Shown: positions 1 to 64,000 of the stretch, piece after piece
How positions within the stretch are numbered: the stretch's first letter is position 1
Layout: each line of letters starts with the position of its first letter
From: Linyphia triangularis
Lineage: Eukaryota; Arthropoda; Arachnida; Araneae; Linyphiidae
Length of the DNA stretch: 64,000 nt
Assembly (NCBI GenBank): GCA_963978545.1
Contig: OZ021730.1
Location: forward strand, 4,504,201-4,568,200
Direction: 5' to 3'
The notes under the pieces: model-generated
What the model was told of the DNA's origin: nothing
Database searches by the model: none
The model's input: the letters and a program-made list of their open reading frames with translations, nothing else
Program-made: the position numbers and the translations under genes

Positions 1-2
1 TC

Positions 3-2742
3 CCCCCTAATCGTAACATCCGACAAACAGAACTAGACAGGCTTTGTGACCAGCTTCCACCCCCTATTATTTTAATGGGGGATTTCAATGGTCACAATCC
101 TCTTTGGGGTAGCCCAGACATTAACAACCGTGGAAGACAGATTGAAAAATGTATGAATGACCAGAATCTCTGTCTTCTCAATGATGGGCAAAATACATAC
201 TTTCACACCCCATCGAGGACGTTTCACGCCATCGATCTTGTCTTGTGTTCGCCATCTCTCCTACATCTATGGTCTTTTCATGTCGGACGGGATCCTTACC
301 ATAGTGATCATTTCCCCGTTCGTCTGGAGATGTTAGGAGGTGGTGCTGTTCCCTCTTTTCGTATCCCTCGCTTTAAAATAGAATCTGCAGATTGGGAACA
401 GTTTTCTTCCGTCGTCGATTTCTCTGACGAGATGGTGAACCAAGACGATATCGATGAAGCTGTAAATTCTATCACCCATGCCATCTTGGAAGCTGCTCGT
501 TTTTCCATACCTTCAACATCTACAAATCTACCGAAAATTCCGAAACCATGGTGGAATCACGACTGTAAAAATGCACATAATAAGCGCAGGAAGGCTTGGG
601 GCATTTTTCGCCGAAGTCCCACTGAAGCCAACCTCATCGCCTTAAAATGTGCCCGAGCTGAAGCTCGCAGGATCCGCCGGCGTAGCCAGAAGGACTCTTG
701 GATGCATTATGTCAGCACTATAACATCAGATACCTCGTCTAAAAGGGTCTGGAACAAAATTAATAAAATCAAGGGCCAATATCCAAGACACTCTATTTCT
801 ATCCTAGAGACAGAGCTGGGAATTGTTTCAGACCCTAAAGGTATTGCTGACACCCTGGCTGACTCTTTTGCCAACATATCTAGCAACTCGAATTACAAAG
901 AGCCGTTTGCGACTATAAAACGTAATGCTGAGAAAACCAAATTAAACTTTACATCCAACGAGTTGGAAGACTATAATGCTGATTTCACCATGGCCGAGTT
1001 AATGCGAGCTCTGTCAAATACTCGCGGCTCGGCTGTTGGTCTTGATGAAATCCATTATAGTATGCTGAAACATCTCCAGCCTCTCCAACTCAAATACATT
1101 CTTCAGCTGTATAATAGGATCTGGCGAGAAAACAAATTTCCGTCAGCATGGCAACGTGCTCTTGTAATTCCAATAGTCAAGCCAGGTAAAGACGCTAAGA
1201 GTCCTTTGAGCTACAGACCCATAGCATTGACTAGTTGCATGTGCAAGCTACTAGAAAAATTAGTCAACGCTCGCCTCCTCTTTTATTTGGAAGAAAACAA
1301 TTGTCTCTCTCAGTTTCAAAGTGGTTTCCGTCGTGGACGAAATACAATTGACAACCTGCTCCTCCTTGAAACATCCATTAGGGAGGCATTTGTCAAGCGG
1401 AACCATTTGGTGTCTGTATTTTTCGACATGGAGAAAGCCTATGACCGTACTTGGCGATATGGTATCCTCAGAGACCTACATAATTTAGGTCTAAGAGGAA
1501 ATTTACCACTCTTTATTGAGAATTTCATTTCTCGGAGAGTCTTCCAAGTACGCGTCGGCTCCATCTTATCAGATGAGTTTATTCAGGAGCAAGGCGTTCC
1601 CCAGGGAAGTGTATTGAGTTGTGCACTGTTTATTATAAAAGTCAACGGCATTATGACCTGCCTTCCACCTGCAGTGTCTGGTTCGCTTTTTGTCGACGAC
1701 TTCCAAATAACGTGCACTTCAATTAACATGTCTCATATCGAAAGACAAATTGAACTTGCCTTCAGAAGGATTACAGGCTGGGCCAATCAAAATGGATTTG
1801 TATTCAATGCACAAAAGACCGTGGCCATGCACTTTTGCAGGAGGCGCGAGCTTCATAACGACCCCGAGCTTTTCTTAAATGGGGAGCAGGTACCTATTGT
1901 TCCGGAAACTAAATTCCTCGGGGTCATTTTTGACTCGAAGCTCACTTTCCTGCCTCATATAAAACATCTGAGATTAAAGTGCACTAAAGATCTGAATCTT
2001 CTGAAGGTGCTTTCTAACACTTCCTGGGGTGCTGATACCACCTCCATGTTGAGAATATACAGATGCCTTATTCGTTCCAAACTTGGATTATGGTTCTGTG
2101 GTGTACGGATCCGCCAGAAAATCGGCGTTGATGCTTCTTGACCCTGTTCATCACGGTGTCAGAATCGCGTCAGGAGCCTTCCGTACATCACCAATTCCAA
2201 GTGTATTAAACATATGTCTGGAGCGCCCTTTGAAACTGAGACGAGACAAGCTGTCTTTAAAATTTTATTTTAAAATTAAAAGTCATGCACGTCATCCTCT
2301 CTCTCATACTATTTATAATCCATTACATACAAGACTCTTTAACGCACGTCCATCTTATATTCCATCATTTTCATTACGAATTCATTCTATTCTTACATCT
2401 CATCATCTTGATAATTTCAGGATTCGTCCTATCACATTCACACAATCACCCTGGCATCCTCATAACATCAAAGTTTTAAATATATTTAATAATTTTAAAA
2501 AGTGTGAAACACCAGATATAGTGTTTACTCATCTGTTTTATTATCATAGGCATAACTTTCCAAATTTTAAAGCAATGTATACGGATGGATCGAAAAGCCA
2601 GGAACATGTCGGAGCAGCTGCAGTTCATGACGATAACATCTTCTCACGTGAGCTGCATCAAAGCTGCTCCGTCTTTACAGCTGAGTCCCTTGCTATCTTG
2701 TTGGCCTTGCAATATATTTTAAGGCAAGATCATAGCCAGTGG
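3..2742 (+). pseudogene. Element A ORF2, N-terminal part (EN-RT-start of RNase H), frameshifted
   Basis: This is the ORF2 polyprotein of a Fam-2 LINE, which would nick DNA and reverse transcribe its own RNA. It is open from base 3, with the endonuclease motif GDFNGH and the SDHFPV box, then RT with FFDMEKAYDR, GVPQGSVLS and the catalytic FVDDF. One extra G near 2085 (cttggatta where relatives have cttgatta) shifts the frame, so the first reading frame stops at 2141. The correct frame continues from about 2083 into RNase H (YTDGSKSQ) until element B interrupts it after ...SQW. The remainder is at 14105-14731. Compared with sibling copies, one His codon is also missing in the frame after the shift. 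The gene is dead from both the frameshift and the insertion, and its start is off-window. The assignment by motif order is secure. Confidence 0.93.
2731..2742. repeat. Target-site duplication of element B (left copy)
   Basis: The 12 bases catagccagtgg sit immediately before B's first base and recur at 14093-14104 right after B's (AAAC)n tail. Element A's reading frame resumes in the following bases. This is seen directly and is standard for TPRT. Confidence 0.95.
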
Positions 2743-3376
2743 CCCCTCAGGGGGTTTACTTTCTATAAGTAAATACGGGCTTCACAACCCCGGGGCTCCC
2801 CAGTGATCTATCCCTCCTTCTGTTTTACCTTCTCGTTATGGTTTTGTTTTTATTGTTTGGCTTCTCTTCCATCCCTCATTGTGGTTACCTCTTCAGAGGT
2901 GAGGGCTCCCCTTGAGAAGCTTTATGCCGCTCTGTTGCTATCAGCTTCTCTTGGGGATTATATCACCCACGTGTTTGCCGTGCGTGGAGACCCGTGTCCC
3001 TGGAAAGGGGGATCCTGGTAGTTGAGGGGCGACATACTGTCCCAATACACTACTTTGGCCCTTGCTTCAGATAAACGGGAGGTACACATTGGTCCCGTGT
3101 GTATCAATCGGCTGGTCGTCCGACTTCGTCGGCGGCTAGGGATCAAGCGTCCGACTCGTCTGCTGGGAATCTCGTTAAGGGTGGAGACTTCTACAGGGAC
3201 GAGCCGGTCGCGTATAGGCATTGGTTAACCCGATAGGGTCATTCCGTGCGTAACAGTTCTGTTGATATTTTGTTTTCTTTTATGATTTTTGTTGCTTGCC
3301 GGGATGCTCTATCCCCGATATTGTGGACTCCATGGAGGGTGGGACACTAGTGCCCGAATTTTATTTCTTTTCGTTT
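2743..3376 (+). promoter_or_regulatory. Fam-1 5' UTR of element B
   Basis: The leader is about 0.63 kb. It starts with a CCCC-TCA-GGGG mini-hairpin and a TTTACTT...AAGTAAA stem, followed by GC-rich sequence and the conserved end GACTCCATGG...CTAGTGCCCGAATT. In LINEs of this type the 5' UTR is expected to carry the internal promoter. No core promoter motif can be proven by eye. Small frames through it on both strands exist only because the DNA is conserved. Confidence 0.75.
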
Positions 3377-4516
3377 ATGGCTAATAAATCTTCTTCTTCT
3401 TCTCCCCCTAGTGGGGAGCAACATGGACAAAACTTTACAAACCACATTGCAGCAAAATTCTTTATCGTTCATCGTAAGGAGGGCTCTTTCGAAAAGGTAT
3501 CTCCATTTCTAATAGAAAAAACTCTGGCATCATTTGTTGGCGATACAGCTTCAGTTAAAAAACTGAAGTCTGGAGATCTTTTAGTTGAAGTTCGTAATGT
3601 CCAACAAGCGAAGAATATACTAAAGATCGAATATTTTGGTACACTCCCGGTAAATGTGACAGTACATGGTTCCCTTAATAAATCTCGCGGTGTGGTGTCT
3701 GAATCAGACCTTTACCACACACCGGAGGACGAGATTCTTGACCACTTACGTGAGCAACACGTTTCAGCCGTCCACCGTATAACCATACGTCGAGAAGGGA
3801 ATATCATACCTACTAAGCATTTGATTCTCACTTTTGATTTGCCCACATTACCATCGCATATAAAAGCCGGCTATTTGAATTGCCCTATTCGCCCGTATGT
3901 TCCGAACCCACTTCGCTGTTTCAAGTGCCAGAAATATGGTCACTCACAAACAGCTTGTCGTGGGGAAACGGAAACATGTGCACGTTGTGCAAGTACTGGA
4001 CATGATAGTGCAAATTGCAAGGCACCTGAAAAGTGTGTTAATTGTGATGGCTCCCATCCATCTTACTATCGGAAATGTCCAGTGTGGGTAAAAGAAAAGG
4101 AAATCCAGACCGTGCGAGTGAACCAGAATTTGTCATACTTTGATGCTAGAAGACTTGTTGAAGCTAGAACCCCTTCTGTTGGTGTCGCCTATGCTGATGT
4201 TTGCAAAAAAACTTTCAGCAGCCAAAGCACACAGACAGAGTCTACTTCCTCAAGTCTAGTCAAATTACCTCAGAGAACATCTACGGAGGTAATTAAACAA
4301 CCACCTATTTTGAAGAAAACCTTAGCTAAGTCCAAAGCATTACAAGCGATCAAACTTAAATCAGCTAAAGGAGGACCTTCGAGAGAGAAGCCCTCTAATC
4401 GTTTTAATATCCTTCGTTCATTTAGGGAGGCGGATGTGGTGAACCTTCACCCATCCGATGACGAAGATATTAGTGAAGAGCCTGACCCCCCTTTTAAAAT
4501 TGCATCAAGTAATTAA
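3377..4516 (+). CDS. Element B ORF1: gag-like nucleic-acid-binding protein
   Basis: This 379-residue protein of a Fam-1 LINE is expected to bind element RNA in the ribonucleoprotein particle. After a Ser-rich start, residues ~30-170 form the conserved ORF1 core (boxes FEKVSPFLIEK, KLKSGDLLVEV and HRITIRREG). Three zinc knuckles follow: CFKCQKYGHSQTAC near residue 181, CARCASTGHDSANC near 201 and a CX2CX3HX6C form near 220. A Lys-rich segment and an acidic tail (DDEDISEE) close the protein. I chose ATG 3377 because the other Fam-1 copies begin at the equivalent Met. The open frame extends upstream to 3296 without an ATG. The stop TAA shares its last A with the ATG of ORF2 (TAATG). The frame is intact. 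Confidence 0.92.
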   Translation: MANKSSSSSPPSGEQHGQNFTNHIAAKFFIVHRKEGSFEKVSPFLIEKTLASFVGDTASVKKLKSGDLLVEVRNVQQAKNILKIEYFGTLPVNVTVHGSLNKSRGVVSESDLYHTPEDEILDHLREQHVSAVHRITIRREGNIIPTKHLILTFDLPTLPSHIKAGYLNCPIRPYVPNPLRCFKCQKYGHSQTACRGETETCARCASTGHDSANCKAPEKCVNCDGSHPSYYRKCPVWVKEKEIQTVRVNQNLSYFDARRLVEARTPSVGVAYADVCKKTFSSQSTQTESTSSSLVKLPQRTSTEVIKQPPILKKTLAKSKALQAIKLKSAKGGPSREKPSNRFNILRSFREADVVNLHPSDDEDISEEPDPPFKIASSN

Positions 4517-7410
4517 TGGCTTCTTTTGTTTCTTGGAATTGTCGCGGTTTTAGGTCAAGGAAGGATGATGTGAAAAATATAATTTCCCTTTACCATCCAG
4601 CATGTTTGGCACTTCAAGAAACTTTCTTGAATGATACTTATACATCTAAAATTCGTAGGTATAGTTGTATTAGAAAAGATGTTAGACGTGGTAATACGGT
4701 GTCTGGAGGAGTATGCCTTTTTATTTCTCACGATTACCCCAGCACTGTACTAACACTACGGACATCTCTACAGGCTGTGGCTGTGAGACTTCATTTACAG
4801 TCCCTTCTCACAGTCTGTTGCCTATACCTACCGCCACATGCTATCATCCGCCAAGAGGAGCTGAATAATCTGATAGACCAGCTTCCAGTGCCATTTTTAC
4901 TGCTCGGTGACTTTAATGGACACAGTACTATGTGGGGTAATGATAATACGAACCCTCGTGGGAGACAGATTGAAAAGTTGCTATATGATCACTGTCTCTG
5001 TCTCCTGAATAACGAGGATAAAACTTATTTTCACGAACCCACTAGAACATTCCATTCACTTGATTTAGCCATTTGTTCCCCTATACTTTTGCCATACTTG
5101 AATTTTGCTGTTGGGAGTGATCTACATAACAGTGATCACTTCCCTATCCTCATTTCCCATACTGGTAATGGTAGCGTCACCAACCGCTTACCGACATATA
5201 AATACCATAGGGCAAATTGGGACAAATTTACTGAGTTGGCTATTATAACAGGAACAATGGTGGACAGTGAGGATGTTGATACTGCTGTCCAAAATGTCAC
5301 TCAAGCAATTTTAAATGCTGCTGACTCCTCCATTCCTAAGACATCACCTAGAACACTGCGGCACTGTAAACCATACTGGAATGCAGACTGTCAGACTGCA
5401 TACAAGAAACAAAGGAAGCTATGGGGTATCTTCCGCAGATACCCAACTACAGGAAACCTTATCGCCTTTAAAAAGGCTAAGGCATTTGCTCGTAGAGTTA
5501 GACGTCAGAGTCAAAAGGATTCTTGGATAAGTTATGTCTCTTCAATTACATCCAAAACATCAAGTAAACAGTTGTGGAAGAAGGTTAGAGCGGCCAACGG
5601 TTTGTATCCGGAATATTCTTGTCCGATACTTCAAACCGGAGCTGCTGTGTTCTCTTCCCCTGAAGATATTGCTAACCTTATAGGTGAAACTTTTGAAAGT
5701 GTATCCAGTTCCGATTCTTATAGTCCTACATTTTTAGTGACTAAGAATCGTGCTGAACGGGCTGGAATTAATTTCAAAAGCAATATTGAATATTCCTACA
5801 ACTGTGATCTTAAGATGTATGAATTGAAGCGTGCTTTATCTAAAGCACATAACACCAGTCCAGGTCCAGATGGGATCAGTTACCAAATGCTTCGCCATTT
5901 AAGTCCAGATTCTCTTTTGAACATCCTTTTTCTCTTTAATCGAATCTGGAAGGAGAACATCTTTCCTACCTTGTGGCGGGAAGCTACTGTAATCCCCATT
6001 CTGAAACCTGGAAAGGATCCCAAGGATCCTCTGAACTATCGACCGATAGCCTTAACGAGCTGCCTTTGTAAGACCTTTGAACGTATTGTAAACTCCCGAC
6101 TCTCTTACATGTTAGAAAAAGATAAATGTATTTCACCTTTCCAGAGTGGGTTCCGACGAGGACGGTCCACTCTTGATAACATCGTGAAACTAGAAACAGA
6201 TGTCCGCAATGCCTTTGTGCAAAGGAATCATCTAGTTTCAATCTTTTTCGACATTGAGAAGGCGTATGATCATACGTGGCGATATGGTATCCTGCAAACT
6301 CTATTTAATTTTGGTTTTAGGGGTAATCTGCCCCTTTTTATTCAAAATTTTTTATCATCTCGTGTTTTTAGAGTTCGTATTGGAGCTTCATTTTCAAATT
6401 ATTTTAACCAATCTGAGGGAGTTCCTCAAGGTTGTGTTTTAAGTGTCACCCTTTTTAATCTTCATATCAGTAACATACTTCATGTCCTTTCACCCTTTGT
6501 TCATGGAACTTTATATGTTGATGATTTGCAAATCTCATGCCAAGGATCAAACATGCGCTTAATTGAACGTCAATTACAAACCGCTGTTAACAGACTTGTA
6601 GAATGGTGTGAACAAAACGGCCATAAACTATCACCATCTAAAAGCAGTTGCATCCACTTCTGTAGGAGGAGGGGTCTTCACCCTGACCCTGAAATCCACA
6701 TACGCAATTCTCCTATCCCAGTTGTGAATCAGATAAGATACCTGGGAGTTATCTTTGACAATAAGTTGAATTTTCTCCCACATATTTTATACTTGCGCAA
6801 GAAGTGCGAGAAATCGCTTAATATCCTCAAGGTACTCTCAAATACATCTTGGGGTGCTGATCGCACTTCTTTGCTGCGTATTTACAATTCAGTTATCTTA
6901 TCTCGCATCGACTACGGATGCATTGCGTATGGTTCTGCAGGAGCATCTCTTCTGCGCAGATTGGATACCGTCCACCATACTGCTGCCCGTATTTGTTTAG
7001 GTGCATTTCGCACCTCACCCATTGAGAGTCTGTTAACAGAGTGTTGTCAACTCCCACTTGACCTTAGACGTAAAAAGTTAAGCGCTAACTACTACTGTAG
7101 AATAAAATCTGATCCTTCTCATCCTTTACGGAATTTGAGTCTTGACGCATATCTTGGTAGGCTATATAATGCACGTCCATCTAGCATTCGCCCATTTTCT
7201 GAAAGAGCTCAATCTGTTCTGTCGGATGCAGCTCTAAGTGACCTAGATATCCAGCTGGCTAATTCTCAGATCTTTCCTCCATGGGATATTCCATCATTTA
7301 ATTTTTTAAATCCATTTGCGATGCATTACAAAGCAGACACTGCCCCAGAAATTTTACAGAAGATCTTTTGTTTACACCGATCTCAGTATAGAGACTATCA
7401 TGCAGTCTAT
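4516..7410 (+). CDS. Element B ORF2, first 965 codons (EN-RT), interrupted by element C
   Basis: This is the N-terminal part of the retrotransposition enzyme. The endonuclease has N in SWNCRG (residue 8), E in LQET (35), GDFNGH and SDHFP. RT has the fingers/palm boxes FFDIEKAYDH, GVPQGCVLS and YVDDLQ. The frame is open to 7410, where C's CCCCTCAGGGGG begins. The in-frame readthrough then stops after ten C-derived residues at 7440. The RNase H domain continues at 13093-13878. 965 plus 261 codons equals the 1226 residues of uninterrupted copy C, so nothing was lost. Start ATG 4516 overlaps the ORF1 stop. Confidence 0.94.
7397..7410. repeat. Target-site duplication of element C (left copy)
   Basis: The 14 bases atcatgcagtctat at 7397-7410 recur at 13079-13092 directly after C's (AAAC)n tail. 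Element B's ORF2 frame resumes exactly after the second copy. Confidence 0.95.
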
Positions 7411-8044
7411 CCCCTCAGGGGGTTTACTTTCTATAAGTAAATACGGGCTTCACAACCCCGGGGCTCCCCAGTGATCTATCCCTCCTTCTGTTTTACCTTC
7501 TTTTTTGGGTTCTGTATTTATTGTTTGGCTTCTCTTCCTTCCCTCGTTGTGGTTACCTCTTCAGAGGTGAGGGCTCCCCTTGAGAAGCTTTGTGCCGCTC
7601 TGTTGCTATCAGCTTCTCTCGGGGATTATATCACCCACGTGTTTGCCGTGCGTGGAGACCCGTGTCTCTGGAAAGGGGGATCCTGGTAGTTGAGGGGCGA
7701 CATACTGTCCCAATACACTACTTTGGCCCTTGCTTCAGATAAACGGGAGGTACACATTGGTCCCGTGTGTATCAATCGGCTGGTCGTCCGACTTCGTCGG
7801 CGGCTAGGGATCAAGAGTCCGGCTCGTCTGCTGGGAACCTCGTTAAGGGTGGAGGCTTCTACAGGGACGAGTCGTTCGCGTATAGGCACTGGTTAACCCG
7901 ATAGAGTCATGCTGTGCGTAACAGTTCTGTTGATATTTTGTTTTCTTTTATGATTTTTGTTGCTTGCCGGCAGGCTCTATCCCCGATAATGAGGACTCCA
8001 TGGTGGGTGGGACTCTAGTGCCCGAATTTTTTATCCCTACTTTC
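7411..8044 (+). promoter_or_regulatory. Fam-1 5' UTR of element C
   Basis: The layout is the same as in B: terminal mini-hairpin, TTTACTT stem, GC-rich middle and CTAGTGCCCGAAT near the ORF1 start. It is presumed to hold the internal promoter, which is not demonstrated. I see no separate gene in it. Confidence 0.75.
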
Positions 8045-9190
8045 ATGGAAAGTAAATCTACTATTTTTTCTCCCCCTAGTGGGGAGCAACAAAGACAAGT
8101 CTCTTCATCACATCCAAGTTCTCTGAAATTCTTTATTGTACATCGAGTGGAGGGTTCTTTCGAAAAGGTTTCTCCTTTTTTAATTGAGAAAGCTTTAAAA
8201 TCGTTCGTTGGAGATACAGCTTCAGTAAAAAAACTGAAGTCTGGAGATCTGTTAGTGGAGGTCCGCAATGATCAACAAGCCAAGAGCATATTAAAAATCG
8301 ACAATTTTGGAATATTCCCTGTAACTGTAACAGCTCATGGATCTCTTAATAAATCTCGTGGTGTTGTGTCCGAGTCGGACCTTTACCATACAGCGGAGGA
8401 CGAGATTCTTGATCACCTACGTGATCAACACGTTTCGGCCGTCCACCGCATAACAATACGACGAGATGGGAATATCATCCCCACTAAGCATTTGATCCTA
8501 ACTTTTGACTTACCCACTTTACCGTCGCACGTAAAAGCAGGCTATCTGAATTGCCAAGTACGTCCGTATATTCCGAACCCACTACGCTGTTTCAAGTGCC
8601 AGAAATTTGGTCACTCGCAAACAGCTTGCCATGGGAAAACGGAAATATGCGCACGTTGTGCAGGTATTGGACATGGTAGTGCTAACTGCAAAGCACCCGA
8701 GAAGTGTGTCAATTGTGATGGCACACATCCGTCATACTCTCGATCATGTCCACAGTGGGTAAAAGAAAAAGAAATACAAACAGTACGAGTAAACCAAAAT
8801 AAGTCGTATTTCGATGCTAAAAAAATTGTTGAATTGAGGACTCCACGCGTTGGTGTTGCTTATGCTGATGTTTTGAAAAAAACATTCAGCAGCAAAAGCA
8901 CACAAACAGACTCTCCTGTATCATCTCTCATTAAATTACCTCAACGGTCATCTACAGAGGTTGTTAAACGACCAACGATTTTAAAGAAATCTTTAGCAAA
9001 ATCAAAAGCTTTGCAGACACTGAAGCTGAAATCTGCCAAAGGGGGACCTTCTCGAGAGAAACCCTCTAACCCTTTTACTATCCTTCGTTCCTTTAGGGAG
9101 GCAGATGTGGTGAAACTTCACCCATCTGATGATGACGAGGATATTAGTGAAGATCCTGACCCCCCTTTTAAATTTGCATCAAGTAATTAA
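8045..9190 (+). CDS. Element C ORF1: gag-like zinc-knuckle protein
   Basis: This intact 381-residue Fam-1 ORF1 contains the core boxes FEKVSPFLIEKAL, KLKSGDLLVEV, VVSESDLYHT and HRITIRRDG. Three zinc knuckles follow: CFKCQKFGHSQTAC, CARCAGIGHGSANC and the CX2CX3HX6C form. The protein ends in a Lys-rich stretch and an acidic tail with DDDEDISED. It is expected to package element RNA. ATG 8045 is chosen by comparison with other Fam-1 copies; the frame is open further up to 7964 but without an ATG. It ends in TAATG, overlapping ORF2 by one base, and is read in a different frame from ORF2. Confidence 0.93.
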   Translation: MESKSTIFSPPSGEQQRQVSSSHPSSLKFFIVHRVEGSFEKVSPFLIEKALKSFVGDTASVKKLKSGDLLVEVRNDQQAKSILKIDNFGIFPVTVTAHGSLNKSRGVVSESDLYHTAEDEILDHLRDQHVSAVHRITIRRDGNIIPTKHLILTFDLPTLPSHVKAGYLNCQVRPYIPNPLRCFKCQKFGHSQTACHGKTEICARCAGIGHGSANCKAPEKCVNCDGTHPSYSRSCPQWVKEKEIQTVRVNQNKSYFDAKKIVELRTPRVGVAYADVLKKTFSSKSTQTDSPVSSLIKLPQRSSTEVVKRPTILKKSLAKSKALQTLKLKSAKGGPSREKPSNPFTILRSFREADVVKLHPSDDDEDISEDPDPPFKFASSN

Positions 9191-12100
9191 TGGCTTCTTT
9201 TGTTTCTTGGAACTGTCGCGGTTTTAGGTCTAGGAAGGATGATGTGAAGAATATTATTTCACTTTACCATCCAGCATGTTTGGCCCTTCAAGAAACTTTC
9301 TTGAAGGATACTTATATATCTATGATCCGTAGGTATAGCTGCATTAGAAAAGATGTTACCCGTAGTAATACAGTGTCTGGAGGAGTATGCCTTTTTATTT
9401 CTCATAATTATCCCAGCACTGTAATCACACTACGCACATCTCTACAGGCTGTGGCTGCGAGACTTCATTTACAGTCCCTTCTCACAGTCTGTTGCCTATA
9501 CTTACCGCCACATGCTATCATCCGCCAAGAGGAGCTGAATGATTTGATCGACCAGCTTCCAGCTCCATTTCTATTGCTTGGTGACCTTAATGGACACAGT
9601 ACTATGTGGGGTAATGACAATACGAACCCTCGTGGGAGACAGATTGAAAAGTTGCTATCTGATCACTGTCTCTGTCTCCTGAATAACGAGGAGAAAACCT
9701 ATTTTCATGAACCCACTAGAACATTCCATTCACTTGACTTAGCCATTTGTTCCCCTATACTTTTGCCATACTTGAATTTTGCTGTTGGGAGTGATTTACA
9801 TAATAGTGATCACTTCCCTATTCTCATTTCGCACAAAGGTAGTGGTAGCGTGAACATCCATCTACCTACATACAAATACCACAAGGCGAATTGGGACAGA
9901 TTTACTGAGTTGGCTGTTGTAACAGGAACAATGGTGGACAGTGAGGATGTTGATACTGCTGTCCAAAATGTCACTGAAGCAATTTTAAATGCTGCTGACT
10001 CCTCCATTCCTAAGACATCACCTAGAACACTGCGGCACTGTAAACCATACTGGAATGCAGATTGTCAGTCTGCATACAAGAAACAAAAGAAGCTATGGGG
10101 TATCTTCCGCAGATACCCAACTACAGGAAACCTTATCGCCTTTAAAAAGGCTAAGGCATTTGCTCGTAGAGTTAGACGTCAGAGTCAGAAGGACTCTTGG
10201 ATAAGTTATGTATCTTCAATTACATCCAAAACATCAAGCAAGCAGTTGTGGAAGAAGGTTAGAGCAGCCAACGGTTTGTATCCGGAATATTCTTGTCCGA
10301 TACTTCAAACCGGAGCTGCTGTGTTCTCTTCCCCTGAAGATATTGCTAACCTTATAGGTGAAACTTTTGAAAGTATATCCAGTTCCGATTCTTATAGCCC
10401 TGCTTTTCTTGTGACTAAGAATCGAGCTGAAAGGACTGGAATTAATTTCAAAAGCAATATTGAATATTCCTACAACTGTGACCTTAAGATGTACGAATTG
10501 AAGAGTGCTTTATCTAAAGCACATAACACCAGTCCAGGTCCAGATGGGATCAGTTACCAAATGCTTCGCCATTTAAGTCCAGATTCTCTTTTTAACATCC
10601 TTTTTCTCTTTAATCGAATCTGGAAGGAGAACATCTTTCCTACCTTGTGGCGGGAAGCTACTGTAATCCCCATTCTGAAACCTGGAAAGGATCCCAAGGA
10701 TCCTCTGAACTATCGACCGATAGCCTTAACGAGCTGCCTCTGTAAGACCTTTGAACGTATTGTAAACGCCCGACTCTCTTACATGTTGGAAAAAGATGGA
10801 TGTATTTCACCTTTCCAGAGTGGATTCCGACGAGGACGGTCCACTCTTGATAACATCGTGAAACTAGAAACAGATGTTCGCAATGCCTTAGTGCAGAGGA
10901 ATCATCTAGTTTCAATCTTTTTCGACATTGAGAAGGCGTATGATCATACGTGGCGATATGGTATCCTGCAAACCTTATTTAATTTTGGTTTCAGGGGTAA
11001 TCTACCTCTTTTTATTCAAAACTTTTTATCATCCCGGGTTTTTAGAGTTCGTATTGGAACTTCATTTTCTAATTATTTTAATCAATCTGAGGGAGTCCCT
11101 CAAGGTTGTGTTTTAAGCGTCACCCTTTTTAACCTTCACATTAGCAACATCCTTCATGTCCTTTCACCCTTTGTTCATGGAACTTTGTATGTTGATGATT
11201 TGCAAATCTCATGTCAAGGATCAAACATGCGCTTAATTGAACGTCAATTACAAACTGCTGTTAACAGACTTGTAGAATGGTGTGACAAAAACGGCCATAA
11301 ACTGTCACCATCTAAAAGCAGTTGCATCCACTTCTGTAGGAGGAGGGGTCTTCACCCTGACCCTGAAATTCACATACGCAATTCTCCCATCCCAGTTGTG
11401 AATCAGATAAGATACTTGGGAGTCATTTTCGACAGCAAGTTGAATTTTCTCCCACATATTTTATACTTGCGCAAGAAGTGCGATAGGTCGCTTAATATCC
11501 TCAAAGTACTCTCAAATACATCTTGGGGTGCTGATCGCACTTCTTTGCTGCGTATTTACAATTCGGTTATCTTATCCCGTATTGACTACGGATGCGTTGC
11601 GTATGGGTCTGCAGGAGTATCCCTTCTACGAAGATTGGATACTGTCCATCACACTGCTGCCCGTATTTGTTCAGGTGCATTTCGCACTTCACCCATTGAA
11701 AGTCTGTTGACAGAGTGTAGTCTACTTCCACTTGACTTGAGACGTAAAAAATTAAGCGCCAACTACTACTGTAGAATTATGTCTGATCCTTTTCACCCTT
11801 TACGTAAGTTGAGACTTGATGCTTATCTTGGTAGGTTATATGATGCTCGTCCATCTAACATCCGACCATTTTCTGAAAGAGCGAAATCCATCTTGTTGGA
11901 TGCAGCTCTAAGTGACGTAGTTACCCAAACATTTACCACTCAATCCTTTCCACCGTGGGATATTCCATCTTTCCACTTTCTCAATCCATTTGCGATGTAT
12001 TGCAAGGCAGACACTGCCCCAGAAATTATGCAACAAATCTTTTATGATCACCGCTCTCAGTTTGCTGACTATGAAGCAGTATTTACTGATGGATCCAAAG

Positions 12101-12870
12101 CAGGTGAACGTGTTGGCTGTGGTACTGTGTCCGACACATCCACAGTCGCTTTTACACTTCATAAATCCTGCTCGGTTTTCACTTCTGAGATGACAGCAAT
12201 TTCTTGTGCGCTGCTGCATATCTCACTCTGCCACAATCGCAAATTTTGTGTGTATACTGACAGTTTAAGCTCCTTGTCAAGTCTGAAGCAATTTAAAACC
12301 AATAGCCATCCACTTGCCTTTGACATTTTGTCAAAGTTACACACACTTGAGATTAAAGGATTTACTATATTGTTCTGCTGGGTACCTAGTCACATGGGAA
12401 TTTCAGGAAATGAATTGGCTGATTCTGCTGCTAAAGCGGCTTCAATTCCGCTGCAGCAGCCAGTTCCCTACCAAGATATTAAGACCTCAATTCACAAGTT
12501 TATATTATCCTTACGTCAAGAAACATGGGATTTGCAGGTTAATAACAAACTTCATTTTATCAAAAATCATCTTCTTAAATGGCCAGTTAATCCAATGCGT
12601 CGGACAGATGTCAAACTGACTCGTCTGCGCATTGGTCACACCCGATTGACGCATCTACATCTATTGCTGGGAGAAGATCCACCTGTTTGCGATATTTGTC
12701 GTTGCGATCTTACTGTGTCTCATATTTTAATTTCTTGTCCTAAGTTTCAATCACATCGTCTTAGGTTTTTTAAGAGTACTAGTTTAAGTCTTCAGGATTT
12801 GATAGGGGAAACTCCCCATCCAAATCTTTTTGCTTTTTTAAGATCAATCGGGTTTTTAAATCACATCTAG
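9190..12870 (+). CDS. Element C ORF2: EN-RT-RNase H polyprotein, intact
   Basis: This 1226-residue ORF2 is complete. The endonuclease covers residues 1 to ~220, with N8 (SWNCRG), E35 (LQET), GDLNGH at 131-136 and SDH at 206-208. RT follows, with PGPDGISYQML, FFDIEKAYDH, GVPQGCVLS and the catalytic YVDD at 667-670. RNase H begins near 965 (FTDGSKAG), then has TSEM, YTDSLSSL and WVPSHMGISGNELAD. A C-terminal CX2CX8HX4C-like motif begins near residue 1167. This domain order is that of the I superfamily; jockey-type elements usually lack RNase H. All expected catalytic residues are visible. It is translated from ATG 9190, which overlaps the ORF1 stop. Confidence 0.96.
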   Translation: MASFVSWNCRGFRSRKDDVKNIISLYHPACLALQETFLKDTYISMIRRYSCIRKDVTRSNTVSGGVCLFISHNYPSTVITLRTSLQAVAARLHLQSLLTVCCLYLPPHAIIRQEELNDLIDQLPAPFLLLGDLNGHSTMWGNDNTNPRGRQIEKLLSDHCLCLLNNEEKTYFHEPTRTFHSLDLAICSPILLPYLNFAVGSDLHNSDHFPILISHKGSGSVNIHLPTYKYHKANWDRFTELAVVTGTMVDSEDVDTAVQNVTEAILNAADSSIPKTSPRTLRHCKPYWNADCQSAYKKQKKLWGIFRRYPTTGNLIAFKKAKAFARRVRRQSQKDSWISYVSSITSKTSSKQLWKKVRAANGLYPEYSCPILQTGAAVFSSPEDIANLIGETFESISSSDSYSPAFLVTKNRAERTGINFKSNIEYSYNCDLKMYELKSALSKAHNTSPGPDGISYQMLRHLSPDSLFNILFLFNRIWKENIFPTLWREATVIPILKPGKDPKDPLNYRPIALTSCLCKTFERIVNARLSYMLEKDGCISPFQSGFRRGRSTLDNIVKLETDVRNALVQRNHLVSIFFDIEKAYDHTWRYGILQTLFNFGFRGNLPLFIQNFLSSRVFRVRIGTSFSNYFNQSEGVPQGCVLSVTLFNLHISNILHVLSPFVHGTLYVDDLQISCQGSNMRLIERQLQTAVNRLVEWCDKNGHKLSPSKSSCIHFCRRRGLHPDPEIHIRNSPIPVVNQIRYLGVIFDSKLNFLPHILYLRKKCDRSLNILKVLSNTSWGADRTSLLRIYNSVILSRIDYGCVAYGSAGVSLLRRLDTVHHTAARICSGAFRTSPIESLLTECSLLPLDLRRKKLSANYYCRIMSDPFHPLRKLRLDAYLGRLYDARPSNIRPFSERAKSILLDAALSDVVTQTFTTQSFPPWDIPSFHFLNPFAMYCKADTAPEIMQQIFYDHRSQFADYEAVFTDGSKAGERVGCGTVSDTSTVAFTLHKSCSVFTSEMTAISCALLHISLCHNRKFCVYTDSLSSLSSLKQFKTNSHPLAFDILSKLHTLEIKGFTILFCWVPSHMGISGNELADSAAKAASIPLQQPVPYQDIKTSIHKFILSLRQETWDLQVNNKLHFIKNHLLKWPVNPMRRTDVKLTRLRIGHTRLTHLHLLLGEDPPVCDICRCDLTVSHILISCPKFQSHRLRFFKSTSLSLQDLIGETPHPNLFAFLRSIGFLNHI

Positions 12871-13017
12871 TTTTTTAAACATTTCCATTTTTAAAAATTT
12901 TATTAACATCTTCATCATTTTAGAAATGTGTTTTTAACATTCTTAAATTATATTATGTCACCTCTCATCATATTTATAATTCATCTTTCATCATAGTTTT
13001 TCTTTTATCCTTTGTTT

Positions 13018-13078
13018 TGGCGTTGCATGGCCCTTGTGTTGCCTTTGCGCCATAAAACCCAAAACAAACAAACAAACA
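13018..13078 (+). other. Element C 3'-terminal hairpin and (AAAC)n tail
   Basis: The 3' UTR (12871-13078) is AT-rich. It ends with GGCG...CGCC pairing around an inner GGC...GCC stem, then ATAAAACCC and AAAC repeats. In LINEs the 3' end is what ORF2 recognises to prime reverse transcription. The same fold ends every element in this window with a visible 3' end. Confidence 0.8.
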
Positions 13079-13092
13079 ATCATGCAGTCTAT
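13079..13092. repeat. Target-site duplication of element C (right copy)
   Basis: This second copy of atcatgcagtctat is identical to 7397-7410. Confidence 0.95.
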
Positions 13093-13878
13093 ACTGATGG
13101 ATCCAAAGCAGGTGAACGGGTTGGCTGTGGTGTTGTGTCTGACACATCCACAGTCAGTTTCACGCTTCATAAATCCTGCTCGGTTTTTACTTCTGAGATG
13201 GTTGCAATTTTTTGTGCTCTGCTGCACATTTCTTTGTGCTCCCATCGCAAGTTTTGTGTATACAGCGATAGCTTAAGTGCTTTAACAAGCCTGGAGCACT
13301 TTAATAACATATGTCATCCAATAGCTCCTGACATATTATCTCTGTTACACAAACTTGAGAGGAAAGGTTTTGTTATTTTGTTTTGCTGGGTACCTAGTCA
13401 CGTGGGGATTTCAGGAAATGAATTGGCGGACTCTGCTGCTAAAGCGGCGTCAATCCCGTTTCAGCAGCCAGTCCCCTACCAAGACATAAAATCACATATT
13501 CATAAGTTTATTTTTTCTTTGCGTCAAGAAGCATGGGATTTGCAAACTAGCAACAAACTTCATATCATTAAAAACCATCTTCATATGTGGCCAGTTAATC
13601 CAATGCGTCGGACAGATGTCAAACTGACTCGTCTGCGCATTGGTCACACCCGATTGACGCATCGACATCTATTGCTGGGAGAAGATCCACCTGTTTGCGA
13701 TATTTGTCGTTGCGATCTTACTGTGTATCATATTTTAATTTCTTGTCCTAAGTTTCAATCACAACGTCTTAGGTTTTTTAAGAGTACTAGTTTAAGTCTT
13801 CATGATTTGATTGGGGAAACTCCCCATCCAAATCTTTTTGCTTTTTTAAGATCAATCGGGTTTTTAAATCACATATAG
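13093..13878 (+). CDS. Element B ORF2, C-terminal 261 residues (RNase H and zinc motif)
   Basis: This continues B's ORF2 after element C. It contains RNase H residues TDGSKAGERVG, TSEM, YSDSLSAL and WVPSHVGISGNELAD, then the C-terminal Cys/His motif CDICRCD...H. It ends in LNHI and a stop at 13878. An open frame starting upstream at 13012 only reads through C's tail. The segment is close to the corresponding parts of D1 and D1'. It is now separated from its start codon by 5.7 kb, so it cannot be expressed as one protein. Confidence 0.93.
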   Translation, partial: TDGSKAGERVGCGVVSDTSTVSFTLHKSCSVFTSEMVAIFCALLHISLCSHRKFCVYSDSLSALTSLEHFNNICHPIAPDILSLLHKLERKGFVILFCWVPSHVGISGNELADSAAKAASIPFQQPVPYQDIKSHIHKFIFSLRQEAWDLQTSNKLHIIKNHLHMWPVNPMRRTDVKLTRLRIGHTRLTHRHLLLGEDPPVCDICRCDLTVYHILISCPKFQSQRLRFFKSTSLSLHDLIGETPHPNLFAFLRSIGFLNHI

Positions 13879-14025
13879 CTGTTTTAAACATATTCATTTT
13901 TTAAATTTTATTAACCTCTTCATCATTTTAGAAATGTGTTTTTAATATTTTTTAATTATATCATGTCACATCTCATCATATTTATAATTCATCTTTCATC
14001 CTAGTTTTTCTTTTATTCTTTGTTT

Positions 14026-14092
14026 TGGCGCAGCATGGCCCTTGTGTTGCCTTTGCGCCATAAAACCGCAAACAAACAAACAAACAAACAAA
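14026..14092 (+). other. Element B 3'-terminal hairpin and (AAAC)n tail
   Basis: GGCGCA (from 14027) pairs with TGCGCC (14054-14059) around an inner GGC/GCC stem. ATAAAACC and seven or so AAAC units follow. The 3' UTR 13879-14025 is AT-rich and otherwise featureless. The target duplication of B starts at 14093. Confidence 0.85.
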
Positions 14093-14104
14093 CATAGCCA
14101 GTGG
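14093..14104. repeat. Target-site duplication of element B (right copy)
   Basis: The sequence catagccagtgg is identical to 2731-2742. Element A resumes after it. Confidence 0.95.
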
Positions 14105-14731
14105 ATTATTTATACAGATTCGAAGAGCTGTTTAGATGCATTAAATAATCCACTGAGCCAGACCCATCCTTTTATTTTAGATATTTTAAAGATCCACAAG
14201 ACACTTGTCGAAAGAAATTTTAATATTCTTTTTTGTTGGATCCCAGGTCATGTGGGGATCATGGGTAACGAGCGCGCTGACTCAATTGCACGATCAGCAA
14301 GTGGACCTAGGAGCACTTGGCTCTGCCCTGACGACGCAATAAAAGCTTGTGACACTGCTCTGTCTCTCACTTGGCAGGCCATGTGGGATGCACAGACAGC
14401 TAACAAGCTGCGTTCGTTTCAGCCCTTAGTTTCCGGATTCGCGCCCATCCAGCAATCCCGGAAAAGGGAAGTGCTTCTTACACGTCTTAGAATAGGCCAC
14501 ACTCGTTTTACCCATGTGCATCTTCTGCTGGCAGAAGATGCTCCCACTTGCAATTCCTGCGGTGTTTCTTTTACTGTTGTCCATATTTTGTCAGACTGTC
14601 CAACTTTTAACTCCATACGACTTCGTCTTTTTAACTCAGCTCACCCATCTTTATCTACACTTTTAAATTCACCACCTCATCATAACCTTTTTAAGTTTTT
14701 ATTAGATATTGGTTTTTATCATCTTATCTAA
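14105..14731 (+). pseudogene. Element A ORF2, C-terminal part (RNase H and zinc motif)
   Basis: This is the continuation of A after the 11.4-kb B/C insertion. RNase H boxes IIYTDSKSC and WIPGHVGIMGNERAD lead to the C-terminal motif CNSCGVSFTVVHILSDC and the Fam-2 ending DIGFYHLI. The frame itself is open; an apparent start at 14042 lies in B's tail. The gene is non-functional because of the insertion and the frameshift near 2085. Confidence 0.92.
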
Positions 14732-14870
14732 AGATTTTTACTTTTTAAAATTGATTTTTGAAATTAATTTTAAATCTTTTAACTGGTAGATTCCTACAAA
14801 ATTTTCGGCGCAGTTTGGCCCTAGTGTTGCCCTTGCGCCAGGAAACAAAAATACAACCAACCAACCAACC
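14732..14870 (+). other. Element A 3' UTR, terminal hairpin and (AACC)n tail
   Basis: AT-rich sequence is followed by GGCGCA (14807-14812) pairing with TGCGCC (14834-14839), an inner GGC/GCC stem and then AACC repeats. The repeat tail differs from the AAAC tail of Fam-1, but the hairpin is the same. Confidence 0.85.
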
Positions 14871-15037
14871 TGGGCAAAGATCACGTTCTGTTTACCTCCT
14901 GTCCCGATGGGTCACGAGTTGTTCAAAAATCCTCCAAAAACGATAGTATTTAGTGCGAGGCACTACCTGCTTGCATCCTGTTTCAAATGGGGCGGTTTCA
15001 AAATCTCTCCTCCACCTTGAAATCCCGGTCAAGTAGG
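14871..15037. repeat. Degenerate tandem repeat, first unit (host DNA before element E)
   Basis: This is non-coding sequence with recognisable landmarks: TGTTTACCTCCT, AATCCTCCAAAAA, GTGCGAGGCACTACCTG, a GGCGGTTTC-like block and CCTTGAAA. The same landmarks recur twice after element E (20922-21285). I infer a 150-190-bp diverged tandem repeat. Its last 14 bases (15024-15037) are the left TSD of E. Confidence 0.7.
15024..15037. repeat. Target-site duplication of element E (left copy)
   Basis: The 14 bases cccggtcaagtagg recur at 20908-20921 after E's tail. Confidence 0.95.
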
Positions 15038-15670
15038 CCCCTCAGGGGGTTTACTTTCTCAAAGTAAATACGGGCTTCACAACCCCGGGGCGCCCCAGTG
15101 ATCTATCCCTTCTTCTGTTTTACCTTCTTTTTTGGGTTCTGTATTTATTGTTTGGCTTCTCTTCCTTCCCTCGTTGTGGTTACCTCTTCAGAGGTGAGGG
15201 CTCCCCTTGAGAAGCTTTGTGCCGCTCTGTTGCTATCAGCTTCTCTTGGGGATTATATCACCCACGTGTTTGCCGTGCGTGGAGACCCGTGTCCCTGGAA
15301 AGAGGGATCCTGGTAGTTGAGGGGCGACATACTGTCCCAATACACTACTTTGGCCCTTGCTTCAGATAAACGGGAGGTACACATTGGTCCCGTGTGTATC
15401 AATCGGCTGGTCGTCCGACTTCGTCGGCGGCTAGGGATCAAGCGTCCGGCTCGTCTGCTGGGAATCTCGTTAAGGGTGGAGACCTCTACAGGGACGAGTC
15501 GGTCGCGTATAGGCACTGGACAACCTGGTAGTGACATACCGTGCGTAACTTTTTAGTTGCGATTTTCTTTTTTTCATTATTTTAGTTGCTTGCCGGTGTG
15601 CACTGACCCCGAGATCGCGGACTCCACGGTGGGTGGGACTCTAGTGCCCGAATAAAATAAACTATAACCT
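15038..15670 (+). promoter_or_regulatory. 5' UTR of element E, Fam-1-type leader on a Fam-2 element
   Basis: It is nearly identical to the B and C leaders for about 0.5 kb, then has a more divergent last stretch before ATG 15671. The second stem reads TTTACTTT-CTC-AAAGTAAA. Compared with B this has changed loop bases that add one base pair. It is presumed to be the internal promoter region. Confidence 0.75.
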
Positions 15671-17065
15671 ATGGAAATTTTATCTCCTCTTTCTTTATGC
15701 CCGACGGGAGGCTTAAATCCCCAAGCGATAACTTTAAACAAATCGACAAAACGCACAATAGAACCTGACATTGACCCAAACTTTAAAAAACCAGCTTCAC
15801 AACTTGATCCATCCATAGCATCTCTCTCAGCCACAGTCCCATCTTTTCTTATAGTTCACTCAGAATTGGGTGAACTAGGGAAAATGTCCCCATTCTTTAT
15901 CCAAAAGGGGATAAAGGGGATTTGTGGCAATGAACCAAAATCAATCAAGAAACTAAAATCCGGTGATTTTCTCATAGAGACTAAAGACCCAAGACAATCC
16001 CAATACCTACTATCCGCAACATCAATAGGAACCATTGCAATATCCGTGACTCCTCATAGAGCTCTAAACTCTTGTCAGGGGGTGATCTCTGAGACCGATC
16101 TTCAACATGTTGAAGACTCAGAGATTATAAAAGAACTGTCTCCCCTGGGGGTCACAAATGCCAAACGTATTACCATTAAAAGAGATAGTGAAATAATCAA
16201 AACAAAACATATAATCTTGACTTTCAACACCCCCAATCTTCCCAATAAAATCATTGCTGGTTACTTGAGCTGTCCCGTCCGTCCGTACGTTCCCAACCCG
16301 TTACGGTGTTTTAAATGTCAAAAGTTCGGCCATTCAAAGAACGCATGCAGAAGTAAAATCGAAACTTGCGCAGTGTGTGGCAGCATTGAACATCCCAGCG
16401 AAGGCTGTAAAGCTGAGCCCACCTGCGTCAACTGCTCTGGAAAACATCCATCCTTTTCCAGATTATGCCCCAATTGGATAGAAGAAAAGGAAATCCAAAA
16501 GATAAAAACCCATAACAACATTTCCTATCCAGAAGCCCGAAAAATACACGAAAACACCGTAACCAATTCAATGGCCAGTAAAATAGCAAAATCAATGGTT
16601 CCTAAAAAATCTGAATTGAAATCCATTGCAACCCAAACTGATATTCATATCCCGAAATCAGATATATCACCTGAAGAATTGCTTAAGCGCTTCACTCCTC
16701 CCATAAAACACAACACTTCTTCATCCCAAACAAACCTTATTCCATCCAGTTCAAACTCAAATGTTAATATACCTAAACCTGCCGTGAAAAACAAAAAGAA
16801 ACTACCCGAAAATAAAACATCTAATAAACCCGGAAATTTATTGAAAAATAAAATTCAACAAAAGAAAACAATTACTCCACCTAAATTGAAAATAATAAAA
16901 GATCCATCAGAAACTTCAGAAACATCTTCTGATGATGAGGCCGATGTTATCTCGGGTCTTTCTGACCCAGGTGACATGGAAATTGATCCAGGCCTAGAAA
17001 CCCCTGCTCTTCTTAGTCCTAAGAGTAAGGGTAAAACCCGGCGGATCAGCACTCAATCCAAGTAA
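15671..17065 (+). CDS. Element E ORF1: Fam-2 gag-like zinc-knuckle protein
   Basis: This intact 464-residue protein begins MEILSPLSLCPTGGLNPQ. The core has GKMSPFFIQKGIKG, KLKSGDFLIETKD and KRITIKRDS. Zinc knuckles are CFKCQKFGHSKNAC near residue 213, CAVCGSIEHPSEGC near 233 and CVNCSGKHPSFSRLC near 252. A long Lys/Ser/Pro-rich basic region then runs to the acidic motif near the end (DDEADVISGLSD, GDMEID). It is longer than the Fam-1 ORF1 (about 380). It is expected to be the RNA-binding partner of ORF2. The stop TAA at 17063 precedes ORF2 by only eight bases. Confidence 0.93.
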   Translation: MEILSPLSLCPTGGLNPQAITLNKSTKRTIEPDIDPNFKKPASQLDPSIASLSATVPSFLIVHSELGELGKMSPFFIQKGIKGICGNEPKSIKKLKSGDFLIETKDPRQSQYLLSATSIGTIAISVTPHRALNSCQGVISETDLQHVEDSEIIKELSPLGVTNAKRITIKRDSEIIKTKHIILTFNTPNLPNKIIAGYLSCPVRPYVPNPLRCFKCQKFGHSKNACRSKIETCAVCGSIEHPSEGCKAEPTCVNCSGKHPSFSRLCPNWIEEKEIQKIKTHNNISYPEARKIHENTVTNSMASKIAKSMVPKKSELKSIATQTDIHIPKSDISPEELLKRFTPPIKHNTSSSQTNLIPSSSNSNVNIPKPAVKNKKKLPENKTSNKPGNLLKNKIQQKKTITPPKLKIIKDPSETSETSSDDEADVISGLSDPGDMEIDPGLETPALLSPKSKGKTRRISTQSK

Positions 17066-17073
17066 CATTCAAT

Positions 17074-20000
17074 CTGTTATCTTGGAATTGTCGCGGTTTC
17101 CACCACAATTCGGTAGACATCAAACATCTTATTGACGTATATAAACCTGTTTGCTTCTGTTTGCAAGAGACGCTCTTGAAGCCTTTTCAGAGCTCTCTTG
17201 TTAGGGGATATAGTCCTCTTCGTAAGGATTGTGTCACAAATGATAGAGCCTGCGGGGGTGTTGCAATATTTACATCCAATAGCTCACCTTCAACACCGTT
17301 GTCGCTAAATACTACATTACAAGCAGTCGCTGTTCAAGTAAATATCAACACACTTGTTACAGTTTGTTCTATATACTTGCCCCCTAATCACAATATCCGA
17401 CAAGCAGAACTAAACAGGTTATGTAATCAGCTTCCAGCCCCATTTATCATAATGGGTGACTTTAATGGCCATAGTCCTCTTTGGGGTAGTCCAGATATTA
17501 ATTCACGTGGAAGGCAAATTGAGAAACTGCTAGATGACCAAAATCTTTGTCTACTCAATAATGGGCAGCCAACTCACTTCCACGCCCCTTCGAGGACATT
17601 TCACGCCATTGATCTCGTCTTGTGTTCACCATCTCTTCTGCACCTATGGTCTTATAGCATCGGCAGTGATCTCTATCACAGCGACCACTTCCCTATCTGT
17701 TTAAAACATGAGAGGAACGACGACCCACATTCTTCCCGCCCACCTCGATTTAAAATCGAAGCGGCGGATTGGGACCTATTTTCTTCCATTGTCCATCTAT
17801 CGAACGAGATGGTGAACCAAGATAGCATCGATGATGCTACAAATTCAATCACCAAGGCTATCATCGAAGCTGCACACTTATCAATCCCTGTTACATCAAC
17901 AAGTCTACCGAAAATGCCTAAACCGTGGTGGAACCACGATTGTAAAATTGCCCACAAAAAGCGGAGGAAGGCTTGGGGTATTTTTCGCAGATATCCAACT
18001 GAAGCCAACCTCATCGCTTTTAAATGTGCCCGAGCCGAAGCTCGTAGGATCCGCCGACGTAGCCAGAAGGACTCTTGGATGCTTTATGTCAGCACGATAA
18101 CATCTAATACCTCTTCTAAAAGGGTCTGGAACAAAGTCAACAAAATTAAGGGCCAATATCCCAAACAATCTATATCAATCTTGGAGACAGATCTGGGAGT
18201 GGTTTCAGACCCTAAAGATATTGCTGACACTCTGGCCGACTCATTTGCAAATATATCCAGCAACTCAAATTACCAAGAGCCGTTTGCCACTATTAAATAT
18301 AAAGCTGAGAAGACCAAATTGAACTTCACTTCGAATACTTTGGAAGACTATAATGCTGATTTCACCATGGCCGAGCTAATGCGAGCTCTTTCTAACACTC
18401 ACAGCTCGGCTGTTGGTCATGATGAAATCCATTATAGCATGTTAAAACATCTTCAGCCTCTCCAGCTTAAGTTAATTCTCAAATTATTTAATAGGATCTG
18501 GCGGGAGAATAAATTCCCGTCAGCATGGCAACGTGCTCTTGTAATTCCAATAGTCAAGCCAGGAAAAGATCCCAAGAGTCCTACCAGCTATAGACCAATA
18601 GCTTTGACTAGCTGCTTATGTAAGCTACTGGAAAAACTGGTCAGTGTTCGTATTTTTTCTTATCTTGAAAATAACAATTGTCTCTCTCAGTTTCAAAGTG
18701 GTTTCTGTCGTGGACGAAGTTCAATTGACAACCTCCTCCTCCTTGAAACATCGATCCGGGAGGCATTTGTCAAGCGGAACCATTTGGTGTCTGTATTTTT
18801 CGACATGGAGAAAGCCTATGACCGTACTTGGAGATATGGTATCCTCAGGGACCTACATAATTTAGGTCTCAGGGGAAATTTACCACTCTTTATTGAGAAT
18901 TTCCTTTCTCGGAGAGTCTTCCAAGTACGTGTTAACTCTGTCTTATCAGATGAGTTTATACAGGAGCAAGGTGTGCCTCAGGGAAGTGTATTGAGCTGCG
19001 TACTGTTTATTATCAAAGTCAATGATATAATGACCTGCCTACCACCTGCAGTGTCTGGATCATTATTTGTCGATGACTTCCAAATATCGTGCGCCTCAAT
19101 CAACATGTCTCTTATTGAGAGACATATTCAGCTTGCCATCAGAAGAGTTACAGAGTGGTCCAACAATAATGGCTTTGTTTTTAATGCCCAGAAAACCGTA
19201 GCTATGCATTTTTGCAGGAAACGTGAGCTTCATAACGAACCTGAAATTTTCTTAAATGGTGTGCAAATACCCATTGTGTCTGAAGCTAAGGTTCTTGGAG
19301 TCATTTTTGACTCGAAGCTTACGTTCCTGCCCCATATTAAATATCTTAGATTGAAATGCAATAAAGCTCTTAACCTTCTGAAAGTGCTTTCAAACACTTC
19401 CTGGGGCGCTGATACCACCTCCATGTTGAGGATTTACAGATGCCTTGTCCGTTCCAAACTTGATTATGGTTCTGTGGTGTACGGATCCGCCAGAAAATCG
19501 GCGTTGAAGCTTCTAGATCCTGTTCACCATCATGGTGTCAGAATTGCATCAGGAGTTTTCCGTACATCACCAATCCCAAGTGTACTCAACACATGCACAG
19601 AACTCCCTTTGAGACTGAGACGAGATAATCTCAGTTTAAGACTGTATTTTAAAATCAAGAGTCGCCCTTTACACCCACTCTTTAATCATGTTTCTAATCC
19701 ATCTCATCAAAGACTTTTTCATAATCGTCCTTCAAGCATTCCATCTTTTTCTTTAAGAATGCAGGGCATTTTATCATCATATAACATAGATAATTTTAGA
19801 ATCTATCCCATCACAACCACCATTTCACCTTGGCATACCCATAATATTAAAATTGTAAATATATTTAGTAATTTTAAAAAATGCGAAACTCCGAGTGTTG
19901 TTTTCACTCAACTTTTCAACTGTCACCGAGAAAATTTTAAAAATTTTAAAGCCATTTTTACGGATGGATCAAAAAGCCAGGGGCATGTTGGATCAGCTGC

Positions 20001-20748
20001 TGTACATAAAAATAACATCTTATCATTAGAACTGCACCCTTGCAGTTCTGTTTACACAGCTGAATCCCTTGCCATTCTCCTGGCTCTGAAATATATACTT
20101 AGACAATCATATAGACAGTGGATTATATATACAGATTCTCGAAGTTGTATCGATGCATTAAATGACCCTGTCTCGCAAACCCATCCACTCATATCTAAAT
20201 GTACATTGTATTATTTTAAACTTTTAGAAAACAACTTTAATGTAATTTTTTGTTGGATTCCAGGCCATGTGGGGATTAAGGGCAATGAGCTAGCAGACAG
20301 TATTGCTAAATCTGTAAAGAGCACTATTAGTAATTGCCTCTACTTTGTTGATGCTGTCAAAGTGTGTAATAATGCACTTTCTCGCTCGTGGCAAGCAGCA
20401 TGGGATTTGGAGACTGATAATAAATTACATAAAATCATGCCTCTGACATCAGGCTTCTCCTTCTCTCAAACGAGCAGGAAGCGAGAAGTGATTCTATCAC
20501 GTCTCCGAATCGGCCACACGCGTTTTACACACTCGCATCTTCTGCTGGCAGAAGATGCCCCCACATGCGCCGCATGCGGCATTGTTTTCTCTGTGATACA
20601 TATTTTAATTGAGTGTTCATGTTTCACATCGACCAGGCGACGCCTATTTTATAACAGTCATCCGTCATTGTCATCACTCATAGGAACAACACCTCACAAA
20701 AATCTGTTTACATTTTTAAAAGACATTGGTTTTTATCACCTGATATAA
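17074..20748 (+). CDS. Element E ORF2: EN-RT-RNase H polyprotein with no AUG at the conserved start
   Basis: This is a complete Fam-2 ORF2 of about 1224 residues if read from CTG 17074, where copy J has ATG. The first ATG (17161) would remove the endonuclease motif LSWNCRG and its Asn. Domains are endonuclease (WNCRG, LQET, GDFNGH, SDHFP), RT (FFDMEKAYDR, GVPQGSVLS, FVDDF), RNase H (FTDGSKSQ, TAES, IYTDSRSC, WIPGHVGIKGNELAD) and the C-terminal CAACGIVFSVIHILIEC. No internal stop is visible. Start choice is inference. ORF2 lies in the -1 register relative to ORF1, so non-AUG initiation, reinitiation or frameshifting are all possible. Confidence 0.88.
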   Translation: MLSWNCRGFHHNSVDIKHLIDVYKPVCFCLQETLLKPFQSSLVRGYSPLRKDCVTNDRACGGVAIFTSNSSPSTPLSLNTTLQAVAVQVNINTLVTVCSIYLPPNHNIRQAELNRLCNQLPAPFIIMGDFNGHSPLWGSPDINSRGRQIEKLLDDQNLCLLNNGQPTHFHAPSRTFHAIDLVLCSPSLLHLWSYSIGSDLYHSDHFPICLKHERNDDPHSSRPPRFKIEAADWDLFSSIVHLSNEMVNQDSIDDATNSITKAIIEAAHLSIPVTSTSLPKMPKPWWNHDCKIAHKKRRKAWGIFRRYPTEANLIAFKCARAEARRIRRRSQKDSWMLYVSTITSNTSSKRVWNKVNKIKGQYPKQSISILETDLGVVSDPKDIADTLADSFANISSNSNYQEPFATIKYKAEKTKLNFTSNTLEDYNADFTMAELMRALSNTHSSAVGHDEIHYSMLKHLQPLQLKLILKLFNRIWRENKFPSAWQRALVIPIVKPGKDPKSPTSYRPIALTSCLCKLLEKLVSVRIFSYLENNNCLSQFQSGFCRGRSSIDNLLLLETSIREAFVKRNHLVSVFFDMEKAYDRTWRYGILRDLHNLGLRGNLPLFIENFLSRRVFQVRVNSVLSDEFIQEQGVPQGSVLSCVLFIIKVNDIMTCLPPAVSGSLFVDDFQISCASINMSLIERHIQLAIRRVTEWSNNNGFVFNAQKTVAMHFCRKRELHNEPEIFLNGVQIPIVSEAKVLGVIFDSKLTFLPHIKYLRLKCNKALNLLKVLSNTSWGADTTSMLRIYRCLVRSKLDYGSVVYGSARKSALKLLDPVHHHGVRIASGVFRTSPIPSVLNTCTELPLRLRRDNLSLRLYFKIKSRPLHPLFNHVSNPSHQRLFHNRPSSIPSFSLRMQGILSSYNIDNFRIYPITTTISPWHTHNIKIVNIFSNFKKCETPSVVFTQLFNCHRENFKNFKAIFTDGSKSQGHVGSAAVHKNNILSLELHPCSSVYTAESLAILLALKYILRQSYRQWIIYTDSRSCIDALNDPVSQTHPLISKCTLYYFKLLENNFNVIFCWIPGHVGIKGNELADSIAKSVKSTISNCLYFVDAVKVCNNALSRSWQAAWDLETDNKLHKIMPLTSGFSFSQTSRKREVILSRLRIGHTRFTHSHLLLAEDAPTCAACGIVFSVIHILIECSCFTSTRRRLFYNSHPSLSSLIGTTPHKNLFTFLKDIGFYHLI

Positions 20749-20907
20749 AAATTTTACGTATCTTAAATACCATATTTTTAAAACTTTTACTGACTTTTAT
20801 AGAACTTGTCTATTTTAACTAGAGTGCGATGGCCTTAACGAATGTTTGGCGCAGTATGGCCCTTGTGTAGCTTTTGCGCCACAAAACCCAACCAACCAAC
20901 CAACCAA
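20749..20907 (+). other. Element E 3' UTR, terminal hairpin and (AACC)n tail
   Basis: GGCGCA (20848-20853) pairs with TGCGCC (20875-20880). The inner stem is GGC/GCT, a G-U intermediate between GGC/GCC of other copies and AGC/GCT of J'. The tail is ACAAAACCCAACC repeats. Confidence 0.85.
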
Positions 20908-21285
20908 CCCGGTCAAGTAGGCCTTGTTTACCTCCTAGGTTCCGTTGAGAACAGCACTGTCTTGAAATAGATAAGGCAGTAAATCTTCCAGAAAATCTCC
21001 AAATATAAAAATGTTTTGTGCGGAGCACTAGTTGTGTATGACCTGTTCCTTATGGAGTGGTTTCAGGAACGCTTCTTTAAAAAAAAAAAAAAAAAGTTCA
21101 CTCAAAAAGTGCTTTGTTTACCTTTTCGACTCTAACAAAACGAGCAATGTTTTGAAATCCAAGAGGTCATGAATCCCTCAAAAAACCTCCAAATGAAATA
21201 ATTTTGTGTGCGGAGCACTGCTTGATTGTAGATTGTTCTTTGTAAAGTGGTTTCGGGAACCCCCTTAACCTTGAAAAGTCCAAAG
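20908..21285. repeat. Degenerate tandem repeat, second and third units
   Basis: 20908-20921 is the right TSD of E. Two further diverged units follow, each with GTTTACC, a CCTCAAAA or TCTCCAAAT block, GTGCGGAGCACT, a TGGTTTC block and CTTTAA or CCTTGAAA. The second unit contains a run of about 17 A near 21080. It is non-coding and probably host repeat DNA. Confidence 0.7.
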
Positions 21286-21977
21286 CTCGCTTAAGAATCA
21301 TTGAAATGCAAAGAGCAATGCCTCAAAACAAAGCTATACAGTCGTTTAATGCTTTAGAAGTGGTTTTATGCTTATAAAATGGATAATACTGCCTTAATTT
21401 AAGATTTTCCTCGAGAGCTCAACAAGAACACGTAAAGATTTTGTGACCCCCCCTCCCTATGTCAAAAGAAATTTTGAAATTTTGAAAATGTTTGCGGGAG
21501 AAGGGAATATAGATAGAGTTGGTGTTGGAGATGTGGTTTGGAATGATGTTTGTGCCGATGGCTGTGAGTGGGTTTGCTTTTTGGAGGTTTGGTTTGTGCT
21601 TGACTGGGTTTGTTTGTTGGATTGGTGGATGGCTGATGGAGTTGTCGGTGCTCATTCGGATTGATGGAACTGTTTTCATTGATGTGGTACTGCTGGATAG
21701 GTCTTGGTTGGTTGATGTTTGTCTTCCATTGGTGATGTTGGGTGGAACTTTGGTGTACTTGGCGCAGACTGAAACTGGTTCTGTGTTGATTGAGAGTGTT
21801 TATCTAAACTACTTGGTTAGTAACAAATAAAATAAAATGAAATAAGCCAAAATAAAATAAATTTTGTTAGTATTTTATAAAAGACAAAATAAGATTAATA
21901 AAAGAATTTAGAAAACAAGAAACTTGCTAAATATACTGTAGCTATAATGGAGCATGTTTAGCATTATTTTGCCATCC
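21286..21977. other. Non-coding stretch with strong G+T strand bias
   Basis: No gene could be supported. About 21440-21790 is strikingly G/T-rich on the plus strand, so both strands have long open frames (plus 21519-21830, minus 21419-21679) with low-complexity composition. 21825-21960 is A/T-rich. The biased block lies just downstream of the minus-strand virus-like ORF and may be decayed sequence of the same origin, but nothing recognisable remains. Confidence 0.4.
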
Positions 21978-23997
21978 TTAATGGCGTGCTGCTCGATAAA
22001 CAGCTTGTACATGTTCATCAAGTTCAACAATCAAACGCTGTTCTGGAATGGGATTGTTTGGTCCAGGCACTAAGTTGACTGAGAAAGCATCTCCAGTTTT
22101 GTTGGTTGTATTACTGTAAGCAGAGTTCTTTTGTAGGATAAGCTGGTGAAACATATGCTCAGCTTCATTTGCATCATTTTCTTCTTGTGGTTTAACTTCT
22201 TGGAGTACATTGAGAAGAGTCCAGTAAGTAGTGACTAGAGTCATGGGCACAGTGTTTGCCAAATTCATATGGACTATATATCTTGGGGATACTCCACATT
22301 TGATGAAGGTGCCTTCTATATTGGTAGCTCTCGTCACTCCAAACACAGCCACCATATCATAGATTCTTCTTGAGTTTAGACAAAACGGTGGCTGGTAGAT
22401 GCCTCCTGTGTTGTTGAATAGGGTTGTTAATCCTGATATAGGTGCTCCTGCCCTATTGATGACTGCAGTAAATTTTTCCTTGCCCTGAATTTGTTGTCCA
22501 AGTGCATACAACATGACGTTTAGTCTTCTTAGGGTTATGTCCCTTGGAGCAGCACCAACTGCAATGATACCTGCAGCTCTTAGGTGCAGAAAGAAATTGA
22601 AGATGATATCAATGTTTGATGCCTGCTGGACTAGTCCACCACCTGCTGCTTCTAGTGTTTGTATCTCTTGTCTGGCTCTTACATACTCTGCTTCCTGCCT
22701 TTCTGTATGTCCTCTAGGAAATTCTCCATGGATCCTTGCATATTCCAAAAGTGCTGTAGTTAGGAGCAATAGTCCTGTTTTAGGAGCAATTCCTTCTCTC
22801 ACTTCTTCCACAACGGGATCACCAATGTTACCAACCCCAGTGTTTGACCTTCTGTTTAAGGGGAGTAGCGGCTGAAATTCTCCATTTTCGATGAAGTCAC
22901 TATAGCTTGAATAATGGCCACATCCACCTCCTCTTGCGGGTTGGCCTCCAAGCCTTGCTTGTCTCTTCCGATTCATGGCTTCGAGAATGTTGCTTAGTTG
23001 GCCAGCAAGTCCTCCAGAAACCTGGATCCTCCTAGCTACATTGGGATTGCCGCTGTCAAATATGGGTAATGGGAGAACCGGCTGCATGTGTTCTCGAAAC
23101 AATCTGGAGCACTGACCATACATTCGGATTTGCTCTGCTGTTGCAACTGCTGTGTTAACATTTGCAATTACTGCTGCAGTGATGTTGTTGTAGTTTGCAG
23201 ATCCAATTTCAACACATCCAGCAAGCAAGAAGCCAGAAGACATCATCCAAAGAGCCTCCCTCCTAGGTGCAGCATACGTTAGGTATGGGCTGACCCACTG
23301 TGAGATTGCAGATGCAGCCTCAGCGGCACTGACATCTGGATTCCTAATTGTATCAGTGAGACCTTCCGGAACATAGACTCCTGTAAAGAAGATGTCTGTG
23401 TTACATGTTGTTCTGTTTGTAGGCAAGCCAGCACAGAGTTCTGTGAATCTACGTTCTAGAGCAGCAACATTCTCAAATGTTGGAAATGATGTTAATGCAT
23501 TGTTCTGCATGTTGCTGTTTCCTTGGTCTTGTTCTGGATCACTATCAGGGTTGCCTGCTCCTCCGCCTGTCTGAATTACTTGCCCTTCTTTTCTGTCAGG
23601 TTCGTTGGTTTCTGTCTTCTCAGTTGACCTCTCTCTGGCAGTCCTTCTTTTTGAGGCTCCAGATCTTTTTTTTCTTTTGAGTGCTCTTCTTGGTATTCTT
23701 ACTGCCTGACTCCCCTGATACTTGAGTCTTGAGGACTACCTTTGTCTTTCTGGGATCTTGCTCCTCTGCCTTTTCTTCCTCTTCGGTTTTCTCTACTGCA
23801 CTGGTGTTCTTAAAAGCAGTGGAGGCTCTGGATGTTGAGGTTAGCCGGTTTACTAGCTTTTTTACTTTACCTGCTATTTTGTCTAGATGTTTGTATTGGT
23901 TAAGAAAAGTACAACAAGTGCAACCCCTAGAAATGTTATTAAGAGGAGGAAAAAACCGTTTATTGCTAGAAGTGCAAAGAAGATATTGAGAATGCAA
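21978..23997 (-). pseudogene. Virus-like structural ORF, possible endogenous viral nucleoprotein or coat gene, frameshifted
   Basis: On the minus strand, a 125-codon N-terminal frame (from 23997) rich in Lys, Glu and Thr is followed by a 510-residue Ala/Asn-rich globular block (23510-21978). The second copy (40831-41793) reads through the join in one frame. This copy has one extra T in a T-run near 23666-23673, and that breaks it. The protein has no zinc finger, protease or polymerase motif. An Ala-rich helical core and a basic, low-complexity N-terminus suggest a nucleocapsid of a negative-strand RNA virus, perhaps jingchuvirus-like. That family call is an impression and untested. Alternatives are an unknown retroelement gag or a host gene without introns. 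I see no flanking viral genes. Confidence 0.45.
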
Positions 23998-24519
23998 TCA
24001 GATGTCATGAGATTATGTCTTACAAGAGTTTAAGTTTAAATTTAAATTTGAGCTTATACTAGACCTTTGTTAATAATTTTGGTTTTAATTTAATCAAACT
24101 AAATTTACGATTGAACCAATGATAGATAGAATGTTAGAATGTAAAAGGCAGGTTAGTTCTCATCAATTTTTATTAGATAACCAGCATATTCTCTCAAGAA
24201 ACAGTTTAGTGGGGATGGGGGTCCAACTATCTTAGAGACGTTTTCTTTGGTGTTCCCTTTGGCCCACGCTTCGGCCGAAACAGGAGGCAGAGTACGGCTC
24301 TGTCAATCGGCTGGTGGTAACAGAACCTCCGGGTTGCTGACTGCTGAAGGGTTAGGACTGGGTTGGTCATGGTGCCCAAAGGTGGTTGGCCTTGGGGAGC
24401 CACACTCTGACTGCTCAGAACGACCTCGGCGTACTACCCCTTAGCGGGCCCAATGTCTGCTACCCTTGTTGGGCTCGGTGGTGGGCGGGGGTGTACGTCA
24501 AGCTTCTAATTCACTTATT
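23998..24519. other. Spacer, then probable GC-rich 5' UTR of fragment K
   Basis: 23998-24210 is AT-rich and featureless. From about 24213 the sequence becomes GC-rich and runs into ATG 24520. Its last part (GGTGGTGGGCGGGGGTGTAC, from 24477) is shared with the truncated leader of element F at 35562. I infer that 24213-24519 is a second, distinct Fam-2 5' UTR type, unlike the CCCCTCAGGGGG leader. Confidence 0.5.
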
Positions 24520-25197
24520 ATGGCTGCTTTTCCTCTTTTGAGCCTGACGGGAGGCCTTAATCCCCAACTAAAACCAAAGCGAACAATAGAAAATGACGAT
24601 AACTCTATATCAAAACGACAATCAATTGAACTTAATCGACCCTCCTATCTTATTATGCACTCTGAATCTGATCAACTCGCTAAATGTTCCCCTTTCTTAA
24701 TTCAAAAGGCCATCAAAGGTATTTGCGGAAATGACCCGAAAAATGTAAAGAAACTTCGATCTGGAGACCTTCTCATCCAAACTATAGACGCAAAACAATC
24801 TCAATCACTACTCGACACAACATCAATAGCTAATATCACCGTCCAAGTAACTCCCCATAAATCCCTAAATTCTTCTCAAGGGGTTATATCAGAGTCGGAC
24901 CTACTCGACGTAGACGACTCTGAACTGACATTAGAACTGTCAGCCCAGGGAGTTACTAGCGCCAAAAGAATAACCATAAAAAGAGACGGAAATACAATAA
25001 AAACCAAACATGTAATACTGACATTCAATAGCCCTAACCTTCCAAACAGAATCACCGCAGGTTACCTAAATTGCCATGTTCGACCTTATATCCCCAATCC
25101 TCTGCGGTGTTTCAAGTGCCAAAAATATGGTCACTCTAGAAACATCTGCAGATCGAAGGATGAAGCATGTGCTAATTGTGGCAGCATTGAGCATACT
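24520..25197 (+). pseudogene. Fragment K: N-terminal half of a Fam-2 ORF1
   Basis: This is the ORF1 start MAAFPLLSLTGGLNPQL, the core (LIMHSESDQLAKCSPFLIQKA-type box, KLRSGDLLIQT, KRITIKRDGN) and the first zinc knuckle CFKCQKYGHSRNIC. The second knuckle is cut off after CGSIEH by element J, and a short readthrough ends at 25227. K most resembles F and G, and G (48470 onward, next to the second copy of J) starts later in the same protein. I infer that K and G are the two sides of one element into which J inserted. Confidence 0.85.
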
Positions 25198-25426
25198 GGG
25201 AATCTCGTCTACTGGGAATCTCGTTAAAGGTGGAGACATCTACAGGGACGAGCCGGTCGCGTATAGACACTAGATAACCTGATAGTGCTATGCCGTGCGT
25301 AACAGATCAGTTACTATTTTTTTCTTTTCTTGGTTTTTGTTGCTTGCCGGTGTGCACTATCCCTAATATCGAGGACTCCATGGTGGGTGGGATTCTAGTG
25401 TCCGAATTTCTATTTTCTTTATTTTA

Positions 25427-26788
25427 ATGGCATCAATTCTTCCTTTGTGCCCCACGGGAGGCCTTAATCCCCAGACAACTAAACAAACAACCAAAAGAAC
25501 CCTCGAAATAGATGACAATAGTATCCCCAAAAAACAGGCATCTCCAAATAATGAACCTACTTTTCTTATAGTGCATTCTGAATCAGGCGAATTGGGCAAA
25601 ATGTCCCCCTTTTTCATACAAAAGGGTTTAAAAGGCATTTGCGGAAATGAGCCCAAAACAATTAAAAAACTAAAATCCGGCGACTTCCTTATCGAAACAA
25701 AAGACAATAGGCAATCCCAATATCTCATCTCTGCAACTAAAATAGGTAACATAACAATAACCGTAACTCCACATAAAGCACTAAATTCCTGTCAAGGCGT
25801 AATCTCTGAAAGTGACCTCCAGCATGTCGAAGAAGAAGAAATATTAAAAGAACTCTCACCCCAAGGAATCACAAAAGTAAAACGCATCACAATCAAACGA
25901 GATGGAAATATAATAAAAACCAAACACCTGATCTTAACCTTTGATACACCAAAACTGCCGAATAGAATTACCGCAGGATACTTAAGTTGCCCAGTTCGCC
26001 CATTCATACCTAATCCCTTACGTTGTTTCAAATGCCATAAGTTCGGGCATTCGAAAAACGCATGCAGAGGCACTCAGGATATATGTGGAGTGTGTGGCAG
26101 CGCTGATCATCTAAGCGAAGGCTGCCAAGCTGAGCCCTCATGCGTTAACTGCTCTGGAAAACATCCATCTTTTTCCAGGCAGTGCCCAAACTGGATAGAT
26201 GAAAAAGAAATCCAAAAAATTAAAACTAACAACAGCATTTCCTATCCAGAGGCCCGAACCATCTATGAAAACACAGTAGTTAATACAATGGCAAAAAAAA
26301 TAGCAAAAACAATCGTACCTAAACCATCCGAAGTAAAATCTATATCTACACAAACAGATATCCACATCCCAAACTCCCGAATGTCACCAGAACAACTGCT
26401 TGAATGTTTTTCCCCACCCGCCAAATTCAGTAACTCTTCTTGTCAAACAAACCCACTTCCAGGCAATTCAAAACTTAAAGCAAATCCACCAAAACCTACT
26501 GCAAAACCTAACAAAAACAAGAAACAATTGGAACAAAAGCAATCAAATAAACCTGGAGATGCCCTAAAAAATAAAATACAATCAAAATTACAAGTGAATA
26601 CAAAGCAAAAAACTGTAACAAATAAAGAGAGGTCAGAATCATCGGGAACATCTACCGATGATGAAAGAGATGTCATCTCGGGTCTTGAACCAGGTGACAT
26701 GGAGGTCGACCCAGGCCTCGAGACCCTTGCTCTTCTTCATCCGAGGAGCAAGTCAAAAGACCGGCGGAACGACAATATTTCCAATTAA
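25427..26788 (+). CDS. Element J ORF1: Fam-2 gag-like zinc-knuckle protein
   Basis: This is an intact 453-residue protein beginning MASILPLCPTGGLNPQ. It has GKMSPFFIQKGLKG, KLKSGDFLIETKD, KRITIKRDGN and zinc knuckles CFKCHKFGHSKNAC, CGVCGSADHLSEGC and CVNCSGKHPSFSRQC. A Lys/Asn-rich basic region and an acidic segment (DDERDVISGLEPGDMEVD) follow. It is close to E's ORF1 and identical, as far as I compared, to 43223-44584. It would bind element RNA. Confidence 0.93.
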   Translation: MASILPLCPTGGLNPQTTKQTTKRTLEIDDNSIPKKQASPNNEPTFLIVHSESGELGKMSPFFIQKGLKGICGNEPKTIKKLKSGDFLIETKDNRQSQYLISATKIGNITITVTPHKALNSCQGVISESDLQHVEEEEILKELSPQGITKVKRITIKRDGNIIKTKHLILTFDTPKLPNRITAGYLSCPVRPFIPNPLRCFKCHKFGHSKNACRGTQDICGVCGSADHLSEGCQAEPSCVNCSGKHPSFSRQCPNWIDEKEIQKIKTNNSISYPEARTIYENTVVNTMAKKIAKTIVPKPSEVKSISTQTDIHIPNSRMSPEQLLECFSPPAKFSNSSCQTNPLPGNSKLKANPPKPTAKPNKNKKQLEQKQSNKPGDALKNKIQSKLQVNTKQKTVTNKERSESSGTSTDDERDVISGLEPGDMEVDPGLETLALLHPRSKSKDRRNDNISN

Positions 26789-26796
26789 CATTCAAT

Positions 26797-27118
26797 ATGT
26801 TATCTTGGAATTGTCGTGGTTTCCATCAAAATTCGGTAGATATAAAACATCTTGTAGATTTGTACAAACCTGTCTGCTTCTGTTTACAAGAGACGCTCTT
26901 GAAGCCTTTTCAAAGCTCTCTTGTTAGGGGGTATACTCCTCTACGTAAGGATTATATTAGCGACGACAGAGCTAGCGGTGGTGTTGCTATATTTACATCT
27001 GATAGCAGTCCATCCACCCCGCTATCGCTCACAACCTCCTTACAAGCTGTTGCTGTTAGAGTAACTGTAAAAAACTTACTTGTCACAGTTTGCTCAGTTT
27101 ATCTCCCCCCTAATCGTA
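26797..27118 (+). pseudogene. Element J ORF2, N-terminal fragment (endonuclease start)
   Basis: The start is ATG 26797 (MLSWNCRGFH), eight bases after the ORF1 stop. LQET and the following endonuclease strands are present; the fragment is cut after ...LPPNR by D1. The undisturbed continuation is seen in J' from 44915. Confidence 0.92.
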
Positions 27119-27752
27119 CCCCTCAGGGGGTTTACTTTCTATAAGTAAATACGGGCTTCACAACCCCGGGGCGCCCCCAGTGATCTATCCCTCCTTCTGT
27201 TTTATCTTCTCGTTTTGTTTTTGTATTTATCGTTTGACTTCTTTCTTCCCTCGTTGTGGTTACCTCTTCAGAGGTGAGGGCTCCCCTTGAGAAGCTTTGT
27301 GCCGCTCTGTTGCCATCAGCTTCTCTCGGGCATTTAATCACCCACGTGTTTGCCGTGCGTGGAGACCCGTGTCTCTGGAAAGGGGGATCCTGGTAGTTGA
27401 GGGGCGACATACTGTCCCAATACACTACTTTGGCCCTTGCTTCAGATAAACGGGAGGTGCACATTGGTCCCGTGTGTATCAATCGGCTGGTCGTCCGACT
27501 TCGTCGGCGGCTAGGGATCAAGCGTCCGGCTCGTCTGCTGGGAATCTCGTTAAGGGTGGAGACTTCTACAGGGACGAGTCGTTCGCGTATAGGTACTGGA
27601 CAACCCGATAGAGTCATGCTGTGCGTAACAGTTCTGTTGATATTTTGTTTTCTTTTATGATTTTTGTTGCTTGCCGGCAGGCTCTATCCCCGATAATGAG
27701 GACTCCATGGTGGGTGGGACTCTAGTGCCCGAATTATTATTTCTATTATTTG
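27119..27752 (+). promoter_or_regulatory. Fam-1 5' UTR of D1
   Basis: This full leader starts at the canonical CCCCTCAGGGGG. Its first 220 bases match stub H (49972-50191) more closely than the B leader does (the TTATCTTCTCGTTTTG variant). Confidence 0.75.
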
Positions 27753-28886
27753 ATGGCAACTAAAACTTCTTTCTTTTCTCCCCCTTGTGGGGAGCAACAA
27801 GGTCCTATACTTACCGAAAAATTTTTCATTGTGAAAAGATCTGAGGGCTCATTTGAAAAGCTCTCTCCTTTTTTTATTGAAAAGGCTCTAAAGTCAAACG
27901 TAGGAGATGTAGTCTCCGTTAAGAAATTGAGATCTGGCGATTTATTAGTTGAAGTCCGGAACGCTAATCAAGTCAACAGCATTTTAAAGATGGAAGCTTT
28001 CGGAACTTACCCAGTGACCGTGAGTGCACACGCCTCACTTAATAAGTCTAAGGGGGTTATATCTGAACCCGATCTCTATCATACATCTGAAGAAGAGATC
28101 TTGGATCATTTACGCGACCAGAAAGTTTCTGCCGTTCACCGGATAACCATCCGTAAAGATGGAACTATTATCCCTACTAAACACCTAATACTGACCTTTG
28201 ATATGCCAACTCTTCCAACACAGGTGAAAGCCGGGTATATAAACTGCCGCATACGACCTTACATACCAAACCCACTTCGTTGCTTCAAGTGCCAGAGATT
28301 TGGTCATTCCCAAACGGCTTGCCGCGGGAAAATTGATATCTGTGCACGATGTGCAGGAAGTGGTCATGGTAGTTCTGATTGCACTGCACCTGAAAAGTGT
28401 GTCAACTGTGAAGGAGCACATACATCTTTCTCCCGAAAATGTCCCAATTGGATACAGGAGAAAGAGATACAAACTGTCCGTGCTAACCAAAATTTGACAT
28501 ACTTTGAGGCAAGGAAACAGGTTGAAGCCCGGACTCCTCGTGTTGGAGTGTCATATTCTAACGCTTGTAAAAAGTCAGTTAGCAGCCAGAGTACACAGAC
28601 GGAGACTATTTCTTTGCCACTTGCCAAGTTACCCCAACGGGCGTCCTCTTCAGATTCCATCAAAAGACCGTCTCTGATTAAGAAATCTCTTGCAAAGTCG
28701 AAGGCTTTGCAAACGATGAAATTAAAATCTGCAAAGGGTGTTTCTATTAGAGGGAAACCTGCTAACCCTTTTCACATCCTTGGTTCAATTAGAGATCCAG
28801 ATGAGGTGAATTTACACCCATCTGATGACGATGAGATCCTAGAAGAAGATCCCGACCCCCCTTTCAAATTTTCTTTAAATAATTAA
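27753..28886 (+). CDS. D1 ORF1: gag-like zinc-knuckle protein
   Basis: This intact 377-residue Fam-1 ORF1 begins MATKTSFFSPPCGEQQ. It has the core boxes FEKLSPFFIEKAL, KLRSGDLLVEV and HRITIRKDG, three zinc knuckles (CFKCQRFGHSQTAC, CARCAGSGHGSSDC, CVNCEGAHTSFSRKC) and an acidic tail DDDEILEEDPD. The stop overlaps the ORF2 start (TAATG). It differs from B and C at many positions, so D1 represents a separate Fam-1 lineage. The D1' copy at 55855-56988 is almost identical (one Phe/Leu difference noticed). Confidence 0.93.
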   Translation: MATKTSFFSPPCGEQQGPILTEKFFIVKRSEGSFEKLSPFFIEKALKSNVGDVVSVKKLRSGDLLVEVRNANQVNSILKMEAFGTYPVTVSAHASLNKSKGVISEPDLYHTSEEEILDHLRDQKVSAVHRITIRKDGTIIPTKHLILTFDMPTLPTQVKAGYINCRIRPYIPNPLRCFKCQRFGHSQTACRGKIDICARCAGSGHGSSDCTAPEKCVNCEGAHTSFSRKCPNWIQEKEIQTVRANQNLTYFEARKQVEARTPRVGVSYSNACKKSVSSQSTQTETISLPLAKLPQRASSSDSIKRPSLIKKSLAKSKALQTMKLKSAKGVSIRGKPANPFHILGSIRDPDEVNLHPSDDDEILEEDPDPPFKFSLNN

Positions 28887-31800
28887 TGGCTTCTTTTGTT
28901 TCTTGGAATTGTCGCGGTTTTAGGTCGAGGAAGGATGATGTTAAGAATATTATTTCAACTTACCATCCAGCATGTTTGGCACTTCAAGAAACTTTCTTGA
29001 AGGATCCATATAAATCAAAGATCCGTGGGTATAGTTGTATTAGGAAAGATGTTACCCGTAGTAATACAGTGTCTGGAGGAGTATGTCTTTTTATTTCTCA
29101 TAATTATCCCAGCACTGTAATCACACTACGCACATCTCTACAGGCTGTGGCTGCGAGACTTCATTTACAGTCCCTTCTCACAGTCTGTTGCCTATACCTA
29201 CCGCCACATGCTATCATCCGCCAAGAGGAGCTGAATGATTTGATAGACCAGCTTCCAACTCCATTTCTATTGCTTGGTGACTTAAATGGACACAGTACTA
29301 TGTGGGGTAATGCTAATACGAACCCTCGTGGGAGACAAGTGGAAAAGTTGCTTTCTGATCACTGTCTCTGTCTCCTGAATAATGAGGAGAAAACCTATTT
29401 TCATGAACCCACTAGATTATTCCATTCACTTGACTTAGCCATTTGTTCCCCTATACTTTTGCCATACTTGAATTTTGCTGTTGGGAGTGATCTACATAAC
29501 AGTGATCACTTCCCTATTCTCATTTCGCACACGGGTAGTGGTGGCGTGAACATACGTCTACCTACATACAAATACCACAAGGCGAATTGGGACAGATTTA
29601 CTGAGTTGGCTGTTGTAACAGGAACAATGGTGGACAGTGAGGATGTTGATACTGCTGTCCAAAATGTCACTGAAGCAATTTTAAATGCTGCTGACTCCTC
29701 CATTCCTAAGACATCACCTAGAACACTGCGGCACTGTAAATCATACTGGAATGCAGACTGTCAGTCTGCATACAAGAAACAAAAGAAGCTATGGGGTATC
29801 TTCCGCAGATACCCAACTACAGGAAACCTTATCGCCTTTAAAAAGGCTAAGGCATTTGCTCGTAGAGTTAGACGTCAAAGTCAGAAGGATTCTTGGATAA
29901 GTTATGTATCTTCAATTACTTCTAAAACATCAAGCAAGCAGTTGTGGAAGAAGGTTAGAGCAGCCAACGGTTTGTATCCGGAATATTCTTGTCCGATACT
30001 TCAAACCGGAGCTGCTGTGTTCTCTTCCCCTGAAGATATTGCTAACCTTATAGGTGAAACTTTTGAAAGTGTATCCAGTTCCGATTCTTATAGTCCTGCA
30101 TTTTTAGTGACTAAGAATCGTGCTGAACGGGCTGGAATTAATTTCAAGAGCAATATTGATTACTCCTACAACTGTGACCTTAAGATGTACGAATTGAAGA
30201 GTGCTTTATCTAAAGCACACAACACCAGTCCAGGTCCAGATGGGATCAGTTACCAAATGCTTCGCCATTTAAGTCCAGATTCTCTTTTTAACATCCTTTT
30301 TCTTTTTAATCGAATCTGGAAGGAGAACATCTTTCCTACCTTGTGGCGGGAAGCTACTGTAATCCCCATTCTGAAACCTGGAAAGGATCCCAAGGATCCT
30401 CTGAACTATCGACCGATAGCCTTAACGAGCTGCCTCTGTAAGACCTTTGAACGTATTGTAAACGCCCGACTCTCTTGCATGTTGGAAAAAGATGGATGTA
30501 TTTCACCTTTTCAGAGTGGATTCCGACAAGGACGGTCCACTCTTGATAACATCGTGAAACTAGAAACAGAAGTCCGCAATGCCTTTGTGCAAAGGAATCA
30601 TCTAGTTTCAATCTTTTTCGACATTGAGAAAGCGTATGATCATACGTGGCGATATGGTATCCTGCAAACTCTATTTAATTTTGGTTTTAGGGGTAATCTG
30701 CCCCTTTTTATTCAAAATTTTTTATCATCTCGTGTTTTTAGAGTTCGTATTGGAGCTTCATTTTCAAATTATTTTAACCAATCTGAGGGAGTTCCTCAAG
30801 GTTGTGTTTTAAGTGTCACCCTTTTTAATCTACACATCAGCAACATCCTTCATGTCCTTTCACCCTTTGTTCATGGAACTTTGTATGTTGATGATTTGCA
30901 AATTTCATGCCAAGGATCAAACATGCGCTTAATTGAACGTCAATTACAAACTGCTGTTAACAGACTTGTAGAATGGTGTGAACAAAACGGCCATACATTG
31001 TCACCATCTAAAAGCAGTTGCATCCACTTCTGTAGGAGGAGGGGTCTTCACCCTGACCCTGAAATCCACATACGCAATTCTCCCATCCCAGTTGTGAATC
31101 AGATAAGATACCTGGGAGTTATCTTTGACAATAAGTTAAATTTTCTCCCACATATTGTATACTTGCGCAAGAAGTGCGATAAATCGCTTAATATCCTCAA
31201 AGTACTCTCAAATACTTCTTGGGGTGCTGACCGCACTTCTTTGCTGCGTATCTACCAATCTGTAATCTTATCTCGCATTGATTACGGATGTGTTGCGTAT
31301 GGGTCTGCAGGAGTATCCCTTCTACGAAGGTTGGATACTGTCCATCACACTGCTGCCCGTATTTGTTCAGGTGCATTTCGCACTTCACCCATTGAAAGTC
31401 TGTTGACAGAGTGTAGTCTCCTTCCACTTGACCTTAGACGTAAAAAGTTAATCGCTAACTACTACTGTAGAATAAAATCTGATCCTTCTCATCCTTTACG
31501 GAATTTGAGTCTTGACGCATATCTTGGTAGGCTATATAATGCACGTCCATCTAGCATTCGCCCATTTTCTGAAAGAGCTCAATCTGTTCTGTCGGATGCA
31601 GCTCTAAGTGACCTAGATATCCAGCTGGCTAATTCTCAGATCTTTCCTCCTTGGGATGTTCCATCATTTAATTTTTTAAATCCATTTGCGATGCATTACA
31701 AAGCAGACACTGCCCCAGAAATTTTACAGAAGATCTTTTGTTTACACCGATCTCAGTATAGAGACTATCATGCAGTCTATACTGATGGATCCAAAGCAGG

Positions 31801-32133
31801 TGAACGTGTTGGCTGTGGCGTTGTGTCTGACACATCCACAGTCAGTTTCACGCTTCATAAATCCTGCTCTGTTTTTACTTCTGAGATGGTTGCAATTTTT
31901 TGTGCTCTGCTGCACATTTCTTTGTGCTCCCATCGCAAGTTTTGTGTATACAGCGATAGCTTAAGTGCTCTAACAAGCCTGGAGCACTTTAATAACATAT
32001 GTCATCCAATAGCTCCTGACATATTATCTCTGTTACACAAACTTGAGAGGAAAGGTTTTGTTATTTTGTTTTGCTGGGTACCTAGTCACGTGGGGATTTC
32101 AGGAAATGAATTGGCGGACTCTGCTGCTAAATC
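28886..32133 (+). pseudogene. D1 ORF2: EN-RT and most of RNase H, truncated by D2
   Basis: This is Fam-1 ORF2 from ATG 28886 with all endonuclease boxes, RT including GVPQGCVLS and YVDDLQ, and RNase H up to WVPSHVGISGNELADSAAK (residue ~1082 of 1226). The frame then runs into the D2 leader and stops at 32194. The RNase H catalytic Asp/Glu/Asp set is present, but the C-terminal zinc motif is missing. Residues around 850-970 match B, whereas D1' matches C there, which indicates recombination between lineages. Confidence 0.92.
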
Positions 32134-32769
32134 CCCCTCAGGGGGTTTACTTTCTTTAAGTAAACACGGGCGTCACAACCCCGAGGTGCCCTAGTGATCT
32201 AGCCCTTCGTCTGTTTATACCTTCTCATTTTGGGTTTTATATTTATCGTTTGTTTTCTTTTCCTTCCCTCATTGTGATTACCTCATTTGAGGTGAGGGCT
32301 CCCCTTGAGAAGCTTAGTGCCGCTCTGTTGCCATCAGCTTCTCTCGGGCATTTAATCACCCACGTGTTTGCCGTGCGTGGAGACCCGTGTCCCTGGAAAG
32401 GGGGATCCTGGTAGTTGAGGGACGACATACTGTCCCAATACACTACTTTGGCCCTTGCTTCAGATAAACGGGAGGTACACATTGGTCCCGTGTGTATCAA
32501 TCGGCTGGTCGTCCGACTTCGTCGGCGGCTAGGAATCAAGCGTCCGACTCGTCTGCTGGGAATCTCGTTAAGGGTGGAGACTTCTACAGGGACGAGTCGT
32601 TCGCGTATAGGTACTGGATAACCCGGTAGTGCCATACCGTGCGCAATAGTTGAGTTCTCGTTTTCCTTTTTTTTCATTATTTTTGTTGCTTGCCGGTATA
32701 CACTATCCCCAATAGCGTGGACTCCATGGTGGGTGGGACTCTAGTGCCCGAATCTTTTAACCTACTTTT
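32134..32769 (+). promoter_or_regulatory. Fam-1 5' UTR of D2 (divergent variant)
   Basis: This is a complete leader beginning CCCCTCAGGGGG, with one extra C before it. The TTTACTT...AAGTAAA stem is kept, while surrounding bases differ (CACGGGCGTCAC, CCGAGGTGCCC). It is the most diverged leader in the window. Confidence 0.75.
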
Positions 32770-33912
32770 ATGCAAACTATAGCTTCTTTTTCTTCTCCTC
32801 CTAGTGAGGAGCAACATTGTTCTGACTCGTTACAACAAATTCGTGCAAAATTCTTCATTATACATCGTCAAGAGGGCTCCTTCGAGAAAGTCTCTCCATT
32901 CCTTATAGAAAAGACACTAAAATCGTTGGTTGGTGATACGGCTTCAGTGAAAAAACTGAGGTCCGGGGATTTACTTGTCGAAGTTCGAAACCACCAACAA
33001 GCTAAGAACATTCTTAAGATTGAAAATTTCGGTTCGCTCCCGGTTACTGTGAAGGAACATGGTTCCCTTAACAAATCTCGTGGTGTTGTGTCAGAATCTG
33101 ACTTATACCATACTGCGGAGGACGAGATACTTGATCACCTTCGTGATCAGCATGTTTCAGCCGTCCACCGCATTACAATACGCCGAGATGGGAACATAAT
33201 ACCTACAAAACATCTAATTGTAACTTTTGATTTACCTACTTTGCCGTCTCATGTGAAGGCGGGGTACCTGAATTGCCATGTACGTCCTTATATTCCCAAC
33301 CCACTTCGCTGTTTTAAGTGCCAGAAATTTGGCCACTCTCAAACAGCGTGTCGTGGGGAAACGGAAACATGTGCGCGTTGTGCAGGTACTGGACATGATA
33401 GTGCTAATTGCAAAGCACCCGAGAAGTGTGTCAATTGTAATGGCACACATCCGTCATACTCTCGATCATGTCCACAGTGGGTAAAAGAAAAAGAAATCCA
33501 GACCGTGCGAGTGGGCCAAAATTTATCCTACTTTGATGCTAGGAGACTAGTTGATGCTAGGACCCCTAAAACCGGTGTTGCTTACGCTGATGTTTGTAAA
33601 AAAACTTTCAGCAGTAAAAGCACCCAAACCGAAATCCCTATATCACCTCTTGTTAAGTTGCCTCAAAAGTCATCTGTAGAGGTAACAAAACGACCAACGA
33701 TTGTTAAAAAATCCCTAGCTAAATCCAAAGCTTTACAAACGATAAAATTAAAATCTGCCAAAGGGGGACTTTCTCGAGAGAGGCCCTCTAACCCTTTCAA
33801 CATTCTTCGTTCTTTTAAGGATTCGGATGTGGTGACTCTTCACCCATCTGATGAGGACGAAGACATCACTGAAGAGTCCGACCCTCATTTAAAATTTTCA
33901 CTTGATAGTTAA
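32770..33912 (+). CDS. D2 ORF1: gag-like zinc-knuckle protein
   Basis: This intact 380-residue Fam-1 ORF1 begins MQTIASFSSPPSEEQH. It has FEKVSPFLIEKTL, KLRSGDLLVEV, HRITIRRDG, knuckles CFKCQKFGHSQTAC, CARCAGTGHDSANC and CVNCNGTHPSYSRSC, and the acidic tail DEDEDITEESD. TAATG overlaps the ORF2 start. The copy in D2' lost its first third by deletion and one zinc-knuckle Cys. Confidence 0.93.
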   Translation: MQTIASFSSPPSEEQHCSDSLQQIRAKFFIIHRQEGSFEKVSPFLIEKTLKSLVGDTASVKKLRSGDLLVEVRNHQQAKNILKIENFGSLPVTVKEHGSLNKSRGVVSESDLYHTAEDEILDHLRDQHVSAVHRITIRRDGNIIPTKHLIVTFDLPTLPSHVKAGYLNCHVRPYIPNPLRCFKCQKFGHSQTACRGETETCARCAGTGHDSANCKAPEKCVNCNGTHPSYSRSCPQWVKEKEIQTVRVGQNLSYFDARRLVDARTPKTGVAYADVCKKTFSSKSTQTEIPISPLVKLPQKSSVEVTKRPTIVKKSLAKSKALQTIKLKSAKGGLSRERPSNPFNILRSFKDSDVVTLHPSDEDEDITEESDPHLKFSLDS

Positions 33913-35561
33913 TGGCTTCTTTTGTTTCTTGGAATTGTCGCGGTTTTAGGTCTAGGAAGGATGATGTGAAGAACATAATTTCACTTTACCATCCAGCATG
34001 TTTGGCACTTCAAGAAACTTTCTTGAAGGATTCTTGTACATCTAAGATCCGTAGGTATAGTTGCATTAGGAAAGATGTTGCCCGTGGTAATGCAGTGTCT
34101 GGAGGAGTATGTCTCTTTATTTCTCATGATTACCCCAGCACTGTACTCACACTACGCACATCTCTACAGGCTGTGGCTGCGAGACTTCATATACAGTCCC
34201 TTCTCACAGTCTGTTGCCTATACTTACCGCCACATGCTATCATCCGTCAAGAGGAGCTGAATGACCTTATTGATCAGCTTCCAGTACCATTTTTACTGCT
34301 CGGTGACTTTAATGGACACAGTACTATGTGGGGTAATGATAATACGAACCCTCGTGGGAGACAGATTGAAAAGTTGTTATCAGATCACTGTCTCTGTCTC
34401 CTGAATAATGAGGAGAAAACCTATTTTCATGAACCCACAAGAACATTCCATTCACTTGACTTAGCCATTTGTTCCCCTATACTTTTGCCGTACTTGAATT
34501 TTGCTGTTGGGAGTGATCTACATAACAGTGATCACTTCCCTATTCTCATTTCGCACTTAGGTAGTAGTAGCGTGAACAGCCGTCTACCTACATACAAATA
34601 CCACAGGGCGAATTGGGACAAATTTACTGAGTTGGCTGTTATAACAGGAACAATGGTGGAGAGTGAGGATGTTGATACTGCTGTCCAAAATGTCACTGAA
34701 GCAATTTTAAATGCTGCTGACTCCTCGATTCCTAAGACATCACCTAGAACACTGCGGCACTGTAAATCATACTGGAATGCAGACTGTCAGTCTGCATACA
34801 AGAAACAAAGGAAGCTATGGGGTATCTTCCGCAGATACCCAACTACAGGAAACCTTATCGCCTTTAAAAAGGCTAAGGCATTTGCTCGTAGAGTTAGACG
34901 TCAGAGTCAAAAGGATTCTTGGATAAGTTATGTCTCTTCAATTACATCTAAAACATCAAGCAAGCAGTTGTGGAAGAAGGTTAGAGCAGCCAACGGTTTG
35001 TATCCGGAATATTCTTTCCCGATACTTCAAACCGGAGCTGCTGTGTTCTCATTCCCTGAGGATATTGCTAACCTTATCGGTGAAACTTTTGAAAGTGTAT
35101 CCAGTTCCGATTCTTATAGTCCTGCTTTTCTTGTGACTAAGAATCGTGCTGAACGGACTGGAATTAATTTCAAAAGCAATATTGAATATTCCTACAACTG
35201 TGACCTTAAGATGTACGAATTGAAGAGTGCTTTATCTAAAGCACATGACACCAGTCCAGGTCCAGATGGGATCAGTTACCAAATGCTTCGCCATTTAAGT
35301 CCAGATTCTCTTTTTAACATCCTTTTTCTCTTTAATAGAATCTGGAAGGAGAACATCTTTCCTACCTTGTGGCGGGAAGCTACTGTAATCCCCATTCTGA
35401 AACCTGGAAAGGATCCTAAGGATCCTCTAAACTATCGACCGATAGCCTTAACGAGCTGCCTTTGTAAGACCTTTGAACGTATTGTAAACGCCCGACTCTC
35501 TTACATGTTAGAAAAAGATAAATGCATTTCACCTTTCCAGAGTGGGTTCCGACGAGGACGG
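33912..35561 (+). pseudogene. D2 ORF2 fragment (endonuclease and start of RT), fused in frame to F ORF1
   Basis: The first 550 codons of a Fam-1 ORF2 are present. The endonuclease is complete (SWNCRG, LQET, GDFNGH, SDHFP) and RT is present up to FQSGFRRGR, before the catalytic YVDD. Instead of stopping, the frame continues through 45 bases of F leader into F's ORF1, giving one 1031-codon open frame to 37007. The RT catalytic core and RNase H are absent. Confidence 0.92.
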
Positions 35562-35606
35562 GGTGGTGGGCGGGGGTGTACGTCGAGTTTTGTAAAAAAA
35601 AAAACT

Positions 35607-37007
35607 ATGGATTCTTTTCCTCCTTTAGGCCCGACGGGAGGCCAAATTCTCCAACTTTCAAACGCAAAACGAACAAATGAAAATGAAAATATAACAGCTC
35701 CAAAAAAACTTTCAATTGAAACCAAGGCCCCAACTTTCTTAATAATGCACTCAGAATCAGAACTTTTAGCTAAATCTTCCCCATTCCTTATCCAGAAAGC
35801 AATAAAAGGTGTTTGCGGTAGCGACCCTAAACAAATAAAAAAACTCCGTTCTGGTGACCTGTTCATTGAAACAATTGACAATAAGCAATCCAATTCACTT
35901 CTTAACGTTACATCAATAGCCGGAATCAATGTTCAAGTTTCTCCCCATAAATCTCTCAATTCTTCTCAAGGTGTGGTTTCAGAGTCCGATCTTCTCCACG
36001 TCGAAGACTCTGAACTCACCAAAGAACTCTCATCACAAGGCGTAACAAATTCTCGTAGAATAACTATTAAGAAAGATGGCAATATCATAAGAACTAAACA
36101 CGTAATTTTAACGTTTAACACTCCAAAACTTCCCACCCAAATTAAAGCTGGATACCTTAATTGCAATATTAGACCATTCATTCCCAATCCATTAAGATGT
36201 TTCAAATGCCAAAAATATGGCCATTCAAAACTTACTTGCAGGTCGAAAGTAGAAACGTGCGCAAGATGTAGCAGCAATGAACATCCAACTGAAGGCTGCT
36301 GCAGAGAACCTATATGCGTAAACTGCTCTCAATCCCATCCAGCTAATTCAAAAACCTGTAAAATCTGGCTACAAGAAAAGAAAATCCAAGAATTAAAAGT
36401 AAAAAATAATTTGTCATATCAAGAAGCCAAAACTCTTCATAGTCAGCTTTTTCCAGAACCGAAAGAAAAAAGTTATGCAATAGCCTCAGGTTCATGTAAA
36501 ACAGAAATAGCCATCCAAACACTAATCTCTATTCCAACCAACCAAATTCTAACTCCCGAAAACCTTACGAAATTCTTTCTTCCTCAAACTCAGTCTACTT
36601 CAGCACTATCTCAAACGGTGCCAATTATTTCAAACTCTAAACCCATACCTCCTGCTTCAAAAAATACACAAAAAAGCACACCGAAAAACTCTACCACTAA
36701 AAAATCTGGAACAAATAAAACAACCAAACCTGGTGAAGCCTTAAAGCAAAAAGCTTTCAAATCAAAAGTACACAAAGAACCCGCAACTAAACCAGTAACT
36801 ACTGAAACACCCTTAAAATCATTGCTACAAAAAGTTGCAAACTTGACACCGGCTGATTTAGAAACATCATCAGAGGAAGATGCTATTTCCGGACTTTCCG
36901 ATACCGGAGACATGGAGGTTGAATTAGGCCTTGAAACCCCTCCCAACCTCTTACCAAGGAAGGGGTTCATAAAAGGGGAACAAAAGACCGATAATAAACC
37001 ATCATAA
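35607..37007 (+). CDS. Element F ORF1: Fam-2 gag-like zinc-knuckle protein
   Basis: This 466-residue protein begins MDSFPPLGPTGGQILQ. It has a KSSPFLIQKAIKG box, KLRSGDLFIET and RRITIKKDGN. Zinc knuckles are CFKCQKYGHSKLTC, CARCSSNEHPTEGC and a third with CVNCSQSHPANSKTC. A long basic Lys/Thr/Ser region and the acidic SSEEDAISGLSDTGDMEVE segment follow. The frame is open upstream into D2's ORF2, so it could be made alone from ATG 35607 or as a fusion. It groups with K and G rather than with E and J. Confidence 0.92.
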   Translation: MDSFPPLGPTGGQILQLSNAKRTNENENITAPKKLSIETKAPTFLIMHSESELLAKSSPFLIQKAIKGVCGSDPKQIKKLRSGDLFIETIDNKQSNSLLNVTSIAGINVQVSPHKSLNSSQGVVSESDLLHVEDSELTKELSSQGVTNSRRITIKKDGNIIRTKHVILTFNTPKLPTQIKAGYLNCNIRPFIPNPLRCFKCQKYGHSKLTCRSKVETCARCSSNEHPTEGCCREPICVNCSQSHPANSKTCKIWLQEKKIQELKVKNNLSYQEAKTLHSQLFPEPKEKSYAIASGSCKTEIAIQTLISIPTNQILTPENLTKFFLPQTQSTSALSQTVPIISNSKPIPPASKNTQKSTPKNSTTKKSGTNKTTKPGEALKQKAFKSKVHKEPATKPVTTETPLKSLLQKVANLTPADLETSSEEDAISGLSDTGDMEVELGLETPPNLLPRKGFIKGEQKTDNKPS

Positions 37008-37015
37008 AGTTCAAT

Positions 37016-40000
37016 CTCTTATCCTGGAATTGTCGCGGTTTCCACCACAATTCGGTAGATATAAAACATCTCGTAGATGATTACCAACCAGTCTGTTTCT
37101 GTCTACAGGAGACGCTCTTGAAGTCCTTTCAGAGTTCTCTTGTTAGGGGGTATAGTCCTCTTCGCAAGGACTATACTGGAGGCGGCAGAGCTAGTGGTGG
37201 TGTAGCTATATTTATATCAAACAGCTACCCTTTCACCGTGCTACCACTAACTACAAATTTACAAGCTATTGCCGTTAGAGTAACTTTGCAACATCAACTA
37301 ATCACAGTTTGCTCGATTTATCTCCCCCCTACTCTTAACATCAGACAGACAGACCTCAACAGGCTGTGTGACCAGCTTCCTTCCCCCTTTATTATCATGG
37401 GGGATTTCAATGGCCACAATCCTCTTTGGGGTAGCCTGGATATAAATGGCCGTGGAAGACAGATAGAAAAATTGCTTGAAGACAAAAATCTTTGTCTTTT
37501 GAATAACGGAAAACATACTTACTTCCACACCCCTTCGAGGACGTTTCACTCCATCGATCTTATCTTGTGTTCACCTTCTCTTTATCCTTTATGGTGTTTT
37601 CATGTGGAAAGTGATCTCTATCACAGCGATCACTTTCCTATCCGCATGGAAATGTTGGGAGCTGGTACTCCCCCTCTTGCCCGGCTTCCTCGATTTATTA
37701 TTAAAGCCGCAGATTGGGAACACTTTTCGTCTATTGTCAACTTAACTGATGAAATGGTGAACCAAGATGAGATCGATGTAGCAACAAACTCTATCACACA
37801 GGCTATTTTAGAAGCTGCGCGACTTTCCATACCTGTAACATCTACTAATCTACCGAAAATTCCAAAACCTTGGTGGAACCGCGATTGTAGAATCGCCCTT
37901 AAAAAGCAAAAGAGGTGTTGGGGTAGTTTTAGGCGATATCCCACTGAAGGTAACCTCATTGCTTTTAAATGTGCTCGAGCAGAGGCTCGTAGAATCCGCC
38001 GTCGAAGTCAGAAGGACTCTTGGATGCATTATGTCAGTACTATTACATCTAATACTTCAGTCAAAAGGGTCTGGAACAAAGTGAATAAGATCAAGGGCGT
38101 GTATCCCAGTCAGTCCGTTTCCATCTTAGAGACTGATCAGGGAATAGTTTCAGACCCTAAAGACATCGCTGACTCTCTGGCTGCTGCCTTTGCTAAAGTT
38201 TCAAGTAACTCCAATTATATAGAGCCATTTGCCTCCCATAAGCTTAGAGCTGAGAGTACAAAATTAAATTTTACTTCTATTTTTGTAGAAGAATATAATG
38301 TTGATTTCACGTTGGCCGAGTTGGTGCAAGCTCTTTCCACCACTCACAACTCTGCCGCAGGTCACGATGAAATACATTATATTATGCTAAAACATCTGCA
38401 GCCACTCCAGCTCAAGATTATACTTAAACTTTTTAATCGCATCTGGCGCGAAAATAAGTTCCCAACATCATGGCAGCGAGCTCACATTATCCCAATTGTC
38501 AAGCCAGATAAAGATCCCAAGAGTCCTTCTAGCTATCGGCCTATTGCTTTAACCAGCTGCTTATGCAAATTGCTAGAAAAGATGGTTAATTCCCGACTTC
38601 TCTTTTATCTTGAGGAAAACAATTGTCTCTCTCGGTTTCAGAGTGGGTTCCGACGTGGTCGTGGTACCATTGATAATCTAGTTCTCCTTGAAACATCTAT
38701 TCGGGAGGCATTTGTCAAGCGGAACCATTTGGTGTCTGTATTTTTCGACATGGAGAAAGCCTATGACCGTACTTGGAGATATGGTATCCTCAGAGACCTA
38801 CATAATTTAGGTCTCAGAGGAAATTTACCACTCTTTATTGAGAATTTCCTTTCTCGGAGAGTCTTCCAAGTACGCGTCAACTCTGTCTTATCTGATGAGT
38901 ATATTCAAGAGCAAGGCGTTCCCCAGGGAAGTGTATTGAGTTGCGCACTATTTATCGTGAAGGTCAACGACATTATGACCTGCCTACCACCTGCAGTGTC
39001 TGGTTCCCTTTTTGTCGACGACTTTCAGATATCGTGCGCCTCAATAAACATGTCACTCGTTGAAAGACAAATTCAACTTGCCATCAGAAGGATTACAGGC
39101 TGGGCCAACCAAAACGGATTTACATTCAATGCTCAAAAGACTGTGGCCATGCACTTTTGCAGGAAACGTGAGCTTCATAACGATCCTGAGATTCTCTTAA
39201 ATGGGATTCGGATACCTGTTGTAGCAGAAACAAAATTCCTTGGAATCATCTTCGATTCGAAGCTCACTTTCCTGCCACACATCAAATATCTTAAACTCAA
39301 GTGCACTAAATCCTTGAACCTACTGAAGGTGCTGTCAAACACTTCCTGGGGTGCGGATACCATCTCCATGCTACGAATATACAGATGCCTAGTTCGTTCT
39401 AAACTTGATTATGGCTCGGTGGTGTACGGATCTGCCACAAAATCGGCACTAAAGCTCCTTGATCCTGTTCACCATCAAGGTGTCCGAATCGCATTAGGAG
39501 CCTTCCGTACATCACCAATCCCAAGCGTACTCATCTCATGTACGGAACACTCTTTGAAACTGAGAAGAGACAAGCTTTGTTTAAAATATTATTTTAAAGT
39601 GAAATGTCACCCTCATCACCCACTCTCACAGAATGTTTTTAATCCCTCTCATTGCAGACTCTTTCATGCTCGTCCTGCTTGTATTGCATCATTTTCATTA
39701 AGAATGCGGGAAACTCTTGCACTTCATCTTTTAGATGATTTTAAAGTTCACCCTCTTTTACCTATCTTCCCACCCTGGCATCCTCATCAAATTAAAGTTT
39801 TAAATATTTTTTCTAATTTTAAGAAAAGTGATACTCCGCCCATAGCTTTTACTCAACTATTTTATTACCATCGAAACTCATTTTCAAATTTTAATGCTGT
39901 ATACACAGATGGATCAAAAAGCCAGGGGCATGTGGGGTCAGCTGTTGTTTTTGATAACAGCACACTATCAAAAGAACTACACACTTGTAGTTCTATTTTT

Positions 40001-40693
40001 ACAGCTGAATCCTACGCTATTCTTCTGGCTTTGAATCAAATATTACGAGAAGTCCATAAACAATGGATCGTTTACACAGACTCAAAGAGCTGTGTCGACG
40101 CGCTCCGTAATCCATTGTCACAAACTCACCCTTTCATCCTTAAAATTTTAAAAATTTATACACGTCTTTTACAACAAAATTATAACATCTTCTTTTGCTG
40201 GATCCCAGGTCATGTGGGGATCATGGGAAACGAGCGGGCAGACGAAATAGCACGAAGCGTTAGAGGGGAGAAAAGCAACTGGCTGTGCCTTGATGATATA
40301 TTTAAAGTCTGCACCAACGCTCTGTCCCATACATGGCAGGCCATGTGGGATACAGAGCTTGCAAATAAGTTACACTCTCTGCAACCCTCAACTACTGGTT
40401 TCACCTTCTCTCAACCAAATAGGAAGAGGGAGGTGATTTTAACAAGACTACGCATCGGCCACACTCGTTTTACCCATGTGCACCTTCTGCTGGCAGAAGG
40501 TGCCCCCACTTGCAATTCCTGTGGTGTTCCTTTTTCTGTTGTTCATATTTTATCGGTTTGTCCAGCTTTTAATTCCATACGACTTCGTCTTTTTAACTCA
40601 GCTCATCCACCATTGTCAACGCTTTTAAATTCATCTCCTCACCCTAAACTTTTTGAATTTTTATTAGAAATTGGATTTTATCACCTTATTTAA
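37016..40693 (+). CDS. Element F ORF2: EN-RT-RNase H polyprotein, CTC at the conserved start position
   Basis: This is a complete Fam-2 ORF2 of about 1225 residues counted from the position aligned with J's ATG, which here is CTC. LLSWNCRGFHHN follows. The first ATG (37118) lies after the endonuclease Asn and Glu boxes. Motifs are GDFNGH, SDHFPI, FFDMEKAYDR, GVPQGSVLS, FVDDF, RNase H YTDGSKSQ, TAES, VYTDSKSC and WIPGHVGIMGNERAD, and the C-terminal CNSCGVPFSVVHILSVC. No stop is visible inside. The start codon is uncertain; the coding frame is secure. Confidence 0.88.
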   Translation, partial: LLSWNCRGFHHNSVDIKHLVDDYQPVCFCLQETLLKSFQSSLVRGYSPLRKDYTGGGRASGGVAIFISNSYPFTVLPLTTNLQAIAVRVTLQHQLITVCSIYLPPTLNIRQTDLNRLCDQLPSPFIIMGDFNGHNPLWGSLDINGRGRQIEKLLEDKNLCLLNNGKHTYFHTPSRTFHSIDLILCSPSLYPLWCFHVESDLYHSDHFPIRMEMLGAGTPPLARLPRFIIKAADWEHFSSIVNLTDEMVNQDEIDVATNSITQAILEAARLSIPVTSTNLPKIPKPWWNRDCRIALKKQKRCWGSFRRYPTEGNLIAFKCARAEARRIRRRSQKDSWMHYVSTITSNTSVKRVWNKVNKIKGVYPSQSVSILETDQGIVSDPKDIADSLAAAFAKVSSNSNYIEPFASHKLRAESTKLNFTSIFVEEYNVDFTLAELVQALSTTHNSAAGHDEIHYIMLKHLQPLQLKIILKLFNRIWRENKFPTSWQRAHIIPIVKPDKDPKSPSSYRPIALTSCLCKLLEKMVNSRLLFYLEENNCLSRFQSGFRRGRGTIDNLVLLETSIREAFVKRNHLVSVFFDMEKAYDRTWRYGILRDLHNLGLRGNLPLFIENFLSRRVFQVRVNSVLSDEYIQEQGVPQGSVLSCALFIVKVNDIMTCLPPAVSGSLFVDDFQISCASINMSLVERQIQLAIRRITGWANQNGFTFNAQKTVAMHFCRKRELHNDPEILLNGIRIPVVAETKFLGIIFDSKLTFLPHIKYLKLKCTKSLNLLKVLSNTSWGADTISMLRIYRCLVRSKLDYGSVVYGSATKSALKLLDPVHHQGVRIALGAFRTSPIPSVLISCTEHSLKLRRDKLCLKYYFKVKCHPHHPLSQNVFNPSHCRLFHARPACIASFSLRMRETLALHLLDDFKVHPLLPIFPPWHPHQIKVLNIFSNFKKSDTPPIAFTQLFYYHRNSFSNFNAVYTDGSKSQGHVGSAVVFDNSTLSKELHTCSSIFTAESYAILLALNQILREVHKQWIVYTDSKSCVDALRNPLSQTHPFILKILKIYTRLLQQNYNIFFCWIPGHVGIMGNERADEIARSVRGEKSNWLCLDDIFKVCTNALSHTWQAMWDTELANKLHSLQPSTTGFTFSQPNRKREVILTRLRIGHTRFTHVHLLLAEGAPTCNSCGVPFSVVHILSVCPAFNSIRLRLFNSAHPPLSTLLNSSPHPKLFEFLLEIGFYHLI

Positions 40694-40827
40694 AGATTTT
40701 TACTTGTTAAATTTTTGTCGTCTTGTCTATGTATTTTAATTTCCCTTTTAATTCTTTTATAACTGGTTTCGGCGCAGTATGGCCCTAGCGTTGCCTTTGC
40801 GCCAGGAAATGTAAAACAACCAACCAA
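40694..40827 (+). other. Element F 3' UTR, terminal hairpin and (AACC)n tail
   Basis: GGCGCA (40771-40776) pairs with TGCGCC (40798-40803), with an inner GGC/GCC stem, then AACC repeats. The tail meets CCTAGCTACATT of the duplicated flank with a shared CC/CCT, as expected of primed reverse transcription. Confidence 0.85.
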
Positions 40828-40830
40828 CCT

Positions 40831-41793
40831 AGCTACATTGGGATTGCCACTGTCAAATATGGGTAATGGGAGAACCGGCTGCATGTGTTCTCGAAACAAT
40901 CTGGAGCACTGACCATACATTCGGATTTGCTCTGCTGTTGCAACTGCTGTGTTAACATTTGCAATTACTGCTGCAGTGATGTTGTTGTAGTTTGCAGATC
41001 CAATTTCAACACATCCAGCAAGCAAGAAGCCAGAAGACATCATCCAAAGAGCCTCCCTCCTAGGTGCAGCATACGTTAGGTATGGGCTGACCCACTGTGA
41101 GATTGCAGATGCAGCCTCAGCGGCACTGACATCTGGATTCCTAATTGTATCAGTGAGACCTTCCGGAACATAGACTCCTGTAAAGAAGATGTCTGTGTTA
41201 CATGTTGTTCTGTTTGTAGGCAAGCCAGCACAGAGTTCTGTGAATCTACGTTCTAGAGCAGCAACATTCTCAAATGTTGGAAATGATGTTAATGCATTGT
41301 TCTGCATGTTGCTGTTTCCTTGGTCTTGTTCTGGATCACTATCAGGGTTGCCTGCTCCTCCGCCTGTCTGAATTACTTGCCCTTCTTTTCTGTCAGGTTC
41401 GTTGGTTTCTGTCTTCTCAGTTGACCTCTCTCTGGCAGTCCTTCTTTTTGAGGCTCCAGATCTTTTTTTCTTTTGAGTGCTCTTCTTGGTATTCTTACTG
41501 CCTGACTCCCCTGATACTTGAGTCTTGAGGACTACCTTTGTCTTTCTGGGATCTTGCTCCTCTGCCTTTTCTTCCTCTTCGGTTTTCTCTACTGCACTGG
41601 TGTTCTTAAAAGCAGTGGAGGCTCTGGATGTTGAGGTTAGCCGGTTTACTAGCTTTTTTACTTTACCTGCTATTTTGTCTAGATGTTTGTATTGGTTAAG
41701 AAAAGTACAACAAGTGCAACCCCTAGAAATGTTATTAAGAGGAGGAAAAAACCGTTTATTGCTAGAAGTGCAAAGAAGATATTGAGAATGCAA
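40831..41793 (-). pseudogene. Second copy of the virus-like structural ORF, 3'-truncated
   Basis: On the minus strand, the N-terminal basic region and the start of the globular block read in one frame here, because the T-run near 41465 has seven rather than eight T. The last ~350 residues present in the first copy are absent. The frame instead runs out into element F's 3' UTR and stops at 40690. This is expected if this copy is the right flank of a large target duplication whose left edge falls inside the gene. Viral origin remains tentative, as for the first copy. Confidence 0.45.
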
Positions 41794-42315
41794 TCAGATG
41801 TCATGAGATTATGTCTTACAAGAGTTTAAGTTTAAATTTAAATTTGAGCTTATACTAGACCTTTGTTAATAATTTTGGTTTTAATTTAATCAAACTAAAT
41901 TTACGATTGAACCAATGATAGATAGAATGTTAGAATGTAAAAGGCAGGTTAGTTCTCATCAATTTTTATTAGATAACCAGCATATTCTCTCAAGAAACAG
42001 TTTAGTGGGGATGGGGGTCCAACTATCTTAGAGACGTTTTCTTTGGTGTTCCCTTTGGCCCACGCTTCGGCCGAAACAGGAGGCAGAGTACGGCTCTGTC
42101 AATCGGCTGGTGGTAACAGAACCTCCGGGTTGCTGACTGCTGAAGGGTTAGGACTGGGTTGGTCATGGTGCCCAAAGGTGGTTGGCCTTGGGGAGCCACA
42201 CTCTGACTGCTCAGAACGACCTCGGCGTACTACCCCTTAGCGGGCCCAATGTCTGCTACCCTTGTTGGGCTCGGTGGTGGGCGGGGGTGTACGTCAAGCT
42301 TCTAATTCACTTATT
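41794..42315. other. Spacer and probable leader of fragment K' (duplicate of 23998-24519)
   Basis: This has the same AT-rich then GC-rich sequence as the left copy. No gene is supported. Confidence 0.5.
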
Positions 42316-42993
42316 ATGGCTGCTTTTCCTCTTTTGAGCCTGACGGGAGGCCTTAATCCCCAACTAAAACCAAAGCGAACAATAGAAAATGACGATAACT
42401 CTATATCAAAACGACAATCAATTGAACTTAATCGACCCTCCTATCTTATTATGCACTCTGAATCTGATCAACTCGCTAAATGTTCCCCTTTCTTAATTCA
42501 AAAGGCCATCAAAGGTATTTGCGGAAATGACCCGAAAAATGTAAAGAAACTTCGATCTGGAGACCTTCTCATCCAAACTATAGACGCAAAACAATCTCAA
42601 TCACTACTCGACACAACATCAATAGCTAATATCACCGTCCAAGTAACTCCCCATAAATCCCTAAATTCTTCTCAAGGGGTTATATCAGAGTCGGACCTAC
42701 TCGACGTAGACGACTCTGAACTGACATTAGAACTGTCAGCCCAGGGAGTTACTAGCGCCAAAAGAATAACCATAAAAAGAGACGGAAATACAATAAAAAC
42801 CAAACATGTAATACTGACATTCAATAGCCCTAACCTTCCAAACAGAATCACCGCAGGTTACCTAAATTGCCATGTTCGACCTTATATCCCCAATCCTCTG
42901 CGGTGTTTCAAGTGCCAAAAATATGGTCACTCTAGAAACATCTGCAGATCGAAGGATGAAGCATGTGCTAATTGTGGCAGCATTGAGCATACT
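42316..42993 (+). pseudogene. Fragment K': N-terminal half of a Fam-2 ORF1 (duplicate of K)
   Basis: It has the same start, core and first zinc knuckle as 24520-25197, and is interrupted by J' in the second knuckle. Downstream of J', G resumes the same type of ORF1 about 110 codons later, so roughly 0.34 kb of the target is missing. Confidence 0.85.
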
Positions 42994-43222
42994 GGGAATC
43001 TCGTCTACTGGGAATCTCGTTAAAGGTGGAGACATCTACAGGGACGAGCCGGTCGCGTATAGACACTAGATAACCTGATAGTGCTATGCCGTGCGTAACA
43101 GATCAGTTACTATTTTTTTCTTTTCTTGGTTTTTGTTGCTTGCCGGTGTGCACTATCCCTAATATCGAGGACTCCATGGTGGGTGGGATTCTAGTGTCCG
43201 AATTTCTATTTTCTTTATTTTA

Positions 43223-44584
43223 ATGGCATCAATTCTTCCTTTGTGCCCCACGGGAGGCCTTAATCCCCAGACAACTAAACAAACAACCAAAAGAACCCTC
43301 GAAATAGATGACAATAGTATCCCCAAAAAACAGGCATCTCCAAATAATGAACCTACTTTTCTTATAGTGCATTCTGAATCAGGCGAATTGGGCAAAATGT
43401 CCCCCTTTTTCATACAAAAGGGTTTAAAAGGCATTTGCGGAAATGAGCCCAAAACAATTAAAAAACTAAAATCCGGCGACTTCCTTATCGAAACAAAAGA
43501 CAATAGGCAATCCCAATATCTCATCTCTGCAACTAAAATAGGTAACATAACAATAACCGTAACTCCACATAAAGCACTAAATTCCTGTCAAGGCGTAATC
43601 TCTGAAAGTGACCTCCAGCATGTCGAAGAAGAAGAAATATTAAAAGAACTCTCACCCCAAGGAATCACAAAAGTAAAACGCATCACAATCAAACGAGATG
43701 GAAATATAATAAAAACCAAACACCTGATCTTAACCTTTGATACACCAAAACTGCCGAATAGAATTACCGCAGGATACTTAAGTTGCCCAGTTCGCCCATT
43801 CATACCTAATCCCTTACGTTGTTTCAAATGCCATAAGTTCGGGCATTCGAAAAACGCATGCAGAGGCACTCAGGATATATGTGGAGTGTGTGGCAGCGCT
43901 GATCATCTAAGCGAAGGCTGCCAAGCTGAGCCCTCATGCGTTAACTGCTCTGGAAAACATCCATCTTTTTCCAGGCAGTGCCCAAACTGGATAGATGAAA
44001 AAGAAATCCAAAAAATTAAAACTAACAACAGCATTTCCTATCCAGAGGCCCGAACCATCTATGAAAACACAGTAGTTAATACAATGGCAAAAAAAATAGC
44101 AAAAACAATCGTACCTAAACCATCCGAAGTAAAATCTATATCTACACAAACAGATATCCACATCCCAAACTCCCGAATGTCACCAGAACAACTGCTTGAA
44201 TGTTTTTCCCCACCCGCCAAATTCAGTAACTCTTCTTGTCAAACAAACCCACTTCCAGGCAATTCAAAACTTAAAGCAAATCCACCAAAACCTACTGCAA
44301 AACCTAACAAAAACAAGAAACAATTGGAACAAAAGCAATCAAATAAACCTGGAGATGCCCTAAAAAATAAAATACAATCAAAATTACAAGTGAATACAAA
44401 GCAAAAAACTGTAACAAATAAAGAGAGGTCAGAATCATCGGGAACATCTACCGATGATGAAAGAGATGTCATCTCGGGTCTTGAACCAGGTGACATGGAG
44501 GTCGACCCAGGCCTCGAGACCCTTGCTCTTCTTCATCCGAGGAGCAAGTCAAAAGACCGGCGGAACGACAATATTTCCAATTAA
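43223..44584 (+). CDS. Element J' ORF1: Fam-2 gag-like zinc-knuckle protein
   Basis: This duplicate of 25427-26788 is an intact 453-residue frame with three zinc knuckles, a basic linker and an acidic segment. The next ORF starts eight bases after its stop. Confidence 0.93.
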   Translation: MASILPLCPTGGLNPQTTKQTTKRTLEIDDNSIPKKQASPNNEPTFLIVHSESGELGKMSPFFIQKGLKGICGNEPKTIKKLKSGDFLIETKDNRQSQYLISATKIGNITITVTPHKALNSCQGVISESDLQHVEEEEILKELSPQGITKVKRITIKRDGNIIKTKHLILTFDTPKLPNRITAGYLSCPVRPFIPNPLRCFKCHKFGHSKNACRGTQDICGVCGSADHLSEGCQAEPSCVNCSGKHPSFSRQCPNWIDEKEIQKIKTNNSISYPEARTIYENTVVNTMAKKIAKTIVPKPSEVKSISTQTDIHIPNSRMSPEQLLECFSPPAKFSNSSCQTNPLPGNSKLKANPPKPTAKPNKNKKQLEQKQSNKPGDALKNKIQSKLQVNTKQKTVTNKERSESSGTSTDDERDVISGLEPGDMEVDPGLETLALLHPRSKSKDRRNDNISN

Positions 44585-44592
44585 CATTCAAT

Positions 44593-47500
44593 ATGTTATC
44601 TTGGAATTGTCGTGGTTTCCATCAAAATTCGGTAGATATAAAACATCTTGTAGATTTGTACAAACCTGTCTGCTTCTGTTTACAAGAGACGCTCTTGAAG
44701 CCTTTTCAAAGCTCTCTTGTTAGGGGGTATACTCCTCTACGTAAGGATTATATTAGCGACGACAGAGCTAGCGGTGGTGTTGCTATATTTACATCTGATA
44801 GCAGTCCATCCACCCCGCTATCGCTCACAACCTCCTTACAAGCTGTTGCTGTTAGAGTAACTGTAAAAAACTTACTTGTCACAGTTTGCTCAGTTTATCT
44901 CCCCCCTAATCGTAACATCCGACAAACAGAACTAGACAGGCTTTGTGACCAGCTTCCACCCCCTATTATTATAATGGGGGATTTTAATGGTCACAATCCT
45001 CTTTGGGGTAGCCCAGACGTTAACAACCGTGGAAGACAGATTGAAAAATTTATAGAGGATCAGAATCTCTGTCTTCTCAACGATGGGCAACATACATACT
45101 TCCACACCCCATCGAGGTCGTTTCATGCCATCGATCTTGCCTTGTGTTCACCATCTCTATTACATCTTTGGTCTTTCCATGTTGGACGCAATCTGTATCA
45201 TAGCGACCACTTTCCCATCATTATGAAATATAAAAGAGATGAGACTAATCCTTCCTACCGCCTACCTCGATTTAAAATTGAGGCGGCGAACTGGGAATTG
45301 TTTTGTTCAGTTATACAATTATCCGACGAGATGGTGAACCAAGAGAACATCGATGAGGCTGTAAATTCTGTCACCCTGGCCATTTTGGAAGCTGCTCGCA
45401 TTTCTATACCTGTGACATCTACAAATCTACCGAAAATTCCAAAACCATGGTGGAATAACGACTGCAAAATTGCCCACAAAAAGCAGAGGAAGGCTTGGGG
45501 TATCTTTCGTCGATACCCCACTGAAACCAACCTCATCGCTTTCAAATGTGCTCGAGCGGAAGCTCGAAGGATCCGCCGGCGTAGCCAAAAGGATTCTTGG
45601 ATGCATTATGTCAGCACTATAACATCGAATACTTCTTCTAAAAGGGTCTGGAACAAAGTCAATAAAATCAAGGGTCAGTACCCTAGACACTCCGTTTCCA
45701 TCTTGGAAACAGATATAGGAATAGTTTCAGACCCTAAATGTATTGCTGACGTCCTGGCTGACTCATTTGCTAAAGTTTCCAGCAACTCGAATTACCAAGA
45801 GCCGTTTGCCTCCATCAAACGTAAAGCTGAGAAATCTAAATTGAATTTTACATCTGCCATGTTGGAAGACTATAATGCTGATTTCACCATGGCCGAGTTA
45901 ACACGAGCTCTTTCGAACACTCGCGGCTCGGCTGTTGGTCATGAGGAAATCCATTATAGTATGATAAAGCATCTCCAGCCTCTCCAACTTAAATTTATTC
46001 TCAAGCTATATAATAGGATCTGGCGGGAAAATAAATTTCCGTCATCATGGCAACGTGCTCTTGTAATTCCAATAGTCAAGCCAGGTAAAGACCCTAAGAG
46101 TCCTTCCAGCTACAGACCAATAGCTTTGACCAGCTGCTTATGTAAACTATTGGAGAAAGTGGTCAATGCCCGTCTTCTCTTTTATTTGGAACAAAATAAT
46201 TGTCTATCTCAGTCTCAGGGAGGTTTCCGTCGTGGACGTTGTACACTTGATAACCTCCTCCTCCTTGAAACATCTATTCGGGAGGCTTTTGTCAAGCGGA
46301 ACCATTTGGTGTCTGTATTTTTCGACATGGAGAAAGCATATGACCGTACTTGGAGATATGGTATCCTCAGAGACCTACATAATTTAGGTCTCAGAGGAAA
46401 TTTACCACTCTTTATTGAGAATTTCCTTTCTCGGAGAGTCTTCCAAGTACGCGTCAACACCATCTTATCAGATGAGTTTATTCAGGAGCAAGGCGTTCCC
46501 CAAGGAAGTGTATTGAGTTGCGCACTGTTTGTCGTAAAAGTCAACAACATTATGACCTGCCTACCACCTGCAGTGTCTGGTTCACTTTTTGTTGATGACT
46601 TTCAGATAGCGTGCGCTTCAATAAATATGTCTCATATCGAAAGACAGGTTCAACTTGCCATCAGAAGAATTTCAGGCTGGGCCAATCAGAATGGGTTTAC
46701 GTTCAATGTCCAAAAAACTGTGGCCATGCACTTTTGCAGGAAACGTGAGTTACATAACGATCCCGAGCTCTTCTTGAATGGGGTCCAAATACCTATTGTA
46801 TCGGAAACAAAATTCCTCGGGGTCTTTTTCGACTCGAAGCTCACTTTCCTGCCTCATATAAAACATCTGAGACTAAAGTGCACTAAAGCTCTGAATCTTC
46901 TGAAAGTGCTTTCTAACACTTCCTGGGGTGCTGATACCATATCCATGTTGAGAATATACAGATGCCTTATTCGTTCCAAACTTGATTATGGCTCTGTGGT
47001 GTATGGATCCGCCAGAAAATCGGCGTTGAGACTCCTCGATCCTGTTCACCATCATGGTGTCAGGATCGCGTCCGGAGTCTTCCGTACATCACCAATTCCA
47101 AGTGTACTTAATACATGTACGGAACACTCTTTGAAACTGAGACGAGATAAGCTTTGTTTAAAATTAAGAGTAATCCTAATCATCCGCTCTTTTATTATGT
47201 TTTTAATCCTTCCCATCAAAGACTTTTTAACGCTCGCCCTTCATGCATTCCCTCCTTTTCATTAAGAATGCTGGACATTCTTTCTTCTTACTGTTTAGAA
47301 AATTTTCAAATTCATTTAACCATGTCCATTATACCACCTTGGCATCCTCATAATATCACTGTTTTAAATGCATTCAGTTCTTTTGAAAAGAGTGAAACAC
47401 CAAATATTGTGTTCACTCAACTTTTTAATCATCATCGGGACAATTTTAAAAATTTCAAAGCCATTTATACAGATGGATCCAAAAGCCAGGGGCATGTTGG

Positions 47501-48257
47501 ATCAGCTGCTGTCACTGATAATACTATCCTATTGTCAGAACTACATCCGTGCAGTTCTGTATATACAGCCGAGTCTCATGCCATCCTCCTGGCTTTAAAT
47601 TATATATCTGAACAATCCTACAGGCAATGGATCATTTATACTGATTCACGGAGCTGTCTTGATTCTATAAGTGACCCTTCCTATCATACTCATCCACTTT
47701 TAATGAAAAGTATATCTCTTCATAATTCTCTTTTAGAAAATGATTTTATTATTATGTTTTGCTGGGTCCCTGGTCATGTGGGGATCCTAGGCAATGAGCG
47801 GGCAGATGACATTGCCAAAACTGTCAATGGTCCCAGGAGTCCATTCTTATACCCTGAGGACATATACAGAGTGTGTGCAAATGCTCTGTCTCGCTCGTGG
47901 CAAGCCGCGTGGGATTCGGAGACCAATAATAAACTACATTCTTTAATGCCACTAACAACAGGTTTTTCTTTCTCTCAACCAACTAGGAAGAGAGAAGTGA
48001 TTCTTTCACGTCTCCGAATCGGACACACACGTTTTACACACGCCCATCTTCTGCTGGCAGAGGATGTCCCCACATGTACTAACTGTGGCGTTAATTACTC
48101 TGTTCTTCATATTTTAACTGAATGTCCTTGTTTTAATTCAACTAGGCTGCGCCTGTTTCATACGAATCATCCACCATTATCATCACTTTTAGGATCATCG
48201 CCTCATAAAAATCTTTTTACATTTTTAAAAGAGATTGGTTTTTACAGTTTGATTTAG
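44593..48257 (+). pseudogene. Element J' ORF2: EN-RT-RNase H with one frameshift
   Basis: From ATG 44593 the endonuclease (MLSWNCRGFH, LQET, GDFNGH, SDHFPI) and RT (FFDMEKAYDR, GVPQGSVLS, FVDDF) are open to about 47160. A deletion of about 13 bases between direct repeats of AAAATT there shifts the frame, so the first frame ends at 47265. The second frame (about 47154-48257) carries RNase H (YTDGSKSQ, TAES, IYTDSRSC, WVPGHVGILGNERAD) and the C-terminal CTNCGVNYSVLHILTEC, ending in GFYSLI. RT also has FRRGRCTLDN in place of the more usual Ser/Thr form. The element is dead in cis, though only by one deletion. Confidence 0.92.
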
Positions 48258-48469
48258 GATTTTTACTGCTTTACCTATTTTAATTGTTTTACCTATTTTA
48301 ATGTTTGCAATTGTTTTTGAAATTTATGTGGGTGAATAAAACTAATAATAATAATTTAATTTTTATCTAGATAAACTTCCTTTATTGAATAATCACTGGC
48401 TTGGCGCAGTATAGCCCATGGGAAGCTCTTGCGCCATAAAACCCTACACATCCAACCAACCAACCAACC
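48258..48469 (+). other. Element J' 3' UTR, terminal hairpin and (AACC)n tail
   Basis: GGCGCA (48403-48408) pairs with TGCGCC (48430-48435). The inner stem is AGC/GCT, a compensated change from GGC/GCC in other copies. ATAAAACCC and AACC repeats follow. Confidence 0.85.
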
Positions 48470-48857
48470 ACAAACAGAACCGATTCCTTCCACTTCCAAA
48501 GATATTAATCAAACAAACAAAACAAAACCAAAAAGTACTAAAAAAAGTGAAACAAATAAAGCAACTAAACCTGGGGAAGCTTTAAAACAAAAAATATTGA
48601 AAAAATCAAGATTGCACCTTGATTCCGCAAATACGTCGAAAAACTCTGCAGAAACACCTCTAACAGCTTTATTGCAGAAGGTTGCTACTACTACGCAACC
48701 CATTACTTGTGAAAAATTGGAATCATCAGAAGAAGAAGCCATATCAGGGCTTTCTGACTCTGGTGATATGGATGTCGAGTTAGGGCTCGAGACTCCTCCT
48801 AATCTCCAACCAAGGAGGAGATCAAAGGAAAGGGGATCCGGCAAAAATTCATCATAA
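48470..48857 (+). pseudogene. Element G ORF1, C-terminal fragment
   Basis: About 128 codons encode the basic Lys/Thr region (TKPGEALKQK) and the acidic SSEEEAISGLSDSGDMDVE segment. The zinc knuckles are missing. The apparent start at 48429 lies in J's tail and is not genuine. Confidence 0.88.
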
Positions 48858-48865
48858 CATTCCAT

Positions 48866-49971
48866 CTCCTTTCCTGGAATTGTCGCGGTTTCCACCACAA
48901 TTCGGTAGATACTAAACTTCTCGTCGATGAATACAAACCTGTCTGTTTCTGTTTGCAAGAAACGCTCTTGAAGCCCTTTCAGAGCTCTCTTGTTAGGGGG
49001 TATAGTCCTCTTCGTAAGGACTATGCCAACAGAGACAGAGCTAGCGGTGGTGTTGCTATATTTACATCAAATAGTAATCCATCCACCCCGCTATCGCTCA
49101 TAACTCATCTACAGGCTGTTGCTGTTAGAGTCGCCGTGGAAAAACGATTAATAACAGTTTGCTCAATTTACCTCCCCCCTAATCATAATATCCGACAAAC
49201 AGACTTAGACAGGCTATGCGATCAGCTTCCAGCACCCTTTATTATAATGGGAGATCTTCATGGCCATAGTCCTCTTTGGGGTAGCCCAGATTTAAATGTT
49301 CGTGGTAGGCAAATCGAAAAATTTATAGATGACAAAAATCTTTGTCTTCTTAACAACGGAAAATCTACCTACTTCCACACCCCTTCGAGGACATTTCATG
49401 CCATTGATCTCGTCTTGTGTTCACCATCTCTTTTCTCATATTTTAGTTTTCACGTGGGAAGTGATCCCTACCATAGTGATCACTTCCCAATATGCCTTGA
49501 GTCTTCAATAACTTATGTTCCTCCTTTCCGTCCTCCTCGTTTTATTTTTGAGGCAGCGGACTGGGAACGTTATTCATCTGTTATTCAATTAACACACGAG
49601 ATGGTGGACGAAGATGACATTGATGATGCTATTAACTCAGTTTCACAGGCTATGTTGGAAGCTGCTCGCCTTTCCATCCCCGTCACATCGACTAATCTAC
49701 CGAGAATACCAAAGCCGTGGTGGAACCACGACTGCAAAATGGCGCATAAGAAACAGAGGAGGGCTTGGGGTACGTTTCGCCGGTACCCCACCCAGTTTAA
49801 CCTCATACGTTTCAAGCGTGCCCGAGCCGAGGCCCGTACCATTCGTAGACGAAGCCAGAGGGATTCTTGGCAGAGTTATGTTAATACCATAACCTCTGCA
49901 ACATCCTCAAAAAAGGTCTGGAACAAGGTCAATAAGATCAAAGGTCGGTACCCTAATCTCTCTATATCTAT
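48866..49971 (+). pseudogene. Element G ORF2, N-terminal fragment (endonuclease)
   Basis: The conserved start position reads CTC, as in F, followed by LSWNCRGFHHN. The LQET and SDHFPI boxes are present. The active-site box reads GDLHGH instead of GDFNGH, so the conserved Asn is replaced by His. The fragment breaks before RT, where H begins. Confidence 0.88.
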
Positions 49972-50191
49972 CCCCTCAGGGGGTTTACTTTCTATAAGTA
50001 AATACGGGCTTCACAACCCCGGGGCGCCCCAGTGATCTATCCCTCCTTCTGTTTTATCTTCTCGTTTTGTTTTTGTATTTATCGTTTGACTTCTTTCTTC
50101 CCTCGTTGTGGTTACCTCTTCAAAGGTGAGGGCTCCCCTTGAGAAGCTTTGTGCCGCTCTGTTGCCATCAGCTTCTCTCGGGCATTTAATC
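49972..50191 (+). mobile_element. Stub H: first 220 bases of a Fam-1 5' UTR
   Basis: The sequence runs from the canonical CCCCTCAGGGGG to GGCATTTAATC and matches the D1-type leader. It is then cut by the start of element I. It forms a tandem pair of leaders with I. Confidence 0.92.
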
Positions 50192-50823
50192 CCCCTCAGG
50201 GGGTTTACTTTCTATAAGTAAATACGGGCTTCACAACCCCGGGGCTCCCCAGTGATCTATCCCTCCTTCTGTTTTACCTTCTCGTTATGGTTTTGTATTT
50301 ATTGTTTGGCTTCTCTTCCATCCCTCATTGTGGTTACCTCTTCAGAGGTGAGGGCTCCCCTTGAGAAGCTTTGTGCCGCTCTGTTGCTATCAGCTTCTCT
50401 TGGGGATTATATCACCCACGTGTTTGCCGTGCGTGGAGACCCGTGTCCCTGGAAAGGGGGATCCTGGTAGTTGAGGGGCGACATACTGTCCCAATACACT
50501 ACTTTGGCCCTTGCTTCAGATAAACGGGAGGTACACATTGGTCCCGTGTGTATCAATCGGCTGGTCGTCCGACTTCGTCGGCGGCTAGGGATCAAGCGTC
50601 CGACTCGTCTGCTGGGAATCTCGTTAAGGGTGGAGACTTCTACAGGGACGAGCCGGTCGCGTATAGGCATTGGTTAACCCGATAGTCATTCCGTGCGTAA
50701 CAGTTCTGTTGATATTTTGTTTTCTTTTATGATTTTTGTTGCTTGCCGGGATGCTCTATCCCCGATATTGTGGACTCCATGGAGGGTGGGACACTAGTGC
50801 CCGAATTTTATTTCTTTTCTTTT
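50192..50823 (+). promoter_or_regulatory. Fam-1 5' UTR of element I
   Basis: It matches B's leader closely and has both terminal stems. It is presumed to contain the internal promoter. No gene is supported inside it. Confidence 0.75.
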
Positions 50824-51951
50824 ATGGCTAATAAATCTTCTTCTTCTTCTCCCCCTAGTGGGGAGCAACATGGACAAAACTTTACAAACCACATTGCAGC
50901 AAAATTCATTATCGTTCATCGTAAGGAGGGTTCTTTCGAAAAGGTATCTCCATTTCTAATAGAAAAAACTCTGGCATCATTTGTTGGCGATACAGCTTCA
51001 GTTAAGAAACTGAAGTCTGGAGATCTTTTAGTTGAAGTTCGTAATGTCCAACAAGCGAAGAATATACTAAAGATCGAATATTTTGGTACACTCCCGGTAA
51101 ATGTGACAGTACATGGTTCCCTTAATAAATCTCGCGGTGTGGTGTCTGAATCAGACCTTTACCACACACCGGAGGACGAGATTCTTGACCACTTACGTGA
51201 GCAACACGTTTCAGCCGTCCACCGTATAACCATACGTCGAGAAGGGAATATCATACCTACTAAGCATTTGATTCTCACTTTTGATTTGCCCACATTACCA
51301 TCGCATATAAAAGCCGGTTATTTGAATTGCCCTATTCGTCCGTATGTTCCGAACCCACTTCGCTGTTTCAAGTGCCAGAAATATGGTCACTCACAAACAG
51401 CTTGTCGTGGGGAAACGGAAACATGTGCACGTTGTGCAAGTACTGGACATGATAGTGCAAATTGCAAGGCACCTGAAAAGTGTGTTAATTGTGATGGCTC
51501 CCATCCATCTTACTATCGGAAATGTCCAGTGTGGGTAAAAGAAAAGGAAATCCAGACCGTGCGAGTGAACCAGAATTTGTCATACTTTGATGCTAGAAGA
51601 CTTGTTGAAGCTAGAACCCCTTCTGTTGGTGTCGCCTATGCTGATGTTTGCAAAAAAACTTTCAGCAGCCAAAGCACACAGACAGAGTCTACTTCCTCAA
51701 GTCTAGTCAAATTACCTCAGAGAACATCTACGGAGGTAATTATTTTGAAGAAAACCTTAGCTAAGTCCAAAGCATTACAAGCGATCAAACTTAAATCAGC
51801 TAAAGGAGGACCTTCGAGAGAGAAGCCCTCTAACCGTTTTAATATCCTTCGTTCATTTAGGGAGGCGGATGTGGTGAACCTTCACCCATCTGATGACGAA
51901 GATATTAGTGAAGAGCCTGACCCCCATTTTAAAATTGCATCAAGTAATTAA
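50824..51951 (+). CDS. Element I ORF1: gag-like zinc-knuckle protein
   Basis: This 375-residue Fam-1 ORF1 begins MANKSSSSSPPSGEQH and carries the same core and three zinc knuckles as B. A 12-base in-frame deletion after ...STEVI removes KQPP relative to B. TAATG overlaps ORF2. The frame is intact. Confidence 0.92.
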   Translation: MANKSSSSSPPSGEQHGQNFTNHIAAKFIIVHRKEGSFEKVSPFLIEKTLASFVGDTASVKKLKSGDLLVEVRNVQQAKNILKIEYFGTLPVNVTVHGSLNKSRGVVSESDLYHTPEDEILDHLREQHVSAVHRITIRREGNIIPTKHLILTFDLPTLPSHIKAGYLNCPIRPYVPNPLRCFKCQKYGHSQTACRGETETCARCASTGHDSANCKAPEKCVNCDGSHPSYYRKCPVWVKEKEIQTVRVNQNLSYFDARRLVEARTPSVGVAYADVCKKTFSSQSTQTESTSSSLVKLPQRTSTEVIILKKTLAKSKALQAIKLKSAKGGPSREKPSNRFNILRSFREADVVNLHPSDDEDISEEPDPHFKIASSN

Positions 51952-53888
51952 TGGCTTCTTTTGTTTCTTGGAATTGTCGCGGTTTTAGGTCAAGGAAGGA
52001 TGATGTGAAAAATATAATTTCCCTTTACCATCCAGCATGTTTGGCACTTCAAGAAACTTTCTTGAATGATACTTATACATCTAAAATTCGTAGGTATAGT
52101 TGTATTAGAAAAGATGTTAGACGTGGTAATACGGTGTCTGGAGGAGTATGCCTTTTTATTTCTCACGATTACCCCAGCACTGTACTAACACTACGGACAT
52201 CTCTACAGGCTGTGGCTGTGAGACTTCATTTACAGTCCCTTCTCACAGTCTGTTGCCTATACCTACCGCCACATGCTATCATCCGCCAAGAGGAAGTGAA
52301 TAATCTGATAGACCAGCTTCCAGTGCCATTTTTACTGCTCGGTGACTTTAATGGACACAGTACTATGTGGGGTAATGATAATACGAACCCTCGTGGGAGA
52401 CAGATTGAAAAGTTGCTATCTGATCACTGTCTCTGTCTCCTGAATAACGAGGATAAAACTTATTTTCACGAACCCACTAGAACATTCCATTCACTTGATT
52501 TAGCCATTTGTTCCCCTATACTTTTGCCATACTTGAATTTTGCTGTTGGGAGTGATCTACACAACAGTGATCACTTCCCTATCCTCATTTCCCATACTGG
52601 TAATGGTAGCGTCACCAACCGCTTACCGACATATAAATACCATAGGGCAAATTGGGACAAATTTACTGAGTTGGCTATTATAACAGGAACAATGGTGGAC
52701 AGTGAGGATGTTGATACTGCTGTCCAAAATGTCACTCAAGCAATTTTAAATGCTGCTGACTCCTCCATTCCTAAGACATCACCTAGAACACTGCGGCACT
52801 GTAAACCATACTGGAATGCAGACTGTCAGTCTGCATACAAGAAACAAAAGAAGCTATGGGGTATCTTCCGCAGATACCCAACTACAGGAAACCTTATCGC
52901 CTTTAAAAAGGCTAAGGCATTTGCTCGTAGAGTTAGACGTCAGAGTCAAAAGGATTCTTGGATAAGTTATGTCTCTTCAATTACATCTAAAACATCAAGC
53001 AAGCAGTTGTGGAAGAAGGTTAGAGCAGCCAACGGTTTGTATCCGGAATATTCTTGTCCGATACTTCAAACCGGAGCTGCTGTGTTCTCTTCCCCTGAAG
53101 ATATTGCTAACCTTATAGGTGAAACTTTTGAAAGTGTATCCAGTTCCGATTCTTATAGTCCTACATTTTTAGTGACTAAGAATCGTGCTGAACGGGCTGG
53201 AATTAATTTCAAAAGCAATATTGAATATTCCTACAACTGTGATCTTAAAGCACTCTTCAATTCATACATCTTATCTAAAGCACATAACACCAGTCCAGGT
53301 CCAGATGGGATCAGTTACCAAATGCTTCGCCATTTAAGTCCAGATTCTCTTTTGAACATCCTTTTTCTCTTTAATCGAATCTGGAAGGAGAACATTTTTC
53401 CTACCTTGTGGCGGGAAGCTACTGTAATCCCCATTCTGAAACCTGGAAAGGATCCCAAGGATCCTCTGAACTATCGACCGATAGCCTTAACGAGCTGCCT
53501 TTGTAAGACCTTTGAACGTATTGTAAACGCCCGACTCTCTTACATGTTAGAAAAAGATAAATGTATTTCACCTTTCCAGAGTGGGTTCCGACGAGGACGG
53601 TCCACTCTTGAAAACATCGTGAAACTAGAAACAGATGTCCGCAATGCCTTTGTGCAAAGGAATCATCTAGTTTCAATCTTTTTCGACATTGAGAAGGCGT
53701 ATGATCATACGTGGCGATATGGTATCCTGCAAACTCTATTTAATTTTGGTTTTAGGGGTAATCTGCCCCTTTTTATTCAAAATTTTTTATCATCTCGTGT
53801 TTTTAGAGTTCGTATTGGAGCTTCATTTTCAAATTATTTTAACCAATCTGAGGGAGTTCCTCAAGGTTGTGTTTTAAGTGTCACCCTT
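51951..53888 (+). pseudogene. Element I ORF2, EN and N-terminal RT, with an in-frame microinversion
   Basis: This is Fam-1 ORF2 with complete endonuclease boxes and RT to GVPQGCVLS, stopping before the catalytic YVDD at the LTR. At 53248-53272 the residues LKMYELKRALSK of B are replaced by LKALFNSYILSK. The DNA there is the reverse complement of the usual sequence, and length and frame are preserved. Confidence 0.92.
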
Positions 53889-54184
53889 TGATGAATGTGT
53901 GTGTTGAGTCAGTTAAAAAACTTGGCGACGGACCATGTGTTCTTTGCCAGAAATTTATTCTGAAACCAAATCATAATTGTAGAGAAGTTCAACCAAGAAG
54001 AACTGTCTAGCTTTTTCAGATAAATATTCTGCTGAGTAACTTTTCAAGCGCAAAATGGCTTGTTCGAAAAGCGTACTGAGGATCCCGTTCGTTGCCAGAT
54101 GAGCAAGAGTAAAAATTCAAAACGGAGAAGAAATAGGCTGAACCGAATGACGTCAACAAGGCTTGTTCAAACCAAAACCAAACA
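53889..54184 (-). repeat. Probable BEL/Pao 3' LTR
   Basis: The block begins TGATGAATG at the break in element I and ends in ...CCAAACA, so TG...CA borders hold. It is immediately followed on the plus strand by pyrimidine-rich TTCTCCCACCCTT, which on the minus strand is a polypurine tract just upstream of the LTR. The 296-base length is inferred, as the partner LTR is not visible. Confidence 0.65.
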
Positions 54185-54405
54185 TTCTCCCACCCTTGAA
54201 ACCCTCAGAGGGTTTCAAAAGAGAAGAAATTCATACTAGCAACCAACGAGACCCTTTACAAAAAAGCAAAACAGAAATGTTAAAATGAAACTACAAATTA
54301 GCAAAATTTTAAGCAATTGACAAAAATAAACATAACTTGTCAATCAACATACGAAAAAAGGGTAAACATACAAAAAATAAGATAACATTAAAATGTACAA
54401 AGTAG
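54185..54405. other. Non-coding spacer between BEL/Pao integrase and LTR
   Basis: This is A-rich sequence after the minus-strand stop, with the polypurine tract at its LTR side. CCCTCAGAGGG near 54202 is a small inverted repeat. No gene is seen. Confidence 0.5.
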
Positions 54406-55221
54406 TTAGTCTAAAGGCAATTTACAAATTTTAGAAATAGGTCGCTTTAACTGTCCAGAATCTGTTTGCACAGTTACAACACGAACCTTTTCGTCAATTC
54501 CTGGATGAATATGAATAACTCGTGCAAGTTTCCACTTGAGAGGTGGCAACAGTTCATTTTTGACAAGCACTAAATCATTCACAGCGATATTGGCTTTAGC
54601 TCTACACCACTTTGGACGTTGTTGAAGCCTAGAAAGGAACTCCATGTTCCATCTCTTCCAAAATTGTTGAAGTAAACGCTGCACCAGCTGCCAGCGTCCC
54701 AAACGTGATTGTGGAATGGTTGAAAGATCTGGCTCTGGAATAGCTGTTAATGCAGTACCAATGAGAAAATGACCTGGTGTTAATGGAGCAAGATCATTTG
54801 GATCAGATGAAAGAGGACACAATGGCCTGGAGTTTAGGCAGGCTTCAATTTGTGCAGTGAGTGTATTCAGCTCCTCAAGACTGAGTAGAGATTCTCCCAT
54901 TGTGCGCCTCAAATGGTATTTCATTGATTTAACACCAGACTCCCACAATCCTCCAAAATGTGGAGCACCAGGGGGATTAAACTTCCATTTAATGCCTTCA
55001 GATGAAACAAAGTTGGAAACACTGTTGTCAGACTTCGAGGTGAGCAAAGACTTCAGTGATGCCTTGAGCTCTCTATTAGCTCCTATAAAATTGGAACCGC
55101 AATCACTAACTATTTCTTCAGATCTTCCTCGCCTTGCAAAAAACCTCTTTAAAGCAGCAATTAAGGCTTGAGAGGTAAGGTCACTCACCACTTCCAAATG
55201 AATAGCTCGTGTGGCAAAGCA
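54406..55221 (-). pseudogene. BEL/Pao integrase, C-terminal 271 residues, 5'-truncated
   Basis: Read from 55221, the frame opens directly with CFATRAIHLEVVSDL, a block typical of BEL/Pao integrase cores. Two residues of the D,D-35-E-type catalytic set are visible: D in IVSDCGSNF (about residue 40 of the fragment) and E in FGGLWESGVK (about residue 94). The first Asp is lost upstream. The C-terminal domain (GHFLIGTAL, RWQLVQRLLQQFWKRW, VLVKNE...PPLKW) is the conserved end of Pao-type integrases. The stop is at 54406. It is broken by the D1' insertion. Confidence 0.9.
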
Positions 55222-55854
55222 CCCCTCAGGGGGTTTACTTTCTATAAGTAAATACGGGCTTCACAACCCCGGGGCTCCCCAGTGATCTATCCCTCCTTCT
55301 GTTTTATCTTCTCGTTTTGTTTTTGTATTTATCGTTTGACTTCTTTCTTCCCTCGTTGTGGTTACCTCTTCAGAGGTGAGGGCTCCCCTTGAGAAGCTTT
55401 GTGCCGCTCTGTTGCCATCAGCTTCTCTCGGGCATTTAATCACCCACGTGTTTGCCGTGCGTGGAGACCCGTGTCTCTGGAAAGGGGGATCCTGGTAGTT
55501 GAGGGGCGACATACTGTCCCAATACACTACTTTGGCCCTTGCTTCAGATAAACGGGAGGTGCACATTGGTCCCGTGTGTATCAATCGGCTGGTCGTCCGA
55601 CTTCGTCGGCGGCTAGGGATCAAGCGTCCGGCTCGTCTGCTGGGAATCTCGTTAAGGGTGGAGACTTCTACAGGGACGAGTCGTTCGCGTATAGGTACTG
55701 GACAACCCGATAGAGTCATGCTGTGCGTAACAGTTCTGTTGATATTTTGTTTTCTTTTATGATTTTTGTTGCTTGCCGGCAGGCTCTATCCCCGATAATG
55801 AGGACTCCATGGTGGGTGGGACTCTAGTGCCCGAATTATTATTTCTATTATTTG
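55222..55854 (+). promoter_or_regulatory. Fam-1 5' UTR of D1'
   Basis: This is a full leader from CCCCTCAGGGGG, essentially the same as that of D1. It is presumed to hold the promoter. Confidence 0.75.
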
Positions 55855-56988
55855 ATGGCAACTAAAACTTCTTTCTTTTCTCCCCCTTGTGGGGAGCAAC
55901 AAGGTCCTATACTTACCGAAAAATTTTTCATTGTGAAAAGATCTGAGGGCTCATTTGAAAAGCTCTCTCCTCTTTTTATTGAAAAGGCTCTAAAGTCAAA
56001 CGTAGGAGATGTAGTCTCCGTTAAGAAATTGAGATCTGGCGATTTATTAGTTGAAGTCCGGAACGCTAATCAAGTCAACAGCATTTTAAAGATGGAAGCT
56101 TTCGGAACTTACCCAGTGACCGTGAGTGCACACGCCTCACTTAATAAGTCTAAGGGGGTTATATCTGAACCCGATCTCTATCATACATCTGAAGAAGAGA
56201 TCTTGGATCATTTACGCGACCAGAAAGTTTCTGCCGTTCACCGGATAACCATCCGTAAAGATGGAACTATTATCCCTACTAAACACCTAATACTGACCTT
56301 TGATATGCCAACTCTTCCAACACAGGTGAAAGCCGGGTATATAAACTGCCGCATACGACCTTACATACCAAACCCACTTCGTTGCTTCAAGTGCCAGAGA
56401 TTTGGTCATTCCCAAACGGCTTGCCGCGGGAAAATTGATATCTGTGCACGATGTGCAGGAAGTGGTCATGGTAGTTCTGATTGCACTGCACCTGAAAAGT
56501 GTGTCAACTGTGAAGGAGCACATACATCTTTCTCCCGAAAATGTCCCAATTGGATACAGGAGAAAGAGATACAAACTGTCCGTGCTAACCAAAATTTGAC
56601 ATACTTTGAGGCAAGGAAACAGGTTGAAGCCCGGACTCCTCGTGTTGGAGTGTCATATTCTAACGCTTGTAAAAAGTCAGTTAGCAGCCAGAGTACACAG
56701 ACGGAGACTATTTCTTTGCCACTTGCCAAGTTACCCCAACGGGCGTCCTCTTCAGATTCCATCAAAAGACCGTCTCTGATTAAGAAATCTCTTGCAAAGT
56801 CGAAGGCTTTGCAAACGATGAAATTAAAATCTGCAAAGGGTGTTTCTATTAGAGGGAAACCTGCTAACCCTTTTCACATCCTTGGTTCAATTAGAGATCC
56901 AGATGAGGTGAATTTACACCCATCTGATGACGATGAGATCCTAGAAGAAGATCCCGACCCCCCTTTCAAATTTTCTTTAAATAATTAA
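55855..56988 (+). CDS. D1' ORF1: gag-like zinc-knuckle protein
   Basis: This 377-residue intact copy of D1 ORF1 has SPLFIEKAL where D1 has SPFFIEKAL. All three zinc knuckles are conserved. TAATG overlaps ORF2. Confidence 0.93.
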   Translation: MATKTSFFSPPCGEQQGPILTEKFFIVKRSEGSFEKLSPLFIEKALKSNVGDVVSVKKLRSGDLLVEVRNANQVNSILKMEAFGTYPVTVSAHASLNKSKGVISEPDLYHTSEEEILDHLRDQKVSAVHRITIRKDGTIIPTKHLILTFDMPTLPTQVKAGYINCRIRPYIPNPLRCFKCQRFGHSQTACRGKIDICARCAGSGHGSSDCTAPEKCVNCEGAHTSFSRKCPNWIQEKEIQTVRANQNLTYFEARKQVEARTPRVGVSYSNACKKSVSSQSTQTETISLPLAKLPQRASSSDSIKRPSLIKKSLAKSKALQTMKLKSAKGVSIRGKPANPFHILGSIRDPDEVNLHPSDDDEILEEDPDPPFKFSLNN

Positions 56989-59900
56989 TGGCTTCTTTTG
57001 TTTCTTGGAATTGTCGCGGTTTTAGGTCGAGGAAGGATGATGTTAAGAATATTATTTCAACTTACCATCCAGCATGTTTGGCACTTCAAGAAACTTTCTT
57101 GAAGGATCCATATAAATCAAAGATCCGTGGGTATAGTTGTATTAGGAAAGATGTTACCCGTAGTAATACAGTGTCTGGAGGAGTATGTCTTTTTATTTCT
57201 CATAATTATCCCAGCACTGTAATCACACTACGCACATCTCTACAGGCTGTGGCTGCGAGACTTCATTTACAGTCCCTTCTCACAGTCTGTTGCCTATACC
57301 TACCGCCACATGCTATCATCCGCCAAGAGGAGCTGAATGATTTGATAGACCAGCTTCCAACTCCATTTCTATTGCTTGGTGACTTAAATGGACACAGTAC
57401 TATGTGGGGTAATGCTAATACGAACCCTCGTGGGAGACAAGTGGAAAAGTTGCTTTCTGATCACTGTCTCTGTCTCCTGAATAATGAGGAGAAAACCTAT
57501 TTTCATGAACCCACTAGATTATTCCATTCACTTGACTTAGCCATTTGTTCCCCTATACTTTTGCCATACTTGAATTTTGCTGTTGGGAGTGATCTACATA
57601 ACAGTGATCACTTCCCTATTCTCATTTCGCACACGGGTAGTGGTGGCGTGAACATACGTCTACCTACATACAAATACCACAAGGCGAATTGGGACAGATT
57701 TACTGAGTTGGCTGTTGTAACAGGAACAATGGTGGACAGTGAGGATGTTGATACTGCTGTCCAAAATGTCACTGAAGCAATTTTAAATGCTGCTGACTCC
57801 TCCATTCCTAAGACATCACCTAGAACACTGCGGCACTGTAAATCATACTGGAATGCAGACTGTCAGTCTGCATACAAGAAACAAAAGAAGCTATGGGGTA
57901 TCTTCCGCAGATACCCAACTACAGGAAACCTTATCGCCTTTAAAAAGGCTAAGGCATTTGCTCGTAGAGTTAGACGTCAAAGTCAGAAGGATTCTTGGAT
58001 AAGTTATGTATCTTCAATTACTTCTAAAACATCAAGCAAGCAGTTGTGGAAGAAGGTTAGAGCAGCCAACGGTTTGTATCCGGAATATTCTTGTCCGATA
58101 CTTCAAACCGGAGCTGCTGTGTTCTCTTCCCCTGAAGATATTGCTAACCTTATAGGTGAAACTTTTGAAAGTGTATCCAGTTCCGATTCTTATAGTCCTG
58201 CATTTTTAGTGACTAAGAATCGTGCTGAACGGGCTGGAATTAATTTCAAGAGCAATATTGATTACTCCTACAACTGTGACCTTAAGATGTACGAATTGAA
58301 GAGTGCTTTATCTAAAGCACACAACACCAGTCCAGGTCCAGATGGGATCAGTTACCAAATGCTTCGCCATTTAAGTCCAGATTCTCTTTTTAACATCCTT
58401 TTTCTTTTTAATCGAATCTGGAAGGAGAACATCTTTCCTACCTTGTGGCGGGAAGCTACTGTAATCCCCATTCTGAAACCTGGAAAGGATCCCAAGGATC
58501 CTCTGAACTATCGACCGATAGCCTTAACGAGCTGCCTCTGTAAGACCTTTGAACGTATTGTAAACGCCCGACTCTCTTACATGTTGGAAAAAGATGGATG
58601 TATTTCACCTTTTCAGAGTGGATTCCGACAAGGACGGTCCACTCTTGATAACATCGTGAAACTAGAAACAGATGTTCGTAATGCCTTTGTGCAGAGGAAT
58701 CATCTAGTTTCAATCTTTTTCGACATTGAGAAGGCGTATGATCATACGTGGCGATATGGTATCCTGCAAACTCTATTTAATTTTGGTTTTAGGGGTAATC
58801 TGCCCCTTTTTATTCAAAATTTTTTATCATGTCGTGTTTTTAGAGTTCGCATTGGAGCTTCATTTTCTAATTATTTTAACCAATCTGAGGGTGTTCCTCA
58901 AGGTTGTGTTTTAAGTGTCACCCTTTTTAACCTTCACATTAGCAACATCCTTCATGTCCTTTCACCCTTTGTTCATGGAACTTTGTATGTTGATGATTTG
59001 CAAATCTCATGCCAAGGATCAAACATGCGCTTGATTGAACGTCAATTACAAACTGCTGTTAACAGACTTGTAGAATGGTGTGAACAAAACGGCCATAAAC
59101 TGTCACCATCTAAAAGCAGTTGCATCCACTTCTGTAGGAGGAGGGGTCTTCACCCTGACCCTGAAATCCACATACGCAATTCTCCCATCCCAGTTGTGAA
59201 TCAGATAAGATACTTGGGAGTCATCTTCGACAACAAGTTAAATTTTCTCCCACATATTGTATACTTGCGCAAGAAGTGCGATAAATCGCTTAATATCCTC
59301 AAAGTACTCTCAAATACATCTTGGGGTGCTGATCGCACTTCTTTGCTGCGTATTTACAATTCGGTTATCTTATCCCGTATTGACTACGGATGCGTTGCGT
59401 ATGGGTCTGCAGGAGTATCCCTTCTACGAAGATTGGATACTGTCCATCACACTGCTGCCCGTATTTGTTCAGGTGCATTTCGCACTTCACCCATTGAAAG
59501 TCTGTTGACAGAGTGTAGTCTACTTCACTTGACTTGAGACGAAAAAAATTAAGCGCCAACTACTACTGTAGAATTATGTCTGATCCTTTTCACCCTTTAC
59601 GTAATTTGAGACTTGATGCCTATCTTGGTAGGTTATATGATGCTCGTCCATCTAACATCCGACCATTTTCTGAAAGAGCGAAATCCATCTTGTTGGATGC
59701 AGCTCTAAGTGACGTAGTTACCCAAACATTTATAACTCAATCCTTTCCACCGTGGGATATTCCATCTTTCCACTTTCTCAATCCATTTGCGATGTATTGC
59801 AAGGCAGACACTGCCCCAGAAATTATGCAACAAATATTTTGTGATCACCGCTCTCAGTATGCTGACTATGAAGCAGTATTTACTGATGGATCCAAAGCAG

Positions 59901-60234
59901 GTGAACGTGTTGGCTGTGGCGTTGTGTCTGACACATCCACAGTCAGTTTCACGCTTCATAAATCCTGCTCTGTTTTTACTTCTGAGATGGTTGCAATTTT
60001 TTGTGCTCTGCTGCACATTTCTTTGTGCTCCCATCGCAAGTTTTGTGTATACAGCGATAGCTTAAGTGCTCTAACAAGCCTGGAGCACTTTAATAACATA
60101 TGTCATCCAATAGCTCCTGACATATTATCTCTGTTACACAAACTTGAGAGGAAAGGTTTTGTTATTTTGTTTTGCTGGGTACCTAGTCACGTGGGGATTT
60201 CAGGAAATGAATTGGCGGACTCTGCTGCTAAATC
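56988..60234 (+). pseudogene. D1' ORF2: EN-RT-RNase H with a one-base deletion, truncated by D2'
   Basis: It follows D1 closely from ATG 56988 to about 58670, including all endonuclease boxes. From there to about 59900 it resembles element C instead, including YCRIMSDPFHPL and SDVVTQTF, before returning to D1-like RNase H. One C is missing near 59525 (ctacttcactt versus ctacttccactt in C), so the frame breaks at 59537 and RNase H continues in another frame (59534 onward). RT has YVDDLQ. It ends at ELADSAAK, as D1 does. Confidence 0.9.
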
Positions 60235-60802
60235 CCCCTCAGGGGGTTTACTTTCTTTAAGTAAACACGGGCGTCACAACCCCGAGGTGCCCTAGTGATC
60301 TAGCCCTTCGTCTGTTTATACCTTCTCATTTTGGGTTTTATATTTATCGTTTGTTTTCTTTTCCTTCCCTCATTGTGATTACCTCATTTGAGGTGAGGGC
60401 TCCCCTTGAGAAGCTTAGTGCCGCTCTGTTGCCATCAGCTTCTCTCGGGCATTTAATCACCCACGTGTTTGCCGTGCGTGGAGACCCGTGTCCCTGGAAA
60501 GGGGGATCCTGGTAGTTGAGGGACGACATACTGTCCCAATACACTACTTTGGCCCTTGCTTCAGATAAACGGGAGGTACACATTGGTCCCGTGTGTATCA
60601 ATCGGCTGGTCGTCCGACTTCGTCGGCGGCTAGGGATCAAGCGTCCGACTCGTCTGCTGGGAATCTCGTTAAGGGTGGAGACTTCTACAGGGACGAGTCG
60701 TTCGCGTATAGGTACTGGATAACCCGGTAGTGCCATACCGTGCGCAATAGTTGAGTTCTCGTTTTCCTTTTTTTTCATTATTTTTGTTGCTTGCCGGTAT
60801 AC
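60235..60802 (+). promoter_or_regulatory. Fam-1 5' UTR of D2', 3' end deleted
   Basis: This is the divergent D2 leader, ending early at CCGGTATAC where a 251-bp deletion (equivalent to 32702-32952) removes the last part of the leader and the ORF1 start. Confidence 0.75.
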
Positions 60803-61762
60803 AAACTGAGGTCCGGGGATTTACTTGTCGAAGTTCGAAACCACCAACAAGCTAAGAACATTCTTAAGATTGAAAATTTCGGTTCGCTCCCGGTTACTGT
60901 GAAGGAACATGGTTCCCTTAACAAATCTCGTGGTGTTGTGTCAGAATCTGACTTATACCATACTGCGGAGGACGAGATACTTGATCACCTTCGTGATCAG
61001 CATGTTTCAGCCGTCCACCGCATTACAATACGCCGAGATGGGAACATAATACCTACAAAACATCTAATTGTAACTTTTGATTTACCTACTTTGCCGTCTC
61101 ATGTGAAGGCGGGGTACCTGAATTGCCATGTACGTCCTTATATTCCCAACCCACTTCGCTGTTTTAAGTGCCAGAAATTTGGCCACTCTCAAACAGCGTG
61201 TCGTGGGGAAACGGAAACATGTGCGCGTTGTGCAGGTACTGGACATGATAGTGCTAATTACAAAGCACCCGAGAAGTGTGTCAATTGTAATGGCACACAT
61301 CCGTCATACTCTCGATCATGTCCACAGTGGGTAAAAGAAAAAGAAATCCAGACCGTGCGAGTGGGCCAAAATTTATCCTACTTTGATGCTAGGAGACTAG
61401 TTGATGCTAGGACCCCTAAAACCGGTGTTGCTTACGCTGATGTTTGTAAAAAAACTTTCAGCAGTAAAAGCACCCAAACCGAAATCCCTATATCACCTCT
61501 TGTTAAGTTGCCTCAAAAGTCATCTGTAGAGGTAACAAAACGACCAACGATTGTTAAAAAATCCCTAGCTAAATCCAAAGCTTTACAAACGATAAAATTA
61601 AAATCTGCCAAAGGGGGACTTTCTCGAGAGAGGCCCTCTAACCCTTTCAACATTCTTCGTTCTTTTAAGGATTCGGATGTGGTGACTCTTCACCCATCTG
61701 ATGAGGACGAAGACATCACTGAAGAGTCCGACCCTCATTTAAAATTTTCACTTGATAGTTAA
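60803..61762 (+). pseudogene. D2' ORF1, N-terminally deleted
   Basis: The frame resumes at KLRSGDLLVEV, without the original ATG or the first ~60 residues. The first and third zinc knuckles are intact. In the second, the last Cys is Tyr (HDSANYKAPEK versus HDSANCKAPEK in D2). It ends in TAATG. It is unlikely to make a functional RNA-binding protein. Confidence 0.9.
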
Positions 61763-63411
61763 TGGCTTCTTTTGTTTCTTGGAATTGTCGCGGTTTTAGG
61801 TCTAGGAAGGATGATGTGAAGAACATAATTTCACTTTACCATCCAGCATGTTTGGCACTTCAAGAAACTTTCTTGAAGGATTCTTGTACATCTAAGATCC
61901 GTAGGTATAGTTGCATTAGGAAAGATGTTGCCCGTGGTAATGCAGTGTCTGGAGGAGTATGTCTCTTTATTTCTCATGATTACCCCAGCACTGTACTCAC
62001 ACTACGCACATCTCTACAGGCTGTGGCTGCGAGACTTCATATACAGTCCCTTCTCACAGTCTGTTGCCTATACTTACCGCCACATGCTATCATCCGTCAA
62101 GAGGAGCTGAATGACCTTATTGATCAGCTTCCAGTACCATTTTTACTGCTCGGTGACTTTAATGGACACAGTACTATGTGGGGTAATGATAATACGAACC
62201 CTCGTGGGAGACAGATTGAAAAGTTGTTATCAGATCACTGTCTCTGTCTCCTGAATAATGAGGAGAAAACCTATTTTCATGAACCCACAAGAACATTCCA
62301 TTCACTTGACTTAGCCATTTGTTCCCCTATACTTTTGCCGTACTTGAATTTTGCTGTTGGGAGTGATCTACATAACAGTGATCACTTCCCTATTCTCATT
62401 TCGCACTTAGGTAGTAGTAGCGTGAACAGCCGTCTACCTACATACAAATACCACAGGGCGAATTGGGACAAATTTACTGAGTTGGCTGTTATAACAGGAA
62501 CAATGGTGGAGAGTGAGGATGTTGATACTGCTGTCCAAAATGTCACTGAAGCAATTTTAAATGCTGCTGACTCCTCGATTCCTAAGACATCACCTAGAAC
62601 ACTGCGGCACTGTAAATCATACTGGAATGCAGACTGTCAGTCTGCATACAAGAAACAAAGGAAGCTATGGGGTATCTTCCGCAGATACCCAACTACAGGA
62701 AACCTTATCGCCTTTAAAAAGGCTAAGGCATTTGCTCGTAGAGTTAGACGTCAGAGTCAAAAGGATTCTTGGATAAGTTATGTCTCTTCAATTACATCTA
62801 AAACATCAAGCAAGCAGTTGTGGAAGAAGGTTAGAGCAGCCAACGGTTTGTATCCGGAATATTCTTTCCCGATACTTCAAACCGGAGCTGCTGTGTTCTC
62901 ATTCCCTGAGGATATTGCTAACCTTATCGGTGAAACTTTTGAAAGTGTATCCAGTTCCGATTCTTATAGTCCTGCTTTTCTTGTGACTAAGAATCGTGCT
63001 GAACGGACTGGAATTAATTTCAAAAGCAATATTGAATATTCCTACAACTGTGACCTTAAGATGTACGAATTGAAGAGTGCTTTATCTAAAGCACATGACA
63101 CCAGTCCAGGTCCAGATGGGATCAGTTACCAAATGCTTCGCCATTTAAGTCCAGATTCTCTTTTTAACATCCTTTTTCTCTTTAATAGAATCTGGAAGGA
63201 GAACATCTTTCCTACCTTGTGGCGGGAAGCTACTGTAATCCCCATTCTGAAACCTGGAAAGGATCCTAAGGATCCTCTAAACTATCGACCGATAGCCTTA
63301 ACGAGCTGCCTTTGTAAGACCTTTGAACGTATTGTAAACGCCCGACTCTCTTACATGTTAGAAAAAGATAAATGCATTTCACCTTTCCAGAGTGGGTTCC
63401 GACGAGGACGG
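61762..63411 (+). pseudogene. D2' ORF2 fragment (endonuclease and start of RT), fused in frame to F' ORF1
   Basis: This is equivalent to 33912-35561, with the same endonuclease and partial RT ending at FRRGR. The reading frame stays open through the F' leader and to the window's end. Confidence 0.9.
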
Positions 63412-64000
63412 GGTGGTGGGCGGGGGTGTACGTCGAGTTTTGTAAAAAAAAAAACTATGGATTCTTTTCCTCCTTTAGGCCCGACGGGAGGCCAAATTCT
63501 CCAACTTTCAAACGCAAAACGAACAAATGAAAATGAAAATATAACAGCTCCAAAAAAACTTTCAATTGAAACCAAGGCCCCAACTTTCTTAATAATGCAC
63601 TCAGAATCAGAACTTTTAGCTAAATCTTCCCCATTCCTTATCCAGAAAGCAATAAAAGGTGTTTGCGGTAGCGACCCTAAACAAATAAAAAAACTCCGTT
63701 CTGGTGACCTGTTCATTGAAACAATTGACAATAAGCAATCCAATTCACTTCTTAACGTTACATCAATAGCCGGAATCAATGTTCAAGTTTCTCCCCATAA
63801 ATCTCTCAATTCTTCTCAAGGTGTGGTTTCAGAGTCCGATCTTCTCCACGTCGAAGACTCTGAACTCACCAAAGAACTCTCATCACAAGGCGTAACAAAT
63901 TCTCGTAGAATAACTATTAAGAAAGATGGCAATATCATAAGAACTAAACACGTAATTTTAACGTTTAACACTCCAAAACTTCCCACCCAAATTAAAGCTG
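63412..64000 (+). mobile_element. Element F', left end (runs off the window)
   Basis: It has the same truncated leader start, GGTGGTGGGCGGGGG, and the ATG of ORF1 at 63457. 181 codons are visible (MDSFPPLGPTGG to the KLPTQIKA region), matching F without visible breaks. The zinc knuckles lie beyond the window. Confidence 0.9.

Follow-up and report, generated by a model that had tools for sequence, protein, structure and literature searches.

A 4.09-kb direct repeat resembling a giant target-site duplication in Linyphia triangularis is best explained by recombination between retrotransposons

A chain of retrotransposons in the genome of the spider Linyphia triangularis lies exactly between two nearly identical direct repeats of 4.09 kb, the geometry of a target-site duplication (TSD) at kilobase scale. 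The question is whether one insertion made this repeat or whether another process can produce the same arrangement. We conclude that the repeat is probably a segmental duplication generated by unequal homologous recombination between retrotransposon copies. The window is the whole 64,000-nucleotide stretch analyzed (contig OZ021730.1, 4504201-4568200); coordinates are those of the window, extended beyond it as contig position minus 4,504,200. Around the locus 294 kb was read (-139999 to 154000), and the whole assembly comprises 1.35 Gb in 369 contigs. The repeat copies, the sequences within them and the elements between them are as follows.

23031..27118, forward strand: R1, left copy of the repeat, containing part of EVE, the 5' part of K and the 5' part of J; continuous with EVE on its left
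40828..44914, forward strand: R2, right copy, whose left end meets the F tail and whose right end passes unbroken into J
68678-72765, outside the window: R3, third copy, following the tail of a second F (F')
21978..23735, reverse strand: EVE, a stop-to-stop frame of 585 codons related to nairovirus nucleoprotein, spanning the left edge of R1
24477..25194, forward strand: K, a LINE represented by its 5' part, whose gag has a zinc knuckle
25204..27118, forward strand: J, 5' part of a LINE, interrupted by D1 after 27118; an uninterrupted copy runs on at 44915
27119..32133, forward strand: D1, in J, a 5'-complete LINE without its 3' end; hybrid
32134..35561, forward strand: D2, inserted in D1, a 5'-complete LINE without its 3' end
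35562..40827, forward strand: F, a LINE with an AACC tail, the junction element of the duplication

The repeat and the TSD yardstick

Over their full lengths R1 (4,088 bp) and R2 (4,087 bp) differ only by a substitution (G at 23052, A at 40849) and a single-base indel (T at 23666, missing in R2), and they abut both ends of a 13,709-bp insert (chain 1) exactly. The first-pass annotation had described a near-identical direct repeat exactly flanking a 13.7-kb chain, with only two differences between its copies, and had judged the event recent; the alignment bears out all of this. It had also named homology past either boundary as evidence that would refute its reading, and there is none: identity outside the edges is at chance, 25% over 100 bases on the left and 24% over 100 bases on the right. 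R3 differs from R1 at two positions, and the three copies together have four variable positions, of which R2 and R3 each have two to themselves.

At the left edge of R2 the (AACC)n tail of F ends in CCAACCAACCAA and is followed by CCTAGCTACATT, and at the left edge of R1 EVE runs unbroken from CTGGATCCT into the same CCTAGCTACATT. On the right, R1 ends with CCTAATCGTA and halts at the first base of D1, CCCCTCAGGGGG, and in R2 element J continues unbroken from CCTAATCGTA into ACATCCGAC. Within the 294 kb, the EVE site at 23030/23031 is uninterrupted nine times and joined to an F tail twice. R2, R3 and a relative at -127218 each carry J without interruption at the D1 site; R1 is therefore ancestral on its left and R2 on its right. 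Until about 46450, the J of R2 closely resembles the one at -127218; beyond that point it has diverged. The match of EVE to nairovirus nucleoprotein covers the C-terminal half only (best E 7.6e-10), and a protein search for EVE relatives found none at E <= 0.001 among 7,994 candidates scored.

To place the repeat length in context, TSDs were compared in 15 cases, taken as insertions came up rather than exhaustively: 12 intact insertions, a split pair whose TSD is 14 bp, and two cases lacking a short TSD, chain 1 and element L. The comparison includes the following.

2743..14092, forward strand: D(a) with nested D(b), inserted in C; ordinary TSDs of 12 and 14 bp
15038..20907, forward strand: element E; 14-bp TSD CCCGGTCAAGTAGG
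-53001..-47186, outside the window: element L, one 5.8-kb element with 5' end and AACC tail

All 12 intact insertions examined, with both ends in place, carry ordinary TSDs of 12-14 bp. The 4.09-kb repeat is outside the TSD length range of these elements, to which L is a possible exception.

Nested insertions, hybrid elements and a second duplication

An intact D1-D2-F nest is present to the right of the window, at 93634-127434, with F in D2, D2 in D1, and D1 in another element.

93634-98853: D1 of the nest
98854-102031: D2 of the nest
102032-124498: F of the nest, split by an insert at 103382-120569 that has a 14-bp TSD

The tail of this F is followed in order by TCCGACGAGGACGG and the remainder of D2, TCTGCTGCTAAATC and the remainder of D1, and TCAAGCTTATATTG and the outer element. 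All three insertions carry ordinary TSDs of 14 bp, and the nest retains the 3' parts of D1 and D2 that chain 1 lacks, so each nesting step was an ordinary insertion. The joint between D1 and D2 has three exact matches in the 1.35-Gb assembly, all within 67 kb, and the chain was therefore copied locally as DNA. The 13.7-kb insert is not the result of one insertion event: it consists of three elements, its D1 is a hybrid, and the remainders stand with their own TSDs in the nest.

Two other origins for the chain were considered and dropped. Template jumping by reverse transcriptase would give a row of 5'-complete, 3'-less elements, but in the intact nest D2 and F are seen to have inserted normally; a composite D1-D2-F moving as one RNA was set aside on the purely local occurrence of the D1/D2 joint.

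Both D1 copies in the window are hybrids with one breakpoint each. The second is part of a further copy of the chain (chain 2).

55222..60234, forward strand: D1', hybrid, at the edge of a 27.85-kb duplication
60235..63411, forward strand: D2', with a 251-bp deletion at 60802/60803, part of the second copy of the chain
63412-68677: F', following D2' and followed by R3

From 27119 to 30553 the D1 of chain 1 matches the D1 that starts at 83067 at 511/511 informative substitutions, and from 30574 to 32133 it matches the nested D1 (93634-98853) at 174/174; with gapped sites included, the agreement is 726/727 in the left part and 176/176 in the right. D1' matches the D1 at 83067-88715 up to 59880 (106/106 informative substitutions) and the chain-1 D1 from 59920 (71/71), and since the nested D1 is identical to that of chain 1 there, either could be the partner. 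The hybrid elements by which TE-mediated non-allelic homologous recombination is recognized at a locus are thus present, as D1 and D1'. The D1 at 83067-88715 carries its own ordinary 14-bp TSD, CGTGTGGCAAAGCA.

The breakpoint intervals in the two D1 copies are short, 20 and 40 bp. By eye, the host sequence of the D1 at 83067 is a putative BEL-type element.

D1' marks the edge of a 27.85-kb tandem duplication, in which 32953-60232 corresponds to 60803-88080 at 99.67% identity and the F/R joint recurs at R3. Over 27.8 kb from 31819, 19 difference events are listed between the tandem copies, the last at the alignment edge. The D2 of chain 1 contains 251 bp that its two other local copies, in the nest and in chain 2, lack, and chain 2 and the nest agree against chain 1 in this deletion and in the base at 32534; chain 2 is therefore not a plain copy of chain 1. 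From the sequence comparison, the discrepancy would need gene conversion or an older allele, and because near-identical D2 copies without the deletion exist elsewhere, chain 1 may have been converted or may represent an older allele.

F is identical throughout in chains 1 and 2. Against the nested F (102032 onward), the chain F has no differences in its first 2,612 bp, up to 38173, and 12 substitutions and one 3-bp indel in the 2,654 bp beyond. The clustering of these 13 events gives a Fisher p of 2.4e-4 with the split set post hoc at the first difference. On these 13 differences, which are moderate evidence, F looks like a mosaic, though conversion may have altered the nested F instead. An F relative at 138492 differs from the chain F by two substitutions, a 1-base indel in an A run and two tail-end bases.

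Parental insertions with ordinary TSDs were found for F in D2, D2 in D1, D1 in the outer element, and D1 at 83067. For an F in EVE flanked by its own TSD, the assembly yielded no exact match. In the 294 kb none of five partner-site patterns was detected, and neither F in EVE nor the J-side partner of D1 (D1 in J) was found there.

Proposed origin and alternatives

The proposed sequence of events would begin with ordinary target-primed reverse transcription (TPRT) of D2 into D1 and of F into D2, as the 14-bp TSDs in the nest show. A D1 inserted in J at 27118 would have recombined within D1 sequence at 30553-30574, where the hybrid is observed, and in this way gained the 3' portion of the nest. 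A second F would have inserted in EVE at 23030/23031 on a sister or homologous chromosome, a step we infer because the F-in-EVE parent was not found. An exchange between the nested F and the F in EVE would then have joined J-D1-D2-F to EVE-K-J; the joint is seen, and the moderate evidence for a mosaic F is consistent with such an exchange. One exchange of this kind would duplicate everything between the two insertion sites and discard the 3' remainders of D2 and D1, and so yield the false TSD geometry. A later exchange in D1 at 59880-59920, with the D1 of chain 1 or a similar one as partner, would have produced the 27.85-kb tandem duplication and R3, and here too the hybrid is observed. The exchanges would have been crossing-over, or break-induced replication with template switches, and either sequential crossovers or one template-switching repair event may account for the locus. 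The intact nest, the hybrids, the locally unique D1/D2 joint and the tandem duplication are observed and support this origin, as do the ordinary TSDs of the 12 intact insertions and the nine unbroken EVE sites against two F/EVE joints. Against it count the parents that were not found, the D2 discrepancy between chain 1 and chain 2, the small number of differences behind the F mosaic, the short D1 breakpoint intervals, and the 2,499-bp repeat at element L nearby.

The idea of a giant TSD was reasonable, since kilobase TSDs exist elsewhere: in NER-deficient human cells, L1 TSDs of 4,025 and 4,545 bp are among those given in PMC5223499. A composite D1-D2-F RNA would have been inserted by TPRT at EVE 23030/23031, with the second strand cut 4.09 kb away at 27118/27119, and the exact borders at the D1 5' end and the F tail fit such an event. 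We nevertheless regard it as highly improbable, for a composite donor, a cDNA of 13.7 kb and a stagger of 4 kb would all have to coincide; moreover, the D1/D2 joint is only local, D1 is a recombination hybrid, 12/12 intact insertions examined have ordinary TSDs, and the locus has undergone a second duplication, bordered by a hybrid D1. The staggered cut of about 4 kb during TPRT offered by the first-pass annotation is accordingly unsupported, the insert being a hybrid of separate insertions whose intact F-in-D2 and D2-in-D1 counterparts, with 14-bp TSDs, stand downstream. Its other suggestion, a replication-based tandem duplication primed at the insertion, comes close to our reading as regards duplication; that it was primed at the insertion is conjecture.

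Chimeric resolution of L1 insertions is known, and a related process could have operated here if a new F cDNA, primed in EVE at 23031 and never completed, recombined with the chain-nested F on another chromatid. This would account for the F mosaic, for the F/EVE joint and for the failure to find a complete F in EVE, but alone it leaves the D1 hybrid unexplained, and a parent missing from one assembly is weak evidence; we consider it quite unlikely. An assembly artefact, in which an F-in-EVE and a D1-D2-F-in-J haplotype were merged in silico through F, would give the same geometry, and F, at 5.3 kb and near-identical between copies, is suited to such a merger. Against it, the F/R joint is seen twice, in copies that differ on both sides, and overlap-based misjoining is improbable at the D1 hybrid breakpoints because the source D1s differ at many sites near them. 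We judge an artefact unlikely.

Recombination between retrotransposon copies, the reading we prefer, may also have shaped the sequence to the left of the repeat, a tandem array of 10,839-bp units whose pieces are 99.88-100% identical and contain EVE, K and element C. The left edge of the array is not an element. C has K at its 5' end, and the unit starts after its 3' side.

48469..48482, forward strand: CACAAACAGAACCG, the 14-bp partner site matching the C 5' flank, now behind the J tail

As this partner site lies behind J, an exchange seems to have affected the 3' side of C as well; the second parent of C was not found in the 294 kb. Judging from the same partner site, 48469-49971 would be the remainder of K.

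Element L is the strongest candidate left for a genuine giant TSD. The 2,499-bp repeat on either side of it is 100% identical between copies and unexplained by recombination, L has no short TSD, and no partner sites for it were found in the 294 kb. On a comparison with three relatives over its 3' half, L may or may not be a hybrid. That some LINE insertions here leave kilobase TSDs (L, not the 4.09-kb repeat, being the best candidate), and that these, or F cDNA recombining with a resident F during insertion, would seed tandem arrays, is a doubtful but not negligible possibility.

Comparison with known systems

The event at this locus is best explained as one of a known kind, recombination between retrotransposons. 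In the Bar duplication of Drosophila a transposon stands at the junction, and there too a tandem duplication arose via unequal exchange between transposons at different sites; the element is of another type, and here three elements make up the junction. An offset exchange between retrotransposons can imitate a giant TSD, and the mimic is told from the real thing by seeking partner short TSDs and hybrid elements. At this locus, amid exchanges of this kind, sequence of viral origin has increased in copy number.

The kilobase L1 TSDs of NER-deficient human cells, with a median of 1,495 bp, resemble the present repeat as direct repeats abutting both ends of an insert, but the cases there are single new insertions, whereas the insert here is a multi-element hybrid whose partners with ordinary TSDs are kept nearby (PMC5223499). 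Closer is the mouse Abp cluster, for which PMC3669608 describes LINE-mediated NAHR duplication with a hybrid LINE at the junction: the two share a direct-order duplication, a hybrid LINE junction with a mappable breakpoint, and a local density of young LINEs. Unlike there, the exchanging elements in L. triangularis are nested and at offset sites, the product imitates a TSD, and several events are stacked (PMC3669608).

Nairovirus-like elements within and beyond the array

The endogenous viral element (EVE) related to nairovirus nucleoprotein in the window (21978..23735, minus strand) belongs to a tandem array, and related EVEs are found at other loci on contig OZ021730.1 (C10) and on C15, at 69-72% identity. 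Negative coordinates lie left of the window.

EVE loci
-103588..25194 (C10 4.40-4.53 Mb): 10,839-bp units repeated in tandem, one nairovirus-nucleoprotein-like EVE per unit
C10 6.96-7.06 Mb: nine related EVEs, spaced by ~11.3 kb except for two larger gaps of ~17 kb
C10 20.40-20.41 Mb: related pair, 11.28 kb between members
C10 8.29 Mb and C15 26.6 Mb: two related single EVEs

A 1,081-bp EVE piece was scored as 100% identical in nine copies within the array, and direct sequence comparison found eight of them to match the ninth letter by letter. The non-coding spacer of the window unit had no match at the related EVE loci. Four partial pieces of related EVEs (329-346 codons each) were translated in the best of six frames and contained no stop codons, with 79-85% amino-acid identity to the window copy. 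With pN against the window copy at 0.09-0.16 and a saturated pS of 0.80-0.88, the sequences indicate strong purifying selection, which may have acted either in the host or in viruses prior to separate integrations.

LINE junctions and internal differences

A second geometry resembling a giant target-site duplication lies within the array, where L, a single 5.8-kb LINE (-53001..-47186), sits between two 100% identical copies of a 2,499-bp repeat.

LINE-associated features
-55500..-53002 and -47185..-44687: 2,499-bp repeat copies on either side of L
25194-25204: junction of K and J, 5′ parts of LINEs, with a 9-bp filler
32703-32953: 251-bp stretch in D2 of the first D1-D2-F LINE chain, absent from the second chain and the intact nest

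By eye, the K-J filler resembles a partial duplication of neighboring J sequence, and the junction looks like a non-homologous joint. The 251-bp stretch and a base linked to it, at 32534, could reflect either gene conversion or an older allele.

Young LINE copies on C10

Young LINE copies are concentrated on C10, which represents 91.6 Mb of the 1,349-Mb assembly: among 40 candidates scored per element, all 12 J matches at ≥99% identity and 12 of the 13 matches to the 3′ half of F (≥1.9 kb at ≥96%) are located there. C10 is perhaps a poorly recombining chromosome.
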